A stretch of DNA of 64,000 nt, taken from Macrolepiota albuminosa. Its lineage: Eukaryota; Basidiomycota; Agaricomycetes; Agaricales; Agaricaceae. Made by a program: the position numbers and the translations under genes. The notes under the pieces are model-generated. The model saw only the letters and a program-made list of their open reading frames with translations, was not told the origin of the DNA and did no database searches. This document shows, one piece after another, positions 1-64,000 of the stretch (within the stretch, counting starts at the first letter, position 1; each line of letters begins with the position of its first letter). The stretch is taken from contig JAMWFC010000054.1 in the NCBI GenBank assembly GCA_027475525.1, forward strand, positions 248,001 to 312,000. Reading direction: 5' to 3'.

Positions 1-254
1 CTGTAGTACTCATTGTCGTAGATGTTGTCATATACGTCGACTGTGACGTACTCCTCCCCCTCCACGACCACACTCTCGGGCTTGGCGCCCAATGCCTCCT
101 CTGGAGGCTCCTGGTCGTTTGTGAGGTGCTCTGCCTCAGACTTGGCAGAAACATCTCCATCACTCCCACTTGCGGCTGCAGTATGTGCAGCTCAAAGATG
201 GGCGTGGAGTGTATATCCCTTCCTCGGGGCAGTTGGTAGCGTAGTGGCCTGGTT
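1..254 (-). pseudogene. Gypsy F gag C-terminal part (zinc knuckle half and acidic linker), cut by window edge
   Basis: Read on the reverse strand, this continues the capsid ORF lying right of the solo LTR. Joining the flanks at the TGGTT duplication gives a CCHC zinc knuckle (C-x2-C-x4-H-x4-C, beginning CFACGQ), whose second half lies here. It is followed by an acidic stretch and a VTVDVYDN-like segment that matches the same part of the Gypsy A gag polyprotein (reverse strand, around 31700). The protease and pol would lie beyond base 1. The role is nucleic-acid binding by the retroelement capsid protein. Family assignment rests on the parallel with Gypsy A and is firm. Confidence 0.75.
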
Positions 255-772
255 TGTCAGGGGACTCCTCAGTCCTTTCTTCTTTCACTCTTTATTTCTT
301 CACTCTCCTTTCATTCACTTCCTTATTTCTTCTATCATTCTCTCATTTTGCTGTTACTACTTTTTCAACACTATCTGTTAGTACTATTCTCAACCTTTGA
401 GGTGCTCTGGTTCTTTAGCTATCACTCAGACAAGTGTGGGCCCTTCAGCACCGCTCCAGGCTGCTTAGATAAGCCGGAGTTTGCCTTTCTGACTTCTAAA
501 GTCCGGAGTTTTCCTCCCTTGTTTGCACACTTGTTTGGTTAGTCAATTTTCAAGTTTTTAAGGTTTTGTTGTACTGTACAGTTGTTTCCCACGCTTCAGA
601 GGCCCCAGAAGCGTCCAACCTGGCATAGGGAATCCCCAGACTTGTTCTCTTTGGATCTCCCTCTGCCAGGTGAGTAGCTACCTTGATATTGTCAGTATAT
701 ATTCTAATACACTTTGGATCTCCCTCTGCCAGCTGTGTGACTGAGCCACAGCCTCTAGAGGTCGCCCTTACA
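255..772 (+). mobile_element. Solo LTR, Gypsy B family
   Basis: A 518-bp sequence starting TGTCAGGGGACTCC and ending GGTCGCCCTTACA, flanked by the 5-bp direct repeat TGGTT (250-254 and 773-777). It matches both LTRs of Gypsy B (11785-12281 and 20740-21258). No internal region is attached, so it is a solo LTR left by LTR-LTR recombination. Near its end the unit CTGGCAGAGGGAGATCC occurs twice. It interrupts the gag zinc knuckle of Gypsy F. Confidence 0.93.
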
Positions 773-1692
773 TGGTTGGCCACATGCGAAGCAAGTCCCG
801 CCTGCCCTGGTGGGTTGGCCGGCTTGAAGTCCGGCCTTGGTTTAGGACGTTCTCCGTCCAGTGCCCGCTCTGGGCATGGGCGGCTCCGCCCTCGGGTTGC
901 AGCAGGGGTTCTGCATACAACAAACCACGTGTTGCGGTCACGGTCCAAATCGGTCTTTTTGGCCAGGAAGGTCCCCACATGCTGACCCCGTGAGGGTGTC
1001 CCACCAGGCAGCAGTCGCCTGGGTCCCCCTTTGTGTCCACTCCGATGTTTGTAGTGGTTAGCAGTCTTCAGCAACTGCTCATACCTGATGGCATATGCCA
1101 CAAACTCTTCCACATCGTTGACTTCTGGGGACAATCTGTCCTCATGTATCAAATAGCGGTGCATGTCCGCTGGAATGCCATCCAGGAACGTTTCGAGCAT
1201 TGTATACCCGTCCGGGTATACTGCCATGTTCTGGGCATGGTCATTAAGGGTATTATAGAACCCTTGCACTCCCAACTTCTTGGTGTACTTGGCGGACTGA
1301 AAGTCCCGCCTTGCATCCTGGAGCATTGAGGGGTGTACAAATCGGTTGTACAGTCCTGTAAGGACTCCTTTGAACGTCCAGTCATATTGGACATGGTTGA
1401 CGTGCAGTACTGCCCGTTGAAACCATCCCATGGCCTCTCCGGCCAAGAACTCAGGAAGAACAAAGATTCGTTCTCGTTCCATATGGTTGCCTCCGTATAA
1501 GCACATGGCGAGATGGGTGCATACATCCATCGCCCAATCTTCCAGGTCGCTGAACTTGGACGCGCCTGTATAGGCGCGAATGTGCCTACTGTCTGCTTTA
1601 CGCAGCTTCACTCCGTCTGGTAACCATAAGGTTACACCCAGGGCATCATCGACTACTCGATGCAGGCAATTGTGCATGGCTTTACAATGCAT
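550..1692 (-). pseudogene. Gypsy F gag, capsid domain
   Basis: A 380-codon reverse-strand frame; only about 778-1692 is true gag and the tail below 773 is read into the solo LTR. The segment with CLYGGNHMERERIFVLPEF, the WFQRAVLHVN helix and the GIPADMHRYLI block is a Ty3/Gypsy retrotransposon gag (capsid) domain. It aligns well with the Gypsy A gag (CCYGGDDMDQERIFVLHEF). It would assemble the virus-like particle. It is separated by frame breaks from the upstream gag segments at 1792-2307 and 2326-3273, so it is not a working ORF. Confidence 0.85.
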
Positions 1693-1791
1693 TCAAATGG
1701 CCTCCTGCTGACCCGGGGATCTAGTCGCCAAATCAGCGGCATGGGGAAGTGACTTCCCTCGTCCACCCTGCGGAGGACGTCCCGAGCCTCC

Positions 1792-2307
1792 TCAACTGTG
1801 GGCATAATTGCCCTCGTCTTGAGGAGTCAACCTAGGGCCATCATCCCAGCCGTTACCAGAGACATCACGTCTTGTGGCGCTATCTTGATCGAGGAAGTCT
1901 CCTTGATCATGATCGTTGCGCCGCCCTGGAACTGGAGAAGCTTGATTCTCCTGACCCTGCATGACGAATTGACGACGCATCTTGTCAATGGGCTTAGTGC
2001 CCTCGAATACAATGCCCTGATCATTGATAAGGGACTGTCCCTTAGTCCTGAGGTCACCATTGCGCATACGTTGATACGCGACTCTGTTGCTCAACGTTTC
2101 GGCCATGGCCACACGTGGCATCACAGATGCCTCGCTCTCCACCTTGAGCACAGTACTATTGTGCCCCTCCGGACCTGACATCTCTGTCCTACGGTTGTGG
2201 TTACACATGTGTGGGGGCTCCTCACGCCACCCTTGTCCTGCTGGAGTATAAAAAGTACTCACCGGTCTTACTTCGGGCACTTCTTGCGCCTGTGCTAGTG
2301 CCTCCAC
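1792..2307 (-). pseudogene. Gypsy F gag, linker segment
   Basis: A 171-codon reverse-strand frame. The stretch VAYQRMRNGDLRTKGQSLIN and the following DQGIVFEG match the Gypsy A gag around residue 270 (VNYQRIRNQDLRDHGESLID, DQGVVFEG). This fixes it as the linker between the N-terminal region and the capsid domain. The C-terminal half is low-complexity, charged and presumably disordered. Breaks on both sides show gag is decayed. Confidence 0.8.
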
Positions 2308-2325
2308 TAGCTTGATTCCGACGTC

Positions 2326-3273
2326 TTAATTGTGTTGTGCCGAGCATTCTTCGGATGTGTGGCTCCAGGGGGTCGAGGCCCCTGATTGCCGTGTGGCCTT
2401 CCACTGCACATACATTTGCAGCTCCATCGTGAGCACTCTCACCATCAAATCAGTATATTTTGTACTGAATACATTGGGCACTTCGTGCCCTTGTTGCCTA
2501 AGTGCTACTATATGGGCTGACGCGTAGCGCTCGAGTCGCACTTGGGTGGTGTATTTCATCACCTCTGGGTGCAAGTCCCAGAACACCTGCAAGCGCACGG
2601 TGTACGCGGTTTTCAGCCGCTGTTCCTCTGCTCCGGTTTCATCATCACTTGACAACTCCATCACCTCCTCTGGAAGCTCAACAACCTCCAGAGCTTCCTC
2701 CACTGCTGGTGTGCACGGGAATCGGTTTTCCATGCGGGATACTTCAGGCCTTGCAGCCTCCTCCTGTACCTCCTCTATGCGGGCTTCCGCCATTTTAAAA
2801 GGCATTGAGCCCGCGGTGGACCGCCTGGTCCCACTACTTTGGTTTGGAGGGAGGGCTCTCCCAGTCCGTACTGACGACTCGGCGTCTCCTGGGGCGCCAT
2901 AGGCGCCGGTTGACTGTCGGCCGTCCTCCGGGGGTCCTTTGAAAGCCAATCGGCTAGACCGTCGCAGTCCTCCTGGCAGCTGCGTAACTGGGGGCGTTAA
3001 TCCCCCAGGCATCTTGTCTTGGGGGCGTTGCGGACCATCCTGCTGTGAGCTTTCAGCTCTCCGGGCCTCACTCTCATTCCCGGCCAGATCGGTACTCTGA
3101 CCTCGGTCTCGAGCCCTGAGTCTTACCTGACCCACATTGGACGCTGACGCATCCTGGGTGTCTGCTGGGTCTCCCCGTAGATCGTGGGCATTTTGCCCGC
3201 CATCAGTGGGCACTGCAGGTATGGGATTACTCATCGATCCCCTGTTTGAAATTTGCATGGTGTGGCTGTGCAA
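2326..3273 (-). pseudogene. Gypsy F gag, N-terminal segment
   Basis: A 315-codon reverse-strand frame, rich in P, G, R, S and E up to about residue 190. A helical block follows, running from VRLQVFWDLHPEVMKYTTQV through LERYASAHIVALRQQGHEV to TDLMVRVLTMELQMYV. The same block occurs in Gypsy A gag (IQLQLVLDRYPSV, LFVRIFELKVVEYL) and in the remnant at 40475-40720, so it is a conserved gag module of this family. The ATG at 3273 lies about 100 bp inside the 5' LTR end, consistent with a genuine gag start, although the codons before MQISNRG may be leader. Confidence 0.78.
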
Positions 3274-3370
3274 GAAGCTCGAGAAGCTGATAGAGTTCTG
3301 TCAACAAACTCAGCGACTGACGTCGGGTGCTAGGCAATAGATCCTAGCTGGCGGATTTTAGAGAGCTTAG

Positions 3371-3400
3371 TGTGCACACAACACTGAATCAGACCAGACT
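3371..3400 (-). repeat. 3' end of the Gypsy F 5' LTR (truncated)
   Basis: On the reverse strand this segment matches the last part of the Gypsy D 3' LTR (62019-62058), including TGTTGTGTGCACAC and the adjacent CTAAGCTCT. It lies directly upstream of the Gypsy F gag start, where the 5' LTR should end. The rest of the LTR is replaced by Copia A from 3401. Confidence 0.75.
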
Positions 3401-3402
3401 CA

Positions 3403-5157
3403 ATTGAATGTGTGCTGGTGGGGTACAAACCGAATTCTAAGGCATATAGATGTTACGACAAGTCAGCAAAGAAAGTATACAGTTCTTACCATGTCAGGTT
3501 CATCGAGAGCCATGACAAGAAACTGACTCCTACAATGTCTATATCTCCAGAAAACACACTCGAGTTTGATACGTCGACTATTGAGGCCATAGAAAAGCAA
3601 TCAACAGTACAACCAACAATGCCACATGCCAATGATGATGACAAACAAGTACGGATACCAGGCCCAGTCAACTATGATGAGGAAGCACCATTAAAAGATA
3701 AACTGAGAAATGATGATATCAGTGTAGATTCCAACAATGTAGACCAGATAACGACAGCACTTAATGTGATCAGAGACATACATGAATCAGGTCTGGAGAC
3801 AGATCCTGATGCCTCCAAAACCTTGGATGAAGCACGAAGATCCACCAATTGGGCAAGATGGGAAAAGTCATATTGAGAGGAGCTGGACTCATTGGAGAAG
3901 ATGGGAGTATGGGAACTCATGCCACATGAAAAGGTCCCTCCTGGAAAGAAGATCTTCAAAGGCCAGCCTGTATTCAGCATCAAACATGATGAACATGGTA
4001 AGATAACCAGACTAAAAACACATCATGTATTACAAGGATTCTCAATGGTCCAGGGAAGAGACTATGAGAAAACAACCTCACTGACAGCACACGCAGAATC
4101 ATGGTAGATATTGCTTCATCTCGCAGCAAAGATGGACTGGGACGCAGCTCAAGTTGACATCAAGACAGCATTCCTAAATGGGACACTACCAGAGAAGGAG
4201 CAGATATACATGGAGCAACCTAAGGGGTTTGAAGAATTGGACCATTTCAGACTTAGGGATGCCCAGACACATAGTAGGCATTGGGGTCGAGTGGGATCAG
4301 CCCCACAAACAAGTTTACCTCTCCCAAATTATGCTGATTGATAGGATGGTAATGCAGTTTGGTCAATCCAACGCTTCCCCAATTGCAGTACCCATGGAAC
4401 CAGGCCTTGAGTTGTGGTGAGTCAACAGATCAACTCTATCTCAGGGGGAGCTTGAAAAAATTGGCTGGATACCATATAGGCAGCTAGTCAGAGGCCTTTT
4501 ATGGATCACGATCTTGACAAGACCTGGCATACAGTACTCTGTCCAACAATTATCCCAATTCTACGAGACTTACTCTTACACTCATTGGAATGCAACGATT
4601 TGAGTTCTATGCTATCTAAAAGGGATGCATAATCTGTGCTTGTGCCTGGGAGAGACCTCACCTATCAACCTTGTTGGTTTTACCGATTCTGACTGGGCAA
4701 ATTGCCCAGACATGCAACAGAGTGTAGGTGGCTATGCGTGGTCATTGGAATTGGGGCTGGTATCATGGTCAACAAGAAAACAAAAGACAGTGGTGGTGTC
4801 ATCTTGTGAGGTGGAGTATATAGTGGCATTCAAGGCAGCGCAGGAGTGCACATGGCTACGGATGTTGATGGAGGCCCTAGGACATCTGACAAGCAATGCC
4901 ACTACATTATTATGTGACAATAATTCTGCAATAAACCTGTCAGAAGATCCCCTCCTGCACGCACAAGTAAAGCATGTCGACATCAAGTACCATTTCTTCC
5001 ATGAATGAGTCACATCCAAAGAAATCAACCTACAATACATCAATACTAAAGACAATATTGCAGATGTATTTACAAAGGCACTGCCAGCACCAAAATTTGT
5101 CAGACTGTGGGAGATAATGGGTTTGAGGTGAAGCCGGATCCTGCACAAGAAGGAGCA
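3403..5157 (+). pseudogene. Copia A pol remnant (integrase end, RT, RNase H)
   Basis: The reading frames start at CVLVGYKPNSKAYRCYDKS (integrase C-terminal region), continue through the RT block WELMPHEKVPPGKKIFKGQP and VDIKTAFLNGTLPEKEQIYM, and end with RNase H (GFTDSDWANCPDMQQSVGGY and LLCDNNSAINLSEDPLLHAQ). Compared with Copia B, about 80 codons are deleted at 4236-4240, removing the catalytic HVDD block. In-frame stops occur near 3874, 4105 and 4418. The RNase H residues are largely intact, but the enzyme cannot copy RNA. It is close to Copia B but belongs to a separate subfamily. Confidence 0.88.
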
Positions 5158-5177
5158 GCACTTATGGTGAGGAGGAG

Positions 5178-5509
5178 TGTTGAGATCTGTGGCCAAGGCA
5201 CTGTAAGCGCACAATCAAAGAGATGAGACACAATTACCTTTCACATGTATCACACTCATCACACTTCCAGACAAAGCAGAGAAACAGTATATATACTGTA
5301 CTTTACAGACAGCACCCTCAGTTGTTATAACATAGACTGAGGGTGAGTGAAAGTTACCTACAGAATACGTACAGAAACTAATTGTACCATAGATTGAGAT
5401 ACTTACAAGTATCTATGTTTATCTAGGTACAGAATACAGTTGTTATAACATAGACTGAGGATTGAGATACTTACAAGTATCTATGTTTATCTAGGTTCAG
5501 ATTCCAACA
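5178..5509 (+). repeat. 3' LTR of Copia A
   Basis: A 332-bp sequence beginning TGTTGAGATCTG and ending AGATTCCAACA. It is preceded by the purine tract and carries a TATATA motif near 5288. It contains an imperfect internal repeat with a period of about 68 bp, like the 66-bp repeat in Copia B LTRs. Confidence 0.88.
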
Positions 5510-5531
5510 CTCAAAGATTGGATGCAATACA

Positions 5532-6338
5532 ATGAGGCACAGACTTGTGTGGAGGAGGCCCAAGACCTGGAGTGTGTCAGGACAATGCATGAGCGCATGT
5601 GCTTGTCTCCTGCTGGTACTGATCTACTTCTTAGTCAAGGCCCATGTCATCAAGGGATCTTCTGCTATATCTGTGTCCCCTACTGACCTTGTGGGTCCTG
5701 GTATTCCATCCATCCTCTGCCCAGACTGTTCTGCCACCATAATGGGAGCAAAATTTGATGACTTCTCCCCTAGTGCCCATGCACCCACCACCGTGGAGCA
5801 GGTGGAGAGCACTTATAACAACCTGTCCCCCTTCTCCTTCCTGCCCTTGTGTGAATGGTGTTGTGCTAACACCCTCTGTGACCCATGCTTTGTCCACAGC
5901 CAGATCTGCAAACTTTCTGAGGAGGGGCTCCAATCTAGGCAGGGAGGAGCCACCTGCAAGGCTTGCCACATCTGCCATGCCTGCTGTTCCTTCCAGGTGT
6001 TGTGGGCTGCCACTCAAATATTGCAAGTGAGGGGATGGCCATTGGGTTGGACTTACACTATTTTGGGAGGTCAGGCTGGGGTGAGTGGTGTGCATGCTGT
6101 GCTGGGCATGGGATCAGGGGATTTGGAGGAGAGTTGGAGTAGCATTGAGGAGAGTGGGGAAGTTGGAGATGAGCGTGGTTTGGGGGTAGTGGAGGAGGGT
6201 GGATATGCTGAGGAGGAGTGTGGTCTGGGAGAGTTGGAGGCATTTCATTCCTGTGCAGGGCTATCTGCCATTGTACTGGGCAAGAGATGGGCCATGGAGG
6301 AAGTGGAGGGTCTGGGTGGCAAGAAGTGGGTCCATTGA
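5532..6338 (+). CDS. Unrecognised Cys-rich ORF
   Basis: A 268-codon open frame between Copia A and mariner copy 1, not recognised. Visible features are a hydrophobic stretch at about residues 19-38 (MSACACLLLVLIYFLVKA), several close cysteine pairs (CPDC, CEWCC, CDPC, CKACHICHACC) that could bind zinc, and a Gly/Glu-rich C-terminal third. A second frame over the first 120 bp (KDWMQYNEAQ onward) also looks protein-like, so the true product may be a frameshifted transposon-derived gene and this ORF partly spurious. There is no clear start context. Confidence that this exact frame is expressed is low. Confidence 0.3.
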   Translation: MRHRLVWRRPKTWSVSGQCMSACACLLLVLIYFLVKAHVIKGSSAISVSPTDLVGPGIPSILCPDCSATIMGAKFDDFSPSAHAPTTVEQVESTYNNLSPFSFLPLCEWCCANTLCDPCFVHSQICKLSEEGLQSRQGGATCKACHICHACCSFQVLWAATQILQVRGWPLGWTYTILGGQAGVSGVHAVLGMGSGDLEESWSSIEESGEVGDERGLGVVEEGGYAEEECGLGELEAFHSCAGLSAIVLGKRWAMEEVEGLGGKKWVH

Positions 6339-6402
6339 GAAGCAAAGGGGCCAGCATGGCAGAGTGGGCAGGTTGTGTTGGAATCTGCATCTGTGAGACC
6401 TA

Positions 6403-6618
6403 CAGTGGCTCAAAAAACTGTCCCAATGTTTCATACTTTTTGAAAGATGACATTGGCATGAAGGATGGGAAGTACATAAAATTCTGATTAAATCATGTAG
6501 AATACTATGGCATTGTAGCTACAAAATGAATTTAGACTTATGTAATCAAGATCAAAACTGATGGAGCAATAGCCATTTTAAAATATTCACTCATTGGGAC
6601 AGTTTTTTGAGCATCTCT
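6403..6618. repeat. Left 216-bp TIR of mariner copy 1
   Basis: Inverted counterpart of 7781-7996. The outer end begins CAGTGGCTCAAAAAACTG and the inner end is CAGTTTTTTGAGCATCTCT, so one core motif is present at both ends in inverted orientation. These are presumed transposase binding sites, by analogy with other Tc1-like elements. Confidence 0.88.
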
Positions 6619-6629
6619 AATGTTAGTAT

Positions 6630-7636
6630 CTAGTACTTTGTATGTCCTCCATTTGCCTTGATAACTGCTTGAATCCTTCTAGGCATGCTTTCTATTAGTC
6701 TTTGGCATACCTCTGGTGGTATTCCATCCCACTCCTTTGCATCCCTCTCCCATAATTCATGCACACCATGAGGAGGTGTTTCATATTGCCTAAGTTGCTC
6801 TTTGAGGTACTCCCAGAGATGTTCAATAGGGTTGAGATCAGGGGATTGGGCTAGCCACCAAAGGACATTAAAGTTGTTGTCCTCAAACCACTTGTCAGCC
6901 CTCTTGGAGTTGTGTTTGGAGTCATTGTCCTGTTGAAAGTAGTGGGCACCCTCCTCCATCTCCAACTTCTCAAAGTTCTCCTTTGCTCCATCATCTAAAA
7001 GCTCTGCATTCATGATCCCCACCACCTCTACAAGCTTTTCTACCCCATTCCAACTCATACAGCCTCATACCATGAGATTATTCCCTCCTCCATGCTTCAC
7101 AGTAGATGTAGTTGTTCGGTCTGAAATGTCTTCTCCTTGTAGCTTCCACACATACTGCTTCCCATCTGACCCAATCCTGTTAATCTTTGTCTCATCTGTT
7201 CACAACACCCTTTTCCAGTCCTCTATAGTCCAGTTCTGATGCTTCTGAGCCCATTTAAGCTGTAGTTGTCAATGTTTAGCTTTGAGCATAGGAACTTTTC
7301 TCTTGGTAGCAGACCAATACCCCTCCTTCTTCAACACATTCCAGACAGTCTTGGAAGAGACAGGGTTGGAAATGATGTTGTTGATAAAATTAGTGGCCTG
7401 GACAGCTGTATCAAGTCTCCCAGTTGAGATTTGTCAAACAATAGCCTGTTTATCACATGGAGTAAGCTTAGCAGGATGGCCTCCAGGATGGTTTTCCTTG
7501 TCCATCTCCAACTCTCTACCAATCCTCCTAGTAGTAGACTTCCCTAGACCAGTTTGAGCCCCAATCTGACCAGAGAATACCCTTGAGCAAGAAGAGAAAC
7601 AACAGTAGAGTGTTGTGCAGAAGGAATAGGTTTCAT
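6630..7636 (-). pseudogene. Tc1-like DD34E transposase, decayed
   Basis: The frames run from ATG at 7636 (MKPIPSAQHS, helix-turn-helix region) to the stop at 6630. Catalytic motifs are TDETKI (first Asp), FQQDNDSKH (second Asp) and SPDLNPIEHLWEYLK (Glu); 34 residues separate the second Asp from the Glu, giving DD34E of the Tc1 family. The product would cut and paste the element at TA. Several stops and frame changes (around 7437, 7265 and 7058) and a small deletion after GIMNAE inactivate it. The last 142 codons (6630-7058) are open. Mariner copy 2 is the closest relative in the window. Confidence 0.9.
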
Positions 7637-7780
7637 GATAGTGGTTGAAGGTCAAGATGTGGTTCAACCAGCTTGAACTACTCCCAAATATATCTAAACA
7701 TGGTCACATGACTTTGTTTATATTTTCACATGCAACTTACTCTTTATTTCTGAGTAAAATAGGGATAAACCTGAAAAATT

Positions 7781-7996
7781 AGAGATGCTCAAAAAACTGT
7801 CCCAATGAGTGAATATTTTAAAATGGCTATTGCTCCATCAGTTTTGATTTTGATTACATAACTTTAGATTCATTTTGTAGCTACGATGCCATAGTATTTT
7901 ACATGATTTAATCGAAATTTTACATACTTCCCATCCTTCATGCCAATGTCATCTTTCAAAAAGTATGAAACATCGGGACAGTTTTTTGAGCCACTG
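7781..7996. repeat. Right 216-bp TIR of mariner copy 1
   Basis: Inverted counterpart of 6403-6618, of exactly the same length. The inner end is AGAGATGCTCAAAAAACTG and the outer end ACAGTTTTTTGAGCCACTG. Confidence 0.88.
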
Positions 7997-7998
7997 TA

Positions 7999-8569
7999 GC
8001 AAATGTCTGATCTGGCATGACTGAAAGGGGAAAAGGGAAATATAAATAGAAGGATGTCAAAAAAAATATGGAATGCAGGAAAGGGCTAAAAGGCAAAAGA
8101 AGAATCTATGAATGGAAGCAAGCTAAAAGAAGCAGAGACAAATGGGGAAGGAAAATGAAGAATAGCAAAGAGGAATGATGGAACAAGAAACTGACTGGTG
8201 GTACTGAAACAGGCATCCAAAAAGGGAAACTAGAGTAACAAATATGTTATTGAGGCTGGGGAGTCTGTAACAAAGAGTTGTGTGTAGCTAGTGGTCTGTG
8301 CACTGTAAAAAGGGTTAAAATAGTCCAAATATAGTAGAGAATAATCAGGCAATTGATAGGCAAAGGCTTGGTGGTTCCCAGAGAATGAATCACTTAGGCT
8401 GGAGTTTGTTGAGAACTCTCTGCATTTCAGGATATTTGATATTCTGGAAAGCACTCAAACCTTCAATACATCAATTACATTGTCAAGAATCAGTGTGGAT
8501 TAGAGGAGACTTTCTAAGACTACCAGCAAGCCTCAGAACTATAGTAATACTTGCACCCCAAGTATTACA
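7999..8569 (-). repeat. Repeat R, first half (reverse orientation)
   Basis: Reverse complement of roughly 21373-21978, the first two thirds of the complete R copy. It starts (at 8569, reverse strand) with TGTAATACTTGGGG and stops exactly at the TA of mariner copy 1. The missing second part is found at 36525-36820 next to mariner copy 2. No protein is recognised in it. Confidence 0.8.
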
Positions 8570-8571
8570 CC

Positions 8572-8775
8572 CCCTATCCTACCTCTTGATACCCTCAACC
8601 CCCCATCCTCTCCACCCTTCCCAACCCCCAAATCCCAGTTCTAATCCTCCCCAACCCTCCCTCCCCCTTCCCACTCCTCCCAACTCCCCCACCCTCCCCA
8701 CCTCCCCCATCCTCCCCCACCCCATCACCTCTCAAATCCTTCCTAGCCTCCCCACCCCCCCAACCCCCAACCTTT
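8572..8775. repeat. C-rich low-complexity tract
   Basis: About 200 bp dominated by runs of C with T and A (CCCCCAACCC-like). No gene is seen. The reverse complement resembles the G-rich sequence just after 36820, which flanks the other half of R. Confidence 0.6.
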
Positions 8776-9585
8776 ATGCCCAGAGGACTGGGACTTGGAC
8801 AAGGGCCCACTGATGAGCCTCCTGGTGGCCTCCCCTGTCCTTCTGGGCCCTCTGATCCCCTCAGAGTCCCAGAGAGAATCTACCAGAAGGTAAGCCCCAA
8901 CCACTCTCTGGTCCTCCCCACTCTCTCCTCCTGCCTGAACAGCCAAACTCGAGGGGGACCTCCCAGAGGTTTCTATGGAGGCCTCTCCCCAAGAAGGCCT
9001 ACCATGCAGAGGCCCCTCCAGACTCTTTGGGGGCTGGAGACCAGCAATCAGAGTGTTCCCACCACAGGGCAGATCTGGCAACCATCATTACTACTACTAT
9101 AATGCCAGTGCCCCCCATGGAATGATAACAATCAGAGTGCAAAGATATGTGACACCTTGACTCAAGAAGGATGGCTAGATATTCAGAAGCCAGAGCTGTT
9201 TAGTGGTTGTAACCTCTGGAAGTAATGTACCTTCCTTGTGCAGTGCTTTAACACCTTCCAAGGTAAGGCACACCTCTATGCCAGCAACCAGGCATGAGTG
9301 GCATTCACATCATCCTACCTCCAAGGCATTGCTCTCAACCACTACACTGCTATCTTCTGCTACAATCTCTGTCACCCCCTATTCTCTGACTGGCAGGCCT
9401 TCATACAGGAATTCTTGGAAAAGTTTGGCATGTACAACACCATAGCCAAAGCCAAGAAGAACCTGGTGACACTCAAAATGTCCCTGACAAATGCTTGATT
9501 GCATTTATTGTTCAATTTGAGAAGGAGGCTTACAAAATGGGTTAGAACTACAATGCATTGCAGCTCCAACTCTATAGCACCCTGC
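8776..9585 (+). pseudogene. Gypsy B family gag remnant
   Basis: A Pro/Gly-rich N-terminal part (GPSDPLRVPERIYQKVSPNH region) is followed by a capsid-like stretch (FNTFQGKAHLYASNQA, then FTSSYLQGIALNHYTAIF and WQAFIQEFLEKFGMYNTIAK). The latter resembles the gag of chromovirus-type Gypsy elements. Stops and frame changes break it at about 9296 and 9498. It ends at the reverse-oriented LTR at 9586. It is a separate, older copy from Gypsy B at 11785-21258, whose gag (QSCITYIQLSGEAFPSDALK) is related but diverged. Confidence 0.7.
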
Positions 9586-10104
9586 TGTAAGGGTGACCTC
9601 TAGAGGCTGTGGCTCAGTCACACAGCTGGCAGAGGGAGATCCAAAGTATATTAGAGTATGTACTGACAATATTATAATAACTACTCACCTGGCAGAGGGA
9701 GATCCAAAGAGAACAAGTCTAGGGATTCTCTATGCCAGGTTGGATGCTTCTGGGGCCTCTGAAGCATGGGAAACAACTGTACAGTACAACAAAACCTTAA
9801 AAACTTGACAATTGCCTAAACAAACAAGTGCACAAATAAGGCAGGAAAACTCCGGACTTTGGAAGTCAGAAAGGCAAATTCTGGCTTGTGTAAGCAGTCT
9901 GGAAGTTGTGCTGAAGGGCCCACACTTGTCTGAATGATAGCTAAAGAACCAGAGCACCTCAAGGGCTGAGAATAGTACTAACAGATAGTGTTGAAAGAAT
10001 AGAAACAGTAAAATGAGAGAATGACAGAAGAAATAAGAGAATGAATGAAAGGAGAGTGAAGAGATAAGGAGTGAAAAAAGGAAGAAATGAGGAGTCTCCT
10101 GACA
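9586..10104 (-). mobile_element. LTR of Gypsy B family, reverse orientation
   Basis: A 519-bp sequence reading TGTAAGGGTGACC to CTCCTGACA on the plus strand, the reverse complement of the 255-772 LTR. The flanks (CCTGC left, CTGAT right) do not give a duplicated target. The left flank is gag and the right flank is RNase H coding, so the insertion has been accompanied by a deletion or rearrangement of the host element. Confidence 0.88.
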
Positions 10105-10348
10105 CTGATGCCCTGACTCAGAGGTTGGACCTATACCCCAAGAAGTCCTTCAAGCTGACCAGAACACCTTCAATCAATGTGTGGTCATTTCACCAGAGCA
10201 CCTCCAGTTGGTAGTGCTTCTAAACAAAGCAGGACTTTTTGATAGGATGTAGAAAGTGCCTTCCAACAAGTATGTTCAGGCCAACAGGCCTCTGGATGCT
10301 ATGGACACCTCCTTACAACCATCTTCCACCTTTCTCAATATCAACCCT
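10105..10348 (+). pseudogene. Gypsy pol remnant (end of RNase H region)
   Basis: The frames read DALTQRLDLYPKKSFKL and, after a shift, VVISPEHLQLVVLLNKAGLF. These resemble the end of a Gypsy RNase H domain and the linker to integrase (ADALSRRPD-type motif). It is short and frameshifted, and ends against an LTR fragment. Confidence 0.5.
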
Positions 10349-10440
10349 GTCAGGGGACTCCTTATTTCTTCCTGCTTTCACTCTTTATTCCTTCATTCTC
10401 TCTTTATTCATTCTCTTATTTCTGCTGTTCTGTCTTGCTA
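10349..10440 (+). repeat. 5' fragment of Gypsy B family LTR
   Basis: Begins TGTCAGGGGACTCCTTATTTC and follows the LTR consensus for about 90 bp, then stops at the Copia C RT sequence. Confidence 0.75.
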
Positions 10441-11784
10441 AATGCAATAGATAGAAAGTCATCGACATGTACTGTGGCTATGATGGTTCCAGTATTGCTT
10501 TTTCTGTAATATATGCAAGACTTGCACAAGAGTCATGTGAATCCCCAGAACAGCATCCTGTCATTTAGCATCTGATTCCAGATATAGCCAGCCTGTTTCA
10601 TACTATAGAGGTCCCAGAGTAAACACCAGACCTAGTCCTCTTTCCCTTGATCCTCAAAACCTTCTGATTGTTCCATGTACTGGATCTTGTCCTTGGGGAG
10701 TAGACCATAGAGGAAGGCAGTCCTGACATTGATTTGAGCTGCGTCTCAGACCTGAGTTGTGGCTAGGTGTAGTAGTATTCTCCATGATTCCATTTGCACT
10801 GTAGGCGAGGTAGTCCTGGTGTAGTCTCACTCAAAAACTTGCTCAAAACCCTTAAACACAAGCTAAACCTTGAATCTTACTGCTTTCCCATTCTTGTCTT
10901 GTTTGGTCTTGAAGACCATTTAACCTTTTTAAACCTTGTGGCCTGGTGGGACTTGTTCTTGTAGGATCAGCTTATATACTCCCATTTCTTGCACCCTGCC
11001 TCCCAGTGTTTGGCATGGACTGATGACTTGGCTTCTTGCCAGGTATGCAATTTGTCAGTGAGGTTGATGGTGTGTGGATCACCAAGAGATTTGGCTACTG
11101 CTAGCAAGTGCTTGATACTTTCTAATGACGCAATGTTGGCTAGGTCAGAAAGCATGTCTTATTCCAGGGATATGTCTTGTTCTTCTCCTGCTGTTGATGC
11201 ATTGTCTGGGGATCTGACATTTACGCTATGCTTCTCAGCTCTAGTTGTGTGTAACCTTTCTCCTGCTGCCTGCAACTTCTGCACTGCCTGTTTGAGGTGT
11301 GTTGTAGATGGGTTATTGGGATTGGCTTAGCATGGTTGCGTAGTGTGTTCCTCATTGCTCTGATCATCTGGCATGTTGGTATTGTCTGGCAGTATTGTAG
11401 GTATGAAGGAGTAGGGTCTGTCATTATTATCATCAGTGGGTGATGGGACAGCAGATGACATTTTGTGGACATCGTTGATCATTATGGGCTCAATCATGGT
11501 CACATGTGTGGGCATGCATGCTTGTTTGATCATGCCAAGTGTGCCTGGCTTGGTATTTGCTGCAAAATGGTTGTTGTGGCATTCTAAGAAGCATACATGG
11601 TAGAATTTGTAGACTTTCTTGGTCCTCAGGTCAAAACACCTGTATGCTTTTGAGTTTTGAGCATACCCTATGAGGATACATTCAACCCCTCATGCATTAA
11701 GCTTGGGATTGTATTGATGTAGTGTTAGTACAAATGCCCTGCATCCAATCTCCCACATATAGGAGTAATCTGGAGTGTGGTTGT
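10441..11784 (-). pseudogene. Copia C reverse transcriptase region, decayed
   Basis: Reverse-strand frames read, in coding order, MWEIGCRAFVLTLHQYNPKL, CILIGYAQNSKAYRCFDLRT and KVYKFYHVCFLE (integrase end), then WQEAKSSVHAKHWEAGCKKW, then RT blocks including MESWRILLHLA, MKQAGYIWNQML and the catalytic HVDDFLSIAF near 10441. Many stops are present. The segment is truncated just after the catalytic motif by an LTR fragment, so RNase H and the 3' LTR are lost. It is continuous with 21259-22934 once Gypsy B is removed. Confidence 0.85.
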
Positions 11785-12281
11785 TGTCAGGGGACTCCTC
11801 ATTTCTTCCTTTTCTCACTCCTTATCTCTTCACTCTCCCTTCATTCATTCTCTTATTTCTTCTGACATTATTTTATTTTACTGTTTCTATTCTTTCAACA
11901 CTATCTGTTAGTACTACTCTCAGCCCTTGAGGTGCTCTGGTTCTTTAGCTACTATTCAGACAAGTGTGGGCCCCTCAGCATCACTTCCAGACTGCTTATA
12001 TAAGCCAGAGTTTGCCAGAGTTTGCTCCTTATTTGTGCAATTGTTTGTGTAGGCAATTTTTGAGGTTTTAAGGTTTTGTTGTACTGTACAGTTGTTTCCC
12101 ATGCTTCAGAGGCCCCAGAAGCATCTAACCTGGCATAGGGAATCCCTAGACTTGTTCTCTTTGGATCTCCCTCTGCCAAGTGAGTAGTTATCATGAATTG
12201 TCAGTATATATTCTAATACACTTTGGATCTCCCTCTGCCAGCTGTGTGACTGAGCCACAGCCTCTAGAGGTTGCCCTTACA
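11785..12281 (+). repeat. 5' LTR of Gypsy B
   Basis: A 497-bp TG...CA sequence, TGTCAGGGGACTCC to TTGCCCTTACA. The 3' LTR is 22 bp longer. A TATATAA box is at 11997-12003. The segment CTGGCAGAGGGAGATCC (or a close variant) occurs twice in the reverse sense near the end. Confidence 0.92.
11997..12003 (+). promoter_or_regulatory. TATA box in Gypsy B 5' LTR
   Basis: TATATAA within GCTTATATAAGCC. The same motif stands at 20952-20958 in the 3' LTR but is changed to TTAGATAAG in the solo LTR at 255-772. Position and sequence fit an RNA polymerase II core promoter; function is inferred. Confidence 0.5.
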
Positions 12282-12395
12282 GGAGAACAAGTCTCTACAT
12301 TTTGGTCTGGGAGCCCTCTTCAGCCTGCTTGAGCCCTCTCATGCCCCTTTAGGTCCCTCTCCCACTGGATTACTCCCTGCCCCTCTGTTGCTTTT

Positions 12396-13660
12396 ATGAC
12401 CCAACCAGCCCCCTCAGACACTCCCCTGGATGCTTCTGCCCCTCAGGATGATGCCTGGGGTCACTTGCTTGCTCTGGAGACTCAGGTGCAGACTACTCAA
12501 GCTTCCCTCACCCTCCACACCACTGAACTTGCTGGATTATGTCAGGCCACAGACACCATCTCCCATTCCCTTCAGGCCCTCTTAGAGCACCTCCCTCTCA
12601 CTCCTACTCCTTTCCAGGTGCCTCCAGTTAGGGCTGACACACCCCCAGTCCCTCTCTTTGGGGCCTCCCCCCCAGTTCATGCCAATATTCCTCGCCCAGC
12701 ACTCCCAGCCGCATTCAATAGTGACCAAGTGCTAGGCAAGTGTTTTCTGCAGTCCTGCATCACCTATATTCAGCTCAGTGGTGAGGCTTTCCCCTCTGAT
12801 GCTCTCAAGATTGCTTGGGTTCTTTCTTACATGAAGTCTGAGTAAGCTTTGACATACACGCTACGAGTCTTTTGACACTCTGGAGGAGTGGAGAGTTTTG
12901 GAAGTTGGGATCAGTTTGAGAAGGAGTTTTAGACAGAGTTCTTCCCCTTGGACCCTGCTAAGGTGGCAGCCCTCACTCTCCAAGATCCTCATCAATATGG
13001 GCAGGGGAAGCGGACCCTAGATGAGTATATTGACTCCTTCAGAGCTCTTGTTGAACAGGCCTGCTATCCAGATGGTCTTCAGCTCTGTCTCACCTTCTGA
13101 GATGGCCTCCTTCCCTCTTTCATGGACCAGATTGACAGCATGGCTAAGGGATGACCTAACAACATGAGTATTGAGACCTGGTATCAGGTAGCATGTGATC
13201 AGTGGCAGCTCATGGAGTTACGACGTGAGCTCCACTGTGGAACCGCCCCTCACTCCACCTCACAGGCATCTTTTTCTGCTTGTCATCCCATTCAGCCCTC
13301 CCTTCCATTTTGTGCTCTACCCCAGCTCAGGTACCTGCAGTGCGTCCTCTCCCTCTTGGGGTACCTATAGATGTTGACGCCTCTCATCAACATTCCTCCC
13401 TTCCTCTCCTCTGCCATTGCTGTGGGAAGCCTGGTCACTTTGCTCGATATTGCCTCCAGGGGTTGGAGGTGCACTATCTCTCAGCCTTAGAGCAGGAAGA
13501 GCTCCTTCTCCAGCTCCTTGCTGCCCAAGACATTCAAGGAAACCCCTCCCCAGATATACAGACTGAAACAGAACCTTTGGAGGAGTCCTTGGATCCTGTG
13601 GAAGCTGTAGCAGAACCATTGGATGGGTCCTTTGGTTCTGCAGGGGAGGGTTTTCAATAG
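12396..13660 (+). pseudogene. Gypsy B gag
   Basis: The first 149 codons (12396-12845) are open. They include a helical segment (LLALETQVQTTQASLTLHTT), a Pro-rich linker and the capsid start (FLQSCITYIQLSGEAFPSDA). Frameshifted continuations follow (RTLDEYIDSFRALVEQACYP near 13020), ending in a CCHC zinc knuckle (C-H-C-C-G-K-P-G-H-F-A-R-Y-C, 13415-13456) and an acidic tail to 13660. Gag packages the element RNA. Stops at about 12844 and 13098 break it. Confidence 0.85.
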
Positions 13661-13786
13661 AGCAATGGATGAGTTGTATGCCTCTGCTGCCTGGTGCTAA
13701 TCAGTTTACATGTCTATCAGTAGAATCTTCTAATATATTGCTCCCTGTTCCTGATTCTCTGACTGAAACTGTAAGCACCCTCTCCG

Positions 13787-14118
13787 TGTTAAGATATCAC
13801 AGATATCACATCTGTGACACCGTAGGTGCGCTCCTGGCCACTCTTCTTTATTGCATCCTTGCTTTGTCTCGCATCCCATTGTTACGATTTACTTATATAC
13901 ATTCCCCACACACAGGCCGTACCCTCAGTCGATTATATTCAGACTGAGGGTAAGCCTGATTAAAATACTTAAGATATACGAATAACTAACTGTACCTTAG
14001 ACTATGGACTGATTGGTCTGTCTTATTTAGGTACAGAAATAATAGTCGATTATATTCAGACTGAGGACTACGGACTGATTGGTCTGTCTTATTTAGGTGT
14101 AAGGAATAGATTCCAACA
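13787..14118 (+). repeat. 5' LTR of Copia B
   Basis: 332 bp, TGTTAAGATATC to GATTCCAACA. It contains an internal imperfect repeat of about 66 bp period (from 14001 and 14067) and a TATATA motif at 13894-13899. Confidence 0.94.
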
Positions 14119-14129
14119 GGTTATGGGCC
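14119..14129 (+). other. Primer binding site of Copia B
   Basis: GGTTATGGGCC directly follows the 5' LTR. It is complementary to the anticodon region of eukaryotic initiator tRNA-Met (GGGCCCAUAACC). Drosophila copia is known to prime from a half-molecule of this tRNA with the same site. Use here is inferred from the match and position. Confidence 0.7.
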
Positions 14130-14249
14130 TATTGCTGCTTAACTGAATCTGATTCCTATATCACATTTCTCCCGAACCGGCTGTTCGGCTATTAACTCTC
14201 CGCGACAAGACTAGACTTTCTTGTTTTCTCTGATACTCTACGCTGAAAA

Positions 14250-17200
14250 ATGTCTACTACTGAAGACACTGTACCCCCTGCTCATCCTTCAGAACCTGAT
14301 TTCTCCTCCAAGGAAATCGAGGAGATGAGGAGGATCAATAACTCTGCCAACCCATTGATACTTCCTGTCGGAAAGATCACGGCTGTCTGGACTGGTCATA
14401 TTCTCGACAAAGACGATGGCAGATGGGCAGACTGGTCGTATAGTATGGGCCTCGAGTTGTCAATGGTCCAGCTATGGGACTATGTGTTCAGTCCGCCTGA
14501 TACTCCACATCGGAAATACGAACCTCGCGCTTTTTGAGCCCTGGAAGGGAACAACCGTCTGACTTGCTCATTTATAGAACGTGCAATATCGGCATCGGAG
14601 CAGAAACTATGTGCAGAGGAGTGGGACCCGGTGAAACTGTGGGAACACCTGAAGGGCCGACACGGCGGGGCTGTGCCCGTCCAACAGGTACGCTTGCTCC
14701 AGGAAGCTCTCACCATGAAGTGTTCCCCCTCCGAATCACTCACCAAGACTGCTGATACCATTTTCGAAAAAGTCGACCGAGCTTTCCAGGCAGGGCAGGT
14801 CACCAAAGAACTCCTACAATCCATTGCAATACTATCTGCCCTGTCCGACAAATCTTACACCCACATTCGATCAATTATATTGAGGGATCTGACAACATCA
14901 GGCGATGTCACCAAGTACAGACCCACTGAGATCCGCCGGTTCCTTGAAGGGGAACAAACGTTGATCGATGCCGATAAATCAGTTCTTGTGCCCACAGACT
15001 CGACGCCCACAGCATTTGTGGCTAGGTCGTCTAGATTCGACAGACTTCAGTGCAATAATTGTAAAGCAAAGGGTCGCACGAACTTCACAGGTCACACTCA
15101 GCCTTGGTGCATCCTTGAAGGCGGCGGAATGGCGGGGAAGACAGTGGAAGAATCAAGGAAGGCTCGACTAGCACACTATGATGCAAAGAGAAAAGGGAAG
15201 GACGTGAAGAAAGAAGTATCACGACTAACCATAACACCTCAGGGGGGTGCTGCTTTTGTCGTTGAAGGCGACTCCAGTGCCATCGCCGTGTATATCGCTG
15301 CACAGGGTGGAAAGGGCCCCCAGATCACCAAATCAGAGTTCGCAGGCCTTGCCACCGACATCATACCAGGGACTAGCTGTATTACAGACATCGAGACTAT
15401 GGAATTCGACTCCTTTATCGCGGTTGAGGAGGAGCAACGAGTAGGAGTAAATTGGTGCAACTACGTCAACCACAATCAGGAAAACAAGGCATACATGTCA
15501 AACCCGACAAGCATACCGTTAGATATATCCCCTTTCTACCTTGATTTGGGCGCAACTGTCCACATATCCCCCGATCAAACCGACTTCTGCAATCTAACTC
15601 CAATTCTGGAAAGATCAATCTGCGGTGTCAGTGGTTCAGCCATTGCAGCAACCGGAATTGGGAGCATCAAACTCAGCGTAGGAGAAGGACATTACATTAC
15701 GATCGAGAATGCATTACACGTACCAAAATTGACAGTTCGGCTACTATCTGTCAGCAAACTTGCTAAAATAAATGGTATCTCCACTACCTTTGACGACATT
15801 GGTGCCACCTTGATCAGAAAATCCACGAATACCATAGTCGCGACTGGGACTCTAGCACCTAGGAAAAATCTCTACGCACTCAACTTTCACCTCGATCATG
15901 CACTTACCACTCACGCACTGCCCGATGCTAAGACGTGGCACAACCGACTTGGCCACGCTAACTACCAGGCCATCATACAGATGGCACGAGCTGGAATGAT
16001 AGATGGTATGCCCAAAAACTTTCCTGAAAAACCCACCGTTTGTGACCACTGTATCCTCGGTAAACAGGCTCAAACGCCAGTTCTGAAGAAACGGGAGGAA
16101 GGGTCTGGGCATAAGGCAACAAAGAGGCTGGAAAAAGTTTGGGTGGATTTAACTGGGCAAGCAGCTGTGATATCACGTACTGGGAATCTCTATGTTATGA
16201 ACCTCGTCGACGATTACTCGAATAAACCATGGTCCATTCCTCTTAAAAGCAAGGGCGATGCGTTCAGGGAATTACAGGCTTGGATACTGGCTCGTGAAGG
16301 TGAAACTGGTGAAATTCTCCAAATTCTACGTGTTGGGAATGATGGAGAACTTAACGGTGACAGCCATAAGGCGTGGTATAAATCAAAAGGAATAATTCTC
16401 GAAGTAGGGGCACCATACACATCAGCCCACATGGGCCATGTGGAAAGGATGCACCGAACCCTTATGGGTAAAGCATGATCAATGCAAATTGCTTCGAAGT
16501 GTCCCACTTACCTCCGGGACGAATTTTACCTAACCGCCACTTATCTGCATGGAAAGACGAAGAATTCCATTGAAAAAGACAACACGCCTGATGAGCTATG
16601 GTTTGGGAGGAAACCAGATTACTCGCACCTTCGAGAGATAGGATGTCATGCATTTGTGCTAGTCCTCAACAAACACAATCCTAAGATCTTCGAACGGTCG
16701 ATCGAATGCGTTTTGATTGGATATAATTTGAACTCGAAATCATACAGGTGCTATGAAAGGTCCACCTGAAGGGTATACAGTTCATACCATGTGCGATTCA
16801 TTGAGAGCCATCAGGAACAGCCCTCCCAACCTCTGCTGATTAACAACCAAACGATCCCAGCTGAAACACCAAGCTCTCCAATAGATTTCATTGAAAAGAA
16901 GTCAAGTTCCCATCCGATCCCTCACCAAGTAGCATCCCATGATGACGACGAACCCATCCAGATCCCAAGCCTGGGATATCAACCAGAGACAGTGCCAGAG
17001 AGAATTGAACACATACCTCCACCACCCGAACCTACACCCCTACGCCGTTCGACTCGAACCGTAATCCCTACAACAAAAGTCACCTCGGAGGAAAATCGTG
17101 TTGAAACTCGAACTGAAAGGGCGGTTCGAGAGTCCAAGGAAGCAGCCGAACGGGTCAGAGAATCACGCATCGAACGACGTAGGGCAATTGAGGAACTTAA

Positions 17201-18876
17201 TCAAGAAGCGCCAGGAGACGCTGGTGTGGGCGTAGAGGACCTCGATCAAGTCATGACGACACTTAGTGTGATCGGTGACGTGCCTGATATAGAACCGGGG
17301 GCTGACCCTGACACTCCTAAGACTTTGGAAGAAGCTAAAAACTCCACAGACTGGCCTGCATGGCAAAAATCGTACCAGGATGAAATCGACTCGTTGAACG
17401 AAATGGAAGTCTGGGAACTGGTTCCTCGTGAGAAAGTGCCGCCTGACCAGAAAATATTCAAAGGACGACCTGTTTTCACAATCAAGCGAGACGAATGTGG
17501 AAATATCACTCGTTTTAAAACCCGGCATGTCCTCCAGGGCTTTACAATGGTACAGGGAAGAGATTATGAAAAAACGACTTCACCGACAGCACGCGTGGAA
17601 TCTTGGCGCATACTTCTACACATGGCAGCCACATTAGGTTGGGACGCGATGCAAGTGGACGTCAAGACCGCTTTTCTGAACGGGGTTCTTCCAGAAGAGG
17701 AGCGGATTTTCATGCAGCAACCAAAGCACTTCGAAGAAAAGGGGAAAGAGGACTGGATTTGCAAGCTACGTCGACCCATATACGGTATGAAGCAGGCAGG
17801 GAGAATATGGAACAAGACTTTAGACGATGTGATGAGGAAACTTGGCTTCACTCGGTTGAAATGTGAGGCATGCCTGTATTACAGAAGGACAAACCAGGGC
17901 ACAGTAATAACGGGCATCCACGTGGATGATTTTTTGTCTATTGCGAGCAGCAAGGAGTCGAACAACATCTTCAAGGAACAGCTGAAGGAGGCGTGGACTA
18001 TTTCAGATCTGGGCACACCAACACATATAGTAGGCATGGCAGTTGAATGGGATGGAGCCAATAGACAAGTCTTTGTGTCCCAAACTGCACTCATTGACCG
18101 ATTAATAGCCCAATACGGACAACTTGAAGCATCTCCTCTTTCTGTCCCAATGGAACCTGGCCTGAAGTTACGACGAGTGGACAAGTTGACTCTGACTCAG
18201 GAGGAGCTTGAAAAGATCACTTGTATACCTTATCGCAACCTGGTGGGAGGTCTATTATGGCTGGCGATATCTACGAGGCCGGATATACAGTACGCAGTCC
18301 AACAGCTATCACAGTTCCTTGATTGTTACACTAGCATTCATTGGCATGCTGCAATACGGGTAGTTCGGTACTTGAAGGGCGCTAGGAGGGGAGATGCCCA
18401 TCCGTCTCGTAGGGTTCACAGATTCCGATTGGGCTAACTGCCTGGATACTAGAAGGAGTGTAGGCGGATACGCCTGGTCTCTTGGATTGGGCTTAATCTC
18501 TTGGTGTACGAGGAAACAGCGCACGGTCGTGGCTTCATCATGCGAGGCAGAGTACATGGCGGCATTTGAGGCTGCACAGGAGGGCATTTGGCTACGGATG
18601 GTAATGGATGCCTTGGGGCGACACACCAATGACGCGACAATAATTCTCTGCGACAACAATTCGGCTATAAATCTCTCAGAAGATCCTTTACTTCATTCTA
18701 GGGTGAAACACGTCGACATAAAATACCATTTCCTACGAGAACATGTCGCGTCAAACAAAATCTCATTACGATATATAAACACTAAAGATAACATCGCTGA
18801 CATGTTCACGAAACCACTACCGACACCACAATTTTGCCGATTACGAGACATCCTGGGCTTACAGGATTCTGCGTGA
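14250..18876 (+). pseudogene. Copia B gag-pol polyprotein, interrupted
   Basis: One frame runs from ATG 14250 to about 18390, broken only by TGA at 14535-14537, 16476-16478 and 16767-16769. Domains in order: gag, including KLWEHLKGRHGGA; protease with YLDLGATVHISPD (D-L-G in place of D-S-G); GAG-pre-integrase (TWHNRLGHANYQAIIQMARA); integrase zinc region (CDHCILGKQ) and core (VWVDLTGQ, MNLVDDYSNKPW); RT with VDVKTAFLNGVLPEEERIFM and catalytic HVDDFLSIA; then, after a frameshift near 18390, RNase H (GFTDSDWANCLDTRRSVGGY) to the stop at 18876. Three TGA stops, one frameshift and a changed protease motif make it inactive as written. It would make its own copy machinery in cytoplasmic particles. 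Confidence 0.93.
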
Positions 18877-18889
18877 GGAGCACATATAC

Positions 18890-18901
18890 GGTGAGGAGGA
18901 G
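18890..18901 (+). other. Polypurine tract of Copia B
   Basis: GGTGAGGAGGAG immediately before the 3' LTR, the expected plus-strand primer. The same tract precedes the Copia A 3' LTR. Confidence 0.75.
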
Positions 18902-19310
18902 TGTTAGGATATCACAAATATCACATCTGTGACACCGTAGGTGCGCTCCTGGCCACTCTTCTTTATTGCATCCTTGCTTTGTCTCGCATCCCATATATCA
19001 CATCTGTGACACCGTAGGTGCGCTCCTGGCCACTCTTCTTTATTGCATCCTTGCTTTGTCTCGCATCCCATTGTTATGATTTACTTATATACATTCCCCA
19101 CACACAGGCCGTACCCTCAGTCGATTATATTCAGACTGAGGGTAAGCCTGATTAAAATACTTAAGATATACGAATAACTAACTGTACCTTAGACTACGGA
19201 CTGATTGGTCTGTCTTATTTAGGTACAGAAATAATAGTCGATTATATTCAGACTGAGGACTATGGACTGATTGATCTGTCTTATTTAGGTGTAAGGAATA
19301 GATTCCAACA
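18902..19310 (+). repeat. 3' LTR of Copia B (with 77-bp duplication)
   Basis: TGTTAGGATATC to GATTCCAACA, 409 bp. Removing one copy of the 77-bp tandem duplication (18918-19071) gives 332 bp, identical in length to the 5' LTR. Confidence 0.94.
18918..19071. repeat. 77-bp tandem duplication in Copia B 3' LTR
   Basis: Copies start at 18918 and 18995. The 5' LTR of the same element has one copy only. Confidence 0.95.
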
Positions 19311-19504
19311 CTCCGACATACAAAATATCCCCTTGGTCCAAGCCTCAGCTAAGACCTCCTCTCCTCCTTCTCCTGTCTGATGACCATGTGTCCCAGCTTG
19401 GAAATGACGCCTTCCTCGCTGCTATGTTGTTGCCTCCACTCCCTCTTCCAACTCTCTGCATCTGAATGTGGAGATTGAGACAACTGAACTCAGCAGACTT
19501 GAAG

Positions 19505-19820
19505 CATCATAGCTCTCTTGGACAGTGGCACTACTGGACTCTTCCTGGACACCAATTATGTGGAACAACACCAGCTCACTATCCAACCCCTTTCTTATCT
19601 TATTCCGGTCTATAACATTGACAATATGCTCAATGAAGCTGGATCCATCTGCTCAGTGGTGGATTTAGTCCTTCATTATCAGACTCATTCTGAGCATGCT
19701 GTCCTTGCAGTCACCAGCCTAGAAAAGCAGGACATGATACTTGGGTTCTCCTGGCTGCGTGATCACAATCCTGAGATTGACTGGGCCAAGGGTAAGGTGA
19801 GCATGAGCCGCTGCCCTTGA
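19505..19820 (+). pseudogene. Gypsy B aspartic protease
   Basis: A retropepsin-like segment with active-site D-S-G (LLDSGTTGLFLDTNYVEQ) and a C-terminal ILGFSWLRDHNPEIDW block. It would mature the polyprotein. The frame is open from about 19510 to a TGA at 19820. It is cut off from gag by Copia B. The motif is intact, but no continuous gag-pro-pol frame exists. Confidence 0.85.
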
Positions 19821-19949
19821 CAGTGTTCCATATGTGCCAAGAAAGTTAGAGAGGAGCATAGAGAGTCAGTCCGTGAGCATGCTGCTATTCTGGCTTGCTG
19901 AGTTGGACACCTCCTCTTTGCAGACCTTGACCTACTAGATCCTCCCCCC

Positions 19950-20739
19950 TTGGCATTTCCTTATAGAGAGGCCCTCTATGAGGACATTCAAGGTGTAGTG
20001 AGTGAAACCCAGATGGAAGATGGATACAAGGGTGAATTTGGGTGTGCTCCTGACCCAGAGTCTCCAGACAAGGCTATTGAGACAGGTGATAGGATTTATG
20101 CAACTACATTACAACCTCCACCAACTATAGCAGAGATTAGAGCTAGCCAAACTACTTCTCAGTGGCTAGCTCAGGCATTTGCTGCCAACTCTGCTTCTAA
20201 GTTGTTCTGAGATGCAGTTCCTCATCATCTGCAAGACTTTGAGGATGTTTTCTCTAAGGCATCATTTGACTCCCTGCCAGAGTGTAAGCAGTGGGACCAT
20301 GCAATCAAGCTTACACCCAATGCTGAGCCCTCTAGCTGCAAGGTCTATCCTCTCTCTCCCAGAGAACAAGATGAGCTTGATGCCTTTTTGCAGGAGATTT
20401 TAGACCTTGGTCACATCCATCCCTCAAAGTCTCTGATGGCCTCTCCAGTCTTCTTCATTGAGAAGAAGAATGGATCTCTATGTCTGGTTCAGGACTACCA
20501 AGTCTTGAATGTGATGACTGTGAAGAATTGCTACCCCTTACCACTCATTTCAGAGCTTGTCAGTCAACAACCTCCAAGATGTGTGCTACTTCACCAAGTT
20601 GGATGTCCGCTGGGGCTACAACAATGTGCACATCAAAGAAGGTGACAAGTGGAAGGCAGCATTCTGAACAAACCATGGACTCTTTGAACCTCTGGTAATG
20701 TTCTTTGGCCTCACTGATAGCCCTGCCACCTTCCAGACC
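19950..20739 (+). pseudogene. Gypsy B reverse transcriptase, N-terminal half only
   Basis: Frames cover the pre-RT linker (TIAEIRASQTTSQWLAQAF), then HHLQDFEDVFSKASFDSLPE and SPVFFIEKKNGSLCLVQDYQ, then after frameshifts YFTKLDVRWGYNNVHIKEGD and FFGLTDSPATFQT. These are RT motifs before the YxDD site. At 20740 the 3' LTR begins, so the catalytic YxDD, RNase H and integrase are absent. A very similar fragment on the reverse strand is at 62062-62400. Confidence 0.88.
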
Positions 20740-21258
20740 TGTCAGGGGACTCCTCATTTCTTCCTTTTCTCACTCCTTATTTCTTCACTCTCCCTTCATT
20801 CATTCTCTTATTTCTTCTGACATTATTTCATTTTACTGTTTCTATTCTTTTAACACTATCTGTTAGTACTACTCTCAGCCCTTGAAATGCTCTGGTTCTT
20901 TAGCTACCATTCAGACAAGTGTGGGCCCTTCAGCACTGCTTTCAGACTGCTTATATAAGCCAGAGTTTGCCTTTCTGACTTCTAAAGTCCGGAGTTTTCC
21001 TGCCTTGTTTGCACAGTTGTTTGGTTAGTCAATTTTCGAGTTTTTAAGGTTTTGTTGTACTGTACAGTTGTTTCCCATGCTTCAGAGGCCCCAGAAGCAT
21101 CCAACTTGGCATAGGGAATCCCTAGACTTGTTCTCTTTGGATCTCCCTCTGCTAGGTGAGTAGCTATCATGATATTGTCAGTATATATTCTAATACACTT
21201 TGGATCTCCCTCTGCCAGCTGTGTGACTGAGCCACAGCCTCTAGAGGTTGCTCTTGCA
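20740..21258 (+). repeat. 3' LTR of Gypsy B
   Basis: 519 bp, TGTCAGGGGACTCC to GGTTGCTCTTGCA, with TATATAA at 20952-20958. It is followed by the GTTGT target duplicate and Copia C. Confidence 0.92.
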
Positions 21259-21372
21259 GTTGTGCCAAAGTTTGAAGGGGGTTTTTCTATTAAGTGACTT
21301 TGTTAATCTTTGCATGTAAGTGGGTTGCTGTTAGGTAAAATTTGTTCCAAAGTGAGTCTAGGCACTTAGCAG
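21259..21372 (-). pseudogene. Copia C integrase C-terminal piece
   Basis: Reverse-strand reading gives SLWNKFYLTATHLHAKINKV then KTPFKLWHNH, which continues directly into the KPDYS-like coding at 11784 once Gypsy B is removed. It matches the Copia B integrase end (DEFYLTATYLHGKTKN). It is separated from the preceding part at 22274 by repeat R. Confidence 0.85.
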
Positions 21373-22268
21373 TATAGTATTTGGTTGCAAGTAGTACTGA
21401 TAGTTCTGAGGCTTGCTAGTGTAGCATATAACCTTCAAATCACACTGACTTTGATGACAAAATGGATTATTATTGTTGTGAATGCTTTCAATCATTTTGC
21501 AGAAAGCAGAGCTTTTGAGCTCTTATAATGTTGAATGCTTTCAATAATTTTGCAGAAAGCAGAGGCTTTGAGGTATTATAATGTTGAATGAGAATAATAA
21601 TATTCCAGAAAATGGAGGTTTCTCAACAAACTCCAGCCTAAGCAATTTACTCCCTGGGAATCACTGAGCCTTTGCCTATCAATTGCCTGTCTATTTTCTA
21701 CTAAACTTGGGCTATTTATACTGTTTTTCTAGTGCATAGACCACTATCTACACCTGACTCTTTGTTGTAAACTCCCTAGCCTCCGGAACATATTTGATAG
21801 TCCAATTTCCCTTTTGAGAAGCCTGTTTTAATGCCACCAGTTCCACCATTAAACTTCTTGTTCCACCATTCCTCCAGATGTTTCTGATTGCCACTTCCCC
21901 ATTTGCTTCTGCTCTATTTAGTACAATCCTTCTCTGCATTCCATGCTTCTTTTCAGTCATGTCAAATCGGGCATTGTCAGATCTGATCTTGATTTAGATC
22001 ATTACAATTTGATCCCATTTTGTCACTTCTGCCAGCTCCCATGCTTTCCCTCCCCATTACAGTGGTTGGACTATTGTTGAGCTGATAGTTTGAGCTGGTT
22101 TTTGCCTGTTGTTCTGTACTTTTTTTCTGTGTATTTATTGGGATGTTTTGGAGATATATTTTTGTTGAGACTGCTACCAAGAGGCTTATAGTTTTCAGCC
22201 CATAATTAAATGTTTATTTTGACTTCTGGTGCATGGTGTGTCCCTGACTGCTGGTACAGTGTTGTATC
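21373..22268 (+). mobile_element. Repeat R, complete copy (LTR-like)
   Basis: An 896-bp insertion flanked by AGCAG (21368-21372 and 22269-22273). Removing it and one AGCAG restores the Copia C integrase frame (MRIAA joined to KCLDSLWNKF), which fixes the borders. Partial copies occur at 7999-8569 and 36525-36820. Consensus ends look like TGTAATAC...TACCA, so a solo LTR of an unknown element is likely, though this copy has TATAGTAT...GTATC. It contains an internal repeat of about 53 bp (near 21481 and 21534) and no recognised coding region; the open frame at 21748-21960 (reverse) is not conserved. Confidence 0.85.
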
Positions 22269-22934
22269 AGCAGCTATTCTCATTGTTCTAGCTTTGCCTT
22301 GGAGTGTTTGGTGCATGCATTCCACCCATTCCATGTGTTGCAATGTATAGGGGGCACCGTATTCATGCCTTGTGCCAGTTGTTGTGAGCCATGCCTTGAG
22401 CTGGTGATTTTTGAGTTCCTCATCCATGACTGGTGTGGTATATGCTGACCTTCCTTTCTGTCTTGAGTTCTCTTTCCTTTTCCCATGCTCAAAGCACATT
22501 GAAAGCATCTGCCTTTGACTTTAGTGAGATTGACCATGGCATAGTTGGATAATCATCAACAAGATCCATAATATATTTGTTTCCGGTATAGGATTGCACA
22601 TGCATAGGGCCTGCCAAGTCTATCCAAACTATCTGTAGCTTCTCAACTGCCCTCCATCCTTCCTTCTGTACTTTAGAAACCAATATTTGTGTCTGTTTGC
22701 TGAGGATACAGATGTCACATTTTGGTTGTGCAGGAAAAGAGTCAGATAGCATACCTGGCAGAAGACCATTTCAGGCCATAGTTGCGACAACCTGGTAGTT
22801 CACATGTCCAAGATGCCAGTGCCAGGTGTCAATTTTTACTGGGTGCTGCGCCATAGTCAAGGCATGCTCTGATAGGGCATATTGTAATTTGAGTGTGTAG
22901 AGGGACTTTCCTGGGATCAGTGGCCCCCCAGCTA
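22269..22934 (-). pseudogene. Copia C GAG-pre-integrase and integrase core
   Basis: In coding order: GPLIPGKSLYTLKLQYALSE, IDTWHWHLGHVNYQVVATMA (GAG-pre-integrase), KCDICILSKQTQILVSKVQK (zinc-binding region), VWIDLAGPMHVQSYTGNKYI and MDLVDDYPTMPWSISLKSKA (integrase core), then HEYGAPYTLQHMEWVECMHQ and ARTMRIAA. The integrase inserts element DNA. A TGA near 22756 and frameshifts inactivate it. The upstream gag and protease are missing because mariner copy 2 begins at 22935 and the sequence beyond that is repeat R, not Copia. Confidence 0.85.
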
Positions 22935-23308
22935 CAGTGGCTCAAAAAACTGTCTCAATGTTTCATACTTTTTGAAAGAAGACATTGGCATGAAGGATAG
23001 GAAGTACCTAAAATCCTGATTAAATCATGTAAAATACTATGGCATTGTAGCTACAAAATAAATTTAGGCATATGTAATTGATATCAAAACTGATGGAGCA
23101 ATGGCCATTTTAAAGTATTCACTCATTGGGACAGTTTTTTGAGCATCTCTAATTTTTCAGGTTTATTCCTGTTTTAGTCAGAAACAAGGAGTACGTTGCA
23201 TGTGGGAATACAGACAGAATCATGTGACCATGTTTAGATATATTTGAGAGTGGTTCAAGCTGGTTAAACCACATCTTGGCCTTCAACCACTATCATGAAA
23301 GTTACTCC

Positions 23309-23313
23309 CCCTG
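23309..23313. other. Target duplication of Gypsy A, left copy
   Basis: CCCTG directly before the left LTR; the same five bases follow the right LTR at 35058-35062. Copy 1 of mariner has uninterrupted sequence at the matching place, confirming the insertion point within the first codons of the transposase. Confidence 0.93.
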
Positions 23314-23487
23314 TGTAACCGGAGTTACAGGTTAGAACTATCTTGTGTGTATCACACAAGTGCTAAATCAGACCGCAGTATCAGATTTGACTAGTACTTA
23401 GAGTGAAAACAAGATGTTGTCTTATGTAATACTCTACTAAATGATTATAGCGTCGTTGACGCTAAGAACACGGATGACTCCGTTACA
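23314..23487 (-). repeat. 3' LTR of Gypsy A
   Basis: 174 bp, TGTAACCGGAGTTACAGG to GACTCCGTTACA on the plus strand. It is followed in the element interior by the polypurine tract (reverse strand CATTGGGGGGTA), which is shared with Gypsy D. Confidence 0.93.
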
Positions 23488-23845
23488 TACCCCCCAATGA
23501 GACCGACTACTTGGTCTTTAGAAAGGGAGGTAGAGCGAAATGAAAGATGCACGGTAGTGCAAACAACCGATGAATACATGTGTATGGCGTGGCTGCAAGG
23601 CGTTAGCATTCATGCGCACTGGAAATGTGTCGTCTGGACACAATAGGAAGCAGTCCTTATCAGACAAGGGTGCAGGTTGCGCCAGCAGTAGATAGAAAAA
23701 ATGTATAGAGCAAGTAAATAAAAAACAAAAAAGATGACCCCTCCTCTGGGTCCGCTGTATCTACACGCAACTCTAGAGTGCGTATCAGCTGAAATGGTTC
23801 AAGTGAAATACTCGGAGGTACATACACTATAAAGTATACAAGGGT

Positions 23846-26800
23846 CTATGACCCGGATAACGATGCTCCCGCAACAGCGCCTGTCTCAGTCACCATTGCC
23901 TCCTCCTCCAGTGCGACGTTAATCGTGGGAGGGGGAGGTGCCAATTCCATCCTTGGTGGGGTTATAGGCCCCTCAACTGCAGGCGTGTCTACCACCATAG
24001 GCTCTGTTAGTGCGACGTTAATCGCTGAAGCGGTGGTGGTAAGCGTACCCTGCTCTGCCGTGCGTGACAGGAGATTGACCCGGCCTGGGTCCATGTCTGC
24101 TGTTGGCAGGTCATGCGCTGCTGAGCGTTTTAGGAGGTTGACCCAATTCGGGTCCATGCCAATCAAGTAATAGAGGCCGTTGGCCTCAGGGTTTTCCAGG
24201 AGCTTGCTCTCCTCGTGGTGCTTGAACATAAGACGATAGTGATCGTCTTCAGTCATCTCCCGCCATCCATCCCATTGCGGGATTGTGGCAGGGGTGCCAT
24301 ACTTGGAGAGGCGCTCCATGCGCTCATCGTCAACCTGCTTGAAGATGTCCATAGACATCGTGGGGGATGGAACTGCTGTTCCAGGAAGACTACGCCGTAC
24401 GTGTACGTGTGGTCCACCCATTCCAGCGGGATCCGGTTGTGTAGAAGGACGCGTAATGCATCGTCATCGGAGAAGTTCTGTGCATGGTCGTCGGGCACAT
24501 GAACTTGGTGAATTTCGAGCTGCGGCCCACGTTGGGGCTCAAATGGCTGCTCGGGGAACATGGCATCATACAAGGCAATCGCCTCTCGATAAAGCCCTGG
24601 ACGGGCCATGACGAGGGTCATGCGCCGCACGATCACCGGCTTGGCTGCGCTGTTAGCGCACAATGCTCGACATAAGGCGAACCCAAAGAGGGTCCGCCAA
24701 TGCATGCGATAGGCATGATCCACGGCGATACCTTAATAGGTATTTTCCAACCCAGGTTGGCCAAAGACCAGTGTGTACTGCACCAGTTGGTCAAGGTCAA
24801 ACGGTGTGGCTGGATCCTAAGCACGCATTACGCCCAACACCGTGGTGCCATCGTCTTTTGTGCGCAAAAAGCGCCCCGGAATGTGTCGTCGCTCGACAAG
24901 AGCGAGGTCGTCAGGGCCCTGCATCGGGTTGACAAGTTCTTGGTACCTAGGCTCCTTCATCAGGAGCTGCATGGTTCGATGAGGTCGTCAGGGCCCTGCA
25001 TCGGGTTGACAAGTTCTTGGTACCTAGGCTCCTTCATCAGGAGCTGCATGGTTCGATTATGCAGAGCCTCCACTGTTCGCTGCACGAACATCTGGAGCTC
25101 TGTGATCAACATATACACGATGATTCTGTCGCGATGCAGAACGTGTACATTTGCATAATACTTATAGAGCTGGTCCAGCTCTAGCGGAGTGCGGGGAAGA
25201 CCACGTGGGGCGTGCTTATACACAATCGTGCCCGGGATGTGGGCAGGATGGCCAGAGGAATATTCATATGACGCCGCTCTATTGGTGTCAGCTCCCATCA
25301 ACACCGTATTCGTGGCATACGAATAATAGGTGCAATGGCTGAGTGCTCCTCTAAAGCACGAGTTCATTCGCTCAATATCGAGCGGACCCCACACCTTCAC
25401 CCCCAAGCCATCGGGGATCCTCCCCAAACACTCATCCTCAGCCCTAGACTTCTGGGCCTTTAGCTCCTTGGCGTGAATTGCCTTCTTCTTTGCAATGCGC
25501 TTATTGCGTGATACTCGTTGGAATCAGTCTGCGGCCGATTCCCCCTCCTCCCCATCCTCCTCCTGCTCTGAGCTCGACTCTCCATAGTCGCTCTTGTCGG
25601 ACAGGGATGGTACTGGTTTTTTGCCTTTATCAGGCCTAGTCTTCCCCCTTGAGGTCGCCACCAGACCATCATACTGCTCCGGTGTACAGGGGTCTGGGGT
25701 CAAGACGACCACGGGATACTTTTCTGGTGGGGCCGGTACAAACACCGGCAGCATGAACAACATCTGGACTTCTCCCGCTCGTGCGGAAATGCCAGCAGGA
25801 AAGAGTATAACCTCCAATTTGGAGGCATCGAGAGGCGGCTTGTGGCCGCGGCGCTGATGAGACGGCCCCGACTTGGTCAGGGCAGACGATTCTGGTTGTG
25901 GCTGAGCCACCGGAGGGGCAGGCGCATTTCGCACCAGAGTATTCTCTCCAGGCCCAGCACGAGGAGTGACAGTAATGGGCGCTCTTGGCGCCACAGCAAC
26001 GGGTTTGGGCCCCCTAGGTGGGGCCTGAGATGATGCGGCTTCCCGCTGACCCAAGGACAGACCTGCCAAGGATTCACTGACGGCAGCCAGCGACTCTGAA
26101 GAGGCCTGCGGGCCCGACTCGGGTAACCGCGATGACGAAGCCACGGGCTGAGCAGGCTGCTCATGGCGCGTGAATTGCGCTTCCGACGGCATCCTTGCCT
26201 GTGGAGGAGCGACTGGTCGACTGGGCTGATATCTAGCCCTCTTGACCTCAGCGGTCGATTCCTCACTCGTGGCGATTTTGCGCTTAGAAGCGCGTTCGAT
26301 CTGCTCCAGCGCTGCGACGTGCTGCCTCTTCATCAGCTCAATTTGGTCAAGCAGCCCTTCTATCACCATTACGGCCAAGCTGTCCTGCAGAAAGGACGCA
26401 GTTGCAGGGACTGGCTGTCCCGCTGCTTCCAGTCTGCCCAACAGCACGTCTGACCCAGCTATAATCTGCGCTTGTGGCACAGGCTCCCCATATGACTCTT
26501 CCATGGGCCGGTGCGCCTATGGTACTGACGGTGGCCCTGTCACCACACCTGCATACGTCGGATACGACGCAGTTGGACGTGACAACGGTTCCTGGTAGTA
26601 GCGCTCGCGGTGCGTGCTGTCCTCCGGGCACCCATAGCGCCCTTCGTCATCGACCTCCATCTCTTGCGAGTGGAGGGGCATCTGATATGGAAGCGGCTCA
26701 TCACGGCCTGGATAGGCCACCACTGACTAAAACTGGCTTGCCGCCGGATATGGCGGCTGCCTCAGGTACTGGGTTGACATTTGTATATTTGGGGGTCTCC

Positions 26801-26858
26801 CCCCTCCACTAGAGCCTTGCCAGCTCTGATCACTATTCTGCGGCCCCCAATAGGCCAT
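23846..26858 (-). pseudogene. Gypsy A third ORF (unknown, env position)
   Basis: About 980 codons from ATG 26858 (MAYWGPQNSDQSWQGSSGGG) after removing one 77-bp duplication (24904-25057). One frame links the pieces, with TAG at 26727-26729 and 26517-26519, TGA at 25524-25526, and a true frameshift near 24370. Seen in order: Gln/Gly/Tyr-poor-charge N-terminus; predicted helical coiled segment (VIEGLLDQIELMKRQHVAAL); Pro/Ala-rich linker; acidic tail then Lys/Arg-rich stretch (NKRIAKKKAIHAKELKAQKS); C-terminal conserved blocks VWGPLDIERMN, HAYRMHWRTLFGFALCRALC, ARPGLYREAIALYDA, WVDHTYTYGVVFLEQQF and QWDGWREMTEDDHYRLMF. No signal peptide or membrane helix is evident, so it is not an obvious envelope protein. 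Homologous ORFs lie at 58320-61550 and 54780-55760. Function unknown. Confidence 0.8.
24904..25057. repeat. 77-bp tandem duplication in Gypsy A third ORF
   Basis: Copies start at 24904 and 24981. Removing one brings the flanking third-ORF pieces (start phases 2 and 0 modulo 3) into one frame. Confidence 0.95.
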
Positions 26859-27087
26859 TTTCGCTAGACACGTAGACTACGTGTATTGGGACTTGAGAAA
26901 AGAAAGAAAAAAAACAATCTCCCAACTCCGCTAGTGGTGTAAACAACCACAAATACACGCCACCCAGCCTCTCACTAGCGATCATAGTCGCATAAACGGT
27001 CACAAACAGTAGCCACAATTAGTAGCCACCCGGTTATTCACCGGCTATCAAAGTGGACTTCGTCCACATTCCACCACCCCACGCGCA

Positions 27088-28775
27088 TTATGCACGTTTT
27101 GCTAGCTGTTGAGGGTGTTTCACGCCCTGCAACTCTAGGTACCTGTCCATCGCTGCAAGGTCTTTGCAGTTCACTAGTGGTTCCCAGGTAGTATCACCTA
27201 AGCTCCACCTCACCTCGAATTTGAGGCTTCCTTTTGTCCACCGGTGACCGATGAGGTCATCTACAAACCACTCCTGGTCATTGCCAGTTCCAAAGTCATA
27301 CGGCTCCGGCGTTGCGCGATTAGGAAATAGCGCATCACTACTGGCCATATACGGTTGCAATAGCGACACGTGGAACTTAGGCACTATCCTGCGCGCTTGC
27401 AGCACCTGGGGTAGTTCCAGCACGTAGTTAGACGTGCTCGGTTCCGCCTCAAGGAGCTTATATGGTCCAATCCATTTCGGACACAGCTTGCTCGCCCTGC
27501 CTTTTGGCAGGTTCAAGTTCTTTGTCGAAAGGTACACTAGGCTCCCTTTCTCAATGTCCGGCTCATCACGTCTGCGATTATTCGCATGTTTGGTTTGCCA
27601 TACACGCAATTCTATAATTGCGTCATGGGCCTCTGCCAGATTCCTTAGCGTGTTGTGCGCAAACTGCTGTACTCCCACATGAATGACTTTGTCTGTACGA
27701 AGTTCACAAATCATGGATGGCATGTGGCCATTGTTGAGTTCAAAGGGTGAATACCTGGTAGTTTCTGATATACTCGCATTTATCGCGAATTCCACAAGGG
27801 GACATCGATCCACCCAGTCCTTCTGATCAGGACGTACGAACGCTCGCAAGATTTGCGCGATATTTCTATTTGCACGTTCAGTTTGACCATCCGTTTGCGG
27901 ATGAACCGACATTGACATGAGCAACTTTGCTCCGAGCAGTTTGTGCAACTCCTTCCACCATTTGGAAGTAAACTTAGCATCTCAATTGCTTACGATTGAA
28001 CTTGGCAGTCCATGGAGGCATACTATCTCCTTGAGATAGATCCATGACAAGTCTGATGCGGTCATGGTGGTTCTTACCGGAATGAGATGGACCATACTGG
28101 TCATTCTGCAGATCACTACCCACTGGTAGTTAAAGCCTTTCGACTCAGGGAACGGACCTATAAAGTCCATCCCAATTGAATCCCAAGGTTTGACCGGTAT
28201 GGGTAGCGAATGGAGCTTTCCCGGTGGCTTCAAAGTCAATACTTTTGACTGTTGACATAGCTCGCATGTCGAGCAGAATTGGCTCGTCTCTTTGGCCATT
28301 TGCGGCCACCAGTACCAGCGTCACACATAATCCAGCGTTTTCTGAGTTCCGAAGTGGCCCACTACTCTATGGGCCTGGTCGGCCACCAGTACCAGCGTCA
28401 CACATAATCCAGCGTTTTCTGAGTTCCGAAGTGGCCCACTACTCTATGGGCCTGGTCCAGGATAGTTGTAATCAACGACCTCTCCCGGGGAATGCAGATG
28501 ACTTTGGACCCCGTGGGTCTGGTAAGGTAGACGAGCTGCTGCTCCATCCTGAAGCGCGGATGCGCTTGGATATTGTTCAGAATCTCTACGAAGAGATTAT
28601 CATCCTTGTATCCTTGCTGGATACGTGTGCGGAATTGCGCATTGCCTAAGTCGGCCGGTGCAGGCGTATGGTCCTGTGACTCCAGCGCTTGCTGGAGCGT
28701 CATATCAGTACCTCTCGTAGGCACCTCTTGCCTTGTCTCTTCACTTGGCTGAGGTACCTCATGATCCACTAGCAC
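27088..28775 (-). pseudogene. Gypsy A integrase with C-terminal chromodomain
   Basis: In coding order: zinc-binding HHCC region (RVVGHFGTQKTLDYV, stop, RWYWW, then CSTCELCQQSKV), the DDE core with first Asp in GMDFIGPFPESKGFNYQWVV, second near SSIVSN(stop)DAKFTSKWW and Glu in QTDGQTERANRNIAQILRAF, a GPY-like module (CPKWIGPYKLLEAEPSTSNY) and a chromodomain (FEVRWSLGDTTWEPLVNCKD). The integrase inserts cDNA; the chromodomain normally directs insertion to marked chromatin. TGA stops lie at 28398-28400 and 27982-27984, and the 77-bp duplication at 28304-28457 shifts the frame. The last 286 codons (27088-27948) are open. Confidence 0.92.
28304..28457. repeat. 77-bp tandem duplication in Gypsy A integrase
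   Basis: Copies start at 28304 and 28381. Collapse restores the frame across the integrase zinc region. Confidence 0.95.
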
Positions 28776-28841
28776 CTGGGCTTCGATATTGCGAGTCTCT
28801 TGCTGTTTGTGCAGTCGCTTACTGCGACGTGTTTCCTGCGC

Positions 28842-31111
28842 TCACATGGCGTGTAACTCGACCCTATGTTCCCTGATTTCATGGAATCGATGCAGAGGCA
28901 AATCCTCACCCTCTGGGTCAATACGTTTGTCCGCCTGGACATAGTCATGCGTGTCATGGACGTCATCTCGAGTATCACTCTCGAAATATCGAGATAGGCA
29001 ATCCGCCACTTTGTTCAATTCACCTTTTACATAGGTGATGTCGAACTGGTACCGCGACATGTAGTCAATCCAGCGACGTTGTCGCGGAGACAGGTGCACC
29101 TGAGTCTTGAAGAACTCTAGTGCTTTGTGATCCGTGATAATATGGATCTTATATCCCATCAGTTTATCCTCCCACTTTAGGAGGGCTTCCAGGATTGCAA
29201 GTGTTTCTAACTCGTGCACAGCATAATTCTGCTGAGCAGCAGTGAATTTACGGGACATAAATCCCGCTGGTCAGCAAGTCTGCCATGTTTTACCCTGGCC
29301 AAACATGGCCCCAACCCCAGTCTTCGACGCATCGCAAATGAGCCAGATGGGCTCATTGATGCGTGGGTCAATTGGCCAAACATGGCCCCAACCCCAGTCT
29401 TCGACGCATCGCAAATGAGCCAGATGGGCTCATTGATGCGTGGGTCAATTGGCCGGATGACTGGCGTTTTTGCGCATATGCACTTAATCATCTCAAAACA
29501 CCGCTGATGCAGTGGTCTCCAATGAAACGGTGACCCATTCTGGGTCATGGCCATAAGTGGCCCGGTGTATGCAGTGATGTCTGGCAAGAAATTGCCAATA
29601 TAGTTCACCAGTCCGACAAATCGTTGGATATCATTATATGTGCGTGGAGTACGCCACTCTCGGATTTGGTCGAGCTTATCCGTATCCGGATGAATGCCCT
29701 TCTCGTCAATGACGTGACCGAGACAATCTATACTCGTTGCGTACAACTCGCACTTCTTCCATTTGAGATAGAGACTGGCCTTCCGTAGCCGTTCAAATAC
29801 GACTCGTAGGTGCTGCTCATGCTCCTCAATGGAGTCAGAAAATATGAATATATCGTCTAAATAGACGTGCATAAACTTCCCGATTACATCTCGGAAGATT
29901 GAGGTCATTAACCTCTGAAATGTTGCCGGTGCATTACAATCACCAATCTGCATGATGTTACTCACAAACGTCCCCATCAGGGACAAGAACAGTGTCTTTG
30001 GTATATCCTCTTCGCGGATGCGAACCTGTTCGTACGTGTCTGTGAGGTCGATTTTCGACCGATACTTCGCTGTCGCGACATCTTCTTGTATCACTTCCTG
30101 ATCTGGAAGAGGTGTTACATCCTTGACGGTATTATCATTGCGCTGTTGCGCATCCAATGCCGTCCGTAATGTTCCATCCTTCTTGGGGATACAAAGCAAT
30201 GGTGCAGCTTGCACCGCTGGTCATGGTTCCCACCACTTCGTGTTTATGTATCTATTCGTCTTTTCACGAAGTTGATCCTGAAGTGCTCGCAGGCAGCGAG
30301 GCAAATGATACTTGTACTGCTTGTTATCGTCAATGAGGTTGATCTCATGATTAACCTCCCGCCACGGAGGAAGCTCTTCCTTCTTTCCATTGACGATATC
30401 AGCGAACTCCAGTTGCCATTGCTGGTGCAATCAAGGAATATCCTCCTCTGTAAGGCTTACAGCCTTGCCTTTTCCTTTGGCTACGCGTGCTATACGCGGT
30501 TGAACCTTTGGTTCAAATCGCTCCCGTAAGGCACGTACGTGCTTCTCTGTGAGATTTCCCAGATTCAACCTTACAACCGGTTGTTTCCTCGTCGTACTCA
30601 CCGACAACTGCACACTTCTCGCTTTCAGCAAAAATCTGTCAAATACGATATCCGATGTTTCAGAAATCTCGTCCTCTTGTGCGTGACGGTACACTTCTCC
30701 CGTCTGGGTCGCTTGCCCACTTCCCATAGCCTGCATCACCATTGACGCTACCAACTCATTCCACTCCCGTGGCATTCGTGGGTCATACGCCCATTGCACT
30801 CCTGGCCGAGGCACTGGTCAATCCATTAGCGACCTAGTGCTACCCACAGTTCCCATCGTACTGTATACCTCGTCCTTGACGAGATCCTCAACCTTCACTC
30901 GAGAGCTAGTCGGCTGGCATTCCAGCGACTCCACCACGTGTTTACTACGCTCATTCTTGCACTGCACAGCCTGTTTAGGCTTTCCATTGGTACACCCAGT
31001 CACATCTGGGTGCTTCCCCTTCTTCAGAGTTCCTTGAAACTCTTCCTCAATCATCAGTATAGCCGGCAAATCAGCCAGCAGGCTTTTCGGTGGGGCCTGT
31101 TCGTCCTCCAC
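28842..31111 (-). pseudogene. Gypsy A reverse transcriptase and RNase H
   Basis: Reading frames share one phase: linker (MEDEQAPPKSLLADLPAILM), GVQWAYDPRMPREWNELVAS, LHQQWQLEFADIVNGK-like, RT fingers AAPLLCIPKKDGTLRTALDA, palm with catalytic YLDD in FMHVYLDDIFIFSDSIEEHE, thumb RFVGLVNYIGNFLPD, then RNase H (PIWLICDASKTGVGAMFGQ; NYAVHELETLAILEALLKWE; IITDHKALEFFKTQV). TGA stops are at 30818-30820, 30431-30433, 30221-30223 and 28842-28844. The 77-bp duplication at 29296-29449 splits RNase H; subtracting it rejoins GAMFGQ to the KTWQTCRPAGF-type continuation. Catalytic residues are intact, so decay is by stops. Confidence 0.93.
29296..29449. repeat. 77-bp tandem duplication in Gypsy A RNase H
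   Basis: Copies start at 29296 and 29373. Collapse rejoins the two halves of RNase H. Confidence 0.95.
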
Positions 31112-31140
31112 CTCCTGTACAGTCGCTCTCCTGCAACCAT

Positions 31141-34107
31141 CTAGTCAGTTGCGCGATAGCGCCTCAAACGACCATCTGTATTGTTCAACACCACTTTCTC
31201 TGCCTTCAGAGGCGTACCATTCACAACAACCATGTTGTTCACAAAATCCAGCGACACCTTGTTCTTACGCATGAACGGCGTACCGATAATCATGTTGTAG
31301 CGATCAAAATTCACTATATTCACATATTCTTTTGTCGACGTTCCTGACGTCTTTATTCTCACCTCCGCGCCAAACTGCACCATAGCACGACTCTCCACAG
31401 TCCCCAGCTGGAGCATCAAGGGCTCCTCCAGTTCATGAACACGAATCGCGTTGACGTGAGCAAACTGGAGCGTAATGCCCGTAGTGGTACTCCTGGAGTC
31501 CCACAACGTCCATGCCGGATGTCCATTGACATCAACATACGTGACCAGGCACTCCTTCTCTTTGGGAGTATAGCGTGGCCGCTGCAACTTATTAGTTGCC
31601 TTCTGCAGGGTTACGCGTCTCATTCGGACGCGCTGATCTCCACGGCACTCCGTCAGTGCAAACAGGTGTTCCTCCTTGTCATCACGAGCATAGTAGTCGC
31701 TGTCGTACACATCCACTGCGACGTATTTGTCGCCATCAATCTGGACGCTCTCGGCGTCATCCACTTCCAACCCGTCAGCCTCTACCTGCGGTTCTTCCTC
31801 CGCTTCCTCAACGATCTCGTTGTCCTCGTCGTCACTGACGACATCGCTAGGTGCCGCAGCCGTATGGGCCGCTCGGATGTGTGCCTTAGGAGGGGTGGGA
31901 CACTCCTTAGCGAAATGCCCGCTCCTGCCACAGTTGTAGCACATGGAGGGGTCCCCGGCAGGCCTTCTCTGGGCCGCTCCTGGAACCCCAGCGGTTTTGC
32001 CCGCTATACGCGGTACAGGCGCCACCACTCCTCTTGGTGCTACTTGATTCTGACCCGAAAAGGGTCGACTATCCTTTGCTGGCAATTGTCCAGCAGGCTT
32101 CGATCGAGGCCGTTGGCCTCCAGGGATTGTCTTACGAACAATGAATCGCGGATTGCGATTGTTCTCCATATCTGTCCGTTTGGCCAGGAAGGTTCCCACC
32201 TTCACTGCCTGACGGTTCACTGGTCCTCGGCGTGAACTACGCTGCTCATAATGGTTTGCAGTCCGTGTCGACTGCTCATAACGGATGGCATATGCCAAGA
32301 ATTCGGTCACAGTATTGACCTCCGGAGACAAATTATCGTCGCATATCAACGCTCTCCTCATGTCTGCGGGTATTCCGTCCAGGAATGTCTCACGGATAGT
32401 GTATTCGTCTGGATAGACGGCCATATTCTGTGCATGACCCACCAGGTCATCATAAAAGGTCTGGACGCCAGTCTTAGCGTTATACACTGCCTTTCTAAAG
32501 GCATCACAAGCTTCCTGCATCGTAGCAGCGTTGACGAACCAATTATACAGTCCTATCAGGACCTCTTTAAATGTCCAGTGCGATTTGTCGCGATTAATGT
32601 GGAGAACATGGCGACGGAACCAATTCCGAGCCTCTCCTTCTATAAATTCGTGTAGCACGAATATCCTCTCCTGGTCCATGTCGTCTCCACCATAGCAGCA
32701 GGCTGTGAGGTGGTAGCACATGTACATGGCCCAGTCCTCCAGTTGAGAGAACCTATGTCCCCCAGCGTACGCACATATGTGCTTACCATCGGACTTATGG
32801 GGGCTTACCCCAGCAGGAAACTTAAATCTAACTCCAAGGGAGTCATCCACCAGATGAGTGAGGCAGTCATGCATATGATCCATATGGATCTGGACCGCTT
32901 CATTCATTCCTGGCGTAGTTTCACGCAATTCATGAGGTGCGGGCATCGAAAATGCCCGAGGACTGCGAAACAGGTGTTCATTGACCGTTCGTTCTGGCCG
33001 TGGGGTGGGCTGTTGCCCTACTTGTGGCTCTGCTGGTTCTCCACCAGCCTCCCTGCTACTATCATGACGATTATTATCGTCTCGATTGTTATTTCTTCGA
33101 TCATGACCTCCACCGTCGTTATTGCGACGACTTGGCTCCCTCCGTTCGTAGTGACCACTACTGTCATCACTACCACCTGGATCTCTGTCCGGTTCAGCAG
33201 TCCGAGCCGTGAATTGTTGCCACATGTCATCGACAGGCGTTACACCCTCACGCCCTTCAAAGACTACCCCCTGGTCATCAATTAACGACTCACCATGATC
33301 GCGCAAGTCCTGGTTGCGTATTCTCTGGTAATTGACGTGTTCATTCCAGTTGTCCACTAGGTGGACGTGTCGCACTACGCGTCGTAGTCGTGTTCGCTCC
33401 TCAAGAATGTGGACTTCGTCCACCTCTTCCTTGATTGTAACTTGCTTACGAGGTGTCTTAACCTCCTGCACTGCAAGTAGTGCCTCTGGCTCTGCCGGAG
33501 TCGTTGTTACAGTCTCCACCTCAGACAATGCCTGCTGAGGCACTCCGCTAACAATGCGTTGACGGTTTGCGGCGTTCTGACGCCAAACGTAGTCTTGCTG
33601 AGACTCATTAGCCTGACGAGGCGCATTGAGCAATTCCATCGCGTCCGCGATTAATGGCGCTCGTCTGCGCACACTCATCTCACATTCCACTGAGTCGGCT
33701 GGAGTAGCCATTGAGACTGCTGACCCTCGTGCTGCTTTGCACTTAAGGTATTCCACCACTTTGAGTTCGAAGATGCGCACAAACAATTCGATATATTCAT
33801 TCGAATCTGCATGGGGTACATCGTGGCTCCTAGCAGCCAGCAACTGTAAGTGCTTCACTACATAAAGCTGAAGACGCTTTTGCGTCGATTCCTTCGTGAC
33901 CGACGGATATCGGTCCAACACCAGCTGTAACTGGATAGACAAGGTCGAATGCGACCTTTTGCTTTCCTCATCATCTGAGGACTCCAACTCGGACTCTAAG
34001 TCCATAACTCTCCTGAGGCCATCATGCCTCACTTGCGGCTGTTTGCCGGCCCGTCTGTGCAACTCTGGAATTCCAGGCTGGTGACGCCTTTTCCAACCGT
34101 ACGACAT
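31141..34107 (-). CDS. Gypsy A gag-protease polyprotein
   Basis: An intact 988-codon reverse-strand ORF. Domains: N-terminal helical module (residues about 45-140), charged linker, capsid domain (about 430-600; CCYGGDDMDQERIFVLHEFI), CCHC zinc knuckle at about 723-736 (CYNCGRSGHFAKEC), acidic linker, and retropepsin-like domain from about 855 (WTLWDSRSTTTG, later NMIIGTPFMRKNKVSLDFVN). The protease active site reads D-S-R where the family has D-S-G, so proteolysis may be lost. The N-terminus probably starts further upstream: 34110-34558 codes for a related Pro/Ser-rich stretch in another frame. The stop (TAG, 31141) is followed closely by pol in a different frame, suggesting a frameshift or reinitiation for pol. 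Confidence 0.92.
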   Translation of the reverse strand: MSYGWKRRHQPGIPELHRRAGKQPQVRHDGLRRVMDLESELESSDDEESKRSHSTLSIQLQLVLDRYPSVTKESTQKRLQLYVVKHLQLLAARSHDVPHADSNEYIELFVRIFELKVVEYLKCKAARGSAVSMATPADSVECEMSVRRRAPLIADAMELLNAPRQANESQQDYVWRQNAANRQRIVSGVPQQALSEVETVTTTPAEPEALLAVQEVKTPRKQVTIKEEVDEVHILEERTRLRRVVRHVHLVDNWNEHVNYQRIRNQDLRDHGESLIDDQGVVFEGREGVTPVDDMWQQFTARTAEPDRDPGGSDDSSGHYERREPSRRNNDGGGHDRRNNNRDDNNRHDSSREAGGEPAEPQVGQQPTPRPERTVNEHLFRSPRAFSMPAPHELRETTPGMNEAVQIHMDHMHDCLTHLVDDSLGVRFKFPAGVSPHKSDGKHICAYAGGHRFSQLEDWAMYMCYHLTACCYGGDDMDQERIFVLHEFIEGEARNWFRRHVLHINRDKSHWTFKEVLIGLYNWFVNAATMQEACDAFRKAVYNAKTGVQTFYDDLVGHAQNMAVYPDEYTIRETFLDGIPADMRRALICDDNLSPEVNTVTEFLAYAIRYEQSTRTANHYEQRSSRRGPVNRQAVKVGTFLAKRTDMENNRNPRFIVRKTIPGGQRPRSKPAGQLPAKDSRPFSGQNQVAPRGVVAPVPRIAGKTAGVPGAAQRRPAGDPSMCYNCGRSGHFAKECPTPPKAHIRAAHTAAAPSDVVSDDEDNEIVEEAEEEPQVEADGLEVDDAESVQIDGDKYVAVDVYDSDYYARDDKEEHLFALTECRGDQRVRMRRVTLQKATNKLQRPRYTPKEKECLVTYVDVNGHPAWTLWDSRSTTTGITLQFAHVNAIRVHELEEPLMLQLGTVESRAMVQFGAEVRIKTSGTSTKEYVNIVNFDRYNMIIGTPFMRKNKVSLDFVNNMVVVNGTPLKAEKVVLNNTDGRLRRYRATD

Positions 34108-34109
34108 TG

Positions 34110-34558
34110 TTGTCCTCCCTACTGACCACTATTGCTGGTCCTTGCTTCTGTCCTTGTGTTGTCAACGACGATGGTCCCGGTTCAGTGGCAGCATTGGCCA
34201 CGTACTCCAAATGCCGTTCTATCGGTGCAGTCCGGAATGGGGTGCTATGCGCAAACGCGCTGCCTTGTACCATCTCCGAGTACTGGGTAACGTCCGGTTG
34301 ACCCTCAGAGGGAGCTGAAGAGCTCTCGGGCAATACCGGATACATTAGTGAAGGCATTTGGCTCGCTGGCAGCGACACCCCTGAGACCGCAGATCTCTCT
34401 CCTGGTTTTCCACCAGGTCGCACAATGGACATCATCCGTGATACGGATAGCCCACCTGGCATTCCAAAGCTCGCACTGACATCGCGAGGGGTCTTTTTGT
34501 CCCACTTTGGCGGAGGTTGGTATGCTGATGCAGATTGCGTCTTCACAGCTTGAAGCAC
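34110..34558 (-). pseudogene. Gypsy A gag N-terminal extension, out of frame
   Basis: A reverse-strand frame (34022-34558) reading KWDKKTPRDVSASFGMPGGL and PVLPESSSAPSEGQPDVTQY. Its Pro/Gly/Ser composition resembles the first 190 residues of the Gypsy F gag. It is out of frame with the 988-codon ORF, and a small indel near 34030-34110 would explain that. The upper end touches a 77-bp duplication (34521-34674). Confidence 0.5.
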
Positions 34559-34674
34559 AGGTAAGTCACCTGCGTCTGCAGCTGGGAACGGAGGATCTAT
34601 GCTGACGCAGATTGCGTCTTCACAGCTTGAAGCACAGGTAAGTCACCTGCGTCTGCAGCTGGGAACGGAGGATC
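34521..34674. repeat. 77-bp tandem duplication near Gypsy A gag start
   Basis: Copies start at 34521 and 34598, with one C/T difference at a CpG. Confidence 0.95.
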
Positions 34675-34806
34675 CAGATCAAGAGAGCCAGTCATGGAAG
34701 CACATTTTCAGCGTGATGCCAACAGAGAATCGAGAGGTTTTGATGATAGTTGCCTAGTCGGTAACAAGCCTAGAGTCTAAAGCCGATAGCAGAAGATTTA
34801 AAAAAA

Positions 34807-35057
34807 TGTAACCGGAGTTACGGGTTAGAACTATCTTGTGTGTATCACACAAGTGCTAAATCAGACCGCAGTATCGGATTTGACTAGTACTTAGAGTGAA
34901 AACAAGATGTTGTCTTACGTAATACTCTACTAAATGATTATAGCGTCGTATCGGATTTGACTAGTACTTAGAGTGAAAACAAGATGTTGTCTTACGTAAT
35001 ACTCTACTAAATGATTATAGCGTCGTTGATGCTAAGAACACGGATGACTCCGTTACA
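34807..35057 (-). repeat. 5' LTR of Gypsy A (with 77-bp duplication)
   Basis: 251 bp, TGTAACCGGAGTTACGGG to GACTCCGTTACA on the plus strand. Minus the tandem copy (34871-35024) it is 174 bp, the same as the other LTR. It is followed by the target copy CCCTG. Confidence 0.93.
34871..35024. repeat. 77-bp tandem duplication in Gypsy A 5' LTR
   Basis: Copies start at 34871 and 34948. The opposite LTR (23314-23487) has one copy. Confidence 0.95.
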
Positions 35058-35062
35058 CCCTG

Positions 35063-36141
35063 CACAACACTCTGTTATTGCTTCTCTTCTTGCTGAAGGG
35101 TATTCTCTGCACTAGATTGAGACTAAAACTGGTCTAGAGAAGTCTACTATTGGGAGAATTAGTAGAAAGTTGGAAATGGACAAGAAAAACCATTCTAGAG
35201 GCCATCCTGCTAAGCTTACTCTATATGATAAACAGACTATTGTTCACCAAATTTCAACTGGGAGTCTTGATACAGCTGTCCAGGCCATCAATTTTATCAA
35301 CAACATCATTTCCAACCCTGTCTCTCTTCAGACTGTTCAGAATGTGTTGAAGGAGGAGGGGTATTGGTCTGCTACCAAGAGAAAAGTTCCTATGCTCAAA
35401 AGCTAGACATCGACAACTATGGCTTAAATGGGCTCAGGAGCATTGGAACTGGACTATAGAGGACTGGAAAAGGGTGTTGTGGACAAATGAGACAAAGATT
35501 AACAGAATTGTGTCAGATGGGAAGCAGTATATGTAGAAGCTACAAGGAGAAGGAATTTCAGACCAAACAACTACACCTACTGTGAAGCATGGAGGAGGGA
35601 ATAATCTCATGGTATGGGGCTGTATGGACTAGAATGGGGTAGGAAAGCTTGTAGAGGTGGTGGGGATCATGAATGCAGAGCAGTACTGTGAAATTTTGGA
35701 TGATAGAGCAAAGGAGAGCTTTGAGAAGTTGGAGATGGAGGAAGGTACCCACTACTTTCAACAGGACAATGACCCCAAACACAACTCCAAGAGGGCTGAC
35801 AAGTAGTTTGAGGACAACAACTTTGATGTCCTTTAGTGGCCAGCCCAATCTCCTGATCTCAACCCTATTGAACATCTCTGGGAGTACCTCAAGGAGCAAC
35901 TTAGGCAGTATAAAACACCTCCTCATGGTGTGCATGAATTATGGGAGAGGGTCTCTGGGAGTACCTCAAGGAGCAACTTAGGCAGTATAAAACACCTCCT
36001 CATGGTGTGCATGAATTATGGGAGAGGGATGCAAAGGAGTGGGATGGAATACCACCAGAGGTATGCCAAAGACTAATAGAAAGCATGCCTAGAAGGATTC
36101 AAGCAGTTATCAAGGCAAATGGAGGACATACAAAGTACTAG
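35063..36141 (+). pseudogene. Tc1-like transposase of mariner copy 2, C-terminal 95%
   Basis: Continues the first codons at about 23294-23313 (MKVTPP-AQHS). It includes LEMDKKNHSRGHPAKLTLYD, VLKEEGYWSATKRKVPMLKS, QQDN-type and SPDLNPIEHLWEYLK motifs in shifted frames, and ends DAKEWDGIPPEVCQRLIESM to the stop at 36141. It is broken by the Gypsy A insertion at about codon 6, multiple stops and frameshifts, and 77-bp duplications at 35875-36028 and 36106-36259. Confidence 0.85.
35875..36028. repeat. 77-bp tandem duplication in mariner copy 2 transposase
   Basis: Copies start at 35875 and 35952. Mariner copy 1 has a single copy. Confidence 0.95.
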
Positions 36142-36259
36142 ATACTAACATTAGAGATGCTCAAAAAACTGTCCCAATGAGTGTTATCAAGGCAAATGGA
36201 GGACATACAAAGTACTAGATACTAACATTAGAGATGCTCAAAAAACTGTCCCAATGAGT
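36106..36259. repeat. 77-bp tandem duplication at the transposase end of mariner copy 2
   Basis: Copies start at 36106 and 36183. Collapse gives a 216-bp TIR as in copy 1. Confidence 0.95.
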
Positions 36260-36445
36260 GAATATTTTAAAATGGCTATTGCTCCATCAGTTTTGATTTT
36301 GATTACATAAGTCTAAATTCATTTTGTAGCTACGATGCCATAGTATTCTACATGATTTAATCAGAATTTTATGTACTTCCCATCCTTCATGCCAATGTCA
36401 TCTTTCAAAAAGTATGAAACATTGGGACAGTTTTTTGAGCCACTG
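36230..36445. repeat. Right 216-bp TIR of mariner copy 2
   Basis: Same length and end motifs as the TIRs of copy 1. Part of it is duplicated at 36451-36527 by a 77-bp repeat. Confidence 0.85.
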
Positions 36446-36527
36446 TAGATTACTTCCCATCCTTCATGCCAATGTCATCTTTCAAAAAGTATGAAACATT
36501 GGGACAGTTTTTTGAGCCACTGTAGAT
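36374..36527. repeat. 77-bp tandem duplication at the right end of mariner copy 2
   Basis: Copies start at 36374 and 36451. The duplicated block ends three bases past the TA flank, at a repeat boundary. Confidence 0.95.
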
Positions 36528-36820
36528 CAGATCTTCCTTCTTTGATCCAGATCATTACAATTTGATTCTATTTTGCTCCACCTGCCAGCTCCATGCTTCC
36601 TCTCCCTATAACAGTGGCTGGACAATTATTGAATTGATAGCTTGAGCTGGTCTCTGCCCTTTTATTCTGTACTTTTTGTATATTTATTGAGGTGTTTTTG
36701 GAGATATATATTTGTTGAGACTGTTACCACGAGGCTTACAGTTTTCAGCCTTATTATTAAATGTTTATTTTGACTTCTGGTGCATGTTGTGTCTCTGACT
36801 GCTGATACAGTGTCATACCA
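36525..36820 (+). repeat. Repeat R, second half
   Basis: Matches 21979-22268 of the complete R. It starts right after the TA of mariner copy 2 and ends TGTCATACCA, followed by GGGGT. The complementary first half is at 7999-8569, preceded in R orientation by GGGGG. Confidence 0.8.
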
Positions 36821-36868
36821 GGGGTAGGAAAGAGGAGGGGTGGGGGTGGAGGGAGGCCAAGAGGGGGT

Positions 36869-36940
36869 TGTAAGGGTGATCTCTGGAGACTGTGGCTCAG
36901 TCACACAGCTGGCAAAGGGGGATCCAAAAAGAACAAGTCC
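36869..36940 (-). repeat. Fragment of Gypsy B family LTR, internally deleted
   Basis: TGTAAGGGTGATCTCTGG onwards matches the LTR end in reverse. The sequence jumps from the first copy of the GGCAGAGGGAGATCC unit to what follows the second copy, as expected of a deletion between the two direct repeats. Confidence 0.75.
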
Positions 36941-36959
36941 AAGAGGCCTATCACATGGA

Positions 36960-38480
36960 CTGTGGGTTAGTTAAATAACCTACCTAGGGGGTTCAGGTCT
37001 CTGAGCAGGGCAGAGGTAGTCTCCAAATTGTGGAGGTGCTACTGCTCTGCATCTTGGGTGGGGTCTTCATTTTGAGGTGTTCCTGCAGAGAGAGGGTTAT
37101 GCTGGATATAGAAGGAGTATACTGCATTGGTGGGGTCCTTGAACTGTCCTAGCAAGAGCAATACATAGATTTCCTCAACTAGCCTAGTCAGTTACTCTCA
37201 CAATGCAGGGTCATCATGCAGGAGATGTTTGCAAATTGTGAGTGTTCCTTGCACATCATGCTCATAGAGCTCTAATGTTCAGTGTATGCACTCTTCTGTA
37301 TTACCACTCACATCTGGTAATCTCAGACTCTGTAACAGGTTCTGAGTCTGTTGGACAAATTCTGCATCTGTGATGTAGAATGACCTTAACTCATCACACT
37401 ATCTCATGTAGTTGGCAAATCTTTCATGCTGTCTTGACAACTGCTTCCTGCCCACCCTGGATGCAATACCTTGCCTGAGAGAGGAGGGCAAGGACTGCAC
37501 AGTAGGTACTGGCAGCCCACCTATCCAGGGAGGCCAGAGATGTGCAAAGACATGCAGGAGGGTATTAACTTCTATAGTGTATATGTGTAGCCTATTCCAG
37601 CTACAAAGGGGCTAGTACTAGCTGGTACAGAGATGTTCCAATGTGCTGAAGGGATGCCCAGGTGCCTCCTAGAATGGATCCACTGATTGGAACCTGGTGC
37701 AGAGAGAAGAACCCAAGCCTGCTAGTTGGGCACAGGTCTTTGGCTGATAGAAGAGCCTAATGGGTGTCCAGAAGTGTCTGTGGGCCAGTGCTGGGTCAGG
37801 TACAGCATGATGTTAGGGTAGTAGGAGTAATAGAGGAGGAGTGAGTTGAGGGGGGGGGGGGTAGTCAGAAACATATTTGGGGAGTAATGGGCTGGGAGTG
37901 GTTGGCTGCAGACATAGACAGAGTAGGCCACTAGGGGATAGTTTTGGGTAAAGGTCACCATTTGAGCTTCTGATGAGAGGCAGTAGTCTTAGTATTATGT
38001 CAGGAACTGCTGACCTCTCTGCAGAGCTAACAACCTGCTAATTGGAGAGATTTGGAGGCAATGGAGTAGTACAAGAATGCTACTGGGTTGAGTCTGAGGG
38101 GCTCTGAGAGCTCTATGGACATCAGATAGTGGATGTGGGCCAAGAAGAGGGCCCTAAAACATGGACTCAGAGTAGCAGATGTAGATCAGACAGTAATTTA
38201 GAGAGAAACAAGTATATTCAGAGGAGAAGGAGGGATAGAGACAGAGATAGTAAGGAAACTGAGTAGGAAAAATAGGTAATACCAAGACTCATGTACTGAC
38301 TATGTGGATGGGCCTTTTAGCCTGCCAGAGAAGTTTGGGCTTAGACTTGAGCAAATAGCTGATAGAGAAAGAGACTAATGCCCTCCTTGATTTGGAGTCC
38401 TAGGTGTGGTCTATGTGATGAGGCCTGCTCAGACTGGAGCTCCTGGAGGGTGGCATAACAGAAAGCGCAAGGAGGAGAGA
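36960..38480 (-). pseudogene. Unrecognised degenerate coding-like segment
   Basis: On the reverse strand, short frames look protein-like (FYITDAEFVQQTQNLLQSLR, LTRLVEEIYVLLLLGQFKDP and YYSYYPNIMLYLTQHW) but are broken by many stops. No domain is recognised. A run of G at about 37851-37861 lies inside. It may be the gag of an unplaced retroelement. Confidence 0.3.
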
Positions 38481-38718
38481 AAAGTGAGTGAGTCATGACA
38501 ATTATAACTTGATATATATACTGATAGATTAACAGACTGGTCTTTATATCCTCAGCTCTGTATTGTAACTCCTGAACCTCATACAGATCTGGTTTACTAT
38601 AATGAACATAAATTATTTCTTGTTAAAAATATATTTATATTCTAGCTATTTACAGTTGTTGACTAAATACTTTTTTACTTATACTACATATAGAGAAATC
38701 TACTGATTTGGCAGATTC

Positions 38719-39202
38719 TGTATTTGTAAGGAGAATACTTAATGTCTGCAGAACTTCTTCTACAGAGCCAGTGAGCACTGGTGACAAGCAGGAGTCAAGC
38801 AAGCATAGAGGCAAGCAAGAGTCAGGCAAGAAACCAGCAAGGCTAACTGAGTGGTCAGATATTACTAGACAGCTTATAGTAGGTTCAGTGTGTAGGCCAA
38901 AAGAACACTGCTATTATTTAGCCTGAGAATATTCTATTCACAGGCTGCCTTTATATACTACATTGGTGGCTATGCTGTTATTAATACTGTTTAACTAATC
39001 AGACACTGATATGTAATGGAGTATGACTAACAATAATTGATGCTAAGTAAGGTCTATGCATATGATTCATTAAGACTGACTACTAGAAGACAAAAGGGGA
39101 TAGGATGGGTCAAGTGGTCATTTGAATGTGCTAAAAGTGGGCACATTGTCAGACTAAGCTTGAAATAGGGTTGGACATGGTCTGGAAACCAGTCCCCTGA
39201 CA
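38719..39202 (-). repeat. LTR of a third Gypsy-type family, reverse orientation
   Basis: Reverse-strand sequence TGTCAGGGGACTGGTTTCC to about CAAATACA, homologous along its length to 39999-40469. Flanks GATTC and GTATC are only a weak match, so the target duplication is unclear. Confidence 0.72.
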
Positions 39203-39998
39203 GTATCTTGTGTAAGTAAGAAGTCTAATTTCTTACACTTTTTTGAATTGTCAAACAATGATAATCTGTACATAAACCAATGAGATTTCTACATTCTAGA
39301 ACTTAGTTTTAAAATTTTGATTAACATTAGCCATCAAGCTTCTTGTGTGCCAAATACAATCCACCTGTCAGAGAGTGCAAATTCAGAATGGATAGTGAGC
39401 TGTTGCTACCTGAACAGAACAACAATGTTGCTTCAGGGCAGATTGATGATAATGCCATGCCAGTGGCATCACAAATGCAGTACCAGCAGTTGACAAACTA
39501 GGAAGAGACTGAAGTTAAGCTGATCCCAGCCAAAACTGACATGCTGGGAAGCCTGCTCTTTACAGTGCTGAGATGACTCAACCAGAGTAAAGTTGAGGTG
39601 GGGGCAGAGATAGTCAGTGATTTGCCTCTAGTAATACAGGTACCTCAGAGGGTACCTGTACAGTTTTTAGAAGTGAGACCACTATTGTTGGCCTTGCATG
39701 GGAAAAGACTCTCTCTCCATTCAGAGCAGATGTGCTTAAAATGGTAGGAGTAGCCTGGACAAGCAACTATGAGCGAGGCAAAAAAAAACAAAAATGCTAT
39801 GAAGACACATCTCCAAATCAATGCCACTAAGTCAGCAGCCAAGATGCCACGGACCTGGAGTAATTCTGCCAATTGAGATAACAGGTTGAAAACCACCTCA
39901 GCCTACTGTGGCTGAGTATACATACATCCAATGAAAATGAAAACAGATGCTATGAAGTGACTTTAGATGTGCAGGTGATCATGATCTGGGCACAGTAC
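39203..39998 (+). pseudogene. Gypsy gag-type remnant, upstream part
   Basis: Short plus-strand frames (MDSELLLPEQNNNVASGQID from 39389; PLVIQVPQRVPVQFLEVRPL) with many stops. It precedes, across the solo LTR, a gag module recognisable in Gypsy A and F. It is probably the poorly conserved N-terminal part of the same gag. Confidence 0.35.
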
Positions 39999-40469
39999 TG
40001 TTGGGAGACCAGTTTCTGGACTGTGTCCAACTCTATTCTGAGCTTAGTCTAACAACATGCCCACTCTTAGTATATCCAAATGACTGCTTGGCCTGTCCTA
40101 TCCCTTGTTGTCTTCTAGTAGTTAGCCTTGATGAGTGATATGCATGGAACTTACTCAGCATTGATTATTGTTAGTCATACTCTATTACATACCAGAGCCC
40201 AATTAGTTAAAAGTAATAGCATAGCCACCAATGTAGTATATGAAGGCAGCCTGTAGATAGACTATCTCCAGGCTGAACAATAGCAGTATTCTTCTGGCCT
40301 ACACACTGAAACTACTGTAAGCTCTCTAGTAACATCTGCCTGTTTAGTTAGACTTGCCAGTCCTTTGCCTAACTCTTGCTTGCTTCTACATGTGCTTAAC
40401 TTCAGCTTGTTACTGGTGCTTGCTGGCTCTGTAGAAGTAGTTCTGCAGATGTTAAGCATTTCCCTGACA
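39999..40469 (+). mobile_element. Solo LTR with AGTAC target duplication
   Basis: 471 bp from TGTTGGGAGACC to TTTCCCTGACA, flanked by AGTAC (39994-39998 and 40470-40474). It is inverted relative to its relative at 38719-39202. It splits a decayed Gypsy gag. Confidence 0.85.
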
Positions 40470-40474
40470 AGTAC

Positions 40475-41100
40475 TCAGATATAAACAAACAGTCAACTAG
40501 AGCAAGACTCAAATTGTATGTGAACAAGCACATGCAGTTATTGGAATCCAGAGGAGACCTGGTCCCTGAGGTGGGAACAGACAAATATATTGTATTGTAT
40601 ACTCAAAGTTTGGAACTAGAAGCCCAGAGTTATTTGGATTTCAAAGCCTATAGAGGTTCTGCAGTATCTATTCCTAATAACATGGAGCTGGTATCTACAA
40701 TACCTGGAGACAGTTCCTGAAGAAGTGCTGTTGCCTCAGGTGAAACAAGAGATTGATGAGCCAGTAGTGTCAGTAGACAAAGCCATGATCCATGAGAACA
40801 TGGAGTAGGAGTAGTCAGGAGGTGCCACCTTCTATGAGAGCTCAGAGTCCTAGGGCACTGATAAACTGCCTAGTGCAGGCATCTTCAAAATTTGTTCTAG
40901 CTGAGGGATGAAACAAAACACCAGGTATAAACAAGGCCACCCAGGCCTAGAATGATATCATGTATTGCCAACTGATAAGCATTATAGATGATGCAGTAGA
41001 GATAGCCCTCTGGCTATCAGAAGAAATCAAGCCAAGGAGAGCAGATCCAAAACATATCCAACCTTACAAAAAGGGCTGAAGTGATGGACAGGGTGTGGTC
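40475..41100 (+). pseudogene. Gypsy gag remnant, conserved helical module
   Basis: The open part (to 40720) reads STRARLKLYVNKHMQLLESR and TDKYIVLYTQSLELEAQSYL, then FKAYRGSAVSIP. It corresponds to STQKRLQLYVVKHLQLLAAR and KAARGSAVSMA in the Gypsy A gag. Beyond a frameshift, VLPQVKQEIDEPVVSVDKAM matches the KEEVDEVHILEE stretch. It then decays. It belongs to the Gypsy A/F family by gag but with a different LTR inserted. Confidence 0.7.
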
Positions 41101-41259
41101 TTTGAGTGAGGTGGCTGTGCTATCACAGTAGTCCTTTTTTCCTCCATGACAGCCACCTGCTATATTTTTTTCACCACCCTCTCATACTCATCCCGTTCAC
41201 GAATTAATTTTTAGATTAATACTCTATACTCAAGTGTTTTTTCTTGTTGTTTCTCAATT

Positions 41260-41877
41260 ATGATTACACTTATGGTTGATCCTCACATGGAGTTAGCCCC
41301 AGATTTCAGAGCGGATCATCACAGGTTTACCAGAGAAGTCTTTGCTCACAATGGAGAGGGAATGTCAGATGAGCAGGCAGCTGAAGCCCTATCCAACCTA
41401 TGGTCAGCAGCTCTGGAACATAGAAAGGTTATTTGGGAAGCAAAACAAGAAGAGAGAGAGGCTGCAGATAGAGCAGACAGGGGCCTCAATAGAGAACCTT
41501 CTCCAGGGTGAGCAGTTGACAATGTGATGTTGGGATCCAGACAGTCGAGGGAGCACTCCCCTGAAAACGAGGATAAAGCTCCAAACTTAGTTGCTAGAAT
41601 GCCCATGCCAGATGTTATTGAGTATCCACTCATGCGCTTTGCTATTAAAAAACTCAGAAAGCATGAATACATTGAACTTAGTTACTTCATGCTGGAAGGC
41701 AGAGCTGAAGCTGCAAGAAACAAATTGATCTCATCGAGTGAAATTTTTACTTTGGCTAAAGAAGGTGATGTGCTTTTGCTTAAACCAGTAATCAATTTCA
41801 AAGAGGCTAAAGGGAAAGCAATGCAAGATAAAGATCTTGTGCTTCCTCCAAGAGAGCTGGCCTGCCAACATGATTGA
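41260..41877 (+). pseudogene. DIRS gag-like ORF1
   Basis: Two adjacent frames (41260-41511 and 41524-41877). The first has a charged helical tail (AALEHRKVIWEAKQEEREAA). The second has MRFAIKKLRKHEYIELSYFM and LEGRAEAARN, a pattern I associate with basidiomycete DIRS gag-like proteins. It continues in broken frames (AMHAFFFHLTNYKLCNDGSD, 41880-42110) and a CCHC knuckle near 42855-42900 (C-L-G-C-K-K-K-D-H-K-A-Q-K-C). Between 42110 and 42480 there is no coding signal; the segment ends in a TTTATGCAG acceptor-like sequence and could hold an intron. Confidence 0.65.
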
Positions 41878-42899
41878 GGCAATGCATGCATTCTTTTTCC
41901 ATCTAACTAATTATAAGCTGTGTAATGATGGATCTGATGGTCTAAAAGTGCTGATCCTGTATCAAGCCTGAGTCAGGCAAAAATGGCACTGGAAGATAAA
42001 GAACCCTCCTAAGGCTGGCATTTTGCATATCAGACTGATAGATGATAAAGTTTTGAGGATGCTAAAAGATCAAATTTATGATGCAAAGAGGAGTGTGCTT
42101 ATCAGCAGTGAGTAACTTCAGCATACCAGAGCTTACAACATTACTAATAAAGCACAAACCTTTTTTCAAAACTGGTGAATGTACTTGGTTTATTATGCTT
42201 TATTTCTTGCTTATTTGTGAATGGTACTTGCTTAAACTGGCATGCCTTCCCAACAGCATGTGGCGCAATAATTGCTTATAATAATGCTTTATACCAGGAA
42301 TCCTTGATCTATCATAAGTTTCTGTGTCATATTAATTTTGCTTTATGCAGGGAATATAATGGTGGATGTCTTCCATTAATGTGGACATCCTACTGGCTTT
42401 AATTTGCATAAATTTCCTGCATGTGTTATATGCTATATTTTTATGGCCTCTCAATTTGGGCTCAAATAGACTTACACTTGCTAAAAAATGAAGCCACAAC
42501 ACTGGCTACTACAAGCAAGGGAAAAAGGAGGTGTTTTTCCTCCCCAGCTTGAGACAATGAAGCTTCTAGCTCCTATAGTGGCAGACACAGAAAAGAGGCA
42601 AAAGGCAGTGAGTATTTTCAGCACCATGCAGGTTCTTCCAGTAGCTCATTGGGATCAACCAATGCAGCCTGTGCAGTATGCCTTGGTCAACACACCCACA
42701 ATATCTGGCACTGCAGTGCCCAAGACCTCTGAAATGGAAAAAAGGCTTATGTATCACAAAACAAGAGTGGGTGGCTTATCAACCCAGAAGGAAAGAAGTT
42801 GTGCACCAATTGGCAGAAACTCCGAGATTGTTTCATCCTCTCACATGACCACAAGCATGAATGTTTAGGTTGCAAAAAGAAGGATCACAAAGCTCAGAA

Positions 42900-43690
42900 G
42901 TGCAATCTGGCTCAGTCAATTTAAGTTTGCTCCACTCTACAAACCTGCTGAATGGCAACAAGAAATTGACCAGGCAGGAGCAGCAGACTTGTATCCTAAT
43001 CTGGCCTGGCATCTGCAGTTTGGTTTCAACGCTGGAATACTGAGCATTTTGCACACCTATACCCCTCCCAATAAGCAATCAATTAGTTCATTTCCCAATG
43101 AGTTTGACAGCATCGTCCAGTCGGAACTTTCCAAGGGTCGTTATCTGGGACTTTTTAATAAAAAACAAGTACAAGACATTCTTGGTCCTTTTCAAACCTC
43201 CCTGCTATGTATTATCCTGAAACCAAATAAGCCTGGCAAGTTTTGACTCATTCAGGACTTCTCATACCCACACTCCAGCACATTATTGAGTAATAAGTGA
43301 TCAATTAATAGTGCAATCGACTCTTTCCAATTCCCCTGCACATGGGATACATTTGATAGTGTTTATTTACTCATTTTGAGACTTCCACTTGGATTCTAAG
43401 CAGCTGTGCAGGATGTCAAGGAAGCTTATCACACTATTCCAATCTTGCCATTGCAATGGCCTGGTTTGGTTGTCAGATTATGTGAGCCCAATTTCTTTGC
43501 TATCAACACTATAGGTTGTTTTGGGTTGAGGTCTGGTTGCGGTTGCTATAGAATCATGGATGATGCTGGCGCATACATCATATGGGCTAACAGAATGGGG
43601 CCTGTCTCAAAATGGGTTGATGATCACTTGTTCTTCCAAATCAGGCAAGAACACATTGAGGAATACAATTCCAAGTGTCAGCTGTGGTGA
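42900..43690 (+). pseudogene. DIRS reverse transcriptase
   Basis: One frame (42989-43246 and 43406-43690 share phase) reads YPNLAWHLQFGFNAGILSIL, GLFNKKQVQDILGPFQTSLL, then after a TGA (KPGKF, stop, LIQDFSYP) AVQDVKEAYHTIPILPLQWP, a CFGLRSGCGCY block and catalytic KWVDDHLFFQI. The V-D-D triad is intact. Stops at 43244-43246 (TGA), 43300 (TGA) and 43398 (TAA) inactivate it. Confidence 0.82.
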
Positions 43691-43699
43691 GAAGACATT

Positions 43700-45100
43700 C
43701 ACAGAGATGGAGGGAGAACGCATAAGGGTGGAAGAATATGGTATGAAGGAAAAAGAGACTACAACAACAAACTGGAAGAATATGATGAGGACATGGAATT
43801 TCCAATACTTGACTTGTCTCATACCTCTCCAAGGTCTGAAGAAGACCAGCAATACTCCTACACTATGCAGGATCTTGATGCATTATCTCATAGATTGAGT
43901 ATTCCATGGGAACAGGACAAAGACATTTCATTCAGTAATGCCATTCCTTACATTGGTTTCTTGTGAGATATTGAATGGTGTCAGGTTAGCCTCTCAAAAG
44001 AAAAAAGAGATAAATATTTGCAAGCAATTGCTGAGTAGAAAAAGTCCAAAACTCATACTTTTGAAGATGCTCAAAAGCTATATGGAAAACTGTTACATTC
44101 CTGTTATGTGTTACCAAGAGGATGTGCTTTCCTCACAAGCTTGGAAGTATTCATGGTAATCTTCAGTAACCATCTGTTCATGCCAAGAACTCTGCCAAGG
44201 AGAACAGCAGCAGACTTGGACTAGTGAGTACTTTCTGAATTAACAATTTGTGAATCAAAGCCTTACCTCAACATCTAAGCCTTCTCTGATGCAAGCTCCT
44301 CTACCAGGATCAGTATCACCATTGACAAGAAATGGTGGGGGTGGCATCTTCTTCCAGGATGAAGAGATAAAAGCCAAGACATTGGCTGGGCTGAGGCTGT
44401 TGGATTTTTTTTCCTAGTGGCAACAATTGCATGCATGTGATGTGATGGAGAGAGAATCAAAGTGTTTGGTGACAACACAGGTGTTGTCAAAGGATGGTGA
44501 GCTGGAAGAAGCTGGAATAAAAGCGTCAATGAGGTTTTTCAACAAGTTCATGAAACTTGTGAGCAATTCAAGCTATCTATCTGCACTCAATACATACCAA
44601 GTGGCCCTTCAAGGGGAATCTATCCTCCCAAAAGCCTACTATTACCCCCCATTCCTATACCCAAACAAATTGCTAAGTTTGTCATCAACCTTGACCTCTC
44701 CATCATTCAGGAAGACAGCTGCAGTAAAGGTGATTAAATTTTCATCACCAGAAAGAGTAAGAAAGTGGACAACATTCCACAAGAGTCTCCAAACAAGGTC
44801 TGACAGAAGCAATTTGAGGAATGGTGGCAGCTCTCAGATCACTGAGAAAAGGGCTTATTCTCATGACACAACTTCAGTTCCTCCTGTTATTGGCAAAAGA
44901 AGACCAATGCCATATCCAAAGAGATTAGATCTTGCAGTCTCTACTCTCAGACCTCATGTTGCAGCTTGTGACAGGCTGAAACTATAGAAGCTATGTAAGC
45001 CACACAGTGATGGTTCTCAGGAGGACATCACTTGCCTCTCTGATGGAGAAGCTGAAAACATATTTGCAGTCATGAGTGCAGGGGGGAGGAGCAGGGCTTG
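43700..45100 (+). pseudogene. DIRS RNase H region and linker
   Basis: Frames shift repeatedly. Recognisable pieces are ISITIDKKWWGWHLLPG followed by DIGWAEAVGFFFLVATIACM near 44310-44430, VFGDNTGVVKGW near 44460, and PSRGIYPPKSLLLPPIPIPK near 44610-44670, a characteristic DIRS RNase H tail. The open frame 44427-44987 (186 codons) is in a different phase and is mostly an out-of-frame shadow. Confidence 0.65.
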
Positions 45101-46149
45101 ACTGTATGTTTGCGATGAGCAAGAGAGGAGAGTTTGGATAACTTGGCGTTCAAGCCAATCCAAGTTTTGCCTTTAATAGGCTCATCAGATCCTTTGAATC
45201 TCCTTGGTTTTTCCGCTTCTATTGTTTTCTATTGTTTTTCAATAGACAATAGCCCATGTGGTTTCTAGTTAATTAGTGTGGCGTACAACTATAATGTTAT
45301 TGTTTTCCTTATAGTGCAGAATAATGACTTATTGTTCTGCCCACACAATTACTTACTTGTTCTTGCTTATACCATTGTTTTGTTGCCATCCAAGGCAGGG
45401 GAACAAGGCCATTTGTGAGTCAATAGTAATGGCGCACCTTGTTCTATACATAGCAACGACAAAATGTCATTGTGCCTCCTTTTGAAGACCGGTTTGCCAG
45501 CTAGTGTTCATGGGCTCTATGACACATATACTGACTAGGGATATCAGGCTTGTATAGAGTGTGTAAGTTTTAACTGTACATTGTCTTTTAAGATCAATAG
45601 TTACTTACATTTAGAATACTCAGGTTGGTTTATGTCTAAGTATATAACATGTGGTTAGTATGTCTGCATTCCAGCACTAAATGTAGTAACTTGCCGCATG
45701 GGATACGGTATAAACTAGTGTATTATTTGGATATCATTATTACGGTAGACCTGCTATCAGGGACTTTTTTGGTTCAAAAGGCAGGTAGGCCATATTGATC
45801 CATGATTATATCTCTATGAGAACCCACCGTTATTTCATTGGGGTAGTATGAACAGACAGGGAGTACCTATGACTCTTACAGACCTGGTGTATTGTGCTTT
45901 TCCTTGCATTTCTGTGTTGAGCGGCCGGTAGTGGGGCGTTGCTTGAGTACATTTAGGACTTACCCATAACCTTTGCTGTAGAGTGACCCCTACAGTGGTT
46001 TGGTACGTTTAAAATGCTTTCTCCAGCTGTGTCAGGCTCTTAGTCCTCAGCCCAGCGGCTCTGTTGACATACCCATGCACCTCCAGTTAGTGGTGGGGAG
46101 TTTGTTGTGATAATGCACGGGGGTTGGCAGGTTTAGCATAATCGAAAAC

Positions 46150-46949
46150 TTTATCACTGGCATTAGAGCATGGCACATATTGCATGATGTAAAGTGGAAC
46201 ATTGATGATGCAAGGATGCATACCCTCATGAGAGCGGCTGAGAAATTAGCTCCCAGCTCATCCAAAAAGAAGAAACACTGCCCCTGCACACTGGCCTTCT
46301 TAATCACCATACACAAACAACTAGGCATAGCAAACCCAAATCCTGATCTATTAAATGTAGCCATTTTCACTTGTGCCACAACCTGCTTTTACTCTGCTGT
46401 GGCAAATTTACTATTCCAACGCTGTCCTCTTTCAATCCATCACTACACATTAAGCCAAGCGATGTTTCTTGTTCTACAGACAGATCTGGCCTTCAGTCAA
46501 CAACTTTTTGCTTATCAAGAACTAAAACTGCGGTTCACAGGGAAACAGTTTCATAGGTGAAACAAAATGATTTCTCAGACCCAAAGAACACACTCAAGAA
46601 TCACTTTTGAGTCAATGAACCACCAAAAGAGGGTCTGTTATTTGCTTATAAAAACAAAAAAGGAAAGTCAACTCCTTTGACAAAAAAGAAGTTCTTGGAA
46701 ATCTTGTTAAAGGCAGCTAAAGCTGCCAGCTTGGAGCCTTTGCAAGGCTATAGTTTACATATTGGAGCCACATTGGAATATTTATTGCACGGCGTTCTAT
46801 TTGAGGCCATAAAGGCCATTGGTCGCTGGTCCAGCAACACCTTTTATGGATACTTGTCAAAGCACAAACAAATTCTTGCGCTGTACCTGCAAGCTATGCT
46901 GACATTACATGAGTCAGTCTTAAGACTTACTTTAGCATTCCAAAAGTGA
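46150..46949 (+). pseudogene. DIRS tyrosine recombinase, catalytic residues changed
   Basis: The core-binding part (ITGIRAWHILHDVKWNIDDA, then MRAAEKLAPSSSKKKKHCPC) and catalytic part (IPTLSSFNPSLHIKPSDVSC; KKKFLEILLKAAKAASLEPL; GYSLHIGATLEYLLHGVLFE; AIGRWSSNTFYGYLSKHKQI) are in three frames. The family has R in an A-R-L-G-E-F motif (here C-C-G-K-F) and H-x-L-R in the second motif (here Y-S-L-H). The nucleophile region FYGYL keeps tyrosines. It would join circular cDNA to target DNA, but this copy is dead. Confidence 0.82.
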
Positions 46950-47329
46950 AGCGCATCTTGGTGAGTGTGGTCTCTGTTTCTTGACATGGTTAGGGAGCCA
47001 TGCTATTTGTTCATGGGGATTGCAATTGTCATCACATGATGTGTTGTGGACTCCTGACCTTCAGATGGGAAATCACAGCTGACCCACCTCTCTTTTTTCA
47101 GTCAGGTTCTTCCTTGTTTTGGAAAGTTTGCTAGCACAAGGGTTTGGAGCAACCCACAATGGGTCTCACTCAAATCAGTACAGCCAATAAGTTTGATAGT
47201 ATGATATTGTAAAACATAAGCATTACATATACATTTTTGGAATGAGCCACAAAGTCAAAGAGGGACAAAGTTTAGCAAACTTGAGAACTAGATGACTTGC
47301 TTGTATGGGCTGTTGCCAGCACAGCATGT

Positions 47330-47560
47330 CTGAGATCTATCAGTTGACATTGTTCCACACTGACATAGTCTATTGCTTATATAAGCATCTGCACACTAAC
47401 ATAGGCTGCTGCTTACACAAGCATCCAGATAGATGAACAATCTAGTGAATTACATGACAGCAAAAATCAAAGATATTTTTTCCACACTGACACAGGCTGC
47501 TGCTTACATAAGCATCCAGATAGACAAACAGTCTAATGAATCACATAACAGCAAAAATTG
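47330..47560. repeat. Imperfect direct repeats
   Basis: The unit CACACTGACACAGGCTGCTG followed by CTTACATAAGCATCCAGATAGA occurs about three times with drift. The last two are spaced about 100 bp apart. The region 47000-48290 otherwise holds no gene I can see. Confidence 0.55.
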
Positions 47561-48300
47561 AAGATATTAATTTGGAGCTGACAATGTGGAGAATGGTAAG
47601 TAAGTAAGTGGAATGAAATTAGTAGACTTCTTAAGATAGGCCTGATGAAAGTATAGAAGAGTTTGCAGAAAGAAATCTTTGTATTTCTTGAGCCCTGAGA
47701 AATTCCTCAAGCATCAGAGACCTGCTCCTGAGGGAGGGGGGCCAAAAACTCAAGCTAACTACATGAGGGACTGAATAGGTATGAGTAAGAATGTAAGAAG
47801 TGTAGAATGAAGAAGCTATGTGAATAGGGATGGTGGAAGGGGATCTCAAATTGACACATGATATAAGAGATTAATCCAATGGACAGCTGTGAGCACAGTG
47901 TGAGACAATGATGTCAATCTCTGCTGATGCCTGCAGGTATAAATGAGAATTTAGAACAAAGCAAGCAATGGCAAAGGGTGGCCAGAATGTAGAATGTGAT
48001 GATGTGAAGGGTAAGGCATATTGATCTTGGCCCAAATTAACCCCAGGCAACACCCCTCACTTTGCCCAATCTATTTTTCCCACACACCTCAGCATCAGAA
48101 CAAACATCAACAACAAGAACCAAAATCACATGATGGCAAGAGTTAAAGACATTTTTCCCACACAGTCCACTGCACAGAAAAACCTTGATCTATTCTGGAT
48201 CTTGGAATATTTCCAGTAATATTGTACCTGTGTCGTATACTTGCACAAAAATCACATATATGCATATATCAAATTGAGTTTTATGGTTAGAATGCAGAGA

Positions 48301-50293
48301 TTATGATGTCTCTTCATTCACAATGTGAAATGTCGCCCCATATGGGGCGAGCCTGACTGTTTGGTAATGTTCCAAGTACTCAACAAGAGTGACATTGCCT
48401 TTGCTGCATAAAACCTCAAGCAATGTCTTCCCTTTAGCATCATGGATTGTTCTATCCCATCCGCAGTCAAGCAAAAGCTTCAACTTTTCCAGGCCTGCAT
48501 CGTGTTCATAATCTGTCAATGCACGGTAGAGTGCATCATGACTACATGATTGGGCACCATGATCCAAAAGGTATGTCACCATTGTATGGGAGTCCTGCAA
48601 GTAGTTTTGAATGGCAAAGTCAAGTGCTGTAAATGAGAAGTATCGCTCCTGCCCAGAGATCAGAGCTGGCTCTCGTTCAATAAGGAAAGCCACCGCGTCC
48701 AGATTGCCTGCGAATGCTGCATGATGCAAAACGGTCCAACCATCATAATCACGACAATTGAGGTCAATTCCTCGATGCAACAATTCATGAAAGTCTCCTG
48801 CATCCCCGGCAATTGCACATATATGCAAAAACTCCGCGCTCCATTGACTGCCAGATTGAAATAGGTTGGGACCACCCAAATCCAGAAGCCACCGAGATAG
48901 GACCCGATGCCTGCCTCTGAGTGCTGCTTGATAAGCTCCAGACAGTACATTCCTTATCTGTTCTTGCCAGTCCTTGAAATCAGCTGTAGGTTCGTCTAGC
49001 AGAGTCTTAGGATCGAAGAACTTCATAAAAGTTTCAATCATTCGGCCATATTTGTTGTTTTTTCCAATCTCGTCCCCCATGGAAGATGCTGAATACGTAT
49101 CAGGCAATCTTGATAGACAATATTTGATTGCAGAGAGAAGATACCTCTTTCCTGAGCTTGGGTTAAGATCTACACTGCCAGGACAGCCTGGATACCATTC
49201 ATTAAGCAAGCCACAAGTCCCCTCAATGACAATTTCTTTCACAGAGGGGTTACATGAGTGGTTGAAAGCCCACTCCAAGGAGTTGTGATGGAGAAGATAA
49301 ATAGATGATGGGCTGAACGCTGCATCATGCTCTGCTAGTTTTAAAGACCGCCTTGCCACCCATCGTGGTTGCCACAAGTGCCATGGTCTCAAGGAGCGAT
49401 TAAGCATACGCCAGAGATTCCGGCACGTGTATCCTGTAGTATATACAGCATACAATAGAGGTTTCGTTAAATAGAACACGAAGGGGATGCGGTAAGGACA
49501 AGCAATGTCCAAGGCAGGAACCATGGAGGATCCAAAGTAGAAGAGAAACGTAAGAGCAGTGATCACAGAAACGATTCCAGATATTGGACGGGACAATTGT
49601 GAAACATAGAGAGCTAGTCCAACCAGAAAGATCGCAACTGAGCAATGTAGGATCAATGGGAGACTCTGAATAATGTCGCCGAGCTTATATTTTACAAGAC
49701 CGCCAAAGCGGAATTGGCGGATTAAAGCACGGGTTCTGGCGCTCCCAGGAACGATTACAGTATATGCCTGTTCATCTGTATTAGATGGCTACAAGACCAA
49801 GATAAAGGGAGTGTACAAACTTGGATCCATTGTTTGGCTAGAACAGACAGGAGGGCAGTTGATAACGAGAGAGCGAGGCTCGTAAAAAAGAGTCCATTCA
49901 CCCATACATCTATGGCAGTGTGCGTCTGGCTTGCGGGACCCAGAGATGCTGCAGAAACAGCATCTATTCTCGTTCTATTTCCGGCGGCTCTCAATAATTG
50001 GTTGTTTTCAACAAGTAGGGATACCGTGATCTGTGCGTTATCTGGTTGAAGCGCTTGGGATGTTTGAGCGACAAACGTCGTTACAACTGCCGAGAAGAGT
50101 GCAGCCTGCGTTGGAATTAGGAAGAGATCTAGGAATGTATGTCATCAATACCCACAAAAACAAGAAGACTATCAATAATGCTCCGATAGCCTTCAATCAT
50201 GTCCGCATCGTGACTCTCAGCTTCATCAAGATATACATACCACACTCGCGCATTTTCTTCTGCTTCTTCTCCAGGTTTGTCAGGGCCGTACAT
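48301..50293 (-). CDS. DUF6535-type membrane protein with ankyrin repeats (three exons)
   Basis: Exons 50293-50156, 50105-49821 and 49767-48301; introns 50155-50106 (GTGGGT...CGCAG, 50 bp) and 49820-49768 (GTTTGT...AACAG, 53 bp), both phase 0; product 629 residues. Exon 1 has ENARVWYVYLDEAESHDADM. Exon 2 has AVVTTFVAQTSQALQPDNAQ and a membrane helix WVNGLFFTSLALSLSTALLS followed by VLAKQWIQ, the DUF6535 hallmarks. Exon 3 adds two further membrane helices (about 175-225) and, at about 480-608, ankyrin repeats (DYDGWTVLHHAAFAGNLDAV; FTALDFAIQ; KGKTLLEVLCSKGNVTLVEY). DUF6535 proteins are widespread in Agaricomycetes and their function is unknown; the ankyrin part suggests protein binding on the cytoplasmic side. 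The start is the first in-frame ATG of exon 1, but an upstream exon is possible. No stops or frame breaks, unlike everything around it. Confidence 0.85.
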
Positions 50294-51440
50294 CTCTGTG
50301 TAATTGTAATTACGACCACCTGGAAGCTATAGGATGAATAGATATCATTGCACACCAAAGTATGACAGTACCCAAGTTATGGCCAAAGCTTGCAGGGCGC
50401 GATGCATGCAAGAGGGTTGCCATCGTGTGTAGGAAAGATGTTTATACGTGGCCGTTCTTTCACGAACCGGATCAAATAATCGTTGTTGATTGATGGATGA
50501 TTTACTAATCGCTTGGCCGTGGTATCGAAGGGAGGAAACGAAAGACAAATAAGGTAGGGGTCTTCAAATCTATCATTCTTTGCTTTGATCACATTGACAC
50601 CGGGTCATCCGTGATATTCCTGAGCGGCGGAAGAACAGGTAGTGTACGGTTGCCATCCAGGGTCAGGTCAAGTTTTTTGGTGAGCCTAAGACCTAGACGA
50701 CACGGAAGGAAAACACTGAGGATGAAGACGAGCAAAAAAGGCAATCAAACAATTCGAAAGATGTCCGTACGCTCAGTTGTCAACTTCCTTGCCTATATCT
50801 CACGGATTACTGTTTCTATCTCATCCACATACATCCTCTAACCCCGTTGTCCCGTTCCCAAGCAAGACACTCACGTCGCCTCTGATATGCCGCCACAGCT
50901 CCCCGCCTCAAGTGGAGTGCCCCCAAATAACTCTTGACTTTGGCCCTGGTTGCCTTGCCCACTTCTCAGCCCGCCGGAAGGCTCTTGCGTCCACTGATGC
51001 TCGACTCGTTCCTTGAGCCGTCGAAGCTCCGTACCCTCCTTCATCCTCACTGTCAAGGAGAATTCATGTACCATCCCATCACACACACGGTAAGCTTGTA
51101 CCAATACTGAGATTGTCTACGTTTTTTGTTCGACATCGTGCGACTGTAGATGAGAAGTTAGCTTTCTGCTAATCGTCTAACCAACCGATGTGCTTCTATG
51201 CACGTTTCGTGAAGGTTGCCCGTCAGTCAGCAACGTGTAAGGCACTCTGATCAAATGGTTTTTTCGTCTCTCATGAAATCAAGATGAGGTTTTATTTTTT
51301 ACGTCTCAGAGTCCTGTAATGAGGCTGATCGTTTCATTCTTCGAGACCCTGTGCTAACCCTTTGTTAATGCCATATATCTTTAATGTTGGACAGTTATCG
51401 CATATCACACAACCACTTTAGGATCGTAGCGGCGCACGTG
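50294..51440. other. Upstream region of the DUF6535 gene
   Basis: No coding region is recognised in about 1.1 kb. Short ORFs on both strands are unsupported. It presumably includes the promoter of the DUF6535-ankyrin gene; no TATA or element could be assigned with confidence. Confidence 0.4.
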
Positions 51441-51469
51441 TGCGCCGGTCCCCAACTCTTACATGTTCC

Positions 51470-51770
51470 TTTTTCTTTTTTTACTTGTATATTTTATTAA
51501 TTTTATTTATTGTATGTATGTATGTACTCTTCTCTTTGTTCTTTATTTTCTTTATTACTTGATTATGTTATATATGGTTATTACAGTAATTTATGTATAG
51601 ATATGATCATGATAAATGATATGATATGATACATACATTGAGTGGTATGATACGATATACATAATATATTATATTATTATATAGTAAAATAAATAATAAA
51701 ATAAATATATAAAATAAATATATATATAAATAAAATAAAATAAAATAAAATCTGTTTGAAAAAAAAACAT
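51470..51770. repeat. AT-rich low-complexity tract
   Basis: Contains TATGTATGTATG repeats (near 51514), a TATATAT-rich stretch and AAATAAAATAAAATAAAAT near 51730. No gene is seen here or in the surrounding AT-rich 51440-53240. Confidence 0.7.
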
Positions 51771-52511
51771 ATAGCAGATTGTAATCGTGAAAAACATGAA
51801 AGTTAACTTACCTACAAAAAGAAAGTAATACTACCTATTGATGTATCATTATTATTTTGTGTTGTAACATACACACACTTGTAATAAAATGAGTTTGAAG
51901 TAAGCTTGAAAAGTAAATGAAGACTTACAACACTTTTCGAAGTTGTGTTGAAAATATAGTGTCGAGTTACATGGCTGAGAATGATGTGCTTGACAATGAT
52001 ATTTTCTGCCATCCAGCTGTATGAATCACCTGAATATGGTAAGTGAACGCTTCATCAAGATATTGATTGTCGTCACTACAATGTACATGAAAGGCGGCAA
52101 CTAATTGTTGGTTCATATTGAATCCTTTTAGGGTGAGGTGTCACATGTGCGGGTCATGATGGATATAAGAGCTGACATTGTAAAGAACCAATATGTAAAA
52201 AAAAGTGCTAATATAAAGTAAAATGTGCAGAAAAACTCACTAAAATACTAGATTTTTGATGTTATAATAAGTTAGAACGTCAAGGTACTGTTTAGTGACA
52301 ATGGTGAAACCAACGTCCGCAATTTCTCTCATTTGTCTTCCATGGAAGGAGTAGGTAGACGTGTGCGGGCACCAACACTGTATATCATCAACATGTGAAA
52401 GTCCAGACATGGATGTTATGTGAGTGAAGATGTTGTTCAACATTTATACACCAAAAAAAAAGTAAACATATATGAAGTGATGTTGAGAGGAAATAACAAT
52501 TGCATACGGTT

Positions 52512-52665
52512 ATTTTTGTATAAGTGAGTGAGTGTTCACTAAAGTCATACTTCACAATGTCAACTGAACATCTTGGTTGTTTTAGCAGATTTTTGTATAA
52601 GTGAGTGAGTGTTCACTAAAGTCATACTTCACAATGTCAACTGAACATCTTGGTTGTTTTAGCAG
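52512..52665. repeat. 77-bp tandem duplication in AT-rich intergenic DNA
   Basis: Copies start at 52512 and 52589. Confidence 0.95.
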
Positions 52666-53248
52666 ATTGATATATAAGGCTTTATTGCATAGTTGTTCGA
52701 GTAATAAAACGGTTTTCCCATGGTCGCAGTCGCAGAAAATTTTTGTTTTAAGCCGCATAGATCCATAGATTGAATAGGCTGATGAAGTTGTACTTAAATT
52801 GTACTAATTGCCAGAATTTTACCTATCAAAGCATTCTAGCTCACAACAAATAGTAATAAGTACCAAGTTGAACCACAGTTGATTAATAGTATTTGCCTCC
52901 AGTAGGTGTCTGTTGAGTGAGTACATGACAATATAGACTGATGGTATCAGTTTGTTATAGCAGAAAAAGAAGCGATAAGGATATAGAATTTCCAGAGTTG
53001 TGCAGCAACATGTCCTATGAGCAAGCTAGCAGTAAGATAGTTTGAAATCAAAAATTTTAAGAAAAGACAGGAAGAAAAGAAAGAGACGTATGTATTACAT
53101 ATAATGATGATCATTATATACAATAATAATAATAAAATCATTATATAATTGTTTGTGTGAACAAATACTTATGTAATTGTTTGTGGGGACAAATACTTAC
53201 ATAATGGTTTGAGAATGAGAACGGTCAAGAGGACAACCATATATCATG

Positions 53249-53330
53249 ATGCACTGTGGGGGAGTCGAACCCGCCGCTGGTGCACAATATCAATTTATAA
53301 ATATATTCCATTGAACTACAGCAGAGGCTT
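53249..53330 (-). other. tRNA-like sequence with A and B boxes (possible SINE or tRNA relic)
   Basis: On the reverse strand an A box TAGTTCAATGG (53308-53318) lies about 47 nt ahead of a perfect B box GGTTCGACTCC (53261-53271), close to tRNA spacing. The flanking sequences do not form a seven-base acceptor stem, and the T stem has one mismatch. It is therefore either a decayed tRNA gene or the head of a tRNA-derived SINE. Anticodon not assigned. Confidence 0.4.
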
Positions 53331-53717
53331 ACTACAAGGGTATGGTGTACAGAGTAAATATCGAATTTAGAATTTTCAACTTTAAATTTATTTATACATG
53401 TGATCTATAACTATATATCATATCATTGCATCTGGTCATATTGTCTTTCATCATCTATACTTGAGACTCCCAGACAACACCAAGGTTCTTGTTGACTTTA
53501 TTCTCAGCAGCTACGGTTGTACACATGTGAGCACGAGAACCTCGAGTTTAAGTACACAGTGGTGCGCTGTATTCTCATCCTTGTTCACACTGAGCTCAAC
53601 CCCATTTTCCACTAAAAAACTTCAGACAACAATCTTATTCATTTGACAGCACATGACAACATCAAACTTTGATAGACTTGACCATAGCCCATGCACGTGC
53701 TAATGTACTTTGTATAA

Positions 53718-54074
53718 ATGTTAACTAACTTGATTCGCTTGCTCGTGCTGCTGTCTGTGTCCTCACCATTGGCTGACACACTTGTGTGTGTGTCTCTAGG
53801 CACTTTTCTGGCTCTGGCTGTAGGCATCTTTGTCTTTTTCTCTGTTTCTGGTACAATGAGCAGGATAAATGCTGAGAAGAAGACTCAAAAGGAGTGGAGA
53901 AAGGTGCCTATGTCTGTGCCTGTTTCCTTGTTCCTGTCATCAAAGCTAAAGCCAAAGCAAAACTTGACACATTTATCAAAGTCAAGTCAAGCCTCACTCT
54001 CATGCTCACACTCAGAGTCATGTTCATGTCACATGAAGATTGTGAATAAACAGATGGGCCAATGGGCTATATAG
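53718..54074 (+). CDS. Small hypothetical ORF with N-terminal hydrophobic segments
   Basis: A 118-codon frame. Residues about 1-45 are hydrophobic (LIRLLVLLSVSS; LGTFLALAVGIFVFFSVSG), giving one or two possible membrane helices, followed by a basic, Ser-rich tail. Not recognised; it lies in otherwise non-coding DNA and may be chance. Confidence 0.2.
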   Translation: MLTNLIRLLVLLSVSSPLADTLVCVSLGTFLALAVGIFVFFSVSGTMSRINAEKKTQKEWRKVPMSVPVSLFLSSKLKPKQNLTHLSKSSQASLSCSHSESCSCHMKIVNKQMGQWAI

Positions 54075-54299
54075 ATCATCCAGTCCTTCATCACATGAAT
54101 CAAAATACTTGATCATTTCTTGGTAAAGCATACATATACATAGTGTGTTTTTGTACGCGACTGTAAATATAATCCAGTCATTCAAGATGTACAAATCAAT
54201 GCTATCATATCAAGATTTGGGAATGCCATAGCACTCTTTCGCATCGGAGTCCATATTATGGAAAGAGCAACTTCTGTCATGATTAGTGAAACAAAGTCA

Positions 54300-54471
54300 G
54301 ATAAAAGCTTAGCCTTACAGTCACATGAAGATTGGTATGCGATTCTAGTACTACGTATGACAGTAAAATTGGCTGCCTTATGTAAGGCAGCCAGCTAATA
54401 TGTACAGAATAATAATAAGTAATTAATATAATTATATATTAATTATTTAACTAATACTATGATATGTTACA
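54300..54471 (-). repeat. LTR terminus of Gypsy E
   Basis: Only the right border is clear: the reverse-strand LTR begins TGTAACATATC at 54471, preceded in the element by the polypurine tract CAAAGGGGGGCA (reverse of 54472-54483). This matches the layout of Gypsy A (GGGGGGTA-TGTAAC). The other end was not found. Confidence 0.6.
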
Positions 54472-54779
54472 TGCCCCCCTTTGAGACTGGTAAGCAGTCT
54501 CTATGTAAGGAGGAACAATCATCCAGGTCAGTATGTAGTCCAATGTGGAGGCACTCAGGTCTTCCATGGCTTGAGAATGTCCATTTCATCTGTTAAAAAA
54601 TACAATGCTGACATTAACCAACAGTATGAATTGAAAAGAAGATAAGCCACCTATGATGTTTACGCAGATGGCAGATGCAACAACTTGCTGGCCATATCGA
54701 TCCTCATCTCAGTGTCAATGCTAACCAATGATGATGAGGTGATGGGACCTGACGATGTTGAGGCTGTAGGAGCCTGAAC

Positions 54780-55760
54780 TGATGTGGCAATGTGAGCTGG
54801 AGATGGGGGATATGGCCCATGTCAAGACTGGCGTTGCCACAAATCTTGACGGTTGGGATTCATCCCCACGGAATAGTACAGTCCACTATCAAGGTACTCA
54901 TAACCTTCAGCAAACTCTTGGGATAGCAGTGCATGAAGGCAAATCATATCATTTTCTGTGGGCAACTGCCAGTCATCCCAATGCTGGATGGCCAGGGGCT
55001 CTCCATTAATGTCCAGTTGATGATGGTGTTCATTGTCAACCTCACGTAAATGGTCAATGGATGCATTGGCCATGAGAAAGTGGTTTTCGAGATAAACCAC
55101 ACCAAAGGTATAAGCATGGTCTACCCACTTGACGGGTATGCTGTTGGCTAGCATGGTGCATAGCACATCAGCATTGGTGATGTTGACGGCCATAGCTGCA
55201 TCAAAGTGTGGGGGTCGGAGCTAGACGTCAGTCCAGCTCACTGGCACAAACAGGTTGCTGAGATTCACGGCGTCGTAGTCAGCGACAGCCTCGCAATACA
55301 GCCCAGGACACATGAAGATCAAGGCCGGCAGCCTTGCAAATCGTCCCCGAGTTCTCCCCATAGGAGACAGTCCACATGTAAGGGCATGTCCCAGCAGTGT
55401 ATGCCAGTAAATGCAATACATCCGATCCACTGCAATACCATACACCAAATTCATCATTCCTGGTCAGCAGAAGTAGAGTACATTCTGTGCCAGTTTGTCC
55501 AGATCAAAGGTGAAACATACATCTTCAGAATCAAACCTGGTAAGCATGAAGAACAGTCTTCTGGCTTGGTCTTTCCATTGCAAGTACTCTTCTGGGGTTG
55601 GCATGACCATGATGTTCATGTGATGGGAAGAAAGGTCAAGGAGAGGCAAAATGTGTTTGTACTCTGGTGTACACACCAGAGCCATCATCCTATTCCACAG
55701 CAAGATATAGTAATTGAGGCTGATGCACTGAAACTCGCACAACAGGTGAGCGGGGTATTC
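54780..55760 (-). pseudogene. Third ORF of Gypsy E, C-terminal half
   Basis: Three reverse-strand frames: 55464-55808 (ISLNYYILLWNRMMALV; WKDQARRLFFMLTRFDSEDV), 55221-55457 (VDRMYCIYWHTLLGHALTCG; CPGLYCEAVADYDA) and 54822-55193 (WVDHAYTFGVVYLENHFL; QHWDDWQLPTENDM). They align in order with the third ORF of Gypsy A and D. Decayed. It abuts the plus-strand Gypsy D pol near 55750. Confidence 0.75.
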
Positions 55761-55767
55761 ACCCCAA

Positions 55768-56551
55768 TCAGGACAAGCTCGATTGCATTTGGGAGTGGCG
55801 CACGCCACAAAACTACAATGACATCCAACAATTTGTTGGCCTTGTCAACTACATATCGAGCTTCTTGCCCGATGTCATGGCCTATACTGGGCCACTTATG
55901 GCCATGACGCAGAACAGGTCACCGTTCAATTGGAGGCTGCTGCACCAGTGGTGCTTCAAAATGGTCAAACGGATCTGTACAAAGACTCTGGTGATTCGAC
56001 CAATCGACTTTAGATGGGACGAGCCGATATGGCTCATTTGCGACGTGTCTAAGACAGGCATCAGAGCTGTGTACGGTCAGGGAAGTAGCTGGCAGACTTG
56101 CCGCCCAGCAGAGTTCATGTTGAAGAAATTCATGATGGCCCAGCAAAACTATGCTGTGCACGAGCTGGAGACTCTCGCCATACTCGAGGCCCTCCTCAAG
56201 TGGGAGGATAAGCTGATGGGATATCCCATCCACATTATAACGGATCACAAGGCACTTGAGTTCTTCAAAACTCAGGTGAACTTGTTGCTGCGTCAGCGAC
56301 GGTGGATAGACTACATGTCAAGATACCAGTTTGACATCACCTATGTTAAAGGTGAACTCAACAAAGTGGCAGACTGCTTGTCACGCTACTTTGAGAGTGA
56401 TGTAGTTAGGGAGGCTCACGAGCCTCATGAGTATGTGCAGGCAGACTGCCGCATAGACCCTGATGGAGAGGATTTACCTCTCCACCGATACCAGGAGCTC
56501 AGGGAGCATGTCCTGGAAGTACGCGCTATGCGTGACGATGAACGGAGGTGA
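55768..56551 (+). pseudogene. Gypsy D RT end and RNase H
   Basis: GIHPNQDKLDCIWEWRTPQN then FVGLVNYISSFLPD (RT thumb and connection), PIWLICDVSKTGIRAVYGQG, NYAVHELETLAILEALLKWE, YPIHIITDHKALEFFKTQVN and ELNKVADCLSRYFESD (RNase H). The frame is open from 55865 to TGA 56549-56551. The catalytic RT palm is absent. It hydrolyses the RNA of the hybrid in an intact element. Confidence 0.88.
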
Positions 56552-56599
56552 AGCACTCGCCTCAGGGAGCAGCGTGAAGAGCGGGACGTAGCCGCCCAG

Positions 56600-58216
56600 T
56601 TGCTCAAGGAGCATGAAGCCGTGGACCCAGCATCCACTGGGGACCATGAGCGCCCCGATATACCCGTTACGCTTGCGGAGATGCTCGAAGGCGAATTGCC
56701 TTCATCCCAGCCCCCTAGCCTGGGCAGCGATGACTTCCGGATAGAAGTGGTGCAGGAATATGGTGATGATTCTCTCTTTGCCAAGATAATTGCCAATTCC
56801 GATGACCATCCTCAGTTTAGGCATGAGCCTGGTGGACTGATTGCGACGGAGAACCATCAAGGGGTGGCAGTGGTCTGCCTTTCCTGTACATGAACCATTG
56901 TTACGCGAGTCTTGGACCAGGCCCATGTACTGGTGGGGCACTTTGGTGCTGCCCAAACATTGGGCTACATCCAGAGATGGTATTGGTGGCCACGTATGGC
57001 CCAAGAAGTGACTAAGTTCTGTGCCTCATGTGCAGCGTGTCAGAGGGCAAAGTTGCCCCCTGGATCTCCTCCCAGGAAGCTACACCAGCTACCCATGCTG
57101 GTAAAACCTTGAGACTCCATTGGAATGGACTTTGTAGGTCCCTTTTCTGAGTCCAGAGGGTTTGATTACCTCTGGGTGGTAATATGCAGCATGACGAGCA
57201 TGGTGCACCTCATACCGGTGCAAACTACACTGATGGCTAAGAAGCTGTCATGGATCTACCTTAGGGAGATTGTTAGGCTGCATGGGCTGCCTAGTACCAT
57301 AGTGAGCGACCATGACTCAAAGTTCACGTCTCAATGGTGGAGGGAACTCCACAAACTGTTAGGAGCACAACTCCTCATGTCAACATCCTTCCATCCTCAA
57401 ACAGATAGGCAAACTGAGCAGGCCAATTGCAGTATAGGCCAGATTCTGAGGGCAGTTGTTCGCCCTGACCAACGGGACTGGGTGGACCGGTATCCACTCA
57501 CTGAGTTTGCAATTAACGCGAGTATCTCAGAGACAACAGGGTATGCACCCTTTGAGCTCAATGGAGGATACTTGCCCTCCATGCTGCATGAAATTTGTGC
57601 TGATGTAGTGGCCCACCGAGGAGTTGTTGAGTTTGCCAGGCAGGCCCTGGAGAACATTGCGGTGGCGCATGACGCCATCATAGAGACGCGAGTCTTTCAG
57701 GCGAAAAACGTCAATCACCGTAGATGAGCAGAACCGCCTATAGCAGTAGGAGCGTTGGTTTATCTGTCAATGCATAACCTGAGACTCCCAAAGGGTCAGG
57801 CAAGTAAACTCTGCCCAAAATGGGTAGGCCCATACCGTGTCCTAGACACGGAGCCAAGTACCTCCAACTATGTGTTGAAGCTGCCTTAGGCACTACAGGA
57901 ACGACGCATCATTCCAAAGTTCCACGTGTCGCTGTTGCGACCATATAGCACGTCTGACAACGTGCTATTCCCTAACAGGGCGACCCTGGGCCCCTATGAC
58001 TTTGGGGCTCAAGATGATGACAAATGGTTTGTCGAGTGCATCATAGGGCACCGGTGGACTGAGCGTAATACGCTCGAGTTTGAGGTGCGGTGGTCCCTTG
58101 GGGACACAACATGGGAGCCACACTCCCATTGCTCCAAGTTGGCAGCACTTGACCATTATTTGGAGTTGAAGGGCATTAAGCACCCACATCAATTAAGTAA
58201 GCGTGCCAGCGCTTAA
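56600..58216 (+). pseudogene. Gypsy D integrase and chromodomain
   Basis: Frames 56600-56893 (linker), 56912-57112 (zinc region HVLVGHFGAAQTLGYIQRWY and CASCAACQRAK), 57125-57727 (core: GMDFVGPFSESRGFDYLWVV; IVSDHDSKFTSQWWRELHKL; QTDRQTEQANCSIGQILRAV) and 57926-58216 (chromodomain FEVRWSLGDTTWEPHSHC, then LAALDHYLELKGIKHPHQLS). TGA at 56891 and 57111 and a TGA-containing break at 57725 interrupt it. The D-D-E residues are present. It matches Gypsy A integrase closely. Confidence 0.9.
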
Positions 58217-58319
58217 TTTGATCAGCAGTGCCAATCGCGGCTTGGCTGAGTTGGTCAGCAGCTGTGGCTGAAACATGTCTTAAAAGGCAAAATTTCTTTT
58301 TTCCTTCCTTCCCTTAACC

Positions 58320-61300
58320 ATGGACAACATGCCCGTGGACTGTAGTGAGCAGCAGCAGCAGTTTGAGTTTGCGCCGCCGGTCTTACCGTTGGCTGAAGGG
58401 GGGGGCAGATGGCTCCCCCACTGACCCAAAATGTGCCCCAGTGGGGACAATCGCAACAGGCTGTGGGCTTCCCACAGCAGCAGCAACAACCAGCGGCGGG
58501 CTACTCACCGCAGCAGCCGGTGATCAGTGGCTATCTGCCACACCAACTCATGCAGGGCAACTTCATGCCCCAAAACGCACCTGTGGGTGGTTATCAGCCC
58601 CAACAACCAGTAGCAGGCGCTTATGTGCCACATCACGCAGCGGGCCAATCCCAGCAACAGCCCTATGGGGGGCTAGTCAGCCCCCAAGCAGCGTCAGGAT
58701 GGGGGCAGTTTGCCCGCTATAGCGAGAGGGACAATGGGTGCACATCCTTTGCTCCAGTTTACCGCCCCGGTGCACTACCCTGGCATGGGTGGTGTGCCCA
58801 TAATGATGCCGTACCCCCCGGCTTGGATGGGGGCTTGGGGTGTGATGCCCCAGTATGATGCCTCGTATGAGGCGACAGCCAAGGGAGGCAGGTCGGCTTC
58901 CCTGTCAACCACAGTACCAGTCAACAATCTAGAGGGACGCTAAGCATCCCTTGTGCAGGCCACCACAGCCATTGAGAGTACAGAAACTCTCAATAAAGAA
59001 CTAAGCATCAGTTCATCTGCTGATGCGCCGGCAGAGAGCCTGGCCAAGCTCTCCTTGCTACAGCGGCTGGAGATGCTGCACCAACCTGAGCCCAGCTCGG
59101 AAGAAAAGTCATGTCCTCGATGCAACAAAGGAAAAGCATGGGCTGTCGAGCCCAGTCTCAACCAGGACTTAATCCTGGCTACTCTTCTCCAATGTCTGGG
59201 GACAACGGGTACGATGTACCTGCAGAATCATCATTTCTCCGCGATGCAGAGGCGGTTGTCCTCATCAGCCAGATGATGGACAACATGGATTATATGTGCG
59301 CTCAGTGCAAAACTGATCTTCTTGCCTTATCAGCCGCTCATAAGCGGCAGACTACACCCCTGAGTCAGGATACCGACTCTAGCAAAAGGGCACGTTGGCA
59401 AGGAGTGGAGGACGTGCCCTCCCGCTCGACTTAGTTGAGCATTGTCATACCTGGCCAGGAGGCCGGTCTAGGGTGGGACATTCTTCCCTATGAAGAGGCC
59501 CCTGCTCCAGCCGCCCCCCAGCTCATCCAGCGCCTCGCCAGCGGCGCATCTGAGGTTGCATTTTTGCGACCATTATCCGTGGTATCTACCATGCACTCTG
59601 GAGAGCAGAGTTCCAGGGGCATTAGCACACGCCCCACTGAGGCTAAGGCCTCACAACCCCAAAAGGATTGTCGGGGTAAGCAACCGGAAGGGCATGCACA
59701 CGTCAACGTGCACTTTCCTGAGGATGCCCCGAAAAGGGCCCCAGGGGCTAACATCCCCTTCTTACCTGCAATACTGGTAGAGGGCCTGCCAGCCTGACTC
59801 CCGTGGTGTGTGTGGGCAATGGACCCATGGTCTGATAAGTCTGTGCTGGAGAGGCTGCCATCCCCGCCCTCCAATGACGATTGGTATGAGGAGCCTGAAG
59901 AGGCTCGCATGGAATCCCCTGTGCCACACAAGACGGCAGCACAACGTATGGCGCGCAAATGGTGCAACAGCAATCAACGGGCCAAGATGGACCGTCGGGC
60001 GCAGGATAGTGCCAAACGAGGAGCCACCCTCCTCGAGGACAAAACCGGGCACATCCCTGATGCGCTAGGTGTTGTGATCTACCGTGATCACACTGTTGAG
60101 CGCCAGAACTCATTCTTTGGCACAAGGTTATCTCCCCAGTTCTATTGGTTGCCAGTGACCAATACTATCTTTGTCAGGCAAGAAGCCCACACAGCCAGGT
60201 CCTTCAAGGCTGATAAAGAGGGCAACGCCGCATCAACGCCCCACAACAGTAAGGTGTACCAAGTGGCACCTCGCGGGTTTCCCTGCAGTCCCTGAGAGCT
60301 CCACAGGCTCCATTCACTGGTGAACAACCAGTTTACACTGATTTGTCAGCATCAGTTGGGCTATCTACTGCTCAACAAATTCAAACGGGTGGCGCTGAAC
60401 TGCCACCCTACTGCCCGAGACAGAACCATGTCTCACTTACTCGATGAGGTCCTGTATAAGACCATTGCGGTACCCTTTGCAAGTCCCAAGGAGCAGGAGA
60501 ATGTTCCATGAATGATTGTGCCAACGTAGATCTATCGCCGCAAAGAGGGCGGGAGACTTGCCTTTGTTGGCCTTACTCCCCCTGATCCAAAGCAACCGTT
60601 TGCTTTGGACTACCTGGGCTCATATGCCCTCTTCTATGGGCGTCCTGGGATGCCCAACATATGGACCGGTCTGGCTATGGACCGTGCCATGCGCATTCAT
60701 TGGCGCAGCCTTTTTGGGTTTGCGCTTGTATGCAGCCTCAGCACCAGCCGCCCCTCCAAGACCACAGTACACAAGTACCTGGCCTATGTCTTCGCAAGGC
60801 CAGGCCTCTACAAAGAGGCTGTGGCTGAGTACAAGGCGGCTACAGGGCAAGTTTTTGTGCCCCTCCACGCCGATGACCCTAACTTTGAGGCTCGGGCTGT
60901 GGACATCTCAGAAGCATCAGCTTCCATGTTTAGCTTCCGTGTTTACCACTTCAGACACGTTATGCATCCTTCTTCACAATCAAATTCCGGTCAGCTGGGC
61001 TGACCATGCTTATACCTATGAGGTCACCTACTTGGCCCATATATTCTTCAGCGACAGCTGGCTCTACAATGAGGCAGCCACCATCAATGACGAGAGGCTG
61101 CAATGCCTCGACCATTACGGGACACCCCAGTCCATTGGTCAGTGGGATGGGTGGTGCAAGGCCACCATTGGCAATTGACAACACCTTATGCTCCAGCAGC
61201 AGGACAGTCGTCGTGCTTATGACAACGCACTCACCAAGGGGATGTACCTCCTTATCGGACAAGACATTCATGCCCACAAGATCTGGACACGCCAGTACTC

Positions 61301-61550
61301 GTCCGACACTGGGGATCTTCCCGATCCCCAACCACCTATCCTGGGGTCGATCATTGACCCCACTCTCACACTGTCCCCCCTCCAGAACTACGACGACTCC
61401 CTGCCTGTTGCAGGGCCATCAGGCACTTCCTATGAGCCTGCACCCGAGGATGAACTCCTCAACTACGACATGGACAATGTGACTGCCGATCTATTCCGGG
61501 AGCCTGGGGACTCTCCAATTGCCCCCATCCCTGACTTACCGATGGCCTGA
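58320..61550 (+). pseudogene. Third ORF of Gypsy D (unknown, prion-like N-terminus)
   Basis: Starts at ATG 58320 (MDNMPVDCSEQQQQFEFAPP). After a frame change at a run of eight G (58398-58405), it continues as a Gln/Gly/Tyr/Pro-rich domain (GFPQQQQQPAAGYSPQQPVI, GGYQPQQPVAGAYVPHHAAG), a helical block (FLRDAEAVVLISQMMDNMDY) matching the Gypsy A coiled segment, basic and acidic linkers, then conserved blocks FYWLPVTNTIFVRQEAHTAR, MDRAMRIHWRSLFGFALVCS, ARPGLYKEAVAEYKAATGQV, WADHAYTYEVTYLAHIFF and QWDGWCKATIGN. About 1,075 codons over several frames. It is located 104 bp after the chromodomain stop, as in Gypsy A (230 bp). No signal peptide or membrane helix. Function unknown. Confidence 0.78.
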
Positions 61551-61584
61551 CCATTGTATTATTTTGAGACCATAGCTCGGTCTA

Positions 61585-61595
61585 ATTGGGGGGTG
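61585..61595 (+). other. Polypurine tract of Gypsy D
   Basis: AATTGGGGGGTG directly before TGTAGC. The ATTGGGGGGT core is identical in Gypsy A (reverse strand, 23489-23498). Confidence 0.7.
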
Positions 61596-62058
61596 TGTAG
61601 CATAGTCTGCTATGTGGTGTTGGCCACATAGCTTTACTTACTGTGTCGGAAAAATCCCAGATGCCTTATCAGGACAAAAACCAAATTAGGTCAAATAAGG
61701 TCAGATCAGAGTGTGGAGCTACCTTGATTGGGCCTGATTACACAAAAAACTAATTTGATCAGACCTGATATGGTCTAATAAGGGCGTCTGATCTTGTAAC
61801 ACTTGTCTGATCAGAACTAATTATTGGGTCTGTCTAAAGTAACGTGATCACGGCTGATTTCATCTGATGCGGCTCTCAGGATTTTTCTGACACGTAGTCG
61901 ATATTATATTATACTTATTATAATATAATATTAATATTAATTACTTTACTATATCTAGTTACATGTGCTGCTTACTAAGCAGCTTATTTTTCTTGTGTAC
62001 ACTACATTGTCAATAGACCAGTCTGGTCTGATTCAGTGTTGTGTGCACACTAAGCTCT
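61596..62058 (+). repeat. 3' LTR of Gypsy D
   Basis: Starts TGTAGCATAGTCTGC. The end lies at or just after CACACTAAGCTCT, because that string also ends the LTR piece at 3371-3400. About 460 bp, AT-rich, with many GATCAGA/TCTGATC motifs. It is inserted into or joined to the Gypsy B RT fragment. Confidence 0.8.
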
Positions 62059-62061
62059 GTC

Positions 62062-62400
62062 AAACCCGTAACTTCATTACAATCTAGTTTGTCCTGCTCC
62101 TTAGGTGCAAGCAGCAGATAAACCTTGCAGTTGGCAAGCTTTGAGTCTGATAGGAGCTTGATTGCATGGTCCCACTGCTTGCATTCTGGGAGGGAATCAA
62201 ACAATGCCTTGGAGAAAACATCCTCAAAGTTGTGGAGATAGTTGGGGACCACATCACAGAGAGTCCAGACAGGGGAGTTGGCTGTAAAGGCCTAGGCTAG
62301 CCATTGAAATGTGGTCTGACTAGCCTGGATCTTCTCTGTGGTCTCTGAAGCTCACAGAGTAGTGGCATAGATGCAGTCATGGAAATCATGTGAAGTATAA
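62062..62400 (-). pseudogene. Gypsy B family RT N-terminal fragment
   Basis: Reverse-strand reading: KIQASQTTFQWLA then NYLHNFEDVFSKALFDSLPE and CKQWDHAIKLLSDSKLANCK, matching 20110-20380 of Gypsy B. It stops at the Gypsy D LTR. Decayed; no LTR of its own is adjacent. Confidence 0.85.
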
Positions 62401-62489
62401 GGCACACATTGTTGCCCAACAGTTCTTGCAGATTCCTGGTATCAATTATAATGATATTATTTTCTCAGTCACAAAATTCACTATTCTGT

Positions 62490-63840
62490 GAGTATTTTTG
62501 ATGTTAGCTGTGACCCTTGATTTAGAAATCCATCAAATTGACATAATTGGTGTCTATTTGAAGAGAAGTCTCAATGAAGACATCTACATGCATGCACCAA
62601 CTGAAGTAGGGAGAGCCAGATACTGGAAGCAATCTATGGACTAAAGCAAGCCAGGCATAAGTGGAAGGAGAGATTACATGACATACTTATGTGCTTAGAT
62701 TTCAAATCTTCACATGCTAATGATTGCCTATACATCCTACATTTGAAGGGCAAAATTGTTTTTATTGTACTCATCTACATTTACAACATGGCTATAGCCA
62801 GCAAAGACTTGTGCAAAATCAACTCCTTCAAGCAAGTCATGAACAAGGACTTTGATATCATCAACTTAGGCAAAATCCATTACTTCAGATTAAAAGAGAT
62901 CAGCTAAACCAACTCATCTACTTGAACCAATTGATTTATATCAATCCATTCTTGACCAATTCAGTATGAGCTCTTGCCACACTGTTGCTATGCCCTTGCT
63001 TATCAACTATAACTTGTCAAATCCATTCTTGACCAATTCAGTATGAGCTCTTGCCACACTGTTGCTATGCCCTTGCTTATCAACTATAACTTGTCACTCT
63101 TGCAATTCCTGCACTTTGATAAAGAACACAATGATTACAAAACTTATGCAAACAAACTAAAGTATCTATCCTTAGTTGGCTCTTTGCTTTATGCTACACA
63201 GACTTGACCCAACATCCAGTTCTTAGTCAGCCTCCTGGTGCAGCTTTCTGATAATCCAGATATCCTACATCTTGATAGCTGTAAACATGTATTGCATTAC
63301 TTGAAAGGGACTAAGTCCTATTGTTTAAAGTTAGGCAGATTAGAAAATGACAAAATTACACTCATTGGATAGAGTGATGCTAATTGGGCCCAAGACTACT
63401 ATAATAGACAATCTATTAGTGAGTGATACTATGATATCAATGGTAGTTTGACCTCATAGTCCTTGAGGAAACAACTAGTGACAGTGACATCCACCATTGA
63501 AGCTGAATACATTGCATCTGCAAATGCTACATGTGAAGCCATTTGGCTTAGAAACTTATTAAAGGATCTGGACTTTGAACAAATTGAGGCCATCATCATC
63601 CATACCAACAACACCAGTGGTATCACTTTATTTAAAAATCCAGTAAGACATTTATGAGCCAAGCATATTGATATAAATTTTCACTTTATTCACAAAGACA
63701 TCAAAAGAAGCAATATAAAACTCCAATTATTTCTACTCATGATATGATTGCTGACGTGCTTACAAAAGCCTTATCTAAAGACACCTTTGAAAAGCATTGT
63801 GCAAGGTTAGATGTTGTATTGCCTATGCTGCCATTCAGTG
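62490..63840 (+). pseudogene. Copia D reverse transcriptase and RNase H, decayed
   Basis: Recognisable in order: LDLEIHQIDIIGVYLKRSLN and EDIYMHAP (RT), the catalytic block FIVLIYIYNMAIASKDLCKI, where V-D-D is replaced (I-Y-N), NKDFDIINLGKIHYFRLKEI, YANKLKYLSLVGSLLYATQT, HVLHYLKGTKSYCLKLGRLE, then RNase H TVTSTIEAEYIASANATCEA, IWLRNLLKDLDFE, HTNNTSGITLFKNP and KHIDINFHFIHKD. Many stops plus a 77-bp duplication (62943-63096). It is a distinct Copia lineage from A, B and C. It is followed by its 3' LTR. Confidence 0.85.
62943..63096. repeat. 77-bp tandem duplication in Copia D
   Basis: Copies start at 62943 and 63020. The duplicate shifts the RT frame. Confidence 0.95.
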
Positions 63841-63844
63841 GGAG

Positions 63845-64000
63845 TGTCAAAGGGAAATCAACTGACTGCTCCAGTGAATGAGAGATAGCACTATGTCATT
63901 TGAAATTGTCATAACTTTGTATGTTTCACTTGTCTCCATACTTTTTCAAATTTCTTTCACATTGATTACTCATTCTCATTCAAAAAAGCTCTACATGATT
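63845..64000 (+). repeat. Start of Copia D 3' LTR, cut by window edge
   Basis: TGTCAAAGGGAAATCAACTG follows the short purine tract AGTGGGAG and the RNase H end, as expected of a 3' LTR. The right end is outside the window. Confidence 0.65.

Follow-up and report, generated by a model that had tools for sequence, protein, structure and literature searches.

The window analysed here is a stretch of 64,000 bp from contig JAMWFC010000054.1 of the Macrolepiota albuminosa assembly, and it holds eleven tandem duplications with a period of 77 bp. The question raised by this locus is whether such duplications were made in the cell or by the assembly of the reads. We consider it almost certain that they are an assembly artefact, in which contigs ending in a common branch 77-mer were joined without trimming. 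Assembly errors of this kind are known, and the duplications are not a biological feature.

The duplications in the window

The duplications, none of which is assigned to a strand, are the following:

18918..19071, 77-bp tandem in the 3' LTR of Copia B, exact, run of 77, junction 18994/18995
24904..25057, 77-bp tandem in Gypsy A, exact, run of 77
28303..28457, 77-bp tandem in Gypsy A pol, run of 78
29296..29454, 77-bp tandem in Gypsy A pol, run of 82
34521..34674, 77-bp tandem in Gypsy A with a single mismatch, 76/77 identical, span 8+1+68 = 77
34871..35026, 77-bp tandem in a Gypsy A LTR, run of 79
35875..36028, 77-bp tandem in a high-copy repeat, exact, run of 77
36106..36260, 77-bp tandem in the high-copy repeat at 35875-36527, run of 78
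36374..36527, 77-bp tandem at the end of the same high-copy repeat, exact, run of 77
52512..52668, 77-bp tandem in another dispersed repeat, run of 80
62943..63096, 77-bp tandem, exact, run of 77

All eleven sites given by the sequence-only reading were recovered; ten are exact, and the pair at 34521 matches at 76 of 77 positions (mismatch at 34529). Its figure of 847 bp of extra sequence in the window (11 x 77) was confirmed. When the whole window was scanned at periods 20-399, exact full-period tandems were found at period 77 alone, and the longest self-match run at any other period was 37. The 26 rows given by Tandem Repeats Finder are these eleven and imperfect arrays with other periods. 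The unit sequences differ, with a G+C of 0.34 to 0.56 in the eleven 77-bp units, and an Rfam scan of the window at gathering thresholds gave no match.

Self-comparison of the elements, together with a search for other copies of the repeat at 35875-36527, provides the LTR borders and undoubled counterparts within the window itself:

13786..14118, 5' LTR of Copia B, with the 77-mer once (exact, at 13803)
18901..19310, 3' LTR of Copia B, 77 bp longer, with the doubled 77-mer
23314..23487, LTR of Gypsy A without duplication, 174 bp
34807..35057, LTR of Gypsy A with duplication, 251 bp
6400..6820, minus strand, second copy of the 35875-36527 repeat, without a period-77 pair

The Gypsy A LTRs thus have the lengths given to them earlier. 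For Copia B we obtained 333 and 410 bp against the 332 and 409 claimed, and the difference is 77 both ways. The base just before the 77-mer is A at 18918 and G at the lone copy in the 5' LTR. The phase steps 1, 2, 0 reported for Gypsy A pol were also recovered: the minus-strand frame ends are 1 modulo 3, become 2 below 29296 and 0 below 28304. Two in-frame stops in pol (27982-27984 and 28842-28844) are not explained by the 77-mers; the same phase is open on both sides of each.

Several of the doubled 77-mers were also met elsewhere as single copies. The one at 24904 is present once at C102:457668-457744; a 79-letter probe made of this 77-mer and both adjoining bases found no match, so that the copy differs on at least one side. 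The 77-mer at 28304 was found once more, at C26:553035. There is one copy at each of three other places for site 34871, and in the first of its three possible registers both adjoining bases are the same in all three. The 77-mer at 35875 is single at each of three other places, where the next base is T in all three and A here. The one at 36374 has one copy at each of five other places; the base that follows is C here; three of these copies were read, and they have A, T and G at this position. The unit at 36106 is single at 13 places of the 35875-36527 repeat among the matches listed. Its single copy at window position 6589 (minus strand) has identical neighbours, and in the single copy in stretch L026 the next base is A, compared with G at the window site. 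The best relative of the repeat at 52512, on C73, has a period-77 pair of its own in a slightly shifted register (L023:1586, run of 78), while other relatives align in two pieces which overlap, so that they have the unit once. An assembly search for the 77-mer at 62943 gave no further exact copy beyond its own two; any branch at this site must therefore come from an allele or from a copy that is missing from the assembly.

The assembly beyond the window

The closest named relatives of the proteins encoded in this genome are from Termitomyces. The sample comprised the window and 17 further 10-kb stretches, together 234 kb or 0.17% of the genome. The stretches were placed at one fixed coordinate on contigs picked by their number; of 20 so defined, 17 were long enough, and one of the 17 lies on the window's own contig. 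They contain 28 more period-77 pairs. Near-perfect tandems were counted over periods 30-399, with runs merged across one or two mismatches and a span of at least 70, and all 39 found in the 234 kb have period 77, a strong excess at the period singled out by the sequence-only reading. A second scan (periods 30-2000, at most one mismatch) again gave period 77 alone, at 40 places, with one pair in L012 (3425/3427) counted twice.

The length of the repeat can be read from 50 exact runs, which extend beyond 77 by 0, 1, 2, 3 and 5 bases in 30, 12, 6, 1 and 1 cases. The mean extension is 0.64, where 0.67 is expected from the base composition, and 30/50 have zero extension against an expected 56%. The repeat is thus exactly k long apart from chance-level extension. 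Copies with a mismatch between them were seen at 34521, L002:2453, L002:2891, L012:9417 and L016:3020, and pairs spanning only 74-76 at L008:7754, L012:3427 and L013:9331; under the artefact reading these pairs need later polishing or error. The stretches L020, L021 and L023, relatives of repeats in the window, have period-77 pairs at other registers, an exception being a pair in L020 in the same register as 36374.

Bubbles between alleles would in theory leave no gap below 155 between neighbouring duplications and a surplus at 155. Among the 27 gaps none is below 155 and none equals 155; the smallest is 217. If the sample is representative, the genome would contain about 16,500 sites (7,700-28,300) and 1.3 Mb of false sequence. 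Two of the sampled stretches, L002 and L012, are rich in G+C (0.63 and 0.61) and were considered as bacterial contigs. This was rejected, as they carry a GC-rich Gypsy element in open frames; in the L012 frame that was scanned, Pfam recognized reverse transcriptase and RNase H.

Branch nodes

In a graph with k = 77 a doubled 77-mer is a branch node if another exact copy of it differs at a directly adjoining base. Where a run exceeds 77, every possible register was accepted, and L019, L022, L024, L025, L041, L042, L045 and L046, which overlap the window, were left out. Another exact copy exists in the sequence examined for 13 of the 50 exact runs, and in 12 of the 13 it diverges directly before or after the 77-mer, the sole exception being L028:2247. 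Among control 77-mers 1,269 of 15,408 diverge (8.2%), which gives P about 1e-12. When only other copies outside any period-77 pair were used (37 of 40), the result was 12/13 against 1,073/14,400 (7.5%). Restriction to unambiguous runs left 9/10 diverging (P 1.6e-9), and exclusion of 35875 and 36374, whose other copies had been fetched by their own 77-mers, left 10/11. In an offset control, with the 77-mer moved by 1-40 bases, 48/453 diverged.

Origin of the duplications

The fixed period, the chance-level extension, the occurrence on many contigs, the single copies elsewhere and the divergence of adjoining bases together argue for joins at untrimmed branch 77-mers. The proposal that contig ends of 77 bp were concatenated unmerged, made from the window alone, is thereby strengthened, above all by the 39/39 tandems at period 77 and the 12/13 branch nodes. 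The mechanism we envisage is that short reads were assembled in a de Bruijn graph with node length 77, in which contigs would terminate at branch nodes. Adjacent contigs would both keep the branch node and so have a common 77-bp end, and a later step would abut them with no gap letters and with the node untrimmed, which doubles the 77-mer. Every genuine locus would then have one copy. The default k list of SPAdes ends in 77. Since branching 77-mers which are not duplicated are common (1,269 in the control set), the graph assembler itself will have trimmed or resolved many of the overlaps, and a later joining step is the more likely source of the fault. With 39 pairs in 234 kb, or one in about 6 kb, the pieces that were joined appear to have been short.

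A variant of this explanation places the fault in another step: gap filling or polishing anchored on 77-mers, i.e. local reassembly, might have re-inserted its anchor. The window and L001-L018 contain no letter N, so that any gaps were closed, and the mismatched copies suggest later editing of the sequence. The variant is possible, and we give it the smaller part of our confidence, because plain end-to-end joining already accounts for the exact period, for an extension no longer than chance gives and for the branch nodes; the duplications would be artefacts in this case as well.

An origin in the cell, by genuine tandem duplication of 77 bp through repair or insertion of an element for example, could claim that the repeats are perfect across many contexts and that the one at 36374 lies at a repeat end. 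We regard it as highly improbable. The duplicated sequences are unrelated and always 77 bp long, with no other period in the sample, and their borders match differences among other genomic copies (12/13 against 7.5-8.2%), which a local process could not see. From a biological duplication one would expect units of varying length, with borders that bear no relation to the differences between other copies, and neither was found. We know of no cellular process by which tandem copies would always come out at 77 bp. A 77-bp satellite, or one mobile 77-bp unit, would explain the constant length and is even harder to believe, as the eleven units are unlike in sequence and range in G+C as given above, and for the six units with further exact copies in the genome-wide searches or in the sequence examined, these copies are single. 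Untrimmed overlaps between contigs remain the explanation we prefer.

Relation to described assembly errors

The Vertebrate Genomes Project describes homotype false duplication at contig boundaries, with a length about that of the sequence reads (PMC8081667), and false duplications at contig boundaries have been traced to read errors (PMC9516828). The duplications studied here resemble the homotype class in being false repeats in an assembly near contig boundaries; they differ in being exactly 77 bp, the graph node length, in occurring in a fungus and in having gapless copies. If n denotes the largest k, contig ends frequently have an overlap of n with IDBA-UD and of n-1 with metaSPAdes, and scaffolding despite such an overlap leaves duplicate sequence to be eliminated (PMC7111523). 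In those scaffolds, as here, the overlap of neighbouring pieces is retained twice, but there Ns stand between the copies, which here are joined directly. Contigs derived from SPAdes have overlapping ends that Unicycler removes (PMC5481147), whereas here they were left in place. False gene gains have been ascribed to alleles kept as paralogues or to under-collapsed sequence, in many cases with a gap separating the copies (PMC9516828), and the class of consequence is the same, namely false duplications which mislead annotation. No description of a 77-bp or k-length tandem artefact in exactly this form was found in the open-licence literature.

Consequences

The finding is important for users of the assembly and not for biology. 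As 77 is 2 modulo 3, a false insert, about one per 6 kb, shifts reading frames. False inserts of 77 bp also give the two LTRs of one element unequal lengths and upset the dating of transposons and calls of their structure. The branch-node test provides strong evidence for such an assembly fault from sequence alone. The duplications may be seen as a fossil record of the short-read graph: a dominant exact tandem period with branch k-mers would, in any finished assembly, reveal the hidden k, many of the breaks between the first contigs and how much of the sequence is false, with no need of the reads, a generalization we think as apt to hold as to fail. Long published contigs may hide such faults, which would seed false frameshifts and differences in LTR length in annotations.

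The 77-bp pairs in the window

The window is situated in contig C89 (2.8 Mb) of an assembly of 100.1 Mb in 129 contigs. The sequence-only reading had listed eleven tandem duplications with a period of 77 bp in it. All eleven are found at these positions, ten of them exact and one with a single mismatch. The 77-bp difference in LTR length was likewise confirmed in both retrotransposons, Copia B and Gypsy A, and so was the pattern of reading-frame phases in the pol region of Gypsy A (27091-29270, minus strand). This region is also interrupted by in-frame stops, at 27982-27984 and 28842-28844, which are flanked by open segments of the same phase. The stops are independent of the 77-bp pairs and are unaccounted for by the duplications, so part of the defects of Gypsy A is not artefact. 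Two imperfect tandem arrays in the window, one of period 91 (47392-47568, 87% matches) and one of period 53 (21479-21611, 82-91% matches), are ordinary, unlike the exact 77-bp pairs, and are probably real.

The window also encodes a protein with ankyrin repeats and a DUF6535 domain at its end (48301-49788, minus strand). Its best named relatives among 7,999 scored candidates are from Termitomyces (about 51% identity), followed by Tephrocybe and Arthromyces, and the many Termitomyces paralogues suggest an expanded family in that group. By these relatives the source is probably a mushroom-forming fungus, either a member of the group or close to it.

Frequency and period in the assembly

Seventeen 10-kb stretches, one per contig and one of them from the contig of the window, were taken at a fixed coordinate in contigs picked by their number. 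They contain 28 period-77 pairs, or 1.65 per 10 kb (bootstrap 0.76-2.82), compared to 1.72 in the window. The pairs are unevenly spread, with none in six of the 17 stretches and nine within the 10 kb of stretch L002. In the 234 kb made up by the window and the stretches all 39 near-perfect tandems of period 30-399 have a period of 77, and a scan of the same 234 kb up to period 2000 found no near-perfect tandem of any other period. The look at the period distribution proposed in the sequence-only reading thus gives a strong excess at 77; the pairs are beyond chance and not confined to the window. Extrapolation from 0.17% of the genome gives an estimate of about 16,500 sites (7,700-28,300), which would add about 1.27 Mb to the assembly.

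Abutting two contigs that have exactly one node of 77 bases in common will give a period of 77 and a run of identity longer than 77 only by chance. The excess over 77 in 50 exact runs is 0, 1, 2, 3 and 5 bases in 30, 12, 6, 1 and 1 runs, respectively, with a mean of 0.64 against 0.67 expected from base composition. Five pairs, spanning 77-79, have a one-base difference between the copies (L002:2453, L002:2891, L012:9417, L016:3020 and 34521 in the window); these differences are perhaps traces of later polishing.

A test of branching nodes

A de Bruijn contig stops at a node with more than one continuation. If the contig ends are branching nodes, the same 77-mer must therefore occur elsewhere, or in the other allele, with a different base before or after it. 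All 77-mers of the window, the sampled stretches and further retrieved loci were indexed on both strands, excluding eight loci which overlap the window. For sites in the window, named by the start of the first copy, the neighbouring bases are as follows.

18918: the 3' LTR has A as the preceding base; the 5' LTR, with a single copy of the 77-mer, has G there
24904: at least one of the two neighbours is different in the unit's other genomic copy
28304: the 77-mer has one other copy in the assembly
34871: no neighbour difference in the first of three possible registers (placements of the 77-mer within the run)
35875: next base A here, T in three other copies
36106: next base G here, A in locus L026; both neighbours identical in the window's own second copy
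36374: next base C here; of five other single copies three were read, and these have A, T and G in its place
62943: no second exact locus for the 77-mer in the assembly

The 77-mer recurs elsewhere in the indexed sequence for 13 of the 50 exact duplications, and a neighbouring base differs in 12 of these; the one failure is L028:2247, where the neighbours are the same in the other copy. Among other recurring 77-mers, used as controls, 1,269 of 15,408 (8.2%) have a differing neighbour. Since another copy lying itself inside a period-77 pair could mimic such a difference, the test was repeated with the 37 of 40 other copies that are not part of a period-77 pair. This again gave 12 of 13, with 1,073 of 14,400 controls (7.5%). 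At the control rate such an outcome has a probability of about 1e-12, or 1.6e-9 for the nine out of ten runs of unambiguous register, values which are indicative only because family copies are not fully independent. When the 77-mer is shifted 1-40 bases off the junction a differing neighbour is seen in 48 of 453 cases.

Repeat families which carry pairs

Sites 35875, 36106 and 36374 are located in a dispersed repeat around position 36 kb of the window (35875-36527, second copy at 6400-6820). The repeat, looked at over 36006-36448, is high-copy, with 640 first-look candidates, and all of the 40 places scored (40 of the 640) match with at least 98% identity over 175-177 bp. It includes an exact 21-bp inverted repeat (gctcaaaaaactgtcccaatg and its complement) and terminates in ...CACTGTA. 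Among the matches listed 13 align in two pieces overlapping by about 77 bases in the target, which means that the 36106 unit is present once there; such places include C10, C12, C112, C54 and both places in C81. Loci L020 and L021 have period-77 pairs of their own in registers other than that of 36106, L020 has an additional pair in the same register as 36374, and the best relative of the repeat at 52512 (L023) has a pair offset by four bases in register. Such a variety of registers in a single family is expected if contigs broke independently at different variant positions.

The stretches L002 and L012 have a G+C content of 0.61-0.63 compared to 0.39-0.48 in the other 15, and carry a Gypsy-type element. 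In one frame of L012, domains of reverse transcriptase and RNase H are present, together with a match to a protease slightly below the cutoff.

The step at which overlaps were left in

The controls show that branching 77-mers are common in these repeats and that many are not duplicated, which means that many such nodes were dealt with by the graph assembler, through trimming or resolution. In that case the duplicates would be the places where finished contigs ended, with one every 6 kb or so. No gap letters (N) are found in the window or in L001-L018. The simplest account is that a later joining step would abut contigs edge to edge with the shared node left in; a gap filler anchored on 77-mers would give a result that looks the same. 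SPAdes, run with 77 as its largest k, presumably fits this assembly. According to a passage in PMC7111523 the overlap of contig ends is n with some assemblers and n-1 with others, n being the largest k, and a k of 78 with another program is thus also compatible with the pairs.

Relation to known systems and consequences

The present pairs resemble overlaps kept twice at joins in metagenome scaffolds, as described in part of PMC7111523, and the homotype false duplications near contig boundaries described in a section of PMC8081667. They are unlike both in having no gap letters and a period of exactly the node length. Contig ends derived from SPAdes are said to overlap in a passage of PMC5481147, and Unicycler to remove the overlaps. 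In literature searches among open-licence papers no description of precisely this form was found.

The sequence-only reading had explained the duplications as 77-mer contig overlaps left unmerged, and this explanation is supported by the period, the chance-level extension and the branch-node test. The period-77 pairs do not belong to the biology of the organism. Their biological interest is low and the consequence is practical: before a frameshift, a difference in LTR length or a short tandem duplication of this assembly is given a biological reading, it should be checked for a period of 77.
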